From Buxus sempervirens (taxonomy: Eukaryota; Streptophyta; Magnoliopsida; Buxales; Buxaceae), in the NCBI GenBank assembly GCA_947561395.2, contig OX387194.1, forward strand, positions 19,082,048-19,146,047: 64,000 nt of DNA. The letters are read 5' to 3'. A program made the position numbers and the translations under genes. Under the pieces are notes generated by a model that did no database searches, was not told the origin of the DNA, and was given only the letters and a program-made list of their open reading frames with translations. Positions 1 through 64,000 of this stretch are shown piece after piece. Numbering within the stretch: the stretch's first letter is position 1; each line of letters opens with the position of its first letter.

Positions 1-2110
1 CACTGAACACTGCCAGAGAGCTTAGCCTTGTCCTTTGTGACAGGATCTTCCCTGTCAAGTTATTATAAGGAAGGGCTAGGCTTTCCACTTTCAGAAGGTT
101 CGAAAAGGTGATTGGCATTGGTCTAGATAAATGATTGTGAGACAGGTTCAACCCATGGATCTAGCTTAAGTTTCCAATTGCAAGTGGAATGTGACCTGTT
201 AATTGTTTGCAAGAAAGATCAATTCCGGACATGGAATTCAAAGTGAGACCCTCATATGTTTTGGACTTTTTTTAGTTGTGAACATAGTTTGTACTTGCAT
301 ATCTAGAGATGGGTAGCTTTCTACAAGTGAAAAATCTAGATATCTAAAACTTTCAAATATTGTCATAGAAACAAAAAACCTAAGAACTCTTTTATCACGA
401 GCTATTGTAAATGTTATGTTATTTAAGCAAGATTATATTATTTAAGCAAGAACGTATAAGACCAAAAAGAGAATTGTTGGAAAGATCCATTATACTGAAA
501 TTTGACAAGTGACACAAATCATTTGGAATGTTCCCTTCAAAATGATTTCCTTTCAAGAGAAGAATGCTCAAATTTTGAAGGTTATCGATCCAATTTGGAA
601 TGCTACCACTTACGTAATTGTCTCTAACATTAAATGTCACCAAGCTTAAGCTTTTGGAGAAGGCATGTGTCAATGCACCTGTAAGCCTATTTCCCTCCAA
701 GTGTACATATTCTATGTACTGTGGGCTAAAACAGGATGGAATGGAGCTGGAGAGATCGTTGCTAGCCATGTTTAAAAAGATAAGATTAACAAGTTGGCAA
801 AAGTCATTTGGAATGGAACCTCAAAGATGATTTTTTGCGATGTCAATGCCTGCCAAATTTGACAAGTTTCCCATCTACCAAGGAAGCAAGCCTGATAACA
901 TGTTCTTACCCAAAATAATTAATGGTTAATTATTCTTTAGGCATCACATACCTTCAATTGAATTTGCTCCAGTAAGATTAAGGTTAACAATATAGAGACT
1001 CTTGAGGGATAGAGTGCACCCAAATTCTGAATGACGCCTAAATTTAAATCATTGAAGCTAAGGTCTAGATATTGCAGCATTCTCATTCTTTGGAGGCCTA
1101 AGAATGAAAATTGAGAACACGAAGAATGGACGTTTTAGGTATAATGGCTGGGAAAATATTGGCAAATATTATTCTAATGATATATATATATATATAACCA
1201 AAAATACCTTGGGCGGTTATGAAGCTGTTGATACGATTATCACTTAAATCCAACACCTCTAAGTTGGTCAAGGCAGCTAATTTTGTATAAATAAATATAA
1301 AACAAAAAGAAGGGAAAATTCAAGACAAGAAACATGATATTTACTTTCATAATTAAATGATAAAATATGGTTTCATTTGGAGCATGGAGGTTAGAAGAAC
1401 ATATAATGTTACCTTGGATATGTATTGATCCTTTTAACCCATTTCCATGGAGAGAAAGATTCTTGAGAGAGGAGATTGTACTCAAAGATGGCAGAATGCT
1501 ATTGTCAAAGTGATTATCACCCAAATCTAGGATCTCTAACTTGCTCAACCTTGATAATCTTTCAAAACTTACAAAGTTTCATGATTTTAGGAATAAAGGA
1601 AATATGCGCATATGAATTCAAGACATGAAGCATGGATATTTGTTCTAGGAAAATTAATCAACTAACAGCTTGCAAGAGATTGGCAACAATGACTATTCTG
1701 ATGATTTTTCCTATCCAAAAGTACCTTAAGCGGTTATGAAGTTGCTAGTAGCATTCGATCTTAAATCCAACACCTTTAAGTTGCTCAAGGCTGCTAATTC
1801 TGCGTAAAACAAAAAAGAAGGGAAATTACAACAAAAGAAGCATGCCATTTATTTACGTAAATGATAATACATTGTTTCATTCGAGGCATGGAAGAACTTA
1901 TACTGTTACCTTGCATGTGAGTTGATCCTTCTAATCTATTGTATTGTAGAGAAAGATTCTTGAGAGTCGAGATTGTGCTCAAAGATGGCAGAATGCTGTT
2001 GTTGAATCGATTATAACACAAATCTAGCATCTCTAATTTGCTCAACCTTGATAATCTTTCAAAACCTTCAAAGTTTCATTCAACTTGATTTTAGAAATCT
2101 AGGAAATATG

Positions 2111-2180
<70 letters not shown>

Positions 2181-2629
2181 TTCAAACCTAGTCCGCAAGC
2201 CATACTCAGATTAGGAACACATGGACCAAGCTTAGGGTCAACAATATTTTGTAATAGTAGTAGATCGAGATAACATACCTCTATTCCAAACGCAATCGAG
2301 TAGCCAATTGTCGTATAAGTCGAGGCTCCGCAGCTCTTCGAAAGGAAGAAACAAGGAGGTGTTTAGATAATCATAGAACCATGCACGATGAAGTGAAAGA
2401 CGAATCACTCTTCCTGTGGTGTTGTTGCACTCCACTCCCTCCCAAGCACAACAATTGCTATCGTCCCATAATGGGGGGAAGCATATCTTGATGAAGAGTT
2501 AAAGGAAGCTTTGATTTGTAAAAGAGCGATGTGCTCTTCCTCTAAGTAGCCAAAGCACCCATAGACCTGAAACTGAGCTACGAGAAACAGTGCAATGCAC
2601 AGTTGTTTCCAAGCCATGATTCCTTGCAT
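1..2629 (-). pseudogene. LRR receptor-like protein pseudogene, 5' part (runs off the left edge)
   Basis: Host gene of the receptor-like-protein class (surface receptors with extracellular leucine-rich repeats, often immune or developmental). The start is ATG at 2629 or 2617, followed by a hydrophobic signal peptide (LCIALFLVAQFQVYGCFG) and the N-cap motif EEEHIALLQIKASF. The paired-cysteine cap DDSNCCAWEGVECNNTTGRV follows in another frame, so a frameshift lies at the G-run near 2473-2478. Short LRR exons with GT-AG borders follow at about 2280-2629, 1912-2067, 1727-1799, 1417-1563, 1211-1282 and 952-1110. A longer LRR exon lies below 906, and LRRs (GIDLSCKQLTGHIP, GLNLSHNHLS) continue to the edge. 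In-frame stops are seen at 821-823 and 161-163. The transmembrane end is outside the window. The family call is firm; the exon borders are my own reading. Confidence 0.85.
2110..2177. repeat. (AT)n microsatellite in an RLP intron
   Basis: An almost uninterrupted AT dinucleotide run of about 65 bp lies in the intron between the first and second LRR exons of the RLP pseudogene. Confidence 0.95.
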
Positions 2630-2644
2630 TGTGGTTTGCCCCAA

Positions 2645-3379
2645 CTACATGCTAATATATATAGCATTTCAAAGGCATAATATGGTACTCCACAACTTGT
2701 AAGTTTTGTATAGGTTTGACTGCAAATACCTAGCAATTGTTCAATTTCGTAGTAAGGAGGTTACTTAACTAGAGAAATGTGCAATGTATGTTAAAATAAA
2801 TTTCTAGTGAAGCAATCTTTAATTAGTGTCCACAACCTGTAGCTTCCAAATAATGAAGTCCCCATGTAATTAATTTGAGAAGACTTTGACTCGACATCAA
2901 TGCTGCAAATTAGAAACATAAAAGACGTAGTGTTGAGATGTCGATGCAAGTACTTGCATAAGAACAAAAATTTCTTTCTCAATGGTAGGAGGATGATAAA
3001 TGTCTTTGAAGGGTCATTTTACTAGCTGACACAAAAACGTCTTTGAAGGGTCGTGACTAACACATCCATCATTATTATTCAAAGAAAATCTATCCCATGC
3101 ATGATAAATGGCATAAACTATATATGGTATGCCGAAGTCAATTTTTTGTTAGTGGGTCCCATACCACATGGGATCCATAAGCCCTTTAGGGCATTGTCTT
3201 TCTATTGTCATCTATTTATTTAATAAAAGAGAAGCTAAAATAAACAAGGGGATGCAGCTATGATAACGTGAAAAAGAGAAAGAAAAAAAGAGAGGCCAGG
3301 GTGTGCGTATTGTGGTAGTGAAAAAAGGAGAGGCGTGTTGTGTTCTTTGGAAAGAAGACAATAACGCGGTATTACTAAA
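2645..3379. other. 5' flank of the RLP pseudogene, nothing recognised
   Basis: AT-rich flank upstream of the RLP start. It contains two near-identical short words (GTCTTTGAAGGGTC) near 3002 and 3029. I see no coding potential, TIRs or LTR ends. Confidence 0.5.
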
Positions 3380-3677
3380 GCCATTAAATTAGACACATGT
3401 TTTCCATCCACCCAAGAGGCAAGCCTTATAACATGTTATTATTAGTGTTTGATACATTTAGCTTAGAGCAATTAAACAAGCCATGCAACCAAAGCAGCAA
3501 TAAACCTCAGACTGAACTAACAAAACCAATACCATGGGTGTGGTGGCCCAATGGTCTTGTAGGTAGTTAGGAGGTTGAGGACCTTGGATCAAATCCTCTA
3601 CATGCAAGGTTGGTCTAAAGGTCTTAAACCAAGTCCACCTGCGGATCATAGGATACTCATGGTGATGTGGTGATGGT

Positions 3678-6270
3678 TGTAGACACCATAAATTGCACTA
3701 TGTAAACCAATGAATGAATGAATGTAGGAAAAAGAATTTATTTGTGATTGATCGAAATTAAATTTCGGATATAAAGGCTATATATGTAGCCGAATTTATA
3801 TTTCGGTCATAAAGGTTTTTAATGTACCGAAAATATATTTCGGTCATTAATAGATATATGTGTAGCTGAGATAATATTTCGGTTCATATTAATGAGCTGG
3901 CATTTCAAATCTTTGACAGTTATGCACATTAGCAATTGCACGTGGGCTGTAACTGAATTTTTTCCGAACTAATATTTTGGTCATACATATATTCTATAAT
4001 GACCAAAATTATTTTGTGGTTATAAGGAATTTTATTTGTAGCTGACCTGAGTTTTTGGTCATGAAGAATTTAATTGAAAGTGAAAGTTCCCTCGAGCTTT
4101 CTCTTATTTACCTTTAAACCTCTCTCTGGGAAGCTTGAATTCCCCAAATTGGCCTTCGAAATTTGTCAAATTCCCCCAATTCAGGCCTTAGACTTGAATT
4201 GTAAGGATCTTGACACATTTTGTGTCTACCCTTGAGACTTTCTTGCCACTCTTCTTGCCTATAAATAGAGGGTCTCTTCTCTAGCAAAGGGCTAGAAAAT
4301 TGGAGATCTAGAGCTTTTGAAGAATAAGGGAAACTTTTGCCCAATTCTTTGCTCAAGCATCCAAGGTAATTCTCCACTCTTCCTCTTTACTTGTATTTCA
4401 ATTCAAGCACTCTCATCTTTTACCTTTTTGTAATGTAAGGCCCTTGGGTGTTTTTGCAACCCCAAACCTTGCTTAAAGTACCTTAAGCCACCTCTCTAGC
4501 CGTAAAACGTAAAGAGAGAATTAGGGAAAACAAGCTAAGGGGTGGATCCTTAGGTTTAGATCCCTATTTGTTTGATTTTGATGTGATATGCCATATTCTT
4601 TATTATGTATGGTTTTTTATCCTCAATTTGAGAGGAATTTCATAGATCTAAGCTACCTCATAGCTTTAAATCTGAAATTCCTTTATAGATTTGATTTTTT
4701 ACACAATTTTACAAAGCACATACTCACTTGTGCTCTTTTTCAATTTTAGGCATGATTTCTTAGATCTAACATGCTCAATATAGTAGATTTGAGAATTTGG
4801 CCTCAAAATAAGATTTCAAGACCTTCATGATGGTTTTTAGTTAACCTTAATCACTTGGAGAAGGCTTCATGGCTGGATCTCCTTAGATCTAGGCAATTCC
4901 TTTTGGAATTTGGACCAATATGATCCAAACTGTCCAAATAATGAAAGATTTGGATTTTATCTTTGTCCTAAATGTTTTTACATATCTCTCAACTCATTTG
5001 AGTTTATTTATATTTGATTTCAAAAGTCAAATGCTCAAATCTGAAGTTTTGATTTACATTTTATTCAATTTTTACAGTTCTAGACAAAACCTGTGCCTTA
5101 TCTTGTATCATATGTAGCTTCATCATACGGATGAAATTTTGAATGATTCTAGAGGCATAAGAAAAGTAAGGAAGTCGAGTTTAATCCTGTAAAATTTGAG
5201 CAATTTATATGGAGTAGATTTTCAAACCATTTAATTGAAGTTGATGAGTCAGATCAACATAGTTTGCTGTACTTGTCACTTTGATTGAGCACCAAAGGCT
5301 CATTTTAACTCTGATTTGAGTGATTATAGCTTTTGAGTCTTTTTTTATGAATCTATTTTCAAATCCAATTGGTTTCATAAGTTTTTACTTTAATTTGAGC
5401 TCTGTGCTTGATTGACTCTGTGCTACTCAGTAGCAGATTACAGCGTATATTTGTGATCATCTGAGTATGTTTGGGAGAGCACACAAGCCATAAATTGATG
5501 AAGTTTTGAGTAAGGCCTATGCCATTCGAAAGATGGCACCTCATACTTCATTCACACTAATTTTCAAGGACTTATATGGAGCCAATCTCCATGAAGAAAC
5601 TTTCAAAATTGGCTACTCATCACTTTTCATTGTGTTATATCAATAGCTTTAAGCAAGCCTAACTCTCTTGTTTTAAATCAAAATTTGAATGAAATTTTTA
5701 CTAGATCTTCTACTCAATATTATTTTTCAAAATTTGAAATTTTTAAATCAATATTATTTTTGAATTGAATGATTTATAGTTGATTGAAGTTTCCTAGCTC
5801 AAAAGGCTTAAGTTTGCACTGATTTCTCCCGATTTGGTTTGATTTGTTCTCCTTCATTTTTTGGCTTGATTTTCACTTGAATCATAAAGTCTTGGAGGTG
5901 ATACATCTACAAAGAGAGTCCATAATTTATTGGATCACTTATGTGGATAAATCACACATATGTTTGTTTAATTTTACATGTTTTCGAATGATTTTTGTTT
6001 GCAAACAAACATGTAGCATGAATAGGCATATATGGCAACCATCTTGTATGGATGATTAGGGATGCCTAACACCTTCCTCTACTCATAACCTAACCCCTTA
6101 CCTTATCTTTGGACTAAACCATGAATTAGGGCTACTTTAGCTCAATTTCACTCTTTTATGCTCACTTTAGTGTCCATCCACACTTAGATTTTGGATGGTG
6201 GTGACTCCTTGTTTATGTGAATTCCATGTGGCGTTTAGGAAGTCATCTAGATGATTTCCATGGTTCCACA
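3678..6270 (+). mobile_element. Old solo LTR, Tat/Ogre-type Ty3-gypsy, in the SINE
   Basis: Starts TGTAGACACC and ends TTCCACA. It is flanked by ATGGT (3673-3677) and ACGGT (6271-6275), a 5-bp target duplication with one difference, as expected of an old insertion. Internal landmarks follow the same order as the intact Tat LTRs in this window: palindrome array (about 3747-4060), TATA box TATAAATAGAG (about 4262), the GCCGTAAAACGTAAAG word, GGTGTTAGGCACC-like words in reverse sense near 6065, and a U5 GTGACTCC word. No internal coding region remains, so it is a solo LTR. It is clearly diverged from 22319-24594. Confidence 0.85.
3747..4060. repeat. Array of CGAAA/TTTCG palindromes in the solo LTR
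   Basis: About seven degenerate units of roughly 23-25 bp with the form ACCGAAA-N-TTTCGGT, for example near 3750, 3787, 3826 and 3868, decaying to CCAAAA/TTTTGG forms by 4060. They lie upstream of the LTR TATA box, the same place as the arrays of other sequence in the other Tat-type LTRs. Confidence 0.8.
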
Positions 6271-6600
6271 ACGGTCCATTTGCTTAGACTAAGGCGGGGA
6301 TGTAAGGTAACTATGGCTCAATCTGAACATTCCACAACGAGGAGAAAACCACTATGGTCACGCCCAACGAGTCGGCCTCGGCCATGCTAGTAGCCCCTTT
6401 CCTCCCTTTTTATTTACCCAAAAAAAAAAATAACTAATAAAACCAACACGATGCACAACTGCTTTAGCCATGATTCGTGCAATGTGTTTGTGGTACACCC
6501 CAACTACATGCATATATAACATTTCGTAAGGCCAAGGCATGATATAGTACCTCGCAACCTATAACTTTAGATTACGTTTTGGTCCAGCCACCAAACAAGA

Positions 6601-7654
6601 AAGTTTTTCTTGGAATTTGAGAAGATGCTTGTAATCGGGTGTTAATTGCCTATAATTAAAGCTTGCAATAGAAACCAGAGCTGATGTCGACGATGGGGAC
6701 GACTGAGGAGCAGAAATGGACCCTGATGCACGTCGAGTGGTCACCATGCTACACAAGAAAGAAAACCTCACAAAGAAAACAGGGGTTAGGGTTTGACGAA
6801 GACTAAGAGAAAAGAGGAGGGAAAAATGAGAAAAAAAATATTTAAAGAGAGTAAGGAAAAATGAGAAGAGATAAAGCCTGCTAATTAAAGCTCACTAAGA
6901 AAGAAGAGAAACACTCATAAACTTCGGATATTGCAGAAGACCACACCAGTTCAAAAAGCAGTTAGAAATAACTGAAAAAGAAAGAGAGAAGACAACAGAA
7001 CACATGTTACAACACACTAAAAATAGGATCATAATGTTAGAACAGTCAAAACTTCAACTTCCCAAAAGTCAACGTTTAAGACTATAATTGAAGTATACTG
7101 AGATTGCGATATACTGAGCAGAAAATGAAACCAACAGTGTGTGTGTGTGTGAGCAGCAGGAATCTTTCTGTGTCTGATCTCCTTGATATTTCCAACAATG
7201 GAAAGCAGGACATCGTGAAACAAACATGAGAATTCAATACTGGCCCCCTTTTTCTTTTTCTTCTTCTATTTCTCTTTTTTTTTTCTTTGGTAGCTTTCAC
7301 TCTGACAATAAGGTAGCTTTTTTCTCATGGTAGATCTTCCTCTACATATTTGTGATACATATGCCCCGATTACTCTAGGATAGCTTCACACAAAATGTAG
7401 GAAGCTTTTTCTGAGTCCACAATTTTTGTACCAAGAAATCAAATCCAGATGTTATTCAAGATATATTGATCACAAGTTGTACTTCACTTAGACATTCAGA
7501 TCAGAAAAATATATGCTGCTGTGCACTATTTGATGGGCTTGAAAATCAAGATCATTATATATCAAAACTCAGAAATTCAGATTTAGAGAATTAAAAATTA
7601 ACTATTGGAAATATGAAACATTGTCAATCTGAAATCTGATCCTATTCTGAATAT
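6601..7654. other. Unassigned stretch with simple repeats
   Basis: I recognise no gene. A short open frame on the minus strand (6559-6771) starts MVTTRRASGS and has no convincing family. There is a (GT)n run at 7137-7151 and a pyrimidine-rich stretch at 7246-7287. The right part should hold the 3' end of the copia element, but no match to its 5' LTR is visible. Confidence 0.4.
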
Positions 7655-10600
7655 TTACATCATGCACAAACCTAAGGTCTTCCTTAAGGATTCAAATTTG
7701 ATTGCATTAAGAGCCTTAGTAAATATATCAGCATATTGTTTTTCAATCACAACATGTTCTAGAACAACAGTATCATTTTCAACCAACTCTCTATTGAAGT
7801 GGTGTCTAATGTTAATATGCTTAGTTCTTGAGTGTTGAACTGGATTCTTAGAGACATCAATAGCACTAGTATTATCACAATAGACAATCAGACTATCCTG
7901 TATAATACCGTAATCCTTGAGCATTTGTTTCATCTAAATTAGTTGTGTGCAACAACTACTAGCTGCTATGTATTCAGCTTTAGCCGTGGACAAAGATATG
8001 GAGTTCTGCTTCTTACTATACCATGACACCAGATTATTTCCAAGATAAAAGCACCCTCCAGTAGTGCTTTTTTGATCATCTGCATTTCCTGCCTAATCTG
8101 CATCACTAAAACCAACAAGATTAGAATTAGTATCTTTAGAGTACCAAATCCCATAGCCAACTGTTCCATTGACATATCTGATAATTCTTTTAACAGTAGC
8201 CAGATGAGACTCCTTAGGATTTGCTTGGTATCTGGTACAAATTCCAATACTAAAACATATATATCAGGCCGACTAGCAGTTAAATACAATAGGCTACTAA
8301 TCATACTACGATATAAACTGGTATCCACAAAAGTTCCATCTTCATCTCTGGTTATCCTTATGTTGGTTCCTATTGAAGTTCTTAAATGTTTGGAACTCTC
8401 CAAACTGAATTTCTTTACAAGATTTTTTGCATACTTGCTTTGAGACACAACTATCCCATCATCAAGTTGCTTAATTTGTAAACCCAAAAAATAATTCAGT
8501 TCTCCCACCAAGCTCATTTCAAATTCATTCTTCATTTGGAACACAAATTCATAAACTTTTTTTTGAAAGGTAGATCCAAACACAATGTCATCAACATAGA
8601 TTTGAGCAATGATGATGCCTGATCTAAGTTTATAAACAGACAGCGTTTTATCAACTCCCCTCTTTCATAGCCTGTCCCAACCAAAAAGGTGGTTAGTCAC
8701 TCATACCAAGCTCTAAGAGCTTGTTTCAAGCCATATAGAGCCTTTTTCAGTCTATAAACATGATAAGGATGATGAGGATCCTCAAATCCTTTAGGTTCTT
8801 CAACAAACACTTCCTCATTTAGAAACCCATTTAAAAAAGCACTTTTAACATCCATTTGAAAAATTTTGAATCCTAACAAACATGCTATGGCAATAATTAA
8901 TCTAATGGATTCTAACCTTGCTACAGGAGCAAAAGTCTCATCAAAATCAACACTTTCAATCTGAGTATACCCTTGAACCCCTAATTTGGCTTTATTTCTT
9001 GTAATGTTAACAAGTTCATCAGATTTATTCTAGAAAATCCACTTGGAACCAATCAAATTAAAATCTTTGGGTCTAGGTACAAGGGTCCAAACATCATTCC
9101 TTACAAATTGTTCCAATTCTTCTTGCATAGCATTGATCCAAAACTCATCAAGGAGAGCTTCCTTAACATTTTTAGGTTCAAGAGACGAAGTATAACAAAC
9201 ATACTGGACCATATCTTGGTAGTTTACCTTTGGTCGACCTCTTGTATGAATCTCATCATCAAGACTTCTAATGATTGTGTCTACATGATGATTCTTCTAA
9301 ATTCGAGATGATGGTTCTCGAGTAGTTGGATTTGTAATATCAAAAGAACTAGATTTAGATTCTATAAATCCTGTATTAAAGTTTGGTGTAGAGTGACTAT
9401 TTGTTGCAGTGTCTTTTAACACATCAATTGTAACAGTATCTTCTGTATCAGAAGTTTCATGAGGAAAAACTTCTCCTGCCTTTTCTGAACTTCAGCATTC
9501 TTCATGAGACTTGTTATGACTTCCCCCTTAGAGTGATTTGCACAATCTTTATAGTCATCAACCACAATATTAAAAGATTCCATAACAGTTTGAATTCTTA
9601 TATTATAAACTCTGTAGGCTCTACTGTTTGTGGAATAACCCAGAAATATTGCCTTATCACTTTTGGCATCAAATTTGTCCAGATGTTCTCGATCATTCAA
9701 AATGTAGCAAGTACTGCCAAAAACATGAAAATAGCTGAGATTGGGTTTCTTACCTTCCCACATTTCATAAGGAGTTTTGGTAGTACCTGGTCTAAGATAG
9801 ACTCTATTAACTATGTAACAAGTTGTGTTAACAACTTCTGCCCAAAGTCTCATAGGCACTCTTTTAGAGTTTAGCATAACACGAGCCATTTCTTGAAGAG
9901 TCCTATTTTTCCTCTCAACAACAGCATTCTGTTGAGGTGTTTTAGGAGCTGAGAATTCATGAGCAATACCAAAATTGTTGCAGAAATTATCAAAAACAGT
10001 GTTTCAAACTATCTTCCATGATCACTTCTTTTCCTCACTATTTTTCCAATGTTACAACACTTTTCATTTTGTAATTTAATACACAGTGTTTTGAACACTT
10101 CAAAGGTGTTTGATTTTTCTCTAATAAAATCAACCCAAGTGAACCTAGACAAGTCATCAACACAAACAAACACATACCTTTTGCCGGATATACTTGCTAC
10201 TTGCATTGGACCCATAAGATCCATGTGAAGTAACTTGAGAATCCTTGTTGTAGAAATCTGTTGCAATGGTTTATGAACAGATTTCTGTTGTTTACCAATC
10301 TGACATGGTCCACATATTCCAGGCTATTTGTTTCAAGCTTTGGTACTCCTTGAACAATACCTGTATTTACAATCTTGATTAGATTTTTGTAGTTCAACTG
10401 TCCAAGCTTTTGATGCCATAAATCAATTTTATCTAAAGAGATTTTATGACATGTGTGTGGTTGTGACAAGATATAATAGTTATCAGGAGATCTGTATCCC
10501 TTTAGAACACATGTTTCAGCCTCACTAAAAAACAAAGCATTTGTTCTTTGTGAACCAAACAAACAAGTTCTGATCACAGAGTTGGCTGATGCTTATCAAA

Positions 10601-12837
10601 TTAGCTTTTAGCCCTTCCACATGTAATATGTTCTTTAGCCTGGGAAATCCTTCCATATCTAAGTTTCCTTTGCCAAGGACTCGTCCTTTGACACCATCAC
10701 CAAAGGTCACTTGTTCTGACAAAGTACTTTGATATACTGTAAGAATATCTTTGTTCCCTATCATATGCCTATAACATCCACTATCAAAATACCACGAGTC
10801 AGTAGCACAAGACAAAGAATTATAAGTAACAAGACATCTGAGATTAGACTTTCTTACCCAAACCTTTTTAGTAACAGCAGATTTATACTTGTTCCCTTTT
10901 GATATCATACTTGGAATATTGACACCCATTCCTTTCCTAATAGTAGTCAAATATTTGAAGCATCGAGGACGAATATGACCAGCCAAGCTACAAAAATGAC
11001 AAATAGGAACAAATTTCTTTGGCTTAAATGGTGGTTTAGTTTTCTTATCAGACACAATGGGTGATTCTAATGTTGAAGAGGATCTTACAACATTTTTGAG
11101 GAAGAATTTTCCCTTGTAAAGCCAATACCTTGATCATCACCATGAGCCTTTCCAAGAGACAATGCATGATTGAGGTTCCCAATACTTGAGTTCAGCATTT
11201 GAATATTCTTTTGAAGTCTTTCTAACTCGATTCTGAGTTCCTACACTTTCTACTCCTTATTATCAAGAAGATCTTCAAAGTTGGTTGCAGTCTTTTTCAA
11301 ACTCTCTTTTTCTTTAAGGAGTTCAACAACTTGAGCTTCTAATGATTTTTTCATTTCACAAACCCAGATCCACTTCCCATACATTTTCTTGTACATTTTT
11401 TGAATGGTTTTAGTACTCAAATCATCATCATCATTGCTGGAATATGTTTCAAAATAAAAAACTACCACTTTTGCTTTGTGAATAACAAGTTGTTCTTGCT
11501 CTCTGCTAGTGAATGCAATGTGATTACTGGTATGTTCATCTTCTTCTTGACTATCTTCTATGTCATCATCCCTCCAGGTGATATTCAATGATTTCCCTTT
11601 CTTCGTCAGAGTATTTGAACATTCAGATTGAATATGCCCAAACCCCTCACAGTCACGACATTATATTCCTTTGTTTTTCCTCTTCACTTCAGTAGGATGA
11701 ACATCTAACTTGTTTCTTTTTGCAATGTTGAATTTACTACGTCTAGTAGATGGATCCCTCCTATTCATTTTTCTCAGAAATTTTCCAAAATATTTTGTTA
11801 GTAAAGCAAGGGAATCATTAAGTTCATCAGTTTCATCAGACTCACCTTCTTTAGTTTGGGAATGCACTTCAGCTTGAAAGGCAATGCTTTTCTTCTCCTT
11901 TCTTTGCTTTAAGTTCATCTCAAAGGTTTGTAAAGACCCCATCAATTCATCTAGCCTCATGTTGCTTACATCATGAGCTTTTTCAATGGCAGTAACTTTT
12001 GTATGAAAACCTCTCAAGTAATGTGTAAAACCCCGTTTCGAGTAGAAAACAAAATAAAATAATAATGTTAGAATAAAATAAATTAACAGTCACAGTAAGG
12101 AAAATAAACAAAAATAACAGTAGATGAAAATATATATATGCACATATAGATGTAGGTGCTGGTTAAATCGAATTTTATTATTTCTGGGAACTTGTGGTCA
12201 TCAGGGTTGACAAAAAAAATAATAAATAAATAAATAATAATAATAATAAAGTGGAAGTATTCGGACCCGGAAATAAATAAGAATGGGTCAATAATTGTAA
12301 ATCCGGAAAACCCTGCACTAGTGAGGGGTAGAAAGGGGATTCTTAAGGAGAAGGGTGAATTAGGTTAAATCAGGGCGGCGTCTATATAAATAGGTAACTC
12401 ATGCAACTTTTCGGGGATTTGGGAAAAAAGGGTTGCGGCTCTGGAGAGAGTTAGGGTTTCAGTCCAGCGGGTTAGGTCTTGAAGTCAAAAATCTCCAGGA
12501 TGGCCGGAAGCTCAAAGAAGGTCTTCAATACTAAGGTGAGTAGCACGGTTTTACAACTGGGGTTTTGTGTTTTATGTTTCTCTCGAGCTTATTCTGATGC
12601 ATGGTTTATATATTAAGTGATGGTATGAGTTTGCTGGTTTTTCTGGGTTTCGGGAAATTACTTGAACAGAGTCTCCGGATTGAGTTTTATATTTAAAAAT
12701 GAAAGTGTTTAGATTAATTCCAAATATGGTTGGGAAGTCTTCTGGGAGTATTAGGAGTGTAGGAGAACAATTACAGAGGTACACAAACCGGCCAGTCATG
12801 TAGATCTCGAAATAACAGAGAAATGAAAATCACAGGG

Positions 12838-13110
12838 GGTATCCGCTCACCTCGCGCTCACCGGCGCTCACCTCAGAGGTAGGCGCCTCGTTAAACACTA
12901 CCTACCGCCGAGCTCACGCCCGGCTGGCGCTCATCTCGCGCGAAGTAGAAAACCTTGCGCCCATCTCGCGCGAATCTCGTGCCCACCTCACGCTCGTCTC
13001 GCGCTCACCTCACGCTCACCTAGCGTCGAGTGAGCGGTAGGTCCATTTTTGACTGTTTCTTCACCGCCGACCGGCGCTCACCTCGCGCCCACCTCAGGAA
13101 GTGAGCGCAC
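12838..13110. repeat. GC-rich CGCTCACCT-type repeat block in a Tekay-like LTR
   Basis: About fifteen imperfect repeats of the words CGCTCACCTCG and CGCCCACCTCA in AT-rich surroundings, downstream of the TATA box. Base composition changes abruptly at both edges. Confidence 0.85.
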
Positions 13111-13721
13111 ACCCTATTTTGCTTACTGAAATGGAAGTTCTGATTTGACCAAGAGTATTTGCATTACTTAGGGGTTAAACCACTTCACTATTCACTTGGT
13201 TAGGAACCTGGGAAACCATTTTGCCTATGAAATTATTAGAGGAAAATTTAGTGAACCTCTTAAGAGTTTTTAAGTTGAGTTTAGGTTACTTATGAGTATT
13301 GTGCCGGACACCAAACTAGTAAGAGTTACCAGTTACTTTTCCTTGTTCTATACACTGTTTTGATTGAGAAGTTATTGTATTTCTGGTTTCACTTGTTGGA
13401 AACTTTAAATGTATTGAAAGGATTTCTTTGGTATGAATGCTTGAGTTTTATTTCCAAATGGCATGTGTTACGGAAATGAGAAAAATACTGAAGTACTTGA
13501 AGTACTGCTTGGTCCAGAGGGACAGGTGATGAATTGTGATGAGTTTTTACATGATGTGGAATGAATGGTTTTATTTTGATATTGAAATTGAGATTATACG
13601 ATGTTTACTGTTTTGGTCTAGCTTGTCCTGGATCCAGATGTTTAAGCTTAGTAATGTGATGCTTTTATTTTATTGGTGTAATGGCATGGCCATGGAGTGT
13701 TGCCATGACTGGTGTAGAGCA

Positions 13722-13840
13722 GCCAGAAACCCTGAGTAGGCCTGGTTGTCAATGCCAAAACCCTGAGTAGGCCGGCATTGGATGACGAAACCCTGAGTAG
13801 GCCGTCATTTCAGAGTATCCGAAACCCTGAGTAGGCCGGA
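13722..13840 (+). repeat. Hairpin array with constant AAACCCTGAGTAGG loop
   Basis: Four copies of AAACCCTGAGTAGG, each flanked by its own inverted repeat: CCAG/CTGG, CAATGCC (13750-13756)/GGCATTG (13774-13780), ATGAC (13782-13786)/GTCAT (13804-13808), and TCCG (13818-13821)/CGGA (13837-13840). Loops are constant and stems differ. It lies downstream of the LTR TATA box and so would be transcribed. Confidence 0.85.
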
Positions 13841-14457
13841 ACTGTGTACATGGAGGTGTGGAGGTCACTCTGGCATGTTGATTACCCAATCAAATATTTG
13901 TATGACATTGACCACGTGGATTTGTTGTTTACTTATCAGTTGGAATACCATGGGATACTTAGTGGAAATTGTCTTATTGAGGCCTGGACTATATTATTAA
14001 TGTTCTCTGAAACTGATCTGGGTTTTGTCTTCAAGGGATTTCCGATGTTAATTGCTTATAGTTAAATGGTTTCCTATACTCTTGGGTCAACTATACTGTC
14101 AGCAGAGTACGCAGACTTCACCGGTTATTCCTTGTTTTCTCGTCTGATTATTCGATCATAGAATTTTTAAATTTGAAGAAGTGTATTCTTGCATGCATGT
14201 GCTACTCGCTGAGATATTCGTATCTCACTTTTTTATTTCTGTTGTTTTTCAGATACGTATGGAGAACCGATAATTGCGGGTAGTGAAAATTTGGTCATGT
14301 GAGTTTTTATGTTGGGATTTGTTTAGCGCACTCTATTGCATAGAATTATTTAGTTTCATGTTTTCTTTACTCTGGTAGTTTGATCCTGTTAATTATAATA
14401 ACCTCTGGATACGAGTTACGGGTTTTTCATGTGACTCGGATCCGGGGCGTTACATAA

Positions 14458-17400
14458 TGTAACGCCCCGGTTCTAGGTCCATTCCCAAACCCGAGGTGTT
14501 ATGGTAAATACACAAAGCTACTAAAGAAACTGGGTAAATTTAAAACTTTTACCACTTATTTATCAGAGTAAATGCGGAAACTTAAATTCAATTTCTCTTT
14601 ATTAATCAATGAATATGATATACAAGGATTTCCAATTCCATGTGCAACCTACATCTGTATAGACTACCCAACTACAATTAGCCCAAAGTTTAACGTTCTC
14701 GCCAAGAGTACCTGAATATGGGGGAGAAATCTGAGTGAGAATAAATCTCAATAAGTAGCAAATGCATGAAGTAAAAACAGTTCATAATGATTAGCAAAAG
14801 TAGTTATGAGGTGAAAGATAAACCAAGATAATACAGTGATATGACAATAACGATTTCCAATCCAAAACAAACACGTGTGACATAATAGGACTCGTGAAGT
14901 GAAACCACTTAATAAGATATTCTTGCCCCATAGTTCGCCACATCACGACTTACATGATAGATGGAGCTCGCACCTGCAGTCACTATCATCTCCTCCGTCA
15001 ACCATCAATGCGGACCACCCACGCATGGGTTTGCGAGTACAATCCAGAGTCCAAAATAAAATCCCATCATGGGTACCGCTTCCGCAGAGGCCATACTAAT
15101 CCGATCAAAGATAAATGGACCCACGACAAACACGTCTAATATCAGTACATGTGCAAATCACGAGTGATCCTCAAGCACGGCCAAATCATAGCTCCAACAT
15201 GCGAGTCATAAGTAACTTACCAACATGACCAATATAAAGCTCGTGCAAGTTGATGTATCATTGAAGCATGTGGATGGTAACCTGAATAACAAAATAAAAA
15301 CCGTTTATCGATAGCAACCTCGGCTTAGGACCAAGCCGCACTTGTAGCGGTCAAGGATTGCTACCTACATTGCCCGCACCTACTAGTACGACGGACCGCA
15401 TACTGGGGAGTTCCGAACAAGAATAACTTACCATCCAATTCCCTTTCACTTCCTAGCTAAGCTATAGATCTATACTAAGCATTGCCCATTAGACACAACT
15501 CACAATCAAAACCTTAAATAACTCAAAGATACAATTTACAGTGATAAACCTCGTACCAACAAACATAAACATGTCCCAAGTGATGTGTCCAACAATAATT
15601 TCCAAAACCACGGTGTCCAAATAAGAGATATTCAAAATAACCATTAAACAGCTCTTAAACAGAGTTCCAGGTCATTTAATAAGAAAAGTACGAGATTATA
15701 TACAAATACTAAATAAAAGGTTCAGATTTGAGTCGTAATAGTGTGAGCATACTTAGTTTATCTTTCTAATTCAGTATTCAGGTTATTATCCATTTTCTAC
15801 AAATTTTATTTTAAGTCCTACACTTTGGTTCATCCTAAAATCTTTACTTTTAAGTCCTTATTTACTAACTAATACCCTAAATCCCTAAAACCTTTGGGTT
15901 ATGTTATTGATTCTTTCCAGAAGTTAATTTAGGCCTATTATGACTTGTTAGACTAGGTTTCATACCTAAAATCCTAATGAAAGTGGTCTGAGTGCATAGG
16001 TTTACCTTAACTAGTCTCATTTGATTCTTATTACATTCATTGTCTCAAATAATTATCTTTTTATCCAAATTTAATTCTGTCACTTCCTACATCTCAAATT
16101 ACCCTATTTACAGGTGTTACAACATTAAAATTCTAAGAAAAATCATTAGAAATTGAATCTGGGCACGAATCCCAAGTTTAGAAATTTCTGACAGTTGGTC
16201 GCTCGGGCGACTGCTCTAGCGGCTAAGTTTTTAGGTTATGTTATTTTTAAAAGGCTTATCGCCTGAAGAAACGCTCGAGCAGTGTATCGAGCGCTCTGAC
16301 TATTAACACCAGCTTTCTTAGTTGTGGAAATTCTCTAACTTTCTAACCCAAACATTAATTTGATTTGATTCTAAACAACTAATTTCCATCTTAAACTAGC
16401 TTTAAAACAAACCTAAACTAATCCCCTTTTCTTTTTACGTATCTTTAGTTTCTTTTCAAGTTAAAAATCACTAAAATCAACATTTTCATGATTTCTAAAA
16501 CAAAGATAAAGTTCCAAAACATTTCCTTATAAACAGATAAGCTTTTCCATGAAAAACAACTTCAAAAACAATACGATTAAACATCAAAACCACAAGAAAA
16601 CATGCAATTCCTCCAGTCTCAAGGGTTTGTTACTTGCCTTATTTTTTCAGAACTTCGTCTGTACCCGTTTTTGAAGCTCTACCGCACCCCTCTAGACTTC
16701 TCTAATTTAGATCTCCACCGTTCAGTTTAAAGTCTTTCATGAGTAGAAAAAAATCCTAAAATTTGAGCCCATTCCAATGGTTGGATTTTTCTACCTCGTC
16801 GTTCGAAGTTGGCTGGTCGGCCATCTCTACAATTCTTTTTCTTTCTAAGTTTTCTCCTTTCTTTTCTCTCTCTCTCATTCTATTTTGGCTCTTATCACTC
16901 ATGCACGAATTTCCCTCATCTTCTAAATTGTTTCAAAACCTAAAACACTCTTTAAACCTCTCTTTTATAGCCTTCCTACTAGTCTAACTCTAATTAGGTT
17001 TAGCTTATTCTAATGTACTTAGTGTATTCCCTCTCCTACCCTTCTCCTTAGTTTAACTCCTTTAACTCTCTTTTAAGGGATCTCCTAATTAATTTTCGTG
17101 CTTAATACTATTCCTAATTTTAAATTGTAATTGGACTTTTATTATTCACTCAAATTACCTATATTTTGAATCTTAATTTATATAATTACTATTAGGCCCT
17201 TTTTCCACCCTTTAAGCCTTAATTTCATTATTTTACATCCAACTAAGCTAAGATCTTGTCTAATTAAATTAGTTGACTTAATAACTAATTATCTTATTTT
17301 CTTTCATGAATTTAACTAATTAAAATGACCAAATTACCCTTTATCTTTAAATTCCTATTTTAACCTTTAAATCTCTCTTTAATTCTCCTACTATTATATT

Positions 17401-17476
17401 TCTTAGAATTTCTCCACAATTTATCCTTTAATTATTTATTTTATTTTTTTAGGAAAAATACAGGGTTTTACGGGTA
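14458..17476 (-). mobile_element. LTR, Tekay/Del-like Ty3-gypsy, in copia gag
   Basis: On the plus strand it starts TGTAACGCCCCGG and ends near GGGTTTTACG, the reverse complement of a TGTAAAACCC...GGGGCGTTACA LTR. Its left flank before the younger insertion was AGTAA and its right flank is GGTAA (about 17475-17479), a likely 5-bp duplication with one change. Copia gag resumes on both sides (SLL/ERF on the left, KALRSLP on the right). TATA box on the minus strand near 16970 (GGCTATAAAAG). No internal coding region, so a solo LTR of about 3.0 kb. Confidence 0.8.
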
Positions 17477-18073
17477 ATGACCTTAGAGCTTTTCTTACTA
17501 GTTTTGAATTAGAATACTTTTCTCCAAGTGAAAAGGCTTCATTTGCTATATCACATAGCTTAGAATTGAAATCAGCAATCTGTTCATCCTCAAACATCCT
17601 TAGATCTTCAAATCGAGAAACCAACATCTAAAGTTTTGAATGCTTGAAAGCAGTGGTGCCTTCATGAGCAGTCTGTAAGATATCCCATGCCCTCTTTGCA
17701 AATTCACATGTAGAAATTAATTTGAATTGATTTGCATCAACTCCATTGAAAATAGCATTCAGTGCCTTAGAATTTTCATTTGCCAAATGATCTTCTGCAA
17801 TAGTCCATGTTTCCTTTAGTTTGAGGATGACATTCCTTTCAGCATCAGTTATGGTGGGAGGAGTCGAATTAGTCAATATTGCACGCCAAGACTGTTCATC
17901 AACAGCTTTAATGAATGCTTTCATTCTAGCTTTCCAGTATGAATAATTTGTTCCATCCAGTAGTGATGGACGTGAAACTGAGCCTCCTTCCTTCATACCA
18001 TCAATTTCATGCACAACATATCTTTTCCCAAATTCTCACCAAAACAAAATTAGTGACCCGTTCCGATACCAAT

Positions 18074-18852
18074 TGTTAGATCTGTTAGTGTCAAACTAAG
18101 ATATAATAACACATGAACATAGGAGAATTTTAACGAGGTTTGGTATTAATCTAATCCTCGGGACCATGTCTAGATGATGAACAATCAACTAAAGATAAAA
18201 AGCTTACATACACCAGTGTGGTCTTACATATACAAAAGACTCCCTCTTTTATTTTGTTGCCAATGTGTAGAAAACATTTTAGTACATTGTTTAGCGAGCT
18301 CCCCTCAACTTAAACCAAATTGAACTCCCTTCAATCTACTATGTGCAGCAAGCTTCCCCTCAACTTATGCATGATTGAACTTCCTTCAATCTACAGTTGC
18401 CTTCTCCTGAAGACTTCAAGTTCTTCTCCCAAAAAATGATATTCAAATGATTCTGATAAACTGTTCTTTTAATGCCCAAGGAGTTGGAGTTTCTATCGAA
18501 CTAACATCAGTATTTATAACCTGAAACATCACTCAACAAAACTGTTAAATTGTTGTAACTTTGTTACAACTGATAAGTGAATACTGTTTCAACAGATAAG
18601 AGAATCTCAACCAAGAGATCTCATAATTGTTTTCCAGATTCGAAATTCTTATTTGAAAATGTTTCAACAGATAATCTTTGTAGATAAGACAAAACAGATC
18701 AAAGAGATAAAAGATTAATATAAATCTCTGTTCAATCTAAGAGATAAATATTAATTCAAATCTCTGTTAACAAACCATCTGATTAGAGAATAACAAACTG
18801 AAAAATGCAAGTTTAAAAATTTCACGTCATCAAAATGCCAATATACTTAACA
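18074..18852 (-). repeat. 5' LTR of the copia element
   Basis: On the plus strand it reads TGTTAG...TTAACA, so the ends form the short inverted repeat TGTTA/TAACA typical of copia LTRs. The primer-binding site follows directly inside at 18063-18071. Length is 779 bp. The right flank is GACTA; the matching left copy was not found, so no target duplication can be assigned. Confidence 0.7.
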
Positions 18853-21800
18853 GACTATAGAATATGTTTCTCAGTGGGCAATGCACCTAAAACTGTTGTA
18901 TATTACATAGACAACTTTGCCTTCAATCTAATTCTAGTCCACTAAACTCCAACGCCAAATATATTGTAACGCCTCGGATCCAGGTTTATTTAACCACATA
19001 AACCCAAATCTGGTTCGTTAGGGAAAATGGCCCAAACAACTATTCCAAACTTAACAATTTCATTATTTATATTAGAGTGCAGAAATAAAAGATATCTTCC
19101 AAGAAGCGTGAAATTAAACCACCAAAATTTATTCATTAATATTTTATCTTAAAAGTCTGGAAAGGGTTCAACTAAATAAAATAAGAATCATCCACTAATG
19201 GTGTGAAATAAAAATACTAATAATCATTCAAATGACGTCAACATCCTCAATAAAATACTAAAGTCAATTCCTAAGAAAATAAATCTAATCATCTCTCCAT
19301 GTCCTCTTGGACCTACACAGGAATGAAATAATCTTCTTCCTAGTAATCACAGTAATCCCTCGGAGTCTCTACCCCAACAACGTCCTCTCCAGAAATATCT
19401 GAAAACAAAACCGATAAAACAATAATGTGAGAAACATCTCAGTAAGCAATCATGCAAATAGTTGACCACAATAAAATATGTAATGATTAATCAGAATAAT
19501 CACAATAAGATTCAAGTCAACAATGAAATACAATTTGTCCACCTCATGGGACTCATGAAATAGAATACCAAAGAAAAGAGAGTAGACATGTGCCAATATG
19601 CTACCTAACTGATTTACGATGGACCAGCCGCCCTGCAATCTAACTATTCAACACTAACGGAAGAACCCAACCATGAGTTAGCATGTACGGCCCAACCAAT
19701 CCAAGAGTGGGTAATGTAGCGACCGACCAATCTAGGAGCGGTACCATCCTCGAGATGATGGAATGCCTTAGACACAGAATTCAAACCCCTCTAATAAACA
19801 TTTCACTTACTAGCTATTCTATGGATCCATATAACTGCTAAGCCCATTCAACAGTGAGAAAACAAACTAGGGATTGGACATACTTCTCAATAACATCCAA
19901 CAATACAGAACCTTATCTGTAACCAAAATCCGCCTTGTGGACACTAAGAAAATAGGCACCTGCCTTGTCACACCAGTGACCCAAAAACCAAAACAAGATT
20001 TACCAATTCATTTGTCCAAACTCCAGGTTTCAATGGGTGAATATGTCCCGGATGTGTATCGACTCTGTCAATGCACCAAAAACCTTCATATCACCCTAAT
20101 ACAGGTGTATGAACTCACAAAACCAACCTTGGTTAAAAACAAAATCTTTTGGAACAATGGAATCAAGTAAAAGTGCCTCTTTAGAAACATCTACTCAAAA
20201 TCTTTATAAAATTGTATTTTAAACATCCGCAGGTGCAAACAATCCCCAAATACACCAATCTTGATGGTACATAGGTTAAATTTGGATAAAAACACTTCCG
20301 TAGTGAAAAACCAAGTTGAAAGTCAATTTTCCAAAAATCAGACAGACAGATTGCTCGAGCGGCCAAGGGTGCTTGAATGGTCTTATACAATAAGTTGTTT
20401 CAGGGTTGGTCGCTTGATGGATCGCTCGAATGACTGATCTAACAATATTTCAATCTGGGAAAATTGCTCTCGGGTTTTGAAGAACCACATAGGGTGCTCG
20501 AGCGACTGCTCAAGTGGCCCTATACGTGAAAATCTGTAACTTTGCGAAATTCAACAAAAATTCCACAACTCAATATTAAATGCATCAAAACCATTCTAAA
20601 TCATTCTAAAACACTTTATAAACATGATAGTTCTCAACAATTAAAACATCATAAATAACAAATACAAAGCATCAAATCACCGATTAACCATGTATATCAT
20701 TTAAACACGAGTTTATATTTTATGCAAGTGTCAAGGGACTACTTACCTGGTTTTAGGAACTTAAATCTTCTCTAAAATCAATGAAATATCACCACAAATA
20801 TGCTCCAACAATCTCACAAGTCTTGATCTCGTCTGAGTTAAGAAAAATCATGTTTTTAGAATCTAACAACACATCTATCTCTCCAAAAACAGAGCTTTCT
20901 CTCGACTTACTCTTACTTGAGTTTTACTACACGAAAATCTCCTTCTTCCTTCTCTAAAACTGCTCTAGTAAGTGCTTGAATATTAGGGTTTGATCACAAA
21001 GAAGCAATGAGAAGAATAGAAGGAAAGAGATGGAACGTATGGTTGCTGGTTTCTATATTGTGTTTTAAAGTCAATGTGAATCACTCCATGCACTACTAGG
21101 TTTTTTTATTCTTTAATTCCTTTTTACTATATTACCCTCTTCACTAAGCCAGCACAATCAAACTATAAAGTCTCAACCCAACTAAACCCTTGGGTCAACC
21201 CACTCTCATTGGGTTTGACCAACCCTTTTTATTCTCCTTGTTTATTTCTCACTTTATTCTTACTAATATAAATCATAGCACAACTAACTATTATATTAAA
21301 ATTATACTTAGTCAATAAATCATTACTCACCTTATATAGGCTTTCCCATCACCTCCAGTTCATCTGGAACTCCTCCAGGTTGAACCATAGTCTCATCGCC
21401 TGCATATATTAACCAATTAGTTTATTTATTTATTCATTACTAAAATCTGGGATTTTACAACACATGCATGATTGATAAAACGCAGTTCATTCCAATATCA
21501 TTTTGAATAAATCATGATATGTAGGTAGTTGAAATAATAGTTAAACCTTTGTCAATTCAATATAATACAGGTGATGTAGTTCTGTACTTACGTGTACAAG
21601 TCAACCAATAAAGATATCACACATCAAGTCACAAAGTTATTATCTAGATGGTCTAATACATATTGCACATGACCCTATCTAACTCCACCGATTCCTCGTG
21701 GTGGGTTAGGCATCCAACCCCAATTCTCCTTGACATTAGGCATCCATATGCTGATTCCCCTTGATTTAGGGCATCCATGCTAATTCTCCGTAGCTATGGG

Positions 21801-22313
21801 CATCGGCCACCAATGTTCCTTGGTGCCGGGATGATAGAAGATGATTCAATAAGAACAATAATGACAAGGTCATGGCATTGTATACAAACACACCTACTTA
21901 AGATTTATGGATCCATAACTTAAAGTTGTTCATTATGCCAAATCCTTTAATCAATTTCACATATCATATCTCATGCTACTCATGCATGTATAATCTCAAA
22001 GGGTAACTCATAGCCTTACCCGAATCAACTTGGGCCAAGCCCTTTGTCATTATCTCATGGAACCGGGCCACTAACCTTCATGTAAATGAAATCAAATAAT
22101 GGGTGGACGCCCTTCATATCACGCTAAAAAAATGGGCCAATGCCCTTATAATAGATCACATGCTATAGAGCGATCAATAGCAACAAGTTGTGCCCATGGT
22201 AATAAATCATGCATTTTTCACATATTACTTGGGCAACCTAGGCCCCAACTCATTAGAAACATTTACAAATTTGCTTTGGCTTTGGTTTTCTACTTCGAAG
22301 GATCATTTGGAAT
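18853..22313 (-). mobile_element. Fragments of an older Tekay-like LTR, left part
   Basis: The pieces 18853-18964 and 21460-22313 carry words shared with other Tekay-like LTRs (CTCAGTGGGCAATGCA near 18872; a row of GGCATCC repeats at about 21700-21830). The probable continuation is 45356-47103 beyond the big Tat element, ending GGGTCTCACA. The host LTR thus appears cut by the LTR at 18965-21459 and by the big element. The assignment is tentative. Confidence 0.45.
18965..21459 (-). mobile_element. LTR, Tekay/Del-like Ty3-gypsy
   Basis: On the plus strand it starts TGTAACGCCTCGG and ends GGGATTTTACA, the reverse complement of the Tekay-like LTR ends seen at 63561 and 12024. Length is 2,495 bp. 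It holds a CTCGAGCG-rich block at about 20345-20515. The flanks TATAT and ACACA do not match, so no target duplication is visible. It lies in another LTR of the same group (18853-18964 and 21460-22313). Confidence 0.7.
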
Positions 22314-22318
22314 GTGCT

Positions 22319-24594
22319 TGTGAGACATGGGAAAAAAAATCACCGGAGTGATCGTCCCTCCGTCAACACACGGGCTCAACGCAAAAGTGGGAGAGTCGCC
22401 ACCATTCATGATTTTGGGGTGAGAATGGACACCAAAGAGTTCAAAAGTAGGCAAAAATAGCCAAAAGACAAATTCTAGGATAAAAATAACCCTACTTGAA
22501 AATCAAATCCAGAGATGGGTAAGGGGATTAGATTATGAACGGGGGAAGGTGTTAGGCACCCCCATTCATCCACACGAAGTGGTTGCCAAGTGTATGTTCA
22601 TGCAAAAAATAAAGTAAGAAAGCTTGCTAAAAATCATAGAAAACCTTGAAAAAGGATTAATGTATGATATTTTCACATGAAGATCTAAATGGATTTTAGA
22701 TCCTCTCTTATGTCAATATCATTTCTGGAATATCTCAAAAGATGGAAATCAAAGCACAAATTGCTCAAAACCAAGTTAAATCAAATTCGGAAAATTTGGT
22801 AAAAAGTATACCATTTGCCTTGAAATCATTCAAATCCGATTCTAAATTGACCCAAACCAAATCCATTTGAAAGATTAGGGTAAACAAGAGTCTCATGCAA
22901 AATTTCACTTCATTCCGATGAAAAATCTAGGAGTTATGCTCCTTTGAAGTTGCTGTTGGGGATTTTTAAAAGTAGTAAGTGGGCAACTTTGGAAAATTGT
23001 CTAGAAAAATCCACTACATAGAAATCCACGAAATTTGGTGTGATTGAAGTCTGTATGGCCATCTTTCAATAGAAACTAGCCTCATATAAAAATCCCTTCG
23101 GGTGTGCCTTGGGTGGTCTCCCGAACAGGCCCCGAAGATCACAGATTTACCCAGAAAAATGCAAATGAGCAGTTCTGAGTAAATCGGCTACCAATAATTC
23201 AAATGGAATCCAAAAATTATGAAACCAACTGGATTTGAAAATAGACTCAAAAAGGAGTACTCAGAAATAAAAATCGCTTGAATCGGACTTAAAACGAACA
23301 CATGGCGGTCCGTCGAAGTGACAAGTTCTGTATTTGAACCTGAACTGTCCACTCAACTTCGACAGAGAGGTGTCAAAAATCGGCTAGATGAAAATTCATG
23401 AAATTTGGTGGACATAAACTAGACAGACTCACCTTTCCCATGGTTCTGGAATCACCCCAAAATTCATCCGGATGATGAAGTTACGGGCGTCCGAAGTAAG
23501 GGTACAGGTGCTGTCAAGCTAAGCCATTTTTTGAGTAAAACCAAGTCCGAAAATTGATAAAAATGAAATTCGTGCAAGATGAACACAAATACTTTAAAAT
23601 CATCCGAAAGGCATTCCAGAATTGATTGAGGTCATTTATTTGAGATTTATCACAATAAATGCAATAAACCCCAAATATGAGCCTATCCCGCCAAAATAGT
23701 GATATGTGTGCAAAAGTGAAAAAAACCTAGCAAGATCCATACACATGCATATAGATTCAATAAAATAGGTTCTAGCATAGCCTAGGGTTCCGTTCCATTA
23801 TCGTTTCCCTCTGTTCTCTTTAAGATAATCAAGGGTACTTTGAATATGGAACGGTTTACAATTAATCAAAAAGGCCTTATGCTACACAGGTTCTAGCACT
23901 AGGGTCAATCCCCAGTCTCGTTTCTCCTAGATCCGCCTTCACGTTTTACGGCTAGGGGAGTCTTGAGATACTTTGAGCCGGGGAAGGATTTCCACACATA
24001 CAAACAAGGCTTTACACTACAGAAAGGTAGAAGAAGAGATCTAGATCTAGGAATGTAAAGACAGAAAATAAAAAGAAAAGTTGAGGCTTACCTGAGTTCT
24101 GGAGGCGATTCCACAGCGGTTTTCTTCTTCTCTTGGAGTTCTTCTTTGCGAGAATTCAAAACAAGAGTTGTGTGCCATTTGCTCAAGGAGGAGGCTCCTA
24201 TTTATAGGCAAGGGCTAAGGTCATTGGTAGACACAACTTAATGTCTAGAACCCCTCCAACCTAAACCCTAAGGTTATTTCCGCGATTTCCCCTCATTTAA
24301 TGAGGGACATGATGGTAAAAGTGAAAAGCTCTCGGAAAACCCTAATTTTGAGCAAACTTAAGGTATCCGGTACATCAGACCGGATAACAAAGGGCCTTAA
24401 GGTATCCGGTACATGGTACCGGATACGCCAAGGCTCACACGTATCCGGTATGAGTATCCGGATACGGGAAAGAGTACTTGTATCCGGATTGAGTATCCGG
24501 ATACAGGTAAAAGTATATTTTCTTCAAATTCTGTGCTGGCTTTCCAGGAGATAATGATTTTTGATGATTGTTTGTGCAATTTGGGGTGTCTACA
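22319..24594 (-). repeat. 3' LTR of the big Tat element
   Basis: 2,276 bp, plus-strand ends TGTGAGACATGG...GGTGTCTACA. Same length as the other LTR, and no mismatch was found when the two were read side by side. TATA box on the minus strand at 24199-24206. Palindrome array at 24363-24504. Confidence 0.97.
24363..24504. promoter_or_regulatory. Palindrome array of the 3' LTR (four units)
   Basis: Units at 24363-24387, 24402-24426, 24441-24465 and 24480-24504. Each has 8-bp arms GTATCCGG and CCGGATAC around a 9-bp spacer; only the outer arm of the first unit is imperfect. In the sense direction the array is about 160-300 bp upstream of the TATA box. Confidence 0.95.
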
Positions 24595-24610
24595 ACTGCC
24601 CCTCTTTGCG
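24595..24610 (-). other. Polypurine tract next to the 3' LTR
   Basis: On the minus strand, a GCAAAGAGGGGCAGT run directly precedes the LTR start TGTAGACACC. This is the expected place of the plus-strand primer. Confidence 0.8.
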
Positions 24611-24766
24611 GGAGCTGCGAAGCAGTGAGCTGCAAAGAGTAGACAAGCCCAAATTGCATTCCCTTGAGCATGATTTGCTCGGTTTAATTCAATTTCTGTA
24701 GAAAACCATTTTTGAGTGGAGATTTGCCAAAAGGCCCTCACTTTAAGGGGGCATCTCTCCAAGAGT

Positions 24767-24985
24767 TCTTAAATTCCACTGAGCCCTTTGTGGCTGTGAA
24801 GTGGATTTTAAGCCCAAAAATAGGATTTTTGAAAAACTGATTTTTTATCAAACCAAGTTGAAAAATTGAGTGGATATCATCCTTTTGACCAGGCACATTT
24901 CCCAAGGTTGTCCTAAATTCCACAGAGCTCTCGTGGCTGTGAGGTGGATTTCAAGACAAAAATAGGATTTTGAGAGAAAATAGAA
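24767..24985. repeat. Direct duplication of about 140 bp next to the 3' LTR
   Basis: Two diverged copies of a segment with the words TAAATTCCACwGAGC, GTGGCTGTGAxGTGGATTT and AAAAATAGGATTTT, starting at about 24767 and 24911. Confidence 0.75.
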
Positions 24986-24992
24986 GTTGTAG

Positions 24993-25216
24993 CACAAGTT
25001 TTGCTTTTTCTTTTCTTTTCCTTTTTTCTTTTCTCTTTTTTTTCCTTTTTCTTTTTTCTTTTCTCTTTTTTTTTTCTTTTTCTTTTTTTTCTTTTTTTTC
25101 TTTTTTTTTTCTTTTTCTTTTTTCTTTTCTCTTTCTTTTTTCCTGTTTTTTCTCTATTTTTTTCTATTTTTTCTGCTTTTTTCTATTTTTTTTTCTTTTT
25201 TTTTTTTTTTTTTTTT
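24993..25216. repeat. Long pyrimidine tract (purine tract in the sense strand)
   Basis: About 220 bp of nearly pure T and C in CTTTT-type units, with open frames that encode only F, S and L runs. On the element's sense strand it is an A/G tract, about 400 bp before the true polypurine tract. Confidence 0.9.
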
Positions 25217-25217
25217 A

Positions 25218-25281
25218 GTATCCGGTAAGTATATCCGGATAATAAAGGGTCTGCGGGTATCCGGCCTGAGTATCCGGATCC
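25218..25281. promoter_or_regulatory. Two palindrome units upstream of the PMD gene
   Basis: Two 25-bp units, 25218-25242 and 25257-25281, of the form GTATCCGG-N9-CCGGAT, the same palindrome as in the LTR. They lie about 1.2 kb before the ATG of the PMD gene. An untranslated first exon and a 5' intron (donor near 25553, acceptor TGTAG at 26516) probably fill the gap. No clear TATA box was found between. Confidence 0.75.
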
Positions 25282-26516
25282 CGCATGTTTACTTAAGTCG
25301 CGCGCGACCGCGACTTTTCATTTCTTTTCTTCATTTTCCGACAACTCCGACCGGCCACAGACCTTCGTCCCCGACTGTCACGATTCGCCCTGCTTCTCCG
25401 GCGATCTCCAGCAACTCCGGCGACTCCTATTGCTGCCGGCGACGACCTGCAACTCCGGCGACTTCAGTGATCGGCCATTGATAGCTGCAATCGAGCCCTA
25501 GCTCGATTTCCTCCCATTTTCGGGGGTTCTCTCTAAGCTCCAGCAATCCCAGGTTATTCTTTTACTTCCTTATTAATCAAACAGTGGTAGCTTGGCATTT
25601 TTAATCGAATCATGCTCCTGTTTAGCTCAAGCACCGAATGGCCACTTATTTTCTAACTTTTCTGCCGAAAATTTCTTTCTTGTATGCCAAAATTTTCCTG
25701 TCGAATGGTCATGCTCAGATTGAATAGCCCTTTTGTTTCCAACTTCAGACAGTTGAGTTCGAGTATGGTTTGATGAATTTTTGCTCCTCAAATCCTGCAT
25801 GATTTCCAGCATTTTTGCCATATACTATGCCGAATTGCCATGTTTGTGATGCTTTGGTACCTTGATTGACATTTGGCCTGACCATATGCTGTCAATTGGT
25901 TATTTTTGTTTGCTTGAGGGGACCAACTTTGATCATCTCATCGGCTGCAAGCCTCTTGGTCTAAAAAATTGTCTTTGAAGTACGCCCAAATTGACAGTGA
26001 CCAAGTAGCCTGGGCTTGATGCCAGACTGAATTGCTTATTGTAAATGCCATGCTGTGCTTTTCTACAATTTGCTTTGTATGCCAACTCTTGCTGTCTTTA
26101 GATTGCCTGCCAATGGTTATACCATGCTACAAAAGTTTGACTTGAACCCTGATTTGCATGCTGGTGGTAATCTGCCACTTGCATATTTTCTATCTTCAGT
26201 ATGGCCTGGGTTAAAAAGCTTCTGCTCCCTTTCCCTTTTGCTGTGAATTTTCCTTAATTGACTGTCCAATCTGGATTTCTGTAATTCTGCTTGCCTTTGA
26301 TACCTGAGCCTTCCCTCTTATCATATCCTGGAAACACAATATACAGGAAATGTTAAGTACTGTAGGAATCTTTTAGGAAATGTTTCCGGATTAGCAACAG
26401 AAGTATTTCTCACTTCCCAGTAAAATTCATAATTCACAATAATTTTGAAAAATAATCATGTAAAATTGGATGTGAACTGCGAGCAAAGCCAATTTATAAA
26501 ACACTTCCCTGTGTAG

Positions 26517-29207
26517 ATGGCTAGGAGTCGTTCCCGAGTTAGGGAGGAGGTTGACCCGGCTGATCAGCCCTCCAGTTCGCGGGCTCGGACAGAGGCGAGC
26601 TCCAGTGCTACCTTGTCTGAGCCATTGGATGTCTCCAGGGAGAGCTCTGCTGAGGTAGACTTTCAAGAATTTTTCTTTCTTTTCTTTCTTCTATTCTCCT
26701 TTCCCACACAATCTTCACACTGCCCTTGGATTTTAGCCCGTGGTTGCACCCGCTCGGGGTCGAGGCAGAGGCAGAGGCAGAGTCCAGGATCAGGCCCCTG
26801 AGGGCGAGAGAGGCCGTGGTAGAGGCCGAGGCAGAGCCAGAGATATGGCTCCGGAGGGGGTTGCTGTAGCTTTGGCAGGGGTCTCTGAGGAGTTGAGGGC
26901 TTCTGTGCATGATACAGAGCTCCTCCGTGGCTTGGATAGCCACCCCTCCATGTGCATCAGGGCCGATGTGCCGCTTCCCTACTATTCTTCCCACTTGCGC
27001 GGCAGCTGGGGGAGATTCAGCGAGTTGGCACGGTCACTTTCTCCGGCACTCAGGCGGGAGTTTGGGAGGTGCCATCTGGATCATTTCCTCAGTATTCCAT
27101 CATTCAGAGCCGACCGTCCACTCATTTTTGCCATGATGGAGAGATACTTCCCAGAGACACAGTCGTTCCACCTGCCGGACGTGGAGCTGGGGATCCGCCC
27201 CTCCGATTTTGTGATGATTACTGGCATTCCTCTGACGGGGCGGACCATCGTCTTGGAGCGGCCTTCTGCGGAGGATATGGGACTTCTCCTGGGGTATCAG
27301 GCCCTGCCTCCTACTGCTTGGGATGGGCGGAGTGGCCGGCTCTCCATTAGTTGGTTGCGGGAGAGTCTGGCTCGACATTTTGAGGGGAGGCACAGGACTG
27401 TGGCTGTGGATGATGCTGCATTTATTCCTATCTTCCGGCACGTATTCCTGCTGATGCTTGGGAGCTGCTTTTTCCCGGAGGATACGACCGGCGTCAGCCC
27501 ACTTTTCCTGGACGCTTTGAGAGATCTCCATCAGACCCGCCAGCTAGCATGGGGTCGGCTCATTTATGGGACCATCTTGGCCGGGCTGTGCCGAGCGGTT
27601 CGAGGCTTAGCATCTCCGAGAGGTGATGGAGTTAGCAGCCGGTTCTTCTGGCAGATTCTACAGGTATTGCATTCATCTGTCTGGCTTAATTCTTTAGGCT
27701 TTTATCCTTTCCTGACTGATTATTCTTTTGCTAGGTGTTCATGTACACCTATATGACCTTTTTCCGCCCCTCCCCGGTTCCTGAGGTTGCGGATTTCCCT
27801 GTGGCCCTGCGATGGTCGGCCCAGGTTCGAGATGCCGATAGGAGCCAGCCTCGTACCGCTCGGGTGCACTTAGACCGTGCACGCCGATCTGATGTAAGTC
27901 CTCTATCTTTTTTCTTTTATTTTCTTTCCTGTACCTTGACTGTATCTGACCACTTCGCTTCTTTGCAGCTCATTCTATCCCGTCCAGATGACGTGGATGT
28001 CGGAGTCGCCCGTGAGATGGCAGTACAGGATGCTTTTGAGCGAGATCTCCGACGTCAGTCTTACCAGTGCTTCCTTGGGAGGCTTGGTAGGGTGATGTAC
28101 TTGGGAGAGCGCCTGTACTACCAGCACACTGGCGCACTTCGCATCCCCGTCCCTCCTCCTGCTGTGGGTCCCGACACACTCCTCCCGGGCTTTGATGTTG
28201 ATCAGTTCGATCACTTCTTGGATGCGGAGGGGCTTACAGTAGCTGGAGATTATGACGATTGGTTCCAGCGGGTGTCTATTGGATGCTTGATGGATCGACC
28301 CACTCGTGCTGGGGTGACTGAGATTGGCGGGATCCGTATCCGGATCCATGAGGACACGGTAAGTCTTGTATTCTTCCCATTTTTATCCTCTTTTCCTTCC
28401 TTATGCCTTTTTGACCATGCTTCCGTTCTTGCTGGCAGGTACACGAGCTGAACTCCATTCGGGACCGGTTCGAGAGCCAGCGGGCTGCGATCGATGATAT
28501 GATCGCGGAGCACGATGCGGTCGTGGCTCAGCGGGATGCCCGGATCAGGGAGCTGGAGGCCTTGGTTGCTGAGCTCCAGGCTAGACAGGTATCTGGCCTT
28601 CTCATATGTTCATTTCTTTCATTATTTTCTGTTTCTGCTATTCTGATATGCTTGTTTGACTTGTGCAGGGCCCGGTCCATGATCAGGATGCCTTCTTTGA
28701 GCATGATTTCCTGATTCCTGACCCATCTCCTGCTCGGGCCTCTGATCCCGAGGATGTCCCAGCTGCTGATCCTGACGAGCCGGATCCTCCTGCTCCTTCT
28801 GCAGACATTCCTGGTATGATCTTCTTTTTATCCTCTTCTTTTATTCTTCCTTATATCTGAATCTTCTGATTTTTCTCTTTTCTGTGGACTCAGCTACTTC
28901 TGATCCTGGCCCCTCTGCTGCTGATGCTGGGCCTTCTGGAGCTACGGGAGCAGAGGATGCTTTGGATGAGGGCCCAGTTGGGCCGGTTGCTGCTGAGCCC
29001 GAGGCTTCTTCCCCCGATTCTACTCCTGCTCCTCCCCCAGATCTCGAGGATTATTGCTTGGAGTATCATCTTCAGCAGGTGGTAGGTCGGCATCCTCGCC
29101 ATGCGGCCGAGCGGATTCTTGCATACTCTAGAGGCCGAGCCCTTTGGGGGAGACGCCGTAGAGGTGGACGCGGCCGAGGACGCGGGGATGATCCTGCACA
29201 GGAGTAG
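26517..29207 (+). CDS. Plant mobile domain (PMD) protein carried antisense in the Tat element
   Basis: Seven exons with GT-AG borders: 26517-26654, 26737-27663, 27735-27893, 27969-28358, 28439-28588, 28669-28813 and 28894-29207. Introns are 71-82 bp, phase 0 except the last (phase 1). They give one 740-residue frame with ATG directly after a TGTAG acceptor of a probable 5'-UTR intron. Residues 1-120: Ser/Arg-rich, then Arg-Gly repeats (RGRGRGRGR). About 125-385: PMD-type fold with RYFPETQSFHLPDVELGIRPSDFVMITGIPLTGR, like the F-H-x-E/D-x-T-x-D-V-x-x-x-x-G-L-P-x-x-G signature. Exon 5 (539-588): coiled coil with ARIRELEALVAELQ. Then a Pro/Asp/Ala-rich linker and an Arg-Gly tail (GRRRRGGRGRGRG). 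Host PMD proteins (MAIN, MAIL1) are nuclear factors tied to silencing and genome stability; the role here is unknown. It is opposite to gag-pol, so genomic RNA would not lose its introns. Confidence 0.8.
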
Positions 29208-29412
29208 ATTAGGATTATATTTTTCATTTTCTTGTATTTTATCATCCCTGTACAAAAACTTTCAGATATATATGAAAAAACTTTTTATTCAATCTATCAT
29301 GTCTTGCACATCTTTTGCTCTCCATTCTATGCAATTATGACTTGTAAGCAGGTAAAACAGGTAAAAAATTCGGATTTTTTCATCCTTAGCTCCTTTTTTG
29401 CATTTTTTCTCG

Positions 29413-29553
29413 GTATCCGGTCTGACATACCGGATACATTGATTGGTCTTTGTATCCGGTATGTCATACCGGATATTCATGGGATCCTTCGTATCCGGTA
29501 TACTTATCCGGATATTACCAAAGCCTTTGTATCCGGTCTGAGTTACCGGATAT
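29413..29553. promoter_or_regulatory. Palindrome array upstream of the DUF7745-like gene (four units)
   Basis: Units at 29413-29437, 29452-29476, 29491-29515 and 29529-29553, all GTATCCGG-N9-CCGGATAy. A TATA box (CTATAAATG, 29566-29573) begins 12 bp after the last unit and the ATG is at 29684. This is the clearest promoter-like arrangement on the plus strand. Confidence 0.85.
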
Positions 29554-29683
29554 GTTAAAAGATGCTATAAATGCAACCTGCCTCGGGATTTGAGCATTTT
29601 TTTACGAGTTTTTGAGTTTAGAAACCCCCTTTTTCGCCTCTTTCTTCCTCCTCTTGAGTTCTAGCTTGCTCCTGTCAAATCCA

Positions 29684-31395
29684 ATGGAATCCGGATCATC
29701 TTCTGCCCCATTATTGTCTGTCCACACTGCCTCCCCTGCAAAACAGCCTTTTAGATCAAAACCCCCAAATCTCACTAGGTACAACCCTGTGGATTCCTTT
29801 TACACAAGGTGGGTTAACTCTATGACCCTAGATGAGGAGAGGAGATGGGGTACTACCAACCTAGGCCATACCCTGCTCATTCCCAAGGTTCCCTTCAAGT
29901 GGGAGATTATAGAGGCCATGATTGGTCATTGGGTTCCTGATCTCAACTTGTTCCGTTTTGGGACCCATGAGATGACCCCAACCATTGAGGAGGTGGAAAC
30001 CATCCTGGGCCTGAGGTTTGATGAGAAGGTGGTGAATCCACCTCTTAGGCCCAGTTACAAGAAGGAAGCTTCTACTTTTTTGGGCATAGGGAAGAAGGAC
30101 TTGGGGGATTCTGACACCCTTTTGACCCTATCTAAGGCTTTTTTGACTGAGAAGCTTTTGAGGGGAGAAGATAAGGAGGCCCGATTCAACGCGTTGACCT
30201 TGATTGTGGTCAACCAATTACTTTTCCCACGGGAGGATGACGAGGTGGACTTGGCCTTGATTTCCGTGATATGCCAGGTTCGGGAGAGGGAGAGGTTGGC
30301 CCCTATGATTTTAGCAGGGATGTATCAGGCCTTGACCGACTGCTACAACAGGAAGTCGAAACGCTTCTTAGCATGTGCCCAGATCCTGCAGGTAAACAAG
30401 TTTTTTTTTTCTTTCTTTTTCTCTTTTTCTTTTTTCTTGCTTTTTGGCCTTCTTTTTGCCTTTTTTTTTTTTTTTTTTTTTGTACAATGTGCTGACACCT
30501 CTCTCTTCCTTTGCAGCTTTGGCTACTTGATCATTTGAGCCAGATTGAAGAGATCAATCGACACTTCTTCCCGAGTCTGAAAGTCCCTTTGTTGATGAGC
30601 AACAGGGGGTGCCCCGATATTTCAGGGGGCAAACAGGGCTGGTTCACCTTCTTGGGCTCGCTTCAGGATGACCAGGTGAGATGGCCTGGTACTTATCAGC
30701 CCAATGCGGAGACAGTGATTAGCTTCCGTGACCGCAACTTTCTGATCCTAGCAGGCCTAAAGCATGCAGTGCTTTATCTTCCTCTGCGGGTCCTTCGTCA
30801 GTTCCGAGCGACCCAGGGGATTATCATCCCATATGGATACGAGGATCGTCTTGGGCCTCTTTCTATGAAGCTGAATGCCTGGTTGATGAAGGAGTGGTCT
30901 TATGTCCGCTTTATGCATGGTCCTGTCTTCTCGGAAACCCATGTGAAGGATTATCTCTTCTGGATCAAGGAACAGATACAGACTCAGGCCCCAGTACCCG
31001 AAGATCCTCCTGTAGTCTTGGCTCCCATCTATGAGGACATTCTAGAGTCTGAGCGGGCTCCTCATAAGCGGCTTCAGCAGATATGGGTACGGGAGGCCCA
31101 GGAGCTCAGGATACAGGGCGCTTATCTGGAGAGGCAGCTTGAGGAGCAGGTCTCACGCCGTATTGCCGTGGAAGAGAAGCTGGAGGAGCAGAGGCAGGCC
31201 CGTTGCTTCGAGGTCCGTATGATCCGGCAGAAGTACCAGGATACTTTGGCCAGCCTTAGGAGTATGAGGATCCAGCAGGCCCTTTTAGATGAGGTCATTT
31301 CCTTCCTGAGTGATCCTGCTGCAGAGGGGGCTTCAGGAGTCATTGCAGCTCAGGCAGCTCGGATTCGGGAGCTTGAGGAGCGGCTAGGAGATTAG
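29684..31395 (+). CDS. DUF7745/PMD-related protein carried antisense in the Tat element
   Basis: Two exons, 29684-30391 and 30517-31395, with a 125-bp intron (CAG|GTAAAC ... TTGCAG|C) rich in T, phase 0. The product is 528 residues. ATG 29684 is chosen as the first ATG after the TATA box at 29566; the open frame reaches further up without an ATG. Residues about 60-140 hold PFKWEIIEAMIGHWVP..LFRFGTHEMTPTIEEVETILGL, the pattern of the plant DUF7745/PMD-like proteins (tryptophan/phenylalanine followed by E-x-T-P-T-x-E-E). The middle is globular and unassigned. Residues about 410-528 form a strong coiled coil that ends ARIRELEERLGD, echoing ARIRELEALVAELQ of the neighbouring PMD gene, so the two may be distant duplicates. 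No known function. It converges with pol, leaving about 940 bp between their ends. Confidence 0.75.
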
Positions 31396-32337
31396 CTTTA
31401 TTTCCTGCACATTTTTCATACCTTTGTACAAAATTGAACTCCAATAGTGGAAATACAAAGGATTTAATTCAAAATAAAGTTTTTATATTATTGGCCTCAG
31501 AATGCTCAGATGCTTGTAAAAACAAAGGTTTTATGAAAAGTATTTGATTTCTCATCACTGGCCAAAGTATAATTTTTCTTTTTTTATTTATTTATTTTTT
31601 TTTGTCTTTTTTTTGAAATTTGGTCCATGCACTTAATCACCTATAATTAAGGGAATTAAAACCAGGTTAAATAATGAAAAGGGTAGTCCACAAAATACTG
31701 AGGGATCAGAACCGTCCATCTTAGGACCTTTAGAGTCCTCCCCAACTGCCAAAACTGCCCCATTCTGCTCATGCCGATTTTGCTTCAATCTCAGATTTCC
31801 ATGATCAACTCAACCTCTGATTTTCTTTCATTTTTCTTATTTTTTTTCTTTTCGCCTTTTTGCCAATATTGCCCCTAGCGCCAGTTACGGTTTTCACTAG
31901 GGCCGGCTTCTGAATTCCGTCATTACCAATCTTACTCTGACATTTGAATGAACAAATTAAGATCACCGAGGGCTTAAAATAGGACGAAATAAAGGCTAGG
32001 CTCAGTTTATGAAAGAAAGGGTATTAAAGGCCCAAAATTTTCGAGTGTGGAAATAGGTCAACCGGACTTACAGTCATGATGAATTTAACCATTTTTCCCC
32101 AAATTGCATTTTTTGCATTTTTCACACTTGGCTTTCATTTGCCATTTCCATTGCTTTTCCTCTCTTTTTCTTTTTCTTTCCTCACTTTTGCCCCAATTGA
32201 TTTTGCCCCAATTTGACTGTAAATCCGGTTTAGGTTGATCAAAGAAACGAACCGGCTCAACTTGGCTAGACTAGGGATTAAAATTTTTGAAGGAAATAAA
32301 GAAAAATGGCCTCGGATCATTTCCTAGAAATATTCAC
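31396..32337. other. Convergent 3' region between the antisense gene and pol
   Basis: Non-coding. It contains a UGUA-type word (TTGTACAAAA, near 31424) shared with the 3' end of the PMD gene (29248) and a likely poly(A) region, T-rich runs near 31577-31612, and no other recognisable feature. Confidence 0.6.
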
Positions 32338-35300
32338 TCAAGGAAAATACCTTTTTACCGCATCAGAGTTAATGGGCTCAGGAAAATCTGACCCATCCAT
32401 TTCTGCTAAGATGAGTGCACCCCCTGACAGGACTTTCTTGACGACATATGGGCCTCCCCAATTGGGCTTGAACTTACCACGAGGGTCTTCCAAAAATGGT
32501 AGAATTTTCTTTAGCACTAAGTTTCCTTCTTGGAAAGTTCTGGGCCTCACTTTCTTATTGTAAGCCCGGGCCATTCTCTTCTGGTACAACTGTCCATGGC
32601 AAAGCGCTTTTAACCGCTTTTCTTCTATCAGGTTAAGTTGATCATGTCTCGACTGGACCCATTCGGCTTCTTCTAATTCTGCTTCCATGAGCACTCGGAG
32701 TGATGGGATCTCTACTTCCACGGGCAAGACTGCTTCCATCCCATAGACTAGGGAGTATGGGGTTGCCCCAGTTGAAGTCCGGATCGAGGTTCTGTATGCA
32801 TGCAGAGCAAGTGGCAGCATTTCATGCCAATCCTTGTAGCTCACTACCATCTTCTGAATGATTTTCTTTATGTTTTTGTTTGCTGCTTCTACTGCCCCAT
32901 TCATCTTTGGCCTGTACGGAGCTGACTTATGGTGGGTGATCTGAAACTGCTCACACATTTTCTTCATGTCCTTGTTCTTAATATTTGAAGCATTGTCTGA
33001 TACTATGGCACTTGGCAGTCCATAGCGACAAATAATGTTGTGCTTCAAAAATTTAATAACATGGTTGCTAGTGATGTTTGCATATGAGGCTGCTTCCACC
33101 CACTTAGTGAAATAGTCAATCGCCACCAGGATGAATCTGTGCCCGTTCGATGCCTTAGGTGAGATCATGCCAATGACATCTATGCCCCACATAGAGAAGG
33201 GCCAGGGTGATGTCATGTTGTGTAGCTCACCTGGGGGTGCATGCTTATTATCTGCATATATCTGACATTGGTGGCACCTCCTGACATGTACACAGCAATC
33301 ATGCTCCATGGTTGTCCAGTAGTATCCCAGCCTCAGGATCTTCTTAGCCAGCATGTGCCCACTCATATGGGGCCCACAGACTCCTCCATGTACAGTCTCA
33401 ATCAGCCTTTCCGATTCAGCCTTGGCAACACATCTTAGCAGAATGTCGTTATGTGACCTCTTGTACACATGTCCACCACTTAGTAGAAATTGACCAGCCA
33501 ATCTCTGTATTGTCCTCTTCTCAGTAGCAGTGGCATTTTCTGGCAGACTCCGATTGTTCAAGAAATTTTTGATATCTTGAAACCACGGTGCTTCTTCTTC
33601 TGGTGCTCCCTCTAGAACGAGACAGTAAGCCGGTTCATCTCTAACCTCAATTTCCAGCGGTCTGATGTCTACTCCTTCTGGTATGCTGACCATTGAAGCC
33701 AAGGTGGCTAGAGCGTCTGCAAATTGATTCTTGGCCCTTGGCATATAGTTGAAGGAAATTCGAGTGAAATTTGTGCTTATTTCTTCCAAATACTGGTGAT
33801 AGGGGATCAATTTGTGATCCTTGGTTTTCCACTCACCAGTTGTTTGGAAGATGATAAGACTCGAATCCCCGTATACGTCAAGTTCCTCTACTCCATGATC
33901 CATGGCCGCTTGCAATCCAATTATGCATGCCTCATATTCTGCTATGTTATTGGTACACTGGAATCTCAGCTTTACTGCAATCGGGATGTGTGAACCATCT
34001 GGTTTGACCAAGACTGCCCCTATTCCGTTCCCATTCATGTTGGCCGCCCCATCGAAGAACATCTGCCAAGAACTCTCACTGTCCTCCTCTTCAGTGTACA
34101 GGATTGCCTCATCTGGGAAGTTGGTCTTCAAGGGTTGATATTCTGGCAGAGGATGTGCAGCCAGGTGATCAGCTATGGCTTGACCCTTGATCGCCTTCTG
34201 GGTGATGTATGTGAGGTCAAACTCGGACAATAGTAGTTGCCACTTTGCCGTCCTGCCAGTCAGTGCCGGTTTCTCAAATAAATACTTCAGCGGGTCCATC
34301 CGGGATATCAATAGTGTGGAGTGACTAAGGAAATAATGCCTTAGCCTCTGAGTGGCCCACACTAGAGCACAGCAAGTCTTTTCCAATGGTGAGTATTTAG
34401 CTTCATATTCTGTGAATTTTTTACTCAGATAGTAAATTGCCCTTTCTTTTCTACCAGTCTCATCATGTTGCCCCAAGACACATCCCATCGACGTTTCCAA
34501 CACTGACAAGTACAGGATCAGCGGTCTTCCTGGAGTTGGTGGCACTAGTACCGGTGGGTTCAGCAAATACCTCTTTATGGTGTCAAATGCCTGCTGGCAG
34601 TCCTCATTCCAGACCGTAGGGTTATCTTTCCTTAGAAGTTTGAAAATTGGTTCACAGATAGCAGTGAGCTGTGCTATGAACCGGCTTATGTATTGAATCC
34701 TTCCAAGAAAGCCCCTGACCTCCCTCTCAGTTCTGGGTGCTGGCATTTCAATTATGGCCTTGGCTTTAGCCGGGTCAATTTCAATTCCTCTTCGGCTCAC
34801 TATAAACCCCAGCAACTTTCCTGATGTAGCCCCAAAGACGCACTTAGCCGGGTTAAGCCGTAGACTGTACTTCCTGAGCCGATCAAACACTTTCTTCAGA
34901 TTGATCAAGTGGTCTTCTTCTTTGCAGGATTTGGCAATCATATCGTCTACGTAGACCTCCATCTCCTTGTGGATCATGTCATGAAATAGTGCAGTCATGG
35001 CCCGCTGGTATGTGGCCCCAGCGTTCTTAAGTCCGAATGGCATGACCGTGTAGTGGAATGTGCCCCAAGGTGTGATAAATGCTGTTTTTTCTTGATCCTC
35101 CTTAGCCATCTTGATCTGATTATATCCCGAGAACCCATCCATGAAGGAAAACAGGCTATGTACCGCAGTATTATCGACCAGAATGTCGATGTGTGGAAGC
35201 GGAAAATCGTCCTTTGGGCTTGCCCTGTTCAAGTCTCTATAATCCACGCACATTCGGACCTTCCCGTCCTTCTTCGGTACCGGCACTATGTTCGCGAGCC

Positions 35301-35925
35301 ACTCCGGGTACGTAGAGACTGCCAGAAATCCAGCTTGGAACTGCTTTACCACTTCGTCCTTGACCTTCAGAGTCCATTCAGGCTTCAATCTTCTCAGCTT
35401 CTGCTTAATCGGCTTAACCCCTGGCAAAATTGGTAACTTATGCACCACCATGTCAGTGTCCAACCCCGGCATGTCCCGATACGACCAAGCAAACACATCC
35501 TTGTAATCTGCCAAGAATTGTGACATTTCATTTTTCTGCACATCAGACAAGCATGACCCGATTTTTACAATTTTTGGGTCATCTTTGGTCCCAAGATTTA
35601 TGGATATGGTCTCCTCAATATTAGGTTGGACCCCCTTTTCATGACGTTCCAATTGGTATTCAATTTCTTTTGGAACGTCTTCTTCTTCGACCTCGGTCTC
35701 TTCTTCGACCCCCATGAGATCAAAGTCGAGCTCAAGGTCGAAGTCATATTCAACCTGGTCCAATTCGGTCTGATTATATGGCTCATAAGTGGTTTGGACC
35801 TTTTTGAAAAAATTAAATTTCCTAGAAAAAATAGAAAAATCTTTTTGGGTTTTTTGTGGGCCTTCTAAACATAATTCCCCTGAAGACGAAGGCCCATTAG
35901 AACCTTCAGGGAAATGGCATTCCAC
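32338..35925 (-). CDS. pol: pol of the Tat element (RT, RNase H, aRNase H, integrase)
   Basis: Open frame of 1,195 codons. Rough order: spacer with Asp/Glu-rich stretch (1-100); reverse transcriptase (about 210-400, VPKKDGKVRMCVDYRDLN, MPFGLKNAGATYQ, YVDDMIAK); tether and RNase H-like connection (about 440-600); archaeal-type RNase H (about 650-780, MFFDGAANMNGNGIGAVL ... EYEA ... YGDSSL); integrase zinc finger (HHCC, HGGVCGPHMSGH...CHQCQ, about 845-890); and integrase core (GIDVIG..., SDNAS..., ending VEAANKNIKK, about 920-1020). There is no chromodomain at the end. The second RNase H is a hallmark of the Tat group. The frame abuts the gag-protease frame; Ogre relatives are known to use splicing between the two. 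It looks whole. Confidence 0.93.
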   Translation of the reverse strand: MECHFPEGSNGPSSSGELCLEGPQKTQKDFSIFSRKFNFFKKVQTTYEPYNQTELDQVEYDFDLELDFDLMGVEEETEVEEEDVPKEIEYQLERHEKGVQPNIEETISINLGTKDDPKIVKIGSCLSDVQKNEMSQFLADYKDVFAWSYRDMPGLDTDMVVHKLPILPGVKPIKQKLRRLKPEWTLKVKDEVVKQFQAGFLAVSTYPEWLANIVPVPKKDGKVRMCVDYRDLNRASPKDDFPLPHIDILVDNTAVHSLFSFMDGFSGYNQIKMAKEDQEKTAFITPWGTFHYTVMPFGLKNAGATYQRAMTALFHDMIHKEMEVYVDDMIAKSCKEEDHLINLKKVFDRLRKYSLRLNPAKCVFGATSGKLLGFIVSRRGIEIDPAKAKAIIEMPAPRTEREVRGFLGRIQYISRFIAQLTAICEPIFKLLRKDNPTVWNEDCQQAFDTIKRYLLNPPVLVPPTPGRPLILYLSVLETSMGCVLGQHDETGRKERAIYYLSKKFTEYEAKYSPLEKTCCALVWATQRLRHYFLSHSTLLISRMDPLKYLFEKPALTGRTAKWQLLLSEFDLTYITQKAIKGQAIADHLAAHPLPEYQPLKTNFPDEAILYTEEEDSESSWQMFFDGAANMNGNGIGAVLVKPDGSHIPIAVKLRFQCTNNIAEYEACIIGLQAAMDHGVEELDVYGDSSLIIFQTTGEWKTKDHKLIPYHQYLEEISTNFTRISFNYMPRAKNQFADALATLASMVSIPEGVDIRPLEIEVRDEPAYCLVLEGAPEEEAPWFQDIKNFLNNRSLPENATATEKRTIQRLAGQFLLSGGHVYKRSHNDILLRCVAKAESERLIETVHGGVCGPHMSGHMLAKKILRLGYYWTTMEHDCCVHVRRCHQCQIYADNKHAPPGELHNMTSPWPFSMWGIDVIGMISPKASNGHRFILVAIDYFTKWVEAASYANITSNHVIKFLKHNIICRYGLPSAIVSDNASNIKNKDMKKMCEQFQITHHKSAPYRPKMNGAVEAANKNIKKIIQKMVVSYKDWHEMLPLALHAYRTSIRTSTGATPYSLVYGMEAVLPVEVEIPSLRVLMEAELEEAEWVQSRHDQLNLIEEKRLKALCHGQLYQKRMARAYNKKVRPRTFQEGNLVLKKILPFLEDPRGKFKPNWGGPYVVKKVLSGGALILAEMDGSDFPEPINSDAVKRYFP

Positions 35926-38900
35926 TATTGGAGTTTTTTTTTGGAAGCCGCGTCAGTTTGCCGAACTAACGCTGCTTCAAAGGTAAGGGGAGTTTCCTCC
36001 CAATTGTTTAGTACAAAATTTTGGGGAGCAGGGGAAATAGGGAAAGCCCGCTCCTCAAGCCCAGCATCCGATGCCATCATCACCGGGTGGGTACTGCCCT
36101 TTTCTGCTACGGGGCTCAGTCTAGAAGTGACCTCCTCTGGAATCTTCACTGCAGCCCAGTCAATAAATGGCAGTTCCATGTCTACCCCTGTCTTTTCGCC
36201 TTCAGTCATGGCGAAGAATGCACCAACATCTTCAGAAAAGTCCACCTGCTGCTCGGGCTGTGGTCCAGGCCCATCCACTGCTCCCAGTATTGGAGATGGG
36301 TTATAGGGTTGTAGGGCCGAAACAGAAGGCTTTTGAAATGGGTTGACATTGTAGTAGGGAGGTTTGGATTGGTCCATAGGAGGAGAAATTTGGATTATGT
36401 AAGCGGGTTTTGGGAAGTTCACCCTCAGATGTGGGAGTTTTCCTTTGCTTCTGCTCTCCCCTTCTTCATGCTTCATTCTCCTCCAACCTCTGGGCTTGAA
36501 GCCCAACCCTACCTTGAGGATCAGTTTCTTAGCCGTGATTGGCTCCACCATCCCCTGCAGATTGATCCCCAGGCCTTTCCCTGGGTGAAAGCGGTATTTC
36601 TCCATCACTTTCTTGACCATCTTTTCTGCAGTGGTCCCTTTTCCTTTCTTTTTCTCACACCCCCCAGGTATGTAATTTACCGCCTCAAATTGAAATGAGT
36701 GGAATGCAATCTTGTCGACAGTCAAGTCCACATTGATTAATGGTACATCAGGTGACACAATGGGCGGCACCAAGTTTTCGGCTAGGACTGTTATCACCCT
36801 TTGCCCTCTTATGTATTTCACCCTCTGGTGGAGCGTGGATGGTATTGCCCTAGCCGAATGTATCCACGGCCTTCCTAGGAGTAGATTAAATGCTGCGGGT
36901 ATATCCATCACCTCAAATGTGATGTTAAAGATATTCGGCCCAATTGTGACCGGCAGTTCAATCTCCCCTAGGGAGTGGGTCTTGGAGCTATCAAAAGCCC
37001 TTACTATCCGCCCATTTTGCTTGATCCTTGACTGGTCCAGACCCAGCTTGGTAAAAGTGATTAACGGGCAAACGTTTAACGCTGACCCGTTGTCGATTAA
37101 AACCCGTGCAACCATGCAGCCCTTACAAAGCACAGTGATGTGCAAAGGGTCCACATGATAACACCCACCTGGGCTGATCTCACCCTCTGAGAAACTTATC
37201 ACATTATGTGACAAGATTTGACCAACCATTTTACCAAGCTGGTCTGGATCAATTGTCTGGGATACGTGTGCACTCTGTAGCACCCTTAACAATGCATCCC
37301 TATGCTTTTCGGAATTCAGCAAAAGGCCCAGTATTGAAATCTGGGCCGGGACCTTGTTCAGCTGATCCACAAGATTGAATTCACTTTTCTTGATTATTTT
37401 TATGAGGTCGGCTGCCTCATTTTCTGCACCCTGGGGGGTGTCTTCTCCCACTTTATTTTTTCCCTTCTGTTTTCTTTTTTCATTTTCATTTTCTATTTTT
37501 TCTTTTTCCACTTCTGTCTCTTTTTCTTTCTCTTCACCCCCTGCACATCTCCCTGACCTCGTCATGAGGTTCACCTCCTCCTGGTTCTGGTTCCTGACCA
37601 TTGGAACCGTAGCCGTGATTCCCTCGCTGTAGTTCCATGGTACAGCGGCCTCTGAATAGGCTAATTTAGGGATGTCAACCACTAGTGGCTGGAGTCTGGA
37701 CCGGGATGTATGGGCCGGTTTAGGGATAGTATGGGCTGGCTGCACATTTACAACCAGGGGTTGAAGTTTGGATTTGGTGGGGACAGAAGAAGTGATGGAA
37801 GCAGTAGTGGGGTCAAGATTGATGACCAGTGGAGCCTTAGACGGCTTGGATGGGGAATAAATGGGTGGACTGCAATTGAAGACCAATGGGGGTCTTGCAG
37901 TATTCATCTGGGCCATGAGTGAAGAGACCCGGTTTAGAGAGGAACTTATGTCCTCAGCAGCAAGATTATTATTTTTTTGGGAGACCATGTTAATCTCCTC
38001 CTCTTCCTCCTCTGGGAAAAATCGGACCTGGACTGTGGTCCCCACAGGGGCTATGAGCTGTGATGGGTCAAAGGCCCTTCTGGTGGTGGATATGGCAGTG
38101 ATGGAGTTGGATGGGCCTGCCCCATTGTGGTAAGGCAGAGGATTCTGCCCAATATCATTCCCGGACGGGGCCGGTGCAGCAGTGTTGAACACCAAAGCCT
38201 TCTGGTCCAACAGGTCCTGGACCGCATGCTTCAATACCCAGCAGGTATCTGTAGAATGCCCCGGTGCACCCATGTGGAAGTCACAGGTGACCGACGTGTC
38301 AAAATTTCTCCCCCTGGTGGCATTCGGGTTGGGCTCTTTCAGAGTCAAGTACTCACCCTTCAGCAAGGTTGGCAATAGTTGGGAAAGAGATATTGGTAGA
38401 GGGGTGAAAACCCGGTTCTTTCTTGCTGCGAACCAGGCATCCCGCTCCTCCTTAGAAAAAGTCCTCCTTGTGTTAGCTGGCACAGAGGGAGGGAAGTTGA
38501 CATTCAGCGGGGTCTGGTACGACTGCTGGGCCTGCTGGGCCTGTTGGGGTGCCGAGATGCTCACATGAAGTGGCTTCTTGGCTGGAGGAGCCTGGACCAG
38601 GTTCACCTCCCCTTCTTTTCGGGCCCCCGTCTTTTTAAATCCGGCCCCTTTCTTCTGGGCCATGGAAGCAGAGGAATCAGACTGCCCAGTCAGAGTAGAG
38701 TAGTCTATCAGCCTTCCTGACCTGACCCCTTCCTCGATCCGGTCCGCCACTTGTACCAGGGCTGCAAAGTTGGTGGTGATCTGACCCACCAGATGGTTGT
38801 AGAAGGGCTGCCCCAGTGTGCCCATAAATGTGGAGATCATCTCCGGCTCTTGCATAGGTGGCCTGACCTGGGAGGCGGCCTCTCTCCATCTCTTGGCGTA

Positions 38901-39635
38901 CTGCCGTACCGGTTCATCCTTCCCCTTGGTCATCCTCATCATGTCGTACCGGTCTGGCACGATCTCAGAGTTGAACTTGTACTGGTCCAGGAAAGCATCG
39001 GCCAAGTCCTTCCACCTTCTAATCCTTCCATGGTCCACTGTAGCGAACCACCGAAGGGCTGACCCGGTCAGACTCCTCTGGAAGAGCTGGATCAGTATTC
39101 CATCATCCCGGCCAAATTGGCACAGGGCCCCGCAGTATAGTTTTAGATGGCTTAATGGGCAGCCCGTGCCATCAAACTTGTCAAAATCCGGGCACCTGAA
39201 CTTAGCCGGTAGACAGACGTCCGGGTACATGCACAGGTCCTCGAAGGTGGTGCCTGCATGGCTGCCTCCCCCCTTCACTTCCTTCAGCTCTGCTTGGATC
39301 CTCTCTATCCTCAGCAGCATTTTCTTCTCCATCTCATCTCGGGCCTTTTCTTTCTCCAACTCTTTCTCAGACTCAGCTGTATTTTCCCTGATCAGAATGG
39401 GCTCAGGGACCGGTTCAGAAATGGGCTCAGGCATGGGCTGAACCGGAGGCGGTATGTAGGCCTGAGGTGGTGGTGCCTGATGGGAGGTAGAGGCCTGGTT
39501 TTGGGCTTGGGCCTGTTGGGCCTGCGCCGCCAGTAAGTCCCCCAGCATCTTGGCCAGACCGGCCACTTGCTCCTGCAGTTGAGTGAAGTCCTGAGCGGGG
39601 ACAGTAGCTTGGGCTTGGTTCTCTTCAGGATTCAT
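35925..39635 (-). CDS. gag-pro: gag-protease of the Tat element, with a G-patch-like segment
   Basis: The frame begins with ATG at 39635 (MNPEENQAQ); the open frame reaches to 39749 without an earlier ATG, so an upstream spliced start is possible. A heptad-like N terminus is followed by the retrotransposon gag domain (FDKFDGTGCPLSHLKLYC ... SLTGSALRWFATVD ... WKDLADAFLDQY), a Cys/His segment (CDFHMGAPGHSTDTCWVLKH), a low-complexity linker, and the aspartic protease (VARVLIDNGSALNVCP ... FNLLLGRPWIH). After the protease, at about 36535-36620, lies a G-patch-like stretch (MEKYRFHPGKGLGINLQGM). Gag packages RNA and the protease matures the polyprotein. It looks whole. Next to pol. Confidence 0.92.
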   Translation of the reverse strand: MNPEENQAQATVPAQDFTQLQEQVAGLAKMLGDLLAAQAQQAQAQNQASTSHQAPPPQAYIPPPVQPMPEPISEPVPEPILIRENTAESEKELEKEKARDEMEKKMLLRIERIQAELKEVKGGGSHAGTTFEDLCMYPDVCLPAKFRCPDFDKFDGTGCPLSHLKLYCGALCQFGRDDGILIQLFQRSLTGSALRWFATVDHGRIRRWKDLADAFLDQYKFNSEIVPDRYDMMRMTKGKDEPVRQYAKRWREAASQVRPPMQEPEMISTFMGTLGQPFYNHLVGQITTNFAALVQVADRIEEGVRSGRLIDYSTLTGQSDSSASMAQKKGAGFKKTGARKEGEVNLVQAPPAKKPLHVSISAPQQAQQAQQSYQTPLNVNFPPSVPANTRRTFSKEERDAWFAARKNRVFTPLPISLSQLLPTLLKGEYLTLKEPNPNATRGRNFDTSVTCDFHMGAPGHSTDTCWVLKHAVQDLLDQKALVFNTAAPAPSGNDIGQNPLPYHNGAGPSNSITAISTTRRAFDPSQLIAPVGTTVQVRFFPEEEEEEINMVSQKNNNLAAEDISSSLNRVSSLMAQMNTARPPLVFNCSPPIYSPSKPSKAPLVINLDPTTASITSSVPTKSKLQPLVVNVQPAHTIPKPAHTSRSRLQPLVVDIPKLAYSEAAVPWNYSEGITATVPMVRNQNQEEVNLMTRSGRCAGGEEKEKETEVEKEKIENENEKRKQKGKNKVGEDTPQGAENEAADLIKIIKKSEFNLVDQLNKVPAQISILGLLLNSEKHRDALLRVLQSAHVSQTIDPDQLGKMVGQILSHNVISFSEGEISPGGCYHVDPLHITVLCKGCMVARVLIDNGSALNVCPLITFTKLGLDQSRIKQNGRIVRAFDSSKTHSLGEIELPVTIGPNIFNITFEVMDIPAAFNLLLGRPWIHSARAIPSTLHQRVKYIRGQRVITVLAENLVPPIVSPDVPLINVDLTVDKIAFHSFQFEAVNYIPGGCEKKKGKGTTAEKMVKKVMEKYRFHPGKGLGINLQGMVEPITAKKLILKVGLGFKPRGWRRMKHEEGESRSKGKLPHLRVNFPKPAYIIQISPPMDQSKPPYYNVNPFQKPSVSALQPYNPSPILGAVDGPGPQPEQQVDFSEDVGAFFAMTEGEKTGVDMELPFIDWAAVKIPEEVTSRLSPVAEKGSTHPVMMASDAGLEERAFPISPAPQNFVLNNWEETPLTFEAALVRQTDAASKKKLQ

Positions 39636-39837
39636 GGCTCTTGCTTTGGATCTGGTTACTGGAGCAATGATTGCAAGTGTACCTGGGTTGAATGTACCTG
39701 AGGGAAAAAAATGAATAGAACATGTTAGCTTCCATTTAACTTGAGTCACACCCCTATATATGTAAACCAGTAGGTTAGGTGAACACCAATCCAGATTTTT
39801 TTATTTTTGTTTTTGTTTTTGTTTTTTTTTTTTGTAT

Positions 39838-41128
39838 ATTTTTTTTTTATTTGATTGATAAAAATAACCAACCAAGGTTTTCATGGAATATTCTAGGGCT
39901 TCCAAGGGTCCCAATTTTTTTTTTTTTGATTTGATTGATAAAAATAACCAACCAAGGTTTTCATTTTTTTGATCCGATTGATAAAAATAACCAACCAAAG
40001 GTGTCTTGGACTACTCTATCCAAGTATCCCACAAATGTTTTGATTTGATTGATAAAAATAACCAACCAAAGGTGTCTTGGAATATTCTAGGGCTTCCAAG
40101 TATCCCACAAATGTTTTGATTTGATTGATAAAAATAACCAACCAAAGGTGTCTTGGAATATTCTAGGGCTTCCAAGTATCCCACAAATGTTTTGATTTGA
40201 TTGATAAAAATAACCAACCAAAGGTGTCTTGGACTACTCTATCCAAGTATCCCACAAATGTTTTGATTTGATTGATAAAAATAACCAACCAAAGGTGTCT
40301 TGGAATATTCTAGGGCTTCCAAGTATCCCACAAATGTTTTGATTTGATTGATAAAAATAACCAACCAAAGGTGTCTTGGACTACTCTATCCAAGTATCCC
40401 ACAAATGTTTTGATTTGATTGATAAAAATAACCAACCAAAGGTGTCTTGGACTATTCTAGGGCTTCCAAGTATCCCACAAATGTTTTGATTTGATTGATA
40501 AAAATAACCAACCAAAGGTGTCTTGGACTACTCTATCCAAGTATCCCACAAATGTTTTGATTTGATTGATAAAAATAACCAATCAAAGGTGTCTTGGACT
40601 ATTCTAGGGCTTCCAAGGGTCCCAATTTTTTTGATCTTTTTTATTTTGATTTGATCGATAAAAATAACCAACCAAGGTTTTCATGGAATATTCTAGGGCT
40701 TCCAAGGGTCCCAATTTTTTTGATTTTTTTGATTTTGACTTGATTGATAAAAATAACCAACCAAGGTTTTCATGGAATATGCTAGGGCTTCCAAGGGTCC
40801 CAATTTTTTTGATCTTTTTTATTTTGATTTGATTGATAAAAATAACCAACCAAGGTTTTCATGGAATATTCTAGGGCTTCCAAGGGTCCCAATTTTTTTG
40901 ATTTTTTGATTTTGACTTGATTGATAAAAATAACCAACCAAGGTTTTCATGGAATATTATAGGGCTTCCAAGGGTCCCAATTTTTTTTGATTTTTTGATT
41001 TTGACTTGATTGATAAAAATAACCAACCAAGGTTTTCATGGAATATTCTAGGGCTTCCAAGGGTCCCAATTTTTTTTGATTTTTTGATTTTGACTTGATT
41101 GATAAAAATAACCAACCAAGGTTTTTTT
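39838..41128. repeat. Minisatellite in the leader of the Tat element, 17 units
   Basis: Seventeen copies of GATTGATAAAAATAACCAACC at about 70-90 bp spacing between the gag start and the 5' LTR. Two unit types occur: one with GGTTTTCATGGAATATTC and GGGTCCCAATTTTTTT (both ends of the array), and one with GGTGTCTTGGACTACTC and AGTATCCCACAAATG (middle, about 39980-40600). Units mixing parts of both exist. Minus-strand open frames across it are by-products of unit length. Confidence 0.95.
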
Positions 41129-41421
41129 TTCTTCTTCAAATTTGCTGAATTTTCTCAGTTTTCAAGTTCCAGAGTTTGACTGACACATGTTTGAGTTGAG
41201 TTGGTGTCAAAAAATATGACACCTTGGTTTCCTCTTTGATTTTCAAACTTAGGTTAAATCCTGAAAGAATATTTTATTTTATTCTTTTTTTTTTGTTTTT
41301 CTTTCTGTATTTTGGAACATTTTTTATGCTCTTTTCGGGGTGCCTAAGGATTATCCACAGTGTTTTAGGCATTTTATTCTGAAAATTTGGGCTGAAAAGC
41401 CAATTTGTGCATTTTTTGAAT

Positions 41422-41563
41422 GTATCCGGTATAACATTCCGGATAATAATATGCCTTATTGTATCCGGTTACCATAACCGGATTGACGCATATGCCTTTT
41501 TATCCGGAAATATATACCGGGTATGAACAGGGTTGTTATTAACCGGCCTGAGTTACCGGTTGT
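41422..41563. promoter_or_regulatory. Degenerate palindrome array in the leader (four units)
   Basis: Units at 41422-41446, 41461-41485, 41500-41524 and about 41539-41563. The first is a good GTATCCGG-N9-CCGGATAA; the others have decayed arms (TTATCCGG/CCGGGTAT, TAACCGG/CCGGTTG). Spacers such as CCTGAGTTA match those in the arrays at 25218 and 29413, so all arrays share descent. Confidence 0.8.
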
Positions 41564-43054
41564 TGCCGAAATGGCTTTTTTTGACTTATTTTTTTCACCA
41601 GATTTGATTTTTTTTCATTCCCAATTGATGTTCACCTTAATTTGACCTTCAAAACTTGCCCCAAATTGGGCTTGGACATCACACTTGCAAAATTCCTCAA
41701 ATTTAAGAAAAGGACATGGCTTTACCTTGCCACCTTGTATTACCTTCATTCAATATGGTATGCACATTATACCTTGGCCTGTAAAACATGCAAGCGGCCT
41801 TCCCACATTTACACCCAATTCCCCAAACGCAATTGTGTGCTTTTAGCTGAAAACGTGTTTCTCCACCTTCAAGCGTATGGTTTTTGGGTTTTGGCTTAAT
41901 TGGCAACTTAGAACTCAAGTCTAGTGATGCCCGGAATCGAATCACAGATCCCATTGTCATCACATCATTGACCCAAATTCTAAGGTAAATGTTTTCACTT
42001 TCGCTTTCCGAAGTCACGACCTCGGTGCGCCAAGCTACACACATTCATGGTTCAACTTCCTAATAGGTAAAGGGTAGGCTGTGCAAATTGTTTCAAGTGC
42101 TCAAGTGCAATTTTAAATTGTGGTAACATTCATAACGTCCCAGCCCCTTGCCACTCTTTTTCGTAGCCATGCATTCAATTTCAAGCCAAGGCATATATGA
42201 CAAAATAATGAAGCTAAATACAAGCAAGCAAGCACCAAATATGCACAAAAAATATTACATGCCCAAAAAGTGGCATACAAAACATGTTATTTGTGCAAAC
42301 AACAATCAACTCATGTAAGCATGCTTGAAACCCAAAAGCATTCCTAGAATTCCAGATTTCATGCTCTTTTTCATGCTCAAAGTGTACCATTTCTACCCCA
42401 AATTGGAGCCTAAAATTTTAGCACTACTTGACATGATACCAAAGTGTTTCAATGAGGTACAATATGCTTTAAAATCTCCAGAAATATGCACTAGAATTTT
42501 CAGATCTCTCATGCCCACAAGTGCATCCTTTATACCCCCAAATTAATGCCTAAAAGTTTAGCAACTACTTGACATGGTATATTGGTGAACATACTAAAAA
42601 AATCTACAATGTGCACTAAAATTCCAGATTTCATGCTCTTGGTTTTCATGCTCAAATCAAATCCCCCTATACCCCAAATCAAAGGCATAGCATAACAAAA
42701 ATTTTTAAGCACACAAAGCATGCTTTATGGGAATCATGTTTGAATACCCCAAAAATTCTGAACTCCTAGATTTCATGCTTCTAATTCTCATGTTCAAACC
42801 ATGGTATTCAAAATCCAAATTAGAGCATGTTATCACCAAATGCATCAAAATCATGCTTCAAGATAGGCTTCTCCTAAATCAATCTTTAGGCAACATCAAT
42901 CAAAACATACATGACTTGATCCATATAAAATTCAAAAGCATCCCAATCTGATTTGAAATACAAGCATATACACAAATAAAGTAAACAAAATAGCAAGTAT
43001 TCAAAAAGTAAAGAAAAAGCATGAACATACAAAAAAAAGGCTTAAATCCACAAG
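41564..43054. other. Leader region with diverged tandem repeats, no gene
   Basis: Between about 42330 and 42850 four diverged units of roughly 140 bp share the words CCAGATTTCATGCTC, TACCCCAAAT and GCCTAAAAxTTTAGC. The rest is AT-rich with no convincing coding region. Short open frames here (for example 41642-41899) have no family. Confidence 0.6.
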
Positions 43055-43072
43055 TCCCCAGCAGAGTCGCCA
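43055..43072 (-). other. Primer-binding site of the big Tat element
   Basis: TGGCGACTCTGCTGGGGA on the minus strand, two bases inside the 5' LTR end. The terminal TGG would pair with the CCA tail of a tRNA. Ogre-type elements are reported to use a tRNA-Arg primer; the exact tRNA cannot be confirmed here. Confidence 0.85.
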
Positions 43073-43074
43073 GT

Positions 43075-45350
43075 TGTGAGACATGGGAAAAAAAATCACC
43101 GGAGTGATCGTCCCTCCGTCAACACACGGGCTCAACGCAAAAGTGGGAGAGTCGCCACCATTCATGATTTTGGGGTGAGAATGGACACCAAAGAGTTCAA
43201 AAGTAGGCAAAAATAGCCAAAAGACAAATTCTAGGATAAAAATAACCCTACTTGAAAATCAAATCCAGAGATGGGTAAGGGGATTAGATTATGAACGGGG
43301 GAAGGTGTTAGGCACCCCCATTCATCCACACGAAGTGGTTGCCAAGTGTATGTTCATGCAAAAAATAAAGTAAGAAAGCTTGCTAAAAATCATAGAAAAC
43401 CTTGAAAAAGGATTAATGTATGATATTTTCACATGAAGATCTAAATGGATTTTAGATCCTCTCTTATGTCAATATCATTTCTGGAATATCTCAAAAGATG
43501 GAAATCAAAGCACAAATTGCTCAAAACCAAGTTAAATCAAATTCGGAAAATTTGGTAAAAAGTATACCATTTGCCTTGAAATCATTCAAATCCGATTCTA
43601 AATTGACCCAAACCAAATCCATTTGAAAGATTAGGGTAAACAAGAGTCTCATGCAAAATTTCACTTCATTCCGATGAAAAATCTAGGAGTTATGCTCCTT
43701 TGAAGTTGCTGTTGGGGATTTTTAAAAGTAGTAAGTGGGCAACTTTGGAAAATTGTCTAGAAAAATCCACTACATAGAAATCCACGAAATTTGGTGTGAT
43801 TGAAGTCTGTATGGCCATCTTTCAATAGAAACTAGCCTCATATAAAAATCCCTTCGGGTGTGCCTTGGGTGGTCTCCCGAACAGGCCCCGAAGATCACAG
43901 ATTTACCCAGAAAAATGCAAATGAGCAGTTCTGAGTAAATCGGCTACCAATAATTCAAATGGAATCCAAAAATTATGAAACCAACTGGATTTGAAAATAG
44001 ACTCAAAAAGGAGTACTCAGAAATAAAAATCGCTTGAATCGGACTTAAAACGAACACATGGCGGTCCGTCGAAGTGACAAGTTCTGTATTTGAACCTGAA
44101 CTGTCCACTCAACTTCGACAGAGAGGTGTCAAAAATCGGCTAGATGAAAATTCATGAAATTTGGTGGACATAAACTAGACAGACTCACCTTTCCCATGGT
44201 TCTGGAATCACCCCAAAATTCATCCGGATGATGAAGTTACGGGCGTCCGAAGTAAGGGTACAGGTGCTGTCAAGCTAAGCCATTTTTTGAGTAAAACCAA
44301 GTCCGAAAATTGATAAAAATGAAATTCGTGCAAGATGAACACAAATACTTTAAAATCATCCGAAAGGCATTCCAGAATTGATTGAGGTCATTTATTTGAG
44401 ATTTATCACAATAAATGCAATAAACCCCAAATATGAGCCTATCCCGCCAAAATAGTGATATGTGTGCAAAAGTGAAAAAAACCTAGCAAGATCCATACAC
44501 ATGCATATAGATTCAATAAAATAGGTTCTAGCATAGCCTAGGGTTCCGTTCCATTATCGTTTCCCTCTGTTCTCTTTAAGATAATCAAGGGTACTTTGAA
44601 TATGGAACGGTTTACAATTAATCAAAAAGGCCTTATGCTACACAGGTTCTAGCACTAGGGTCAATCCCCAGTCTCGTTTCTCCTAGATCCGCCTTCACGT
44701 TTTACGGCTAGGGGAGTCTTGAGATACTTTGAGCCGGGGAAGGATTTCCACACATACAAACAAGGCTTTACACTACAGAAAGGTAGAAGAAGAGATCTAG
44801 ATCTAGGAATGTAAAGACAGAAAATAAAAAGAAAAGTTGAGGCTTACCTGAGTTCTGGAGGCGATTCCACAGCGGTTTTCTTCTTCTCTTGGAGTTCTTC
44901 TTTGCGAGAATTCAAAACAAGAGTTGTGTGCCATTTGCTCAAGGAGGAGGCTCCTATTTATAGGCAAGGGCTAAGGTCATTGGTAGACACAACTTAATGT
45001 CTAGAACCCCTCCAACCTAAACCCTAAGGTTATTTCCGCGATTTCCCCTCATTTAATGAGGGACATGATGGTAAAAGTGAAAAGCTCTCGGAAAACCCTA
45101 ATTTTGAGCAAACTTAAGGTATCCGGTACATCAGACCGGATAACAAAGGGCCTTAAGGTATCCGGTACATGGTACCGGATACGCCAAGGCTCACACGTAT
45201 CCGGTATGAGTATCCGGATACGGGAAAGAGTACTTGTATCCGGATTGAGTATCCGGATACAGGTAAAAGTATATTTTCTTCAAATTCTGTGCTGGCTTTC
45301 CAGGAGATAATGATTTTTGATGATTGTTTGTGCAATTTGGGGTGTCTACA
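43075..45350 (-). repeat. 5' LTR of the big Tat element
   Basis: 2,276 bp, offset 20,756 from the other copy. In the sense direction it starts TGTAGACACCCC. The palindrome array (45119-45260) comes first, then the TATA box CTATAAATAGG at 44955-44962, the GCCGTAAAACGTGAAGG word and a U5 with GTGGCGACTCTCCC. It ends TGTCTCACA. Confidence 0.97.
45119..45260. promoter_or_regulatory. Palindrome array of the 5' LTR (four units)
   Basis: Identical to the array at 24363-24504 and upstream of the TATA box (44955-44962) that would drive the genomic RNA. Confidence 0.95.
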
Positions 45351-45355
45351 GTGCT

Positions 45356-47103
45356 CCATGTGGTAGAATTAAAATATCCCATTCCTTTAAAAATCTGGAA
45401 CCGACACTCTCTACGAAACCTAGTTCAGTAGAACATACCTGAACTCTTGGTTAATCGAAATTTTGAGGTATTTCCAGTGGACCACTTCCTAGACACCTAA
45501 ATCCTATTTGTACATGGGTTGGATTCAAATAAAAACAATCTGTAGTTGGAAACACTCATAATTCCCAAAATACCCAAATTTGCCTAGGGCGCTTGCAATC
45601 ACACTCAAGCATTGGGTTGAGTGCCCGGCTTAGCAAAAATTTCAACTCTTGGGTTTTGAGTTTAAAAAAAAACACAGGTGAAGCGCTCGCGATCACGCTC
45701 GAGCGGCCACGCCTTCAATCAGAAATTAAAATGGGCGTTCGACATAGTGCTCGAGCGCTATGTCAGGTGCCCTGGCAATTTCCAGGTCGCGAAAATCCCT
45801 AAATGTGTGATTTTTACGGTTTTCTCCAATCTCACTCATTTTCTATGGTTTTTGTCTCTTAAATCTCTCTAGGATAAGCTATTACCTAGTACTCATCTAA
45901 TCCCTAACATATGCATTTTTTATTTGTAAAGAAAACAAGAATTACAAAACCCCCAAATCTTACATTTCTTTCAAAACAAGAAAACAAGAAGGGTTTCGGG
46001 TTGGAAGGGTATTGCTTACCTATAGCAAGCAAGCAAGCACGACTCCTAGCTCCTAAACGAAGCCACGAACAGTGCTTCTTGAGCTTCCTTGTAGATTTCT
46101 TCACAAAGCTCCAAGCTTCACCAAAAGAAAATCTAAGTCTCTTAGCTCTCCTTCTTTAGCAAGAGCTCTTCCCCAAGTTTCTTAACAAAGGAAGAGAATA
46201 AAATGAAGGGAAGAGAATGAAGAGAAGAGAGTAAAGAGGTGGAGAGGGTTTGGAGTGAAGAAGAGAAGAATGGAGCTTTCTCTTGAGGTTTATATGTATG
46301 TAGAGCTGGCAATGGGTTGGGTTCGAGTCGGGTCATAATCGGGTTGGGGGTTAATCGGGTCCGTTCGGGTTGAACTAAATTAAGGCGGGTTGGAAAACCC
46401 CCAACCCAAACCCAACTCGCCAACCCGTTTATTATTTTATTATTTTTCAAAAAATACGATTAAAATAAGGTTGGGGGTTAATTTGGATCGGGTTGTACCG
46501 AGTTCGGGTTGGGTTGGGGGTTAATCGGGTCGGGATTGGGCACTTTTGTCGCTTTTTTTTTTTTAAATTGGGTTGCCAGGTCATAATCGGTTTGACCCGA
46601 TTACTAGCGAGTTGGGGAAACCCCAACCCAATTAATAAACGGGTCAACCCAAACCCGTTTAACTCAGGTCGGTTCGGGTTGACCTGTCAGGTTGGGTGGC
46701 ATTTTGCTAGCTCTATACGTATGGAACAAAATGGCTCCTCCACACTTAACCAAATTTCCCCCAAATGTTAAAAGCAACTTCCAAGTTTGCCCCTTCTCCC
46801 CTGAAGACAATAATATTTACCATCTTGCCAATCTCCTTTTACTACACACAACAATTACAACTAAGCCATCCTCTCTCAAGCAATTAAAACATATTCATTA
46901 ACTTAGAGATTCCATTAAGTAAAGGAAATCTCTTACTTTCACACATTCAACAGATCATTGACTTAGCCACTTGAGTGGCTTCCAAGCTTCAAGCCTGGAC
47001 TTCTTCCACTTCACCTTCACAATAAAATAAAAAATTTATAGTTTACCAATTATCTCTTACTTACACACATAAGCAAATTATCTAAGGATCTAGGGTCTCA
47101 CAC
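45356..47103 (-). mobile_element. Older Tekay-like LTR, right part
   Basis: Continues directly from the left flank of the big Tat element (GTGCT target site). It holds a GC-rich block with CGCTCGAGCG palindromes (about 45590-45790) like those at 16195-16305 and 20345-20515. It ends GGGTCTCACA at 47103, a plausible LTR start in minus orientation. It is interrupted by the hAT MITE at 46301-46715. Confidence 0.5.
46301..46715. mobile_element. Non-autonomous hAT element (MITE)
   Basis: 415 bp with terminal inverted repeats TAGAGCTGGCAA at the left and TTGCTAGCTCTA at the right (one mismatch). The 8-bp target duplication is TATGTATG (46293-46300) and TACGTATG (46716-46723), with one mismatch. The inside is made of GGGTTGGGGGTTAATCGGGT-type words and their complements, as is usual for plant hAT MITEs of this kind. 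No transposase is encoded. Confidence 0.9.
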
Positions 47104-49048
47104 TTACCACAGGTGTGGCTGCCTAACTCTATTAAAGACTCTTGGTTGACATGTACTCATATTATGGTGGATTTTTGTTGATTTAAACCATTGAGCCTTT
47201 AAATATGTTTCTTACTTGCTTTTGCAATGTTAATGAGGCTCAAATTAGTCAAAACTGGTTAATTGGACCATAAAATTAGATGGCTTGCTCAGAGGCATGA
47301 AGCAATTCAACTAGTAGTAACAAATATGTATTCATTCTTTTTTCGGGTGTTGTTTTCTTTCGGATTTTAGTACGTATTGATCCAATAGCACCATTTTTTT
47401 TTTCATCACAACTTGCCCCTAGTATTTGGTTTCTAGCCATCAGGGAGATATTAGCTTAAGCACTTGATGCTGTTTTTGTTTTTCCCACTACCATGGGCCA
47501 TGAAACTATTTTATGTTTTCTAATGATACATCTGGTATGATATTTCTTCTTGGCATCATTGACGATGGTGGCTCCCTATGGAGATGTACTCTATCCCGTT
47601 ACTTATTCACCATTATCATTGTCCAAAAAGCTGCAAATGCTGTATTTTCTGATGAAATGTCAAGTATAATACTTGCAATGGTTGTTATATTCTAAGGACT
47701 TGAACTTAGGCTCTCATTTCATAGCCTGGGATTTCAAACATTAATGCATCAAGAAAAATTTTCAAACATTAAGAGTCTTTGATACTTCTAATTTCACAGA
47801 AAACTTTGTAGATTCAACAAGCATGTTCTGCTTTCTATGCTTTCACTCCCAATAGTAGGAACATCAAGTTGAGGGCTGATTGTGAAGAATCTTAACTGTT
47901 GTTTCCTTTTAGTCTTTGTGTTTGACTTTGGTTTGTATGATGAAAACAAGATGGTGAAACAAAATGGTACTGGGTTCTGGTTGTGCTTAAGAATGCAAGG
48001 TAGTAACCTTGTTGGGTAATTATTATGATGTTACCATGAAAACACTATGATGTCTTGCTCTGAATGGAGACTCTTTGCAAAAACCATTTTAACCCTCAAA
48101 GAAGAGAGGAGAGGAATCAAATCTAGTGAGAAAAAATAGTGTAGACAAGTTCCTACATGGCCTTTACAAGACTAATTCAGTTGTTCATAAGAATTACTAT
48201 ATTGAGATACAATTTCAAAATTCATTATTATATTTTTAGATTTTTGGATTTAGTAATTGCGGAACTAAAATTTTGGAGTATTTTTGTTAAATTTTTGTCA
48301 TCAAATAAAATGATACTCTTTTTGTGAGAAAATAATAGATATAAATGCATTAAAATCTATGTATGGATAGAAATTGCTTGTTACATTCTGTTATGGAATT
48401 AGAACCTATGAACCTAATTGAATAAAAAGAAAATGCTTTGCTTTTAATTATGAAATAAAGCCCATTAGGATATTGTTTGCTTAGAAAGGACATCCATCAG
48501 AAGCACATTTTTTCTTTTAGTAAACTAGTAAAAATCTTGTTCGATGCACGGGATTAGATAAAAAGTTATAAGTAATATTAAGAGTGCAGCTTAAGTGAAT
48601 CAATACGCAATGAATATCCTCTTTAGATTGAAATTTCTTCTTGAGGGCAAGCTACTAAGTCCAATCACAATAACATAAAGGAAATACAAATACATATGGG
48701 GAGAAGTTTGTTGGGCTATTCAGTTGTAACTTTGTCTTATTCATGCAAAAATAAATACTATTATTGAGGTGATTATTCTCCTGATATTGTAACAAACAAC
48801 AATGAGACGCTCCTTTAAGTAATATTTTGATACAAGAAAGTATATATTTTCTCCTTTTTCTATTTTCTTTTAAATTTTTTTGTAAGAATGGGATTGTGCG
48901 AGTGGGATATAATATGCCTCAATACAAAGTGACTAACGTACTAATCAAAATATGATACAAAGTAATGAGATATTATGAGAGGGTGTGATAGTAATATGAG
49001 AGACATTAGAATTTAATGTCTCTTTTAAGTACAATTCACATTCCCTTT
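47104..49048. other. AT-rich stretch, nothing recognised
   Basis: No open frame with family character, no RNA gene and no paired repeat ends. Short AT-rich words only. Confidence 0.5.
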
Positions 49049-49152
49049 AGCTTATGCTGTATACACCCCCTCACATTTAGTGCGGGGCCAACCATTTATT
49101 TTGTGGGCCCCACAAAATGAATGTGAGGGCTGTCTACAGCATAAGCTGTAGA
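49049..49152. repeat. Foldback (hairpin) sequence
   Basis: The left arm AGCTTATGCTGTATACA...CCCTCACATT pairs with the right arm AATGTGAGGGCTGTCTACAGCATAAGCT. The inner part TTTTGTGGGCCCCACAAAA is a near-perfect palindrome. It is probably a small MITE; no target duplication was fixed. Confidence 0.6.
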
Positions 49153-50739
49153 CGATGCCCATGCCTCTAAGTAGCTCATCATGAACTTTTTTTAGATTCT
49201 GGAACTAGCATAGGAATATCGTGGATAGCTTTTTAATCTTGTTATTCCAAATTGTCTTGTTTTGCCGAGTCATGACTCATTCCTGGATCTCTTAAATAAC
49301 AAAGTATTCAAAATAAATAATAGTAAGAATTTTAATTACTATTTTCAACAAAGTAAATATCATACAAAGAGGTGGGTATGGTTGGGGAAAGTTTTATACT
49401 TTCTGATTAGAAACTAACAAAAGAAAATGTCAGCATTTTACCTTTACTATATCACCAGGGATGCTTCCTGTGAAAAAAAAATGAGCATCGTACTTTTTTT
49501 TTCAACAAAAAAATGAGCTCCGTACTTAATATTATTTACAATGATATATATTTACGATGATATAAGGGAAAATGCATGCACCAAAAGAAATTCAATACAA
49601 GAAAACATAATTTTACCATGCCAAACTACTTTAGGCACATCAATTAAAGGTAAAATAGAATGTGAACTTCTGAAAATTATATAGCACAGCATCTCACGTG
49701 CTATGAATTCAGCTTTAAATGCAGTTGAATAATATTTGGATTACAACAACAAGGATGGATAGAAAGATGGAGAGGGAAAAAAGAAGAAGGAAAAACATCT
49801 CTTATTAAACTGATCCAAAATAATGTGCATGACATCTATCATAAGAAAACTAAGACTAAGAGCGGCCTCGAGCAGGTAAATTATCCTTCAAATACTTTTG
49901 GTCGTGATATCTCTTAAAGAATCAAAGGTGAATAAAGCCAAAGTACACAAATCACAATCATCATACGCTTAATCACATAACATATCATTAGCTAAACAAA
50001 ATAATGGAACCTTGAATTCTGAGTGTATGATAAACATGACTAAGGTACTATAGTTGAATGATGTTCTACTGCCTTAACTGACTGTTCTCATATATTTGAA
50101 AACTCCAATTTCAAATCTTATTGATCTGTTGATCTAAGGTCCCAAACTTTTGTTAAGTATGAAATTCTGGTAAAATTTGAATGGCTGAATTTAAAACTTT
50201 TTATGTTTAGTCAATTTAAAATTCAACCGATTGTATTTTCTAAGGTAAATGAACAAAAATGACTTCTGAATATGTTTAGTGAATGCTAGAACAAGTTAAT
50301 ACAAGAAAAAGTTTGAGGGAGTTTGGGTTGAATTGAGTCAGAAAACCCAGAAACCAGGAAATCTGCTCGCGATTTGGTGATTAATTGTAGAATTTACAAG
50401 GCTGAACATAATTCTATGAATAATGATCACAGTAATTTCTTAAATCAGATTTGAACAAATATAATCAAAAGAAAGGAATCAAATAACTGACTTCAGAATT
50501 TACTGTGTTCACAAAAGGTCGAATCATAGTACACTTAGTAGTAAGTAATTAAGCATGTATTTATTATAAACGTATATGTTTTGCAAACTTTTCGATCACA
50601 GTACATCGTAGGAAAATCTGTTAACTAGTGATGAAAATGAAACCTTAAACAGATATTTTACTAATAATTAAGAGAACAGTATATTATTTAAAAAATAAAG
50701 TTTACAAACCTCCCTTCAGATTTATACAAATCTGAAAGA
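49153..50739. other. AT-rich stretch, nothing recognised
   Basis: No convincing gene, repeat ends or RNA structure. It is followed on the right by the 3' end of the PPR pseudogene. Confidence 0.45.
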
Positions 50740-51355
50740 ACATCCATTGAAATCATGCAACACAGCCTCATCATTCTGCCCATTTTGAGAGAGCCCTACA
50801 AAAAAATTAGTCCATGAGACCAAATTTCTTTCGTGCATCTCATAAAAAAACTTCCAAGCATTCTCTATTTTCGTGTATTTTGCATAAGCAGTTGTCATGG
50901 TATTTCAAGAAACAACATCTCTCTCAGGCATTGCATCAATAGGCTTCTAAGCTGACATCAAATCTCCTGAACTCAAAAACCCATTTACCATTATATTTCA
51001 TGAAGTCAAATCGAGTTTGGAAATTTGCTGGAAAACCTGCATTGCACTTGAAATATGTATTCAATGATAAATTAAGCATAAAGACATCAGCGGTTAAGCT
51101 ATAGCTCTTCATCACGCAGGCATGAATTTGCTGACCAAGACTGATGCGGAATATGGAAGCACAAACCTTGAGGACTTAGGGAAGGGTGAAGTTGTCTGGG
51201 TAAAGCCCCATTTGCAGCAATTGCACATAAAAGAGGAGTGCTTGGTCAAAATGATAGTTGCTAGAGTAGCCTTTGATCATGGAATTATAGAGGAATAAAT
51301 CAGATTCTTGGACAAATTTGAAGAGATAGGTGGCATAATCCATTGTTCCACCTGC
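50740..51355 (-). pseudogene. PPR-protein pseudogene fragment (PLS type)
   Basis: Host pentatricopeptide-repeat gene remnant; such proteins bind organellar RNA. Clear repeats on the minus strand are MDYATYLFKFVQESDLFLYN, SMIKGYSSNYHFDQALLFY, PDNFTLP, GQQIHACVMKSY, DAMPERDVVS, NTMTTAYAKY, EMHERNLVSWT and GLSQNGQNDEA. Their spacing is that of PLS-class PPR proteins. Several in-frame stops (for example at 51176-51178, inside NFTLP|VLKVCA) and at least one frame change show it is dead. Both ends fade out. An upstream frame (51417-51641) containing MHSNHLLLEEPNKMV may be a remnant of its N terminus, but this is uncertain. Confidence 0.85.
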
Positions 51356-51593
51356 AGAGCAAAAGGAAACCAGTTAAATCATAAATAACATTTCATGTGC
51401 CCAAGAGTAGAGGACATTACAGTGGGATTAGATGGCCTGTAATTGATAGGCTTCGATGGCTCGAGGATAGAAACCATCTTATTAGGCTCTTCAAGAAGCA
51501 GATGATTCGAATGCATTGCCAATGGCAATGAGCGAGTTGCAAACAAGAAATATATAGAACTGGTTGGAAAGCAGAGATCGGAACCGAACCGTT

Positions 51594-52607
51594 TAGATAA
51601 TCTAATTCAGTTGGAAAGTTAGTTAGGAAAGTGATATTCAAGAAGGTGAAAGTTAACTTTCCGGAAAACTGTTTGGTTATTTAAAATATTCATACTGATT
51701 GAAAGTTATGGTTGTGGTGTATGGTTAATCAAAACAGGTGGAAAAGGTTACAATATGATAAAGTTACATTTACCCATTTTACTCTTATTGCACACCAATA
51801 TACATCACATAGGTTACAATATGATAAAACAATAAAAAAAGGAAGAAATAAAAAAGAACCCATGTACACCGCATAGGTTACAGAACATATTGAAATACCT
51901 TTTTCTCTTAAAGAACGCGAATTGTTAACCGGGAAAAAGGTGAAAGGGAGAGGGAGAGGAGGGGAAGAAGGTGAAAAAGGATGTGTATAAGAAGGGGCAT
52001 AGTTGGAACATTCTATTATTTTCCACCAAAATCCGACCATTTTGGTCGAAAAATGAAAGCAGGCGAAAATGGCTTAAAAAGGCATTTGACCGTAATTGAC
52101 TAAATTTACTTTCAGTGGGTCCCACCAATGCTGGCTATGCAAACGCACACTTGTGCAAGAAAGTCTTATCTTCTTGCAACTTTCAGAATATTCTGGCTAC
52201 GCAAACGTAGCCTTATTTTGCACGGAAGCTCGATCAACAGGCATTTCGTTTACATGTTATGTCCATCGAGTTTTCAATGTTTTGGAGGACCAGCCATAGT
52301 TTACTCAGCGTTTGGATAACATGATTGAGTTGGAAAGTCAACTGGGAAAGTGATATGCCAAAAAGTGATAAACCGAAAAGTGAAAGTTAACTTTTTTTGG
52401 GTGTACCAAGAAAATTTATAAATATTGATAGAAAATCTTAATTGTGTTGTTTAGTTGGTCATAATGAATGAGAAAGGTTTTACATTTACCTATTTTATCT
52501 TATAATTTTGTCCATATGAAATTGAAAAAAATAATTATTATGTAACACTAACTCCTTATATGAATAGACTTAACCTTTTTAATATATATAATATATTAGT
52601 AATCCCA

Positions 52608-52655
<48 letters not shown>

Positions 52656-52670
52656 CACAAATACATATAT

Positions 52671-52703
<33 letters not shown>

Positions 52704-52704
52704 C

Positions 52705-52780
<76 letters not shown>

Positions 52781-53174
52781 GTATATGTATTTGTATATGT
52801 ATTAATGCCTTCTTTTTTAAAAAAAAAAATAAAAGGGCACGCAACCTAAGCTGCCACCCTTGGTTTTTTTTATTCTTTCAACACCCTACTCCCTTTTTTT
52901 AACTTACTTTTTTTAATCAAGGACACGCAACACTTTAATTTATTTTTTTTCTTTAAATGAAGAACACATGCCCATTCTTTAAGAGGGCCACACAATGGGA
53001 AAAGATGGAGGGTTTAAAATAAGGATAAATAGGTTAGAACGTAAGTTATATTTTATTTTTTTTGGCAATATTAGACCATATTGGTTGGAAAATGGAATTG
53101 TGCAAAACATGCGCTGAATGTTATTTGACTCATTTACGTTTTGTTGACTCCACGTTTTCCTTCTCACCAAACGC
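51594..53174. repeat. Two adjacent copies of an unclassified repeat (MITE-like)
   Basis: Segments from about 51594 and about 52311 share order and words: GGATAAC/AGATAAT...GAGTTGGAAAGT, GTGATA...AAAGTTAACTTT, TACATTTACCxATTTTA, then ATTTGACyxxxATTxAC and, beyond, AATxTTCTGGCTACGCAAACGTAGCC (52190) against AATCTGGCTAACCAAATGTAGCC (53218). The second copy begins GCGTTTGG (52311) and has CCAAACGC at 53167-53174, a possible short TIR. Class unknown. Confidence 0.45.
52607..52803. repeat. (ACAT)n/(AT)n microsatellite
   Basis: Compound run of ATAC and AT units ending in ATGT units, so the whole is roughly self-complementary. Open frames across it encode only Y, I, H and T. Confidence 0.95.
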
Positions 53175-53871
53175 CTAGTTTTTGAAGGAAAGTTCATTTT
53201 TTGGCCAAACTTAGAACAATCTGGCTAACCAAATGTAGCCTCAACGTTTTGGAAGACCAACAGCCATTTTTGCAACGCACCTTTATTGTCCTGCCATCAG
53301 TATTCTCCAAATAGGCAGCCACATCAAAAGCAAGATGGAGCTATGAGGATGCAGTGTTTGGGATTTGGAGTTCTTGTGTTCAAGAGGAGGAAAAGACCTT
53401 TCGCTACATATAATATATAGATAGATTCCACAAACCATCTCTTGTACTTGTAAATAATATACAAAAGCAATCTGCTCATGCCCTTGCTTCTCTCTCCTCC
53501 TTAGTGGTTCTTGTCATTGAATTTGTAATGGTAAAGTACACGTCACATTTCCAAATCTTCTAACAATCTATATTCCTAAGATCATTAAATACCAAATTAA
53601 CCTTATCAATACTATATAATGAGAATAGGCCCCTTGGGAAGCATGCCAATTCATAACTTTCTCTAAAAGCTGTTACTGTTCATTGTAAATGCATCATTAA
53701 TATAGGTTAAAATAGTGATAACTCTGCATATTCATTTAAAATCTAGATAGTTCCAAAACTGTTCCCTCCCCATATGTATAGTATTGCACATGCACCCCAC
53801 TAGTATACAAGATCTTAACCCATATAAATACCAAATTATGCAATTGTATTAGGTTTTATCACATGTATAAT
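53175..53871. other. Unassigned flank
   Basis: No gene or repeat ends recognised beyond the tail of the repeat copy described at 51594-53174. Confidence 0.4.
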
Positions 53872-54239
53872 TGTAAGTATATCATTTTTGCACTCCCTCT
53901 AAAAGAAAAAAATGAAAACCCTAGAAAACAAGTCAAACCATAAAGAGCAGAATTTGACTTCTCGATCAAGCTTGATTTTGTTATCATATCCTATTCTAAT
54001 GGATAAGAAATTGCAACACAGTTCCAACACAATTGAGTTTACATGAATCAGTGTTTGGATGAAGAAAATATGAGCAAAACGATAGTAAAAAAAATAGAAA
54101 ATCTAGACATGTGGCAAGAATTGCCAAGTGGCAAACTTAAGCACCAAATGACAAAATGTCAAATCAAGTCAAATCATGTCAAATAGTGTCAAATTAGGTC
54201 CAATCATGATCAAATCAAATCAAATCTAAAAGATATGAC

Positions 54240-54653
54240 ATAGCCATATTGTATATATGGTTGAAAAGATACTCTAATAATTGCATATCTATCGAAAGAT
54301 TTGATAAAACCGTATACTATATATGGTTGTACCACAATTGTATATCATGTAGTATGGTTCCAAGATATGCGAATCTTATAAAAAATTTGTCAGAAAATCA
54401 AATCTAACCAATATAGATAAGAAAAATTGTATTGGAAATACGGAAAAATGGGCTAAATAAAACACAATTGCATTGCCAATACGGTTGTGAATGATTTGAT
54501 TGAAATCTTATCATCTACACAAATTTTCCATGTGAACGAATCTGATCTTTGCTAAAAGGACATCTATAACCATACATTATATACGGTTATGCTATAACCA
54601 TACATTATATACTGTTATGCTATAACCATGTATAATGTACGGTTATGGCTTGA
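54240..54653. repeat. Array of ATAACCATAC/GTATGGTTAT palindromes
   Basis: Degenerate units of about 25 bp, best at 54565-54650, where ATAACCATACATTATATACGG-type units occur three times in a row with GC spacers; weaker units lie at about 54243, 54306 and 54330. The array lies directly before the TATA-like element of this LTR. Confidence 0.75.
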
Positions 54654-55050
54654 TTCTTTAAATAAGGCTTTTCCCCTCTGTGCATAGGGTTGGTGGATTC
54701 TTCTTTGCATTCTGCACCTTCTTGCATCCAAAGAACACCTAAGAATCCCTTACAAGCGTCCTTAACCCATCTAAATCCCCGTCCCTTCTCCAAGAAAAGT
54801 GTTCTAACATTGTCCTTGGTGATTCTTTCACCATTCTAGTGCCTAAGCCTCACTCAAGGGAAGAAAGAGGACTCTCTAATTGCTGAAAAGGGGCCTCAAG
54901 GATCTCAAAACTAGTTCACAACTCATTTGACAAGGTAGGCCTATTAAATTGATTTGTGTATGATATATGTGATCTTCATTTTAATATAATCATGGTAGTT
55001 TTATTGTGAGATTCTCTCTTTCCTTCTTTATTCCCTTCCTTCACCCCCAT

Positions 55051-57485
55051 TGTTAGCACCTGATTTTTGCACCCCAAAAATGAAGAAAAATGAAAAGTCA
55101 AACTAAAAGTCAAACCCTGAAGGGGTCAAAAATTGACTTTTTGATTCAAGTAAATTTGGCCATCAAACTTCATCTCATTGAAAAGAGCGTTTCGACACGA
55201 TTCCAACGCAACTGAATTTGCTGGAATCGGAGTCCAGATGGAAAAGATATGAGCTGGTCAAACTTTTGGGGAACAAAAATTTGACTTTTTGCTCGACCCT
55301 AATTCAGCTGCCAAACTTGATCCCATTGGATAGGTGGTTCCGAGCCGGTTCCAATGACACTAAGTTTGCTGAAATCGGACACCGGATGAAGAAGTTATGA
55401 GCAGTTGAAGTTTCAGGAAAACTGCCCATGTGGCAAAAAGGCAGCAAAAAAATGGAATGAACCAACAAAATAAATAAGATAAATGTGTTTATTAATATTT
55501 TAATAAAGAGAATCTTACTTTTTAATAAAATAATAGGAAAATCGAATGAAAATCTTGCAAAAAACCAAATTGAATAAAGGTTTGAAATCCAGACATTTTA
55601 AAAACGTGCTGGACCGTGTTTCAATTACGGGCAAGGCATGCTCGTATTTCAAATACGGGCAAGCTTCTGGAAGAAGACACGCATCACTGTACGGCGGGAC
55701 ACGCGTCCCGTACGGCCGATTCTGCGAGATTTACAAATGTGCGTTTTTCGCCCGTATTTGAATTACGGGCAGGGCAGACCCGTACTTGAAGTACGGGCAA
55801 GGCATGCCCGTACTTCAATTACTGGCACGCCCCTTTTTGCCTATAAATAGAGAGGCCCCCCCCCCCTCATTTCAACAAGCCTGAACCCCAAGGCCTCCTC
55901 CCTCTCCCTCTCCTGCTAGCTACGGCCAACCTCTGCCCGAATGCTGCCACCCTAATCCCAAGCACCAGAATACCCAAAATACCCCTGAAATACTGCCCAA
56001 TCTTCTTCTTTCACCCTGTGTACACAAGACAACCCATCAAAACCCTTTTCAAAACCCAATTTAAGAATTCAAGGAGACGCGGAAGCGCTACCGAAATCTT
56101 CAGAGAATCACTACATCACCAAATCAAAGGAGTAATAGTGTGGTAATCTTTATATCAACTTCTTTTTCAATATATATGAACTATTTCATTTAAGTTCTCC
56201 TTCATTTTATTACTGTACTACTAACTCATTGGCTTCACTGCTTGTTGGAGAATTCCCATGTGAATGAGCATCTTCTTATGGGGTAAGAAGAGGATGGAAC
56301 CATAAAACTAACATAAAAAAAAAGAGATGACATGTCTTAGCTAATGGGTCATTACCAAAAAAAAAAATGTCTTAGCTAATGGGTGGAATTCATAAATGCC
56401 TCTTTAAACCCTCCTATGTAACCCCCTCCCCATTACCATTTCCCTTTCTTTTGCTACATTATTGGAAGATGGCATGACCTAAAAAATGGGGCTTAGTCCC
56501 ATTCCCAAGCATCAACAAAAGAGGACTTGAAGAAGGTGAAGGAGGCAAGTGTGCCATATTAGAAGGCACCAGAACTACCACCGAAGTTGTTGAAGACCTC
56601 AAGGAGGCCACGGAACTGATCCCAAGCAGAATCGGCAGCAAAAGTGCAAAATAAGCTGCGCCCGTAAACTCAGAGCGGTTTGGGCATGCCCGTACTTGCT
56701 ACACGGGCAAGCCAAACCAGATTTTATTCACGGGCAAAGCAAGCCCGTATAACAAACACGGGTAGTTGTAAATATAACTAAAAAACATAATTTTCCGGCC
56801 CGGTTGAACCTGAACCGGCCTGAACCAGTCCCTTAAGCAATTTGGGCTATCTTAAGCCCATCTTTGGACCATGGGCCCAAATGGGCCCACCAAGACTCAC
56901 CTTGGGCCCACCTAAGGGGCCCACATTTGGACTGGCCTATACCAGGCCTGTTTTCAATAAACAGGCCCAGGCCACTTGATCTTTGGCTCATGGGCCCATT
57001 CCAAGCCCATTAAGCCCAAATAAGTTGTAAATAAATAAAATAATCAAATGGGTTACCCAATAACCCAACTGGGCTCCAAGCCCAACTGTGGTAACCCACG
57101 GGTCTTCCAACGGGACCCGGGTCCGACCCACTCCATTAAATAAAAAGATAAAATCAAACTAAAAGGGACCCACACCTCCAGAGGGCCCCGCCAGACCTAA
57201 CAAGGCAGCATGCTGGTCTAGGAAAAGGGTGAAATTGACTCAAAAACCAGGGAGACCCGAGGGACCCGTCAGACCGACGGGGCGGACCGAAGTGTCTTTA
57301 GGACTTCCCCGGAGTGTAACCGAGGACTTAGCTAGAACTCTGAAAAAGTTGCAGACCAGACTTAGACCCGGTTAGGGCAAAACTGTGTCTGCCTGCACTC
57401 TCAGGCAGTGGCGACTCCGAAAGTCCCGAGGCACGCACTGAAAGTGAGCCCGGTGTGCGATCTAGGCCAGGTTTAGGTGCGCACA
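55051..57485 (+). mobile_element. Solo LTR, Tat-type Ty3-gypsy (TSD CCCAT)
   Basis: Starts TGTTAGCACC, ends GTGCGCACA and is flanked by perfect CCCAT duplications (55046-55050 and 57486-57490). Length is 2,435 bp, with no internal region. TATA box CTATAAATAGAG at 55841, directly after a palindrome array. A C-run lies at about 55857-55868. Near its end it has GTGGCGACTCCG (about 57408), like the U5 of the other Tat LTRs. A piece of a second copy in the opposite orientation lies at 59911-60104. Confidence 0.9.
55613..55826. repeat. Array of GCCCGTAxTT/AAxTACGGGC palindromes
   Basis: Six units of about 21 bp (near 55613, 55641, 55689, 55750, 55778 and 55804), for example CCCGTACTTGAAGTACGGG, ending 15 bp before the TATA box. 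Weaker relatives continue downstream at about 56645-56765. Confidence 0.9.
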
Positions 57486-58073
57486 CCCATCTCCTTCTCT
57501 ATCCATTGGGAGACTTGATCTTGAAGGGAAGGTGGTCAGAGGTCGTATGCAAATGGGAGGATGAGAATGTCTTCTTTTTCACCTTCTTTAGTTATTTTTC
57601 TGCCCAAATTTAAAGAAGGAAACGGTTGGACCATAGAATGCGCCAATTCCTAAGTAGGTTTTAAATTCATATTTTCTTGTTGCTTCCCCCCAATCCAAAT
57701 CTAATGTACCCCTTTAAAGCCCATTACCCATTCAATAGATTTTATTTCTTTTGATTGGTTTACTTGACATGGACTGATCTTGTGTGATTTTGCATGTGCG
57801 CACTCCCCATACACATATATTCACGTCAAAGAACATGAATGAAATAACTTCTAAATGCATAATCACTTCTTATCTCACACACTAATTCACCCCTTATCTT
57901 TATGTGCTTAATCATGTGTTCCTTTAATTGCTTGGTTGTTGGTTTGCATGCATATGGTTTGACTGACTAGACTTCAAGCATTTGGCCTTTCAGGCCTCCA
58001 TTCAACTCCTCTTCTCTAAGAGGGTTGAGTTTGCTTCTTCACTAGAAGTGTGGGACTCCCTTCCCATTCTAGC

Positions 58074-59910
58074 TGTGAGATATGGAAAATCACCTACGTG
58101 ACTTCCTAATCATCACATGGGGTTTACGAAATGAAGAAGTCATGACCATTCAATTTTAGGTGTGAATGGACACCAAAGTGATCATGAAAAAGGAAAGAGA
58201 GAGAGCTAGAGTAGCTCTAATTCATGGTTAAATCCAGCTATCAGGTAAGGGGATTAGGTTATAAGTAGGGGAAGGTGTTAGGCACCCCTATTCATCCATA
58301 TAAGGTAGTTGTCATATGTTGTTCATGCTCTAAATAGTTACTTGCAAATGAAACTCAAATAAAGGTGCTTATAAAAGACAAAAATATGTATGGTTTCTCC
58401 ATATGAGTGGTCCAATTAATTCTAGACTCTCTATATGGATATACCACTTCTAGGGATTCACAAAAATCAAAATAAACTCAATGGAAACTAATTTTAAAGC
58501 CAAACTTGAAAAATCAACTTAAAGTTAAAGCTTTAAAAACTCAACCGATCAAAAGTCTTTCAATCCAAACCCCAGCCGACTAACACCAAAACCATTTGAA
58601 GGTTTTCATAAAGTAGAAAATGCAGTAAAATTCCATTCAAATCTGGTGAAGACCAAAGTAAATAAATTTTTTGAAAACTACTTGTTAAAAAACCATCAAA
58701 ACAAAGAGTGATTATGCAATATGGATTGAGTTCAATTAAAACCCTGAGTAGGCCTGGTTGTCAATGCAGAAACCCGGGGAGTAGGCCTGCATTGGATGAC
58801 AAAACCCTGAGTAGGCCGTCATTTCAGAGTATCCGAAACCCTGAGTAAGCTGGCATTGGATGACGCAGTCATTTCAATATCCGAAACCCTGAGTAGGCCG
58901 GATATACATTTGGAGGCGTGGGCATGGTTATGAGAAGACTTTGTGTTATATGACGCTGGTATATTTGGAATTATATCTTGAGATACGAAATCATGGTTAT
59001 TCGCTATGTTGTTGTCAGTTAATCATTATTTTATCGATATCTTCGGGATTGGAAACGGATTGTTATTGCTTGATTTACATGAAGGTTTTCCACACTGATA
59101 TAAATTGGATTATTGAAGTTTAGTCGGATTATTCGGAATATGCGTGTTATCATCATTGTATATGGTTTATAACCGTGGAATATTTTAGAACTGAACTAAA
59201 TGTATTTGTGCATGCATGTGTTGCTCACTGGGATATTCGTATCTCTTTCCGTATTGTTTTGTTTTGTTTTCAGCTGCTCCTGGAGAGGACGATACTTGCG
59301 GGTAGTTACTTGGTCATGTGAGTTTAGTCGTATTCATGTTTTTCCTTCACTCTGATATTGCGATCTTGTGTTACATATTAACCTCTGGAGATGAGTTATG
59401 GTTTTTATACGTAACTCGGATCTGGGGCGTTACAAAATCTGACTTAGATCTCTCATTAATTGGAGAGGGAAGCCAAATCTATCCATGTTGATGAAAAACA
59501 TCAAAATACGAGAGATTAGACCATAAGGTCCACTCCATAAGATTAAATCCATTCGAAATCAGTTCACAAAACCTTGGAGATTATTCTAAGGCTTTTGATG
59601 TCAGATCTACCATATTGAACATGGTAAATCTAAAATCTAAGCCTATATTAACCAAAAGAAAGAAACTAGTGAAGTGGGTGTAGTTGTGTGAGAAATCAGA
59701 ATTTTAGAAGGAAAAAGGAGATCTAATGCTATGAACAGCATAAATCCGTATGATTCCTCTGGATTTGAAACGAGATCATAGAAATACAACCACACACAAA
59801 ATATTAAAAGACATACAAAGAATCATCACAAAAGGGGTTCTATCCTAGGGATCCATTCCTGTTCTTATTTCCTCTAGCTCTCTCTTCATGTTTTACAGCT
59901 AGAAAGGGTG
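58074..59910 (-). mobile_element. Old Tat-type LTR, truncated, with a nested Tekay-like LTR piece
   Basis: The plus-strand start TGTGAGATATGG and the words GAATGGACACCAAAG, AAGGGGATTAGGTTAT and GGTGTTAGGCACC match the big Tat LTR at 22319 in order. 58739-59434 is inserted. The sequence resumes to about 59900 with TGTTTTACAGCTAG (GTTTTACGGCTAG in the big LTR). The far end is missing. Confidence 0.7.
58739..59434 (+). mobile_element. Tekay-like LTR, 3' fragment with hairpin array
   Basis: Matches the last part of the solo LTR 12024-14454: the hairpin array (58742-58905), then ATTCGTATCTC, TTGCGGGTAG, TGGTCATGTGAG and the end GGGGCGTTACA. The 5' part is missing. No target duplication was found. 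Confidence 0.75.
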
Positions 59911-60104
59911 TGTGCGCACCTAAAATTGATCACACTATGAGGCGCACGTGGGATTGTGCATGCCTTCGAGACTATTTGGAGTCGCCACTACCTAAGAGGT
60001 GTAGGCAGACACAGGGTTGCCTAATCGGGTCTAATTATCTTTTGGTCTGCGGCTTATTAGAGATTTGGCTAAGTCTTCGGTTATATTTGGGGATATCCGA
60101 AGAA
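59911..60104 (-). mobile_element. Fragment of the CCCAT-type Tat LTR
   Basis: Begins TGTGCGCACCTAAA and aligns with the reverse complement of 57290-57485 (GAGTCGCCACT, GCAGACACAG, GGGTCTAA words). It breaks off at the border of the chromovirus pol fragment. Confidence 0.7.
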
Positions 60105-60712
60105 GGCTGAACATCGGAAGCCACCTGGTTTACTTCAGTCACTTCCTATTCCAGAATGGAATTGGGAACATGTGACCATGGATTTTGTATTTGGGTTACC
60201 ATTGACAGCAAGGAAGGAAGATGCTATTTGGGTTGTCGTGGATAGACTGACTAAGTCAGCACATTTCTTGCCTATTAGCACTACACAGCAGTTGAAGTCT
60301 TTAGCTGAGCTATATGTCAAGGAGATAATGAGACTTCATGGAGTACTAGTTTCCATAGTGTCTGAGAGAGATGCACGAATCACGTCGCGCTTTTGGCTTG
60401 CATTTCAGGCAGCCTTGGGCACTAAGCTTAATTTTAGCACCAGCTATCATCCTCAGATCGATGGACAGTTTGAGCGTACCATTCAGACGTTGGAAGATAT
60501 GCTGAGATGTTGTGTTATGGATTGGGGAGGAAGTTGGAATCAGCACCTACCATTGGTGGAGTTTGCCTATAATAATAGCTATCAGGCGAGTATTCAGATG
60601 GTACCATTTGAGGCACTTTATGGCAGACCGTGCAGATCCCCAGTGTGTTGGGTGGAAGTTGGAGAAAGACAACTTATCGGGCCGCAGATTGTACAAGATA
60701 GCATTGAGAAGG

Positions 60713-63005
60713 TGTAGACACCCCAAATTGCACAAACAATCATCAAAAATCATTATCTCCTTGAAAGCCAGCACAAAAATTGAAGAAAATAAACTTTTAC
60801 CTGTATTCGGATACTCAGGCCGGATACAAGTACTCCTTCCTGTATCCGGTTACTCATACCGGATACATGTGAGCCTTAGTGTATCCGGTACCATGTACCG
60901 GATACCTTAAGGCCCTTTTGTATCCGGTCTGATATACCGGATACATTAAGTTTGCTCAAAATTAGGGTTTTCCGAGAGGAATCACTTGTTACCATCATGT
61001 CCCTCATTAAATGAGGGGAAATCTCGGAAATAACCTTAGGGTTAAGGTTGGGGGGTTCTAGACATTAAGTTGTGTCTACCAATGACCTTAGCCTTTGCCT
61101 ATAAATAGGAGCCTCTTCCTTAAGCAAATGGAACCAACTCTTGTTTTGAATTCTCGCAAAGAAGAACTCCAAGAGAAGAAGGAGATCGCTGCCGGATTGC
61201 TTCCAGAACCCCAGGTAAGCCTCAACCCTCATTTATTTTCTGTATTTAATTTATTAGATCTAGATCTCTTCTTCTACCTTTCTGTAGAATAAAGCCTCTT
61301 TTTGTGTGTGGAAATCCTTCCCCGGCTCAAAGTATCTTAAGACTCCCCTAGCCGTAAAACGTGAAGGCGGATCTAGGAGAAACGAGACTGGGGATTAACC
61401 CTAGTGCTAGAACCTATGTAGCATAAGGCTTTTGAATGATTGAAAACCGTTCTATAATCAAAGTACCCTTGATTATCTCGAAGAACCGTGTTTAACAGGG
61501 AGAGAGAACAGAGGGAAACGATAATGGAACGGAACCCTAGGCTATGCTAGGACCTATCTTGTTGAATCTATATGCATGATATGTTGTTGTATTAATCTTG
61601 CTTGGTTTTTCACTCTTGCACACATATTACACTCTTTTGGTGGAATAGGTTCATATTTGGGGTTTATTGCATTTATTGTGATAAATCTCAAATAAATGAC
61701 CTCAATCAATTCTGGAAGGTTTTGCAATGATTTTTAAAGGTTTTATATTCATTTTGCACGAATCACACACTTTTTGTCACATTTCGGATTTGGTTTTACT
61801 CAAAATTGGCCTAACTGGACAGCACCTGTACCCTGACTTCGGACGCTCATAACTTCATTGTCCGGATGAATTTTGGAGCGATTCTAGAACCATGGGAAAG
61901 GTGAGGATGTCTAGTTTATGTCCACCAAATTTCATAAAGTTCCATCAAACGGATTTTTGACACCTCTCTGTCGAAGTTAAGTGGACAGTTCAGGTTCAAA
62001 TACAGAACTTGTCACTTCGACGGAGCGCCATGTGTTCGTTTTAAGTCCGATTCGAGTGATTTTTATTTCTGAGTACTCCTTTATGAGTCTATTTTCAAAT
62101 CCAGTTGGTTTCATGATTTTTGGACTCCATTTGAATTATTGGTAGCCGATTTACTCAGAACTGCTCAATGGCATTTTTCTGGGTGAATCTGTGATCTTTG
62201 GGGCCTGTTCGGGATATCACCCAAGGCACATCCGAAGGGATTTTTGTGTGAGGCTAGTTTCTTTTGAAATATGGCCATACAGACTTCAATCACACCAAAT
62301 TTCGTGGATTTTTATGGAGTGGATTTTTCTACGCAATTTTCCAAAGTTGCCCACTTATCACTTTTAAAAATCCCCGGCAGCAACTTCAAAGGAGTATAAC
62401 TCCTAGGATTTTTATCGGAATGGATTGAAATTTTGCATGAGACTCTTATTTTCCCTAATCTTTCAAATGAATTTTGTTTGGTTTAATTTAAAATGGTATT
62501 TGAATGATTTCAAGGCAAATAGCATACTTTTTACTGAATTTTCCGGATTTGATTCAACTTGGTTTTTTAGCAACTTGTGCTTGGATTTCCATCTTTTGAG
62601 ATATTCCAGAAATGATATTGACATAAGAGAGGATCTAGTATCCATTTAGATCTTCATGTGAAAATATCATACATTAGTCCTTTTTCAAGGTTTTCTATGA
62701 TTTTAGCAAGCTTTCTATTTTTTTGCATGAGTATACACTTGGCAACCACTTCGTGTGAATGAATGGGGGTGCCTAACACCTTCCCCCATTCATAATCTAA
62801 TCCCCTTACCCATCTCTGGATTTGATTTTCAAGTAGGATTATTTTTATCCTAGAATGTTTCTTTTTTTCACTTTTTGCTTATTTTGAACTCTTTGGTGTC
62901 CATTCTCACCCCAAAATCATGAATGGTGGCGACTCTCCCGTTTTTGCGTTGAGCCCGTGTGTTGACGGAGGGATGATCATTCCGGTGATTTTCCCATGTC
63001 TCACA
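60713..63005 (+). mobile_element. Solo LTR of the big Tat element's family (TSD GAAGG)
   Basis: Starts TGTAGACACC, ends TGTCTCACA and is flanked by perfect GAAGG (60708-60712 and 63006-63010). Length is 2,293 bp. It aligns along its whole length with the reverse complement of 22319-24594, but with many differences, so it is much older than the big element. TATA box TATAAATAGG at 61100-61107. It interrupts integrase of the chromovirus. Confidence 0.95.
60803..60944. promoter_or_regulatory. Palindrome array of the GAAGG solo LTR (four units)
   Basis: Units at 60803-60827, 60842-60866, 60881-60905 and 60920-60944 with GTATCCGG/CCGGATAC arms. Unit by unit the spacers correspond to those of the big element in reverse (TACCATGTA to TACATGGTA, TCTGATATA to TACATCAGA). 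By eye, arms differ less than spacers. Confidence 0.95.
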
Positions 63006-63548
63006 GAAGGTAAATCAGATTAGACAGAATATGCTTACAGCCCAGAGTCGTCAGAAGAGCTATGCAAATACTAGAAGAAGAGATTTGCATTTCGAGGTTG
63101 GTGATTTTGTATTTCTGAAGATATCACCATCTCGTGGAATTAAGAGATTTGGAAAGAAAGGCAAGTTGGCTCCACGATATATAGGTCCATTTGAGATTAA
63201 GAGTACAGTGGGACCAGTGGCATACAAATTGGATTTGCCTACGCAGCTGGAAGGAGTTCATGACGTATTCCATGTCTCTATGTTGAGGAAGTACGTGCGT
63301 GACCCTACTCATATCATTCAGCATGAACCACTGGTAGTGCGAGGGGACTTGACATATGAAGAACATCCAGTTGAGATTTTAGACAGGAAGGAGCAAGTTC
63401 TTCGTACTACAGTGATTCCACTTGTGAAAGTACTTTGGCAGAATCACACAATTAAGGAGGCTACTTGGGAGTTGGAGTCGGAAATGCAGAGGAAGTATCC
63501 TAACCTATTTCCAGAATCACAAGGTAAATTTCGAGGATGAAAATTTTC

Positions 63549-64000
63549 TTTTAGGAGGGATGTAAAACCCCGAATTTTCCTTAATTAATATAATAAATTA
63601 ATAAAAAATATCTTTGGGAATTTTAATTGATGGAAATATTTTATTAATGTAGGGGATGATATAAATAGTGGAGATCCAAAGTTGGACGCAAATCCGACCG
63701 TCTAATCGAGAGATATCAAGGTAAGATTAATAATTAAAGTAAGCTGTATTTTGATTGGGCTATGCGTGGAGTCTAATGCATGTGAGTTGCGTGCAATCGT
63801 AGGTATATAATGCATTAAAATAACCTAATTGTATACGTTTTGGAATACTCGTTCGTATTCAACAGCCGCAAGAGACAAAACCGAGAGAGCGACTGTGCGA
63901 CTGAGGAAGAAGAAGGAGGAGGAGGAAGAGAGGACTCGTGTCTTGTGCTCTTCATCGTTCAGAGCATTGCTGGGTGACAGTGGTCGTCGTTGTTTAGAGA
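63549..64000 (+). repeat. Polypurine tract and start of the chromovirus 3' LTR
   Basis: The purine run TTAGGAGGGA precedes TGTAAAACCCCG at 63561, which opens like the Tekay-like solo LTR at 12024. A TATA box (ATATAAATAG) is at about 63660. The LTR continues past the window end. Confidence 0.85.

Follow-up and report, generated by a model that had tools for sequence, protein, structure and literature searches.

Control circuits in which a mobile element recognises itself are best known from the VANDALs, which are DNA transposons, and from complex retroviruses. VANDAL motifs have been proposed to co-evolve with the element-encoded protein through array turnover, with the motif YAGTATTAY arrayed in one orientation and the string 'palindrom' occurring nowhere in the main text of the report (PMC5735166). 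In foamy viruses, one encoded DNA-binding transactivator, Bel1/Tas, governs an internal promoter as well as the LTR (PMC517496, PMC4929722). Among plant LTR retrotransposons, an additional RNase H between RNase H and integrase is an Ogre or Retand trait, and 57% of Ogre elements carry a plant mobile domain (PMD) (PMC6317226). Retand elements have antisense TRP28 ORFs for which a regulatory role has been proposed (PMC11963269), and the role of the extra, often antisense, Ogre/Retand genes has been called open (PMC6317226, PMC7264820), as has the ancestry of the PMD proteins that act in host silencing (PMC5418596). No operator common to the LTR and the extra-ORF promoters is described for these elements in the available portions of PMC6317226 and PMC11963269, where 'palindrom' does not occur in the main text of the former and is confined to the reference list of the latter. 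Host PMD proteins MAIN and MAIL1 are needed for expression of genes with the DOWN promoter motif (PMC7156037, PMC9899485). Here we analyse an element in a 64,000-bp stretch of Buxus sempervirens DNA (the window) together with its relatives in the same genome, in which different palindromes with the same 11-base gap at the same promoters suggest that each family may have its own control switch.

An Ogre-like element with two antisense genes

The element occupies positions 22319–45350, is flanked by the target site duplication (TSD) GTGCT, and has identical LTRs, the 3′ LTR of 2276 bp at 22319..24594 and the 5′ LTR at 43075..45350, both on the minus strand. On the same strand lie, measured stop to stop, the gag ORF (35925..39800; Retrotrans_gag and G-patch) and the pol ORF (32338..35952; RT, RNase H, additional RNase H and integrase), whose Pfam order of RVT_1, RNase H, RVT_3 and integrase places the additional RNase H (RVT_3) where Ogre and Retand elements have it (PMC6317226). 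Antisense to gag–pol are two plus-strand genes: a PMD gene with several exons (26517..29207, from a gene model with ends read by eye) and an intron-interrupted DUF7745 gene (29684..31395, intron read by eye). PF10536 was matched in both, in a PMD-gene exon within 26737–27756 (4.6e-14) and in the first exon of the DUF7745 gene, where PF24924 and PF10536 scored 4.8e-18 and 2.3e-13 respectively, and the plant mobile domain, which 57% of Ogre elements have, is thus present in the extra ORFs. TRP28 (PF04195), the Retand-type antisense product, was not matched in any of the six ORFs scanned (E 0.001), a set that covers part of the exons, and no Pfam DNA-binding domain was matched in the four plus-strand ORFs scanned. 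Judged by its sequence, the element is an Ogre-like Ty3/gypsy (Tat clade) retrotransposon. A PBS-like sequence adjoins the 5′ LTR, and a search of the window for tRNA genes found none.

Palindrome arrays at the LTRs and internal promoters

The family-A palindrome, GTATCCGG-N9-CCGGATAC, occurs 10 times exactly in the window against none in 100 shuffles, and 22 times when up to three mismatches are allowed in its 16 fixed bases (shuffle mean 0.01). As the earlier note had reported, it forms arrays at the LTRs and at both internal promoters. In the U3 of the 3′ LTR, four units with a period of 39 (24363..24504; starts 24363, 24402, 24441 and 24480) lie upstream of the LTR TATA box (24199–24208, minus strand), at a distance of about 155 bp, and the 5′ LTR carries the same array at 45119..45260 (starts 45119, 45158, 45197 and 45236). 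Two units precede the PMD gene (25218..25281; starts 25218 and 25257); no canonical TATA was seen by this array, and CTTAAG lies at 25292. At the DUF7745 promoter, four units (29413..29553; starts 29413, 29452, 29491 and 29529) end 12 bp before a TATAAAT (29566). The array also claimed for the leader, between the 5′ LTR and gag (41422..41563), is present but degenerate: units at 41422, 41461 and 41500 carry one, two and three mismatches, and in the fourth (about 41539) both arms are altered jointly, to AACCGG..CCGGTT. Every site previously listed is thus real, but the list missed a further four-unit array (60803–60944) in a same-family solo LTR on the plus strand, opposite in orientation to the main element (60713..63005, TSD GAAGG). 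A separate match with three mismatches, at 31220, is isolated and inside an open reading frame.

In the source genome (676.5 Mb) we counted 20,444 exact A palindromes and 6,516 A2 palindromes, the reversed-pattern control giving 0 for each. Clustering was checked for the first 50 listed places, the others being counted only, and 46 of these lay at most 130 bp from another listed place. As far as sampled, the motif is thus not scattered, and the first outcome that the earlier note had named as refuting did not appear; this sample and the fetched loci bear out the expectation that the tandem motif is private to its family. The LTR and PMD arrays were each present in 20 of 20 sampled family-A copies and the DUF7745 array in all 18 showing that promoter, so wherever a sampled copy includes an internal promoter the array is there too, and the absence of such arrays, which the earlier note had named as counter-evidence, was not seen. 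The 20 copies together contain 189 A motifs, two A2 motifs and no B, C or D motif.

Comparison of 22 U3 copies gave diversities of 0.020 for arms, 0.177 for spacers, 0.149 for linkers and 0.025–0.032 for the flanking LTR. The spacer, considered as a component of the motif, was rejected as such, since the comparison of copies shows it to be free. In family A, arms and spacers of the DUF7745 array show no such contrast (0.0233 vs 0.0251). Arms change jointly, with 3,432 mixed A/A2 sites observed against 12,005 under independence, although shared ancestry of copies can partly account for symmetric A and A2 sites being in excess. Moreover, the PMD exon is at least 95% identical among the 121 scored copies (only the best candidates were scored), which makes conservation within family A weak evidence alone.

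Related families and a common core

Other palindromes occupy equivalent positions in related families. Family B, known from its window LTR alone (from about 3678), has a U3 array at 3753..3881 with a period of about 38 and CGAAAT-N3-ATTTCG units, two of which keep CCG-N11-CGG intact. Solo LTR E (55051–57485, TSD CCCAT) carries U3 units of the C-type palindrome at 55613..55825, shortly upstream of TATAAATAG, and more units at 56662–56761, and an older D-like LTR has three 28-bp units (54564..54647) that resemble AACCG-N11-CGGTT, none of them exact or with an intact CCG-N11-CGG. Beyond the window, one C element and one D element extend the agreement among the three promoters outside family A. 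In the former, CCCGTA-N7-TACGGG-type arrays are found at LTR, PMD and DUF7745 promoters alike: locus L075 has four LTR and four PMD-promoter units, every one of the eight mismatched at one of 12 fixed bases but with CCG-N11-CGG intact, and the DUF7745 promoter at L062 carries C-type units. In the latter, AACCG-N11-CGGTT arrays comprise five exact units at the LTR, two exact and one one-mismatch unit at the PMD promoter (both L076) and four exact units at the DUF7745 promoter (L061). A second D element was sought at L089, which contained other DNA, and the A2 stretch L077, fetched for its LTR and PMD arrays, proved to be rearranged sequence with no arrays. When the motifs were cross-tabulated, A arrays were free of B, C and D motifs save for one D unit in the leader. 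Genome-wide, GCCCGTA-N7-TACGGGC occurs 11,266 times (reversed control 0). Arrays were lacking at 8 of the 20 DUF7745-type promoters sampled from 118 scored matches (the best of 5,751 candidates in a Pfam-family search), four of the eight belonging to genes whose proteins are only 34–40% identical to the C protein, and arrays were weak at two of six D-type promoters (L064, L069).

All family palindromes reduce to CCG-N11-CGG plus family-specific flanks. Counts of CCG-Nk-CGG peak at k=11 in every array-bearing group except the decayed window D LTR, and the window as a whole contains 32 CCG-N11-CGG sites in nine clusters, against 1.61 expected and at most 5 in any shuffle. Spacing is strict genome-wide: AACCG-N11-CGGTT occurs 19,195 times (reversed control 1,691), as compared with 184 for the D arms at N10 (control 1,467) and 1,428 at N12 (control 1,084). 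Linkers between units vary (21–22 bases in A, 10–11 in C, 6–100 in D) while the inner 11 bases are constant in number. The reverse polarity, CGG-N11-CCG, is likewise enriched in C and D (7 each in their DUF7745 groups), because the 28-bp period makes the gap between units also about 11. Gal4-like zinc clusters, of which we know none in plants, have sites of the CGG-N11-CCG type; a reading in such terms was dropped, this polarity being opposite to that of CCG-N11-CGG.

Candidate operators, rival readings and known systems

The arrays are very probably operators of a dimeric protein. The best reading, and a probable one, is that a family-specific DNA-binding dimer co-controls the LTR and the internal genes; the regulator is likely to be encoded by the element itself, its PMD or DUF7745 protein being the leading candidate, and we lean slightly towards an activating or anti-silencing effect over a repressing one. 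The tandem sites would be bound by this sequence-specific dimer at the LTR and both internal-gene promoters simultaneously, and a PMD or DUF7745 product as reader would make the circuit autoregulated, with LTR and internal genes responding together and families separating once regulator and operators switch jointly. The earlier note's proposal of a common regulator becomes likelier through the related families, with their differing palindromes at the same promoters; that PMD or DUF7745 proteins bind the arrays or lift silencing is the conjectural part of it. Its proposal that the arrays share descent holds to the extent that spacers of different arrays are related, but descent is not the whole story, since flanks agree among an element's promoters and differ between families.

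Between families, identity is 50.9% (A–C) and 53.0% (A–D) in the PMD exon and 75.9–85.4% in the DUF7745 exon. PMD thus diverges far more, as expected if it carries the changing specificity, whereas DUF7745, well conserved despite the differing flanks, would alone be a poor specificity factor. AlphaFold models of the DUF7745 exon from a single sequence and from a 10-sequence alignment were uninformative (pLDDT 37.7 and 37.8), the DUF7745 exon matched nothing in a large protein database, and no PDB relatives were found by sequence for one DUF7745 protein. The coiled-coil score of the DUF7745 C-terminus was no better than that of shuffles (253 of 500 reach it), so the proteins themselves lend dimerisation no support.

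A host transcription factor that binds the arrays and is exploited by the elements, with families having drifted to different host paralogues and LTR and internal promoters using the same factor, appears unlikely to us. Plant LTRs with repeated host-factor sites are familiar from Tnt1, Tto1 and ONSEN, and this reading accounts for the CCG-N11-CGG core common to the families and fits the conserved DUF7745 protein. Nonetheless, the C and D elements repeat their private flank at all three promoters, so that several host factors would be needed, each matched to one family, and with nothing but a host factor it is not obvious why the LTR and the internal genes should have an operator in common.

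Explanations that dispense with a DNA-binding protein fare worse. It is very unlikely that the palindromes work through hairpin or cruciform formation, whether in RNA or in single-stranded DNA, or that reverse transcription left them as by-products, even though the loop is inverted in place, from ATTGAGTAT to ATACTCAAT with linkers unaltered, in 6 of 23 aligned copies, which indicates that snap-back may occur. Taken singly, units of family A can fold at −6.6 to −7.7 kcal/mol (DNA parameters), but those of family D, with 5-bp arms, reach only −2.9 to −5.2 and those of family B −2.5, and it is the CCG-to-CGG spacing that is constant between families while stem length differs. The genomic RNA of the element includes the U3 of the 3′ LTR as well as the internal arrays, which is compatible with a role in RNA, yet arrays also lie a short way before the promoter elements of the plus-strand genes. 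We regard it as most improbable that the arrays are functionless and owe their likeness to passive homogenisation, with recombination or template switching spreading them among the LTRs and the interior of the element. The related spacers, the near-identity of the scored PMD exons and the lack of arm–spacer contrast in the DUF7745 array would suit such a process; against it, LTR arms are no more variable than the flanking LTR while spacers and linkers are several times more so, and the 11-base spacing is kept between families whose LTRs match, outside the arrays, only in parts.

Returning to an element-encoded regulator, we tentatively advance a broader proposal, which we hold to be possible rather than probable: PMD and DUF7745 proteins encoded by gypsy elements may be dimeric DNA-binding regulators of a hitherto unrecognised class, which recognise CCG-N11-CGG while their specificity for the flanks evolves; each family would form a private regulon with thousands of operators in one genome, and new families would arise by a joint regulator–operator switch. 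A family-private operator at LTR and extra-gene promoters would provide a testable function and a defined candidate DNA ligand in several families of one genome. If this is true, antisense Ogre-type genes, including relatives of host MAIN/MAIL1, would gain their missing function, and a plant LTR retrotransposon would have a self-recognising control circuit across tens of thousands of sites.

Dependence of PMD proteins on a promoter motif has a precedent in Arabidopsis MAIN/MAIL1 (PMD-C), although the DOWN motif of the MORC1 promoter (CATGCAGTTT) is unlike CCG-N11-CGG and, in that system too, PMD proteins are not known to bind DNA directly. Set beside the foamy virus Tas circuit, LTR and internal promoters here carry one common motif, which may be a binding element; the two internal promoters are antisense to gag–pol, the motif is a tandem palindrome, and the plant element, of Ogre-type structure, has extra proteins matching PMD and DUF7745 rather than the vertebrate-retrovirus Tas type. 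With VANC and VANDALs of Arabidopsis it shares short, tandem, family-private motifs in non-coding parts of the element, but it is an LTR retrotransposon with RT and integrase rather than a DNA transposon, and its palindromic motif keeps a fixed inner spacing, unlike the VANDAL motif arrayed in one orientation. The analogy to VANC drawn in the earlier note therefore holds for the private tandem motif and not for membership, and by this comparison the likeness to both VANC and foamy-virus Tas is a functional one.

Palindrome arrays in the family A element

The family A LTR retrotransposon at 22319–45350 (window C21:19082048–19146047 in a 676.5 Mb genome) is a young insertion, since its minus-strand 3′ (22319–24594) and 5′ (43075–45350) LTRs are identical over 2,276 bp and it has a TSD, GTGCT. 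Open frames for gag (35925–39800) and pol (32338–35952) lie on the minus strand, and a domain scan gave the pol order RT, RNase H, additional RNase H and integrase. Two antisense genes sit between pol and the 3′ LTR, one matching PF10536 (PMD) and the other both PF24924 (DUF7745) and PMD. PMC6317226 describes the same pol order for Ogre and Retand, reports PMD in 57% of Ogre elements and asks whether such extra ORFs have a function. Between array and gag, the leader carries minisatellites of ~76/71 and 89 bp (39967–41125).

The palindrome GTATCCGG-N9-CCGGATAC has 10 exact matches in the window and none in shuffles; with up to three mismatches there are 22, against 0.01 expected, located in the LTRs, at the PMD (25218–25281) and DUF7745 (29413–29553) promoters, in the leader (41422–41563) and in a solo LTR (60713–63005), with one, at 31220, standing alone. 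Genome-wide, exact matches number 20,444 and those of the reversed control zero. Clustering was evident among the first-listed genome places, 46 of 50 having another listed place within 130 bp, and two of the four single places (3425085 and 3457186) are flanked by LTR arrays at distances of ~15 kb and ~5 kb, the offset expected of the DUF7745 promoter as judged by the window element. In leader unit 4 (41539–41563) both arms are jointly altered to AACCGG..CCGGTT, giving an exact palindrome of another type, D, within a family A element; some A LTR arrays have a listed D match at a distance of ~3.5 kb, which suggests that other A copies keep this unit too. Outside the element, ~30-bp tandem units with AAACCCTGAGTAGGCC occur at 13726–13839 and 58738–58817.

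Array conservation among family A copies

We read 6 kb around the PMD exon in 20 of 121 scored PMD copies (3,251 candidates). LTR arrays of three or four units and PMD arrays were present in all 20, and DUF7745 arrays in 18 (four units in 17, three in one), the fetched stretches of the other two lacking that promoter, which is deleted in L054 and has no matching sequence in L042. Taken alone, such presence would be weak evidence, because the sampled copies are closely related. Nucleotide diversity across 22 aligned U3 regions (L001 excluded) was 0.020 in the arms, 0.177 in spacers within units, 0.149 in linkers between them and 0.025–0.032 in flanking LTR. At the PMD array (21 copies) it was 0.003 in arms versus 0.064 in spacers, and the DUF7745 array (18 copies) showed no such difference (0.0233 versus 0.0251).

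The 9-bp spacer of LTR unit 4 (24480–24504) or unit 2 (24402–24426) was flipped in place in several copies (L036, L040, L044, L049, L050, L053, L037), from ATTGAGTAT to ATACTCAAT in six of 23 aligned copies and from TACATGGTA to TACCATGTA in one. Because the linkers keep their orientation, single units may have been flipped through a cruciform or by snap-back copying. The L001 LTR (C1:140546–143570) matches family A at 92.6% identity across the 1,670 bp that lead up to and take in the array, and carries four perfect palindromes with strongly different spacers and linkers; its sequence past the array differs from family A.

Family-specific flanks on a common geometry

From a PF24924 search (118 scored of 5,751 candidates), we typed the 850 bp upstream of 20 DUF7745 genes by reading and counting. 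C-type arrays were found in four (L062, L070, L072, L073), D-type in six (L058, L061, L063, L064, L069, L074; L064 and L069 weak), a decayed A-type in one (L071) and an A2-type, with CCGA replacing CCGG, in one (L067). The remaining eight (L055–L057, L059, L060, L065, L066, L068) had no array within the 850 bp; they form a gene class without operator arrays, perhaps host genes or part of another element, and divergent in the four proteins translated and compared, which are only 34–40% identical to the family C protein. In a single C element and a single D element, reading was extended to the LTR and PMD side, and the A motif was absent from both. The LTR and the PMD promoter of the C element carry four C-type units apiece, and all eight units have one mismatch out of 12 positions and an intact CCG-N11-CGG; the D element has five exact D units in its LTR, and two exact plus one with a single mismatch at the PMD promoter. 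Thus, by unit counts at the LTR, PMD and DUF7745 promoters, the three promoters match one another within the C and D elements and differ from family A. A C-type palindrome is also carried by solo LTR E (55051–57485; TSD CCCAT; ends TGTTAGCACC..GGTGCGCACA), which is nested within an older D-like LTR, has a second cluster at 56662–56761 and gave no alignment with the fetched C-family stretch L075.

The half-sites (A, GTAT-CCG-G; A2, TAT-CCG-A; C, G.-CCG-TA; D, AA-CCG; B, CCG-AA) all reduce to CCG-N11-CGG, and counts of CCG-Nk-CGG for k from 0 to 30 peaked at 11 in every group with an array; the decayed D-like LTR in the window had no such peak. Linker lengths vary (A, 21–22; C, 10–11; D, 6–100 bases) and the inner 11 is constant. 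C and D show an excess of the opposite polarity, CGG-N11-CCG, as well, because their 28-bp period makes the between-unit gap ~11. Across the window, spacing 11 yielded 32 sites in nine clusters (shuffles: mean 1.61, maximum 5); clusters at 24, 36 and 37 (five, two and six) are attributed mainly to the array period, and spacings 17, 23 and 25 gave one each. Counts across the genome were 19,195 for AACCG-N11-CGGTT (control 1,691), 184 for the N10 form (1,467) and 1,428 for the N12 form (1,084), several of the N12 sites among the matches listed adjoining D arrays. GCCCGTA-N7-TACGGGC occurs 11,266 times and the A2 palindrome 6,516, both with zero controls. For mixed A/A2 sites the count was 3,432 where independence would give 12,005, a deficit to which kinship of copies contributes.

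A candidate element-owned regulator

Since half-site spacing is fixed while arm length varies, the palindromes would point to recognition by a protein dimer rather than to a hairpin; single-unit folding energies are −2.9 to −5.2 (D) and −2.5 kcal/mol (B). That the LTR and internal promoters of one element share a private flank, and those of another family another flank, would be most simply explained by a regulator owned by the element, a possibility that the earlier note had raised. The obvious candidates are the PMD and DUF7745 products, whose genes lie under array-bearing promoters. Because PMD exons diverge far more between families (50.9% identity for A–C, 53.0% for A–D) than DUF7745 exons (75.9–85.4%), our guess is that the PMD product might set specificity. 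The array lies 12 bp from the DUF7745 TATA box in A and about 20 bp in C (L062), a position that would suit activation, silencing relief or repression alike.

In the literature covered, which leaves most subscription journals outside, we found no description combining plant mobile domain, LTR retrotransposon and palindrome, and none of DUF7745. Titles and abstract openings likewise yielded no palindromic tandem U3 arrays in plant LTR retrotransposons or Ogre and, among the matches listed, no such operators with plant mobile domain, Ty3/Ogre or internal promoters; PMC6911290 considers palindromes as insertion targets. Among known systems, the element belongs neither to VANDAL/VANC, the closest analogy offered by the earlier note, nor to foamy virus Tas.
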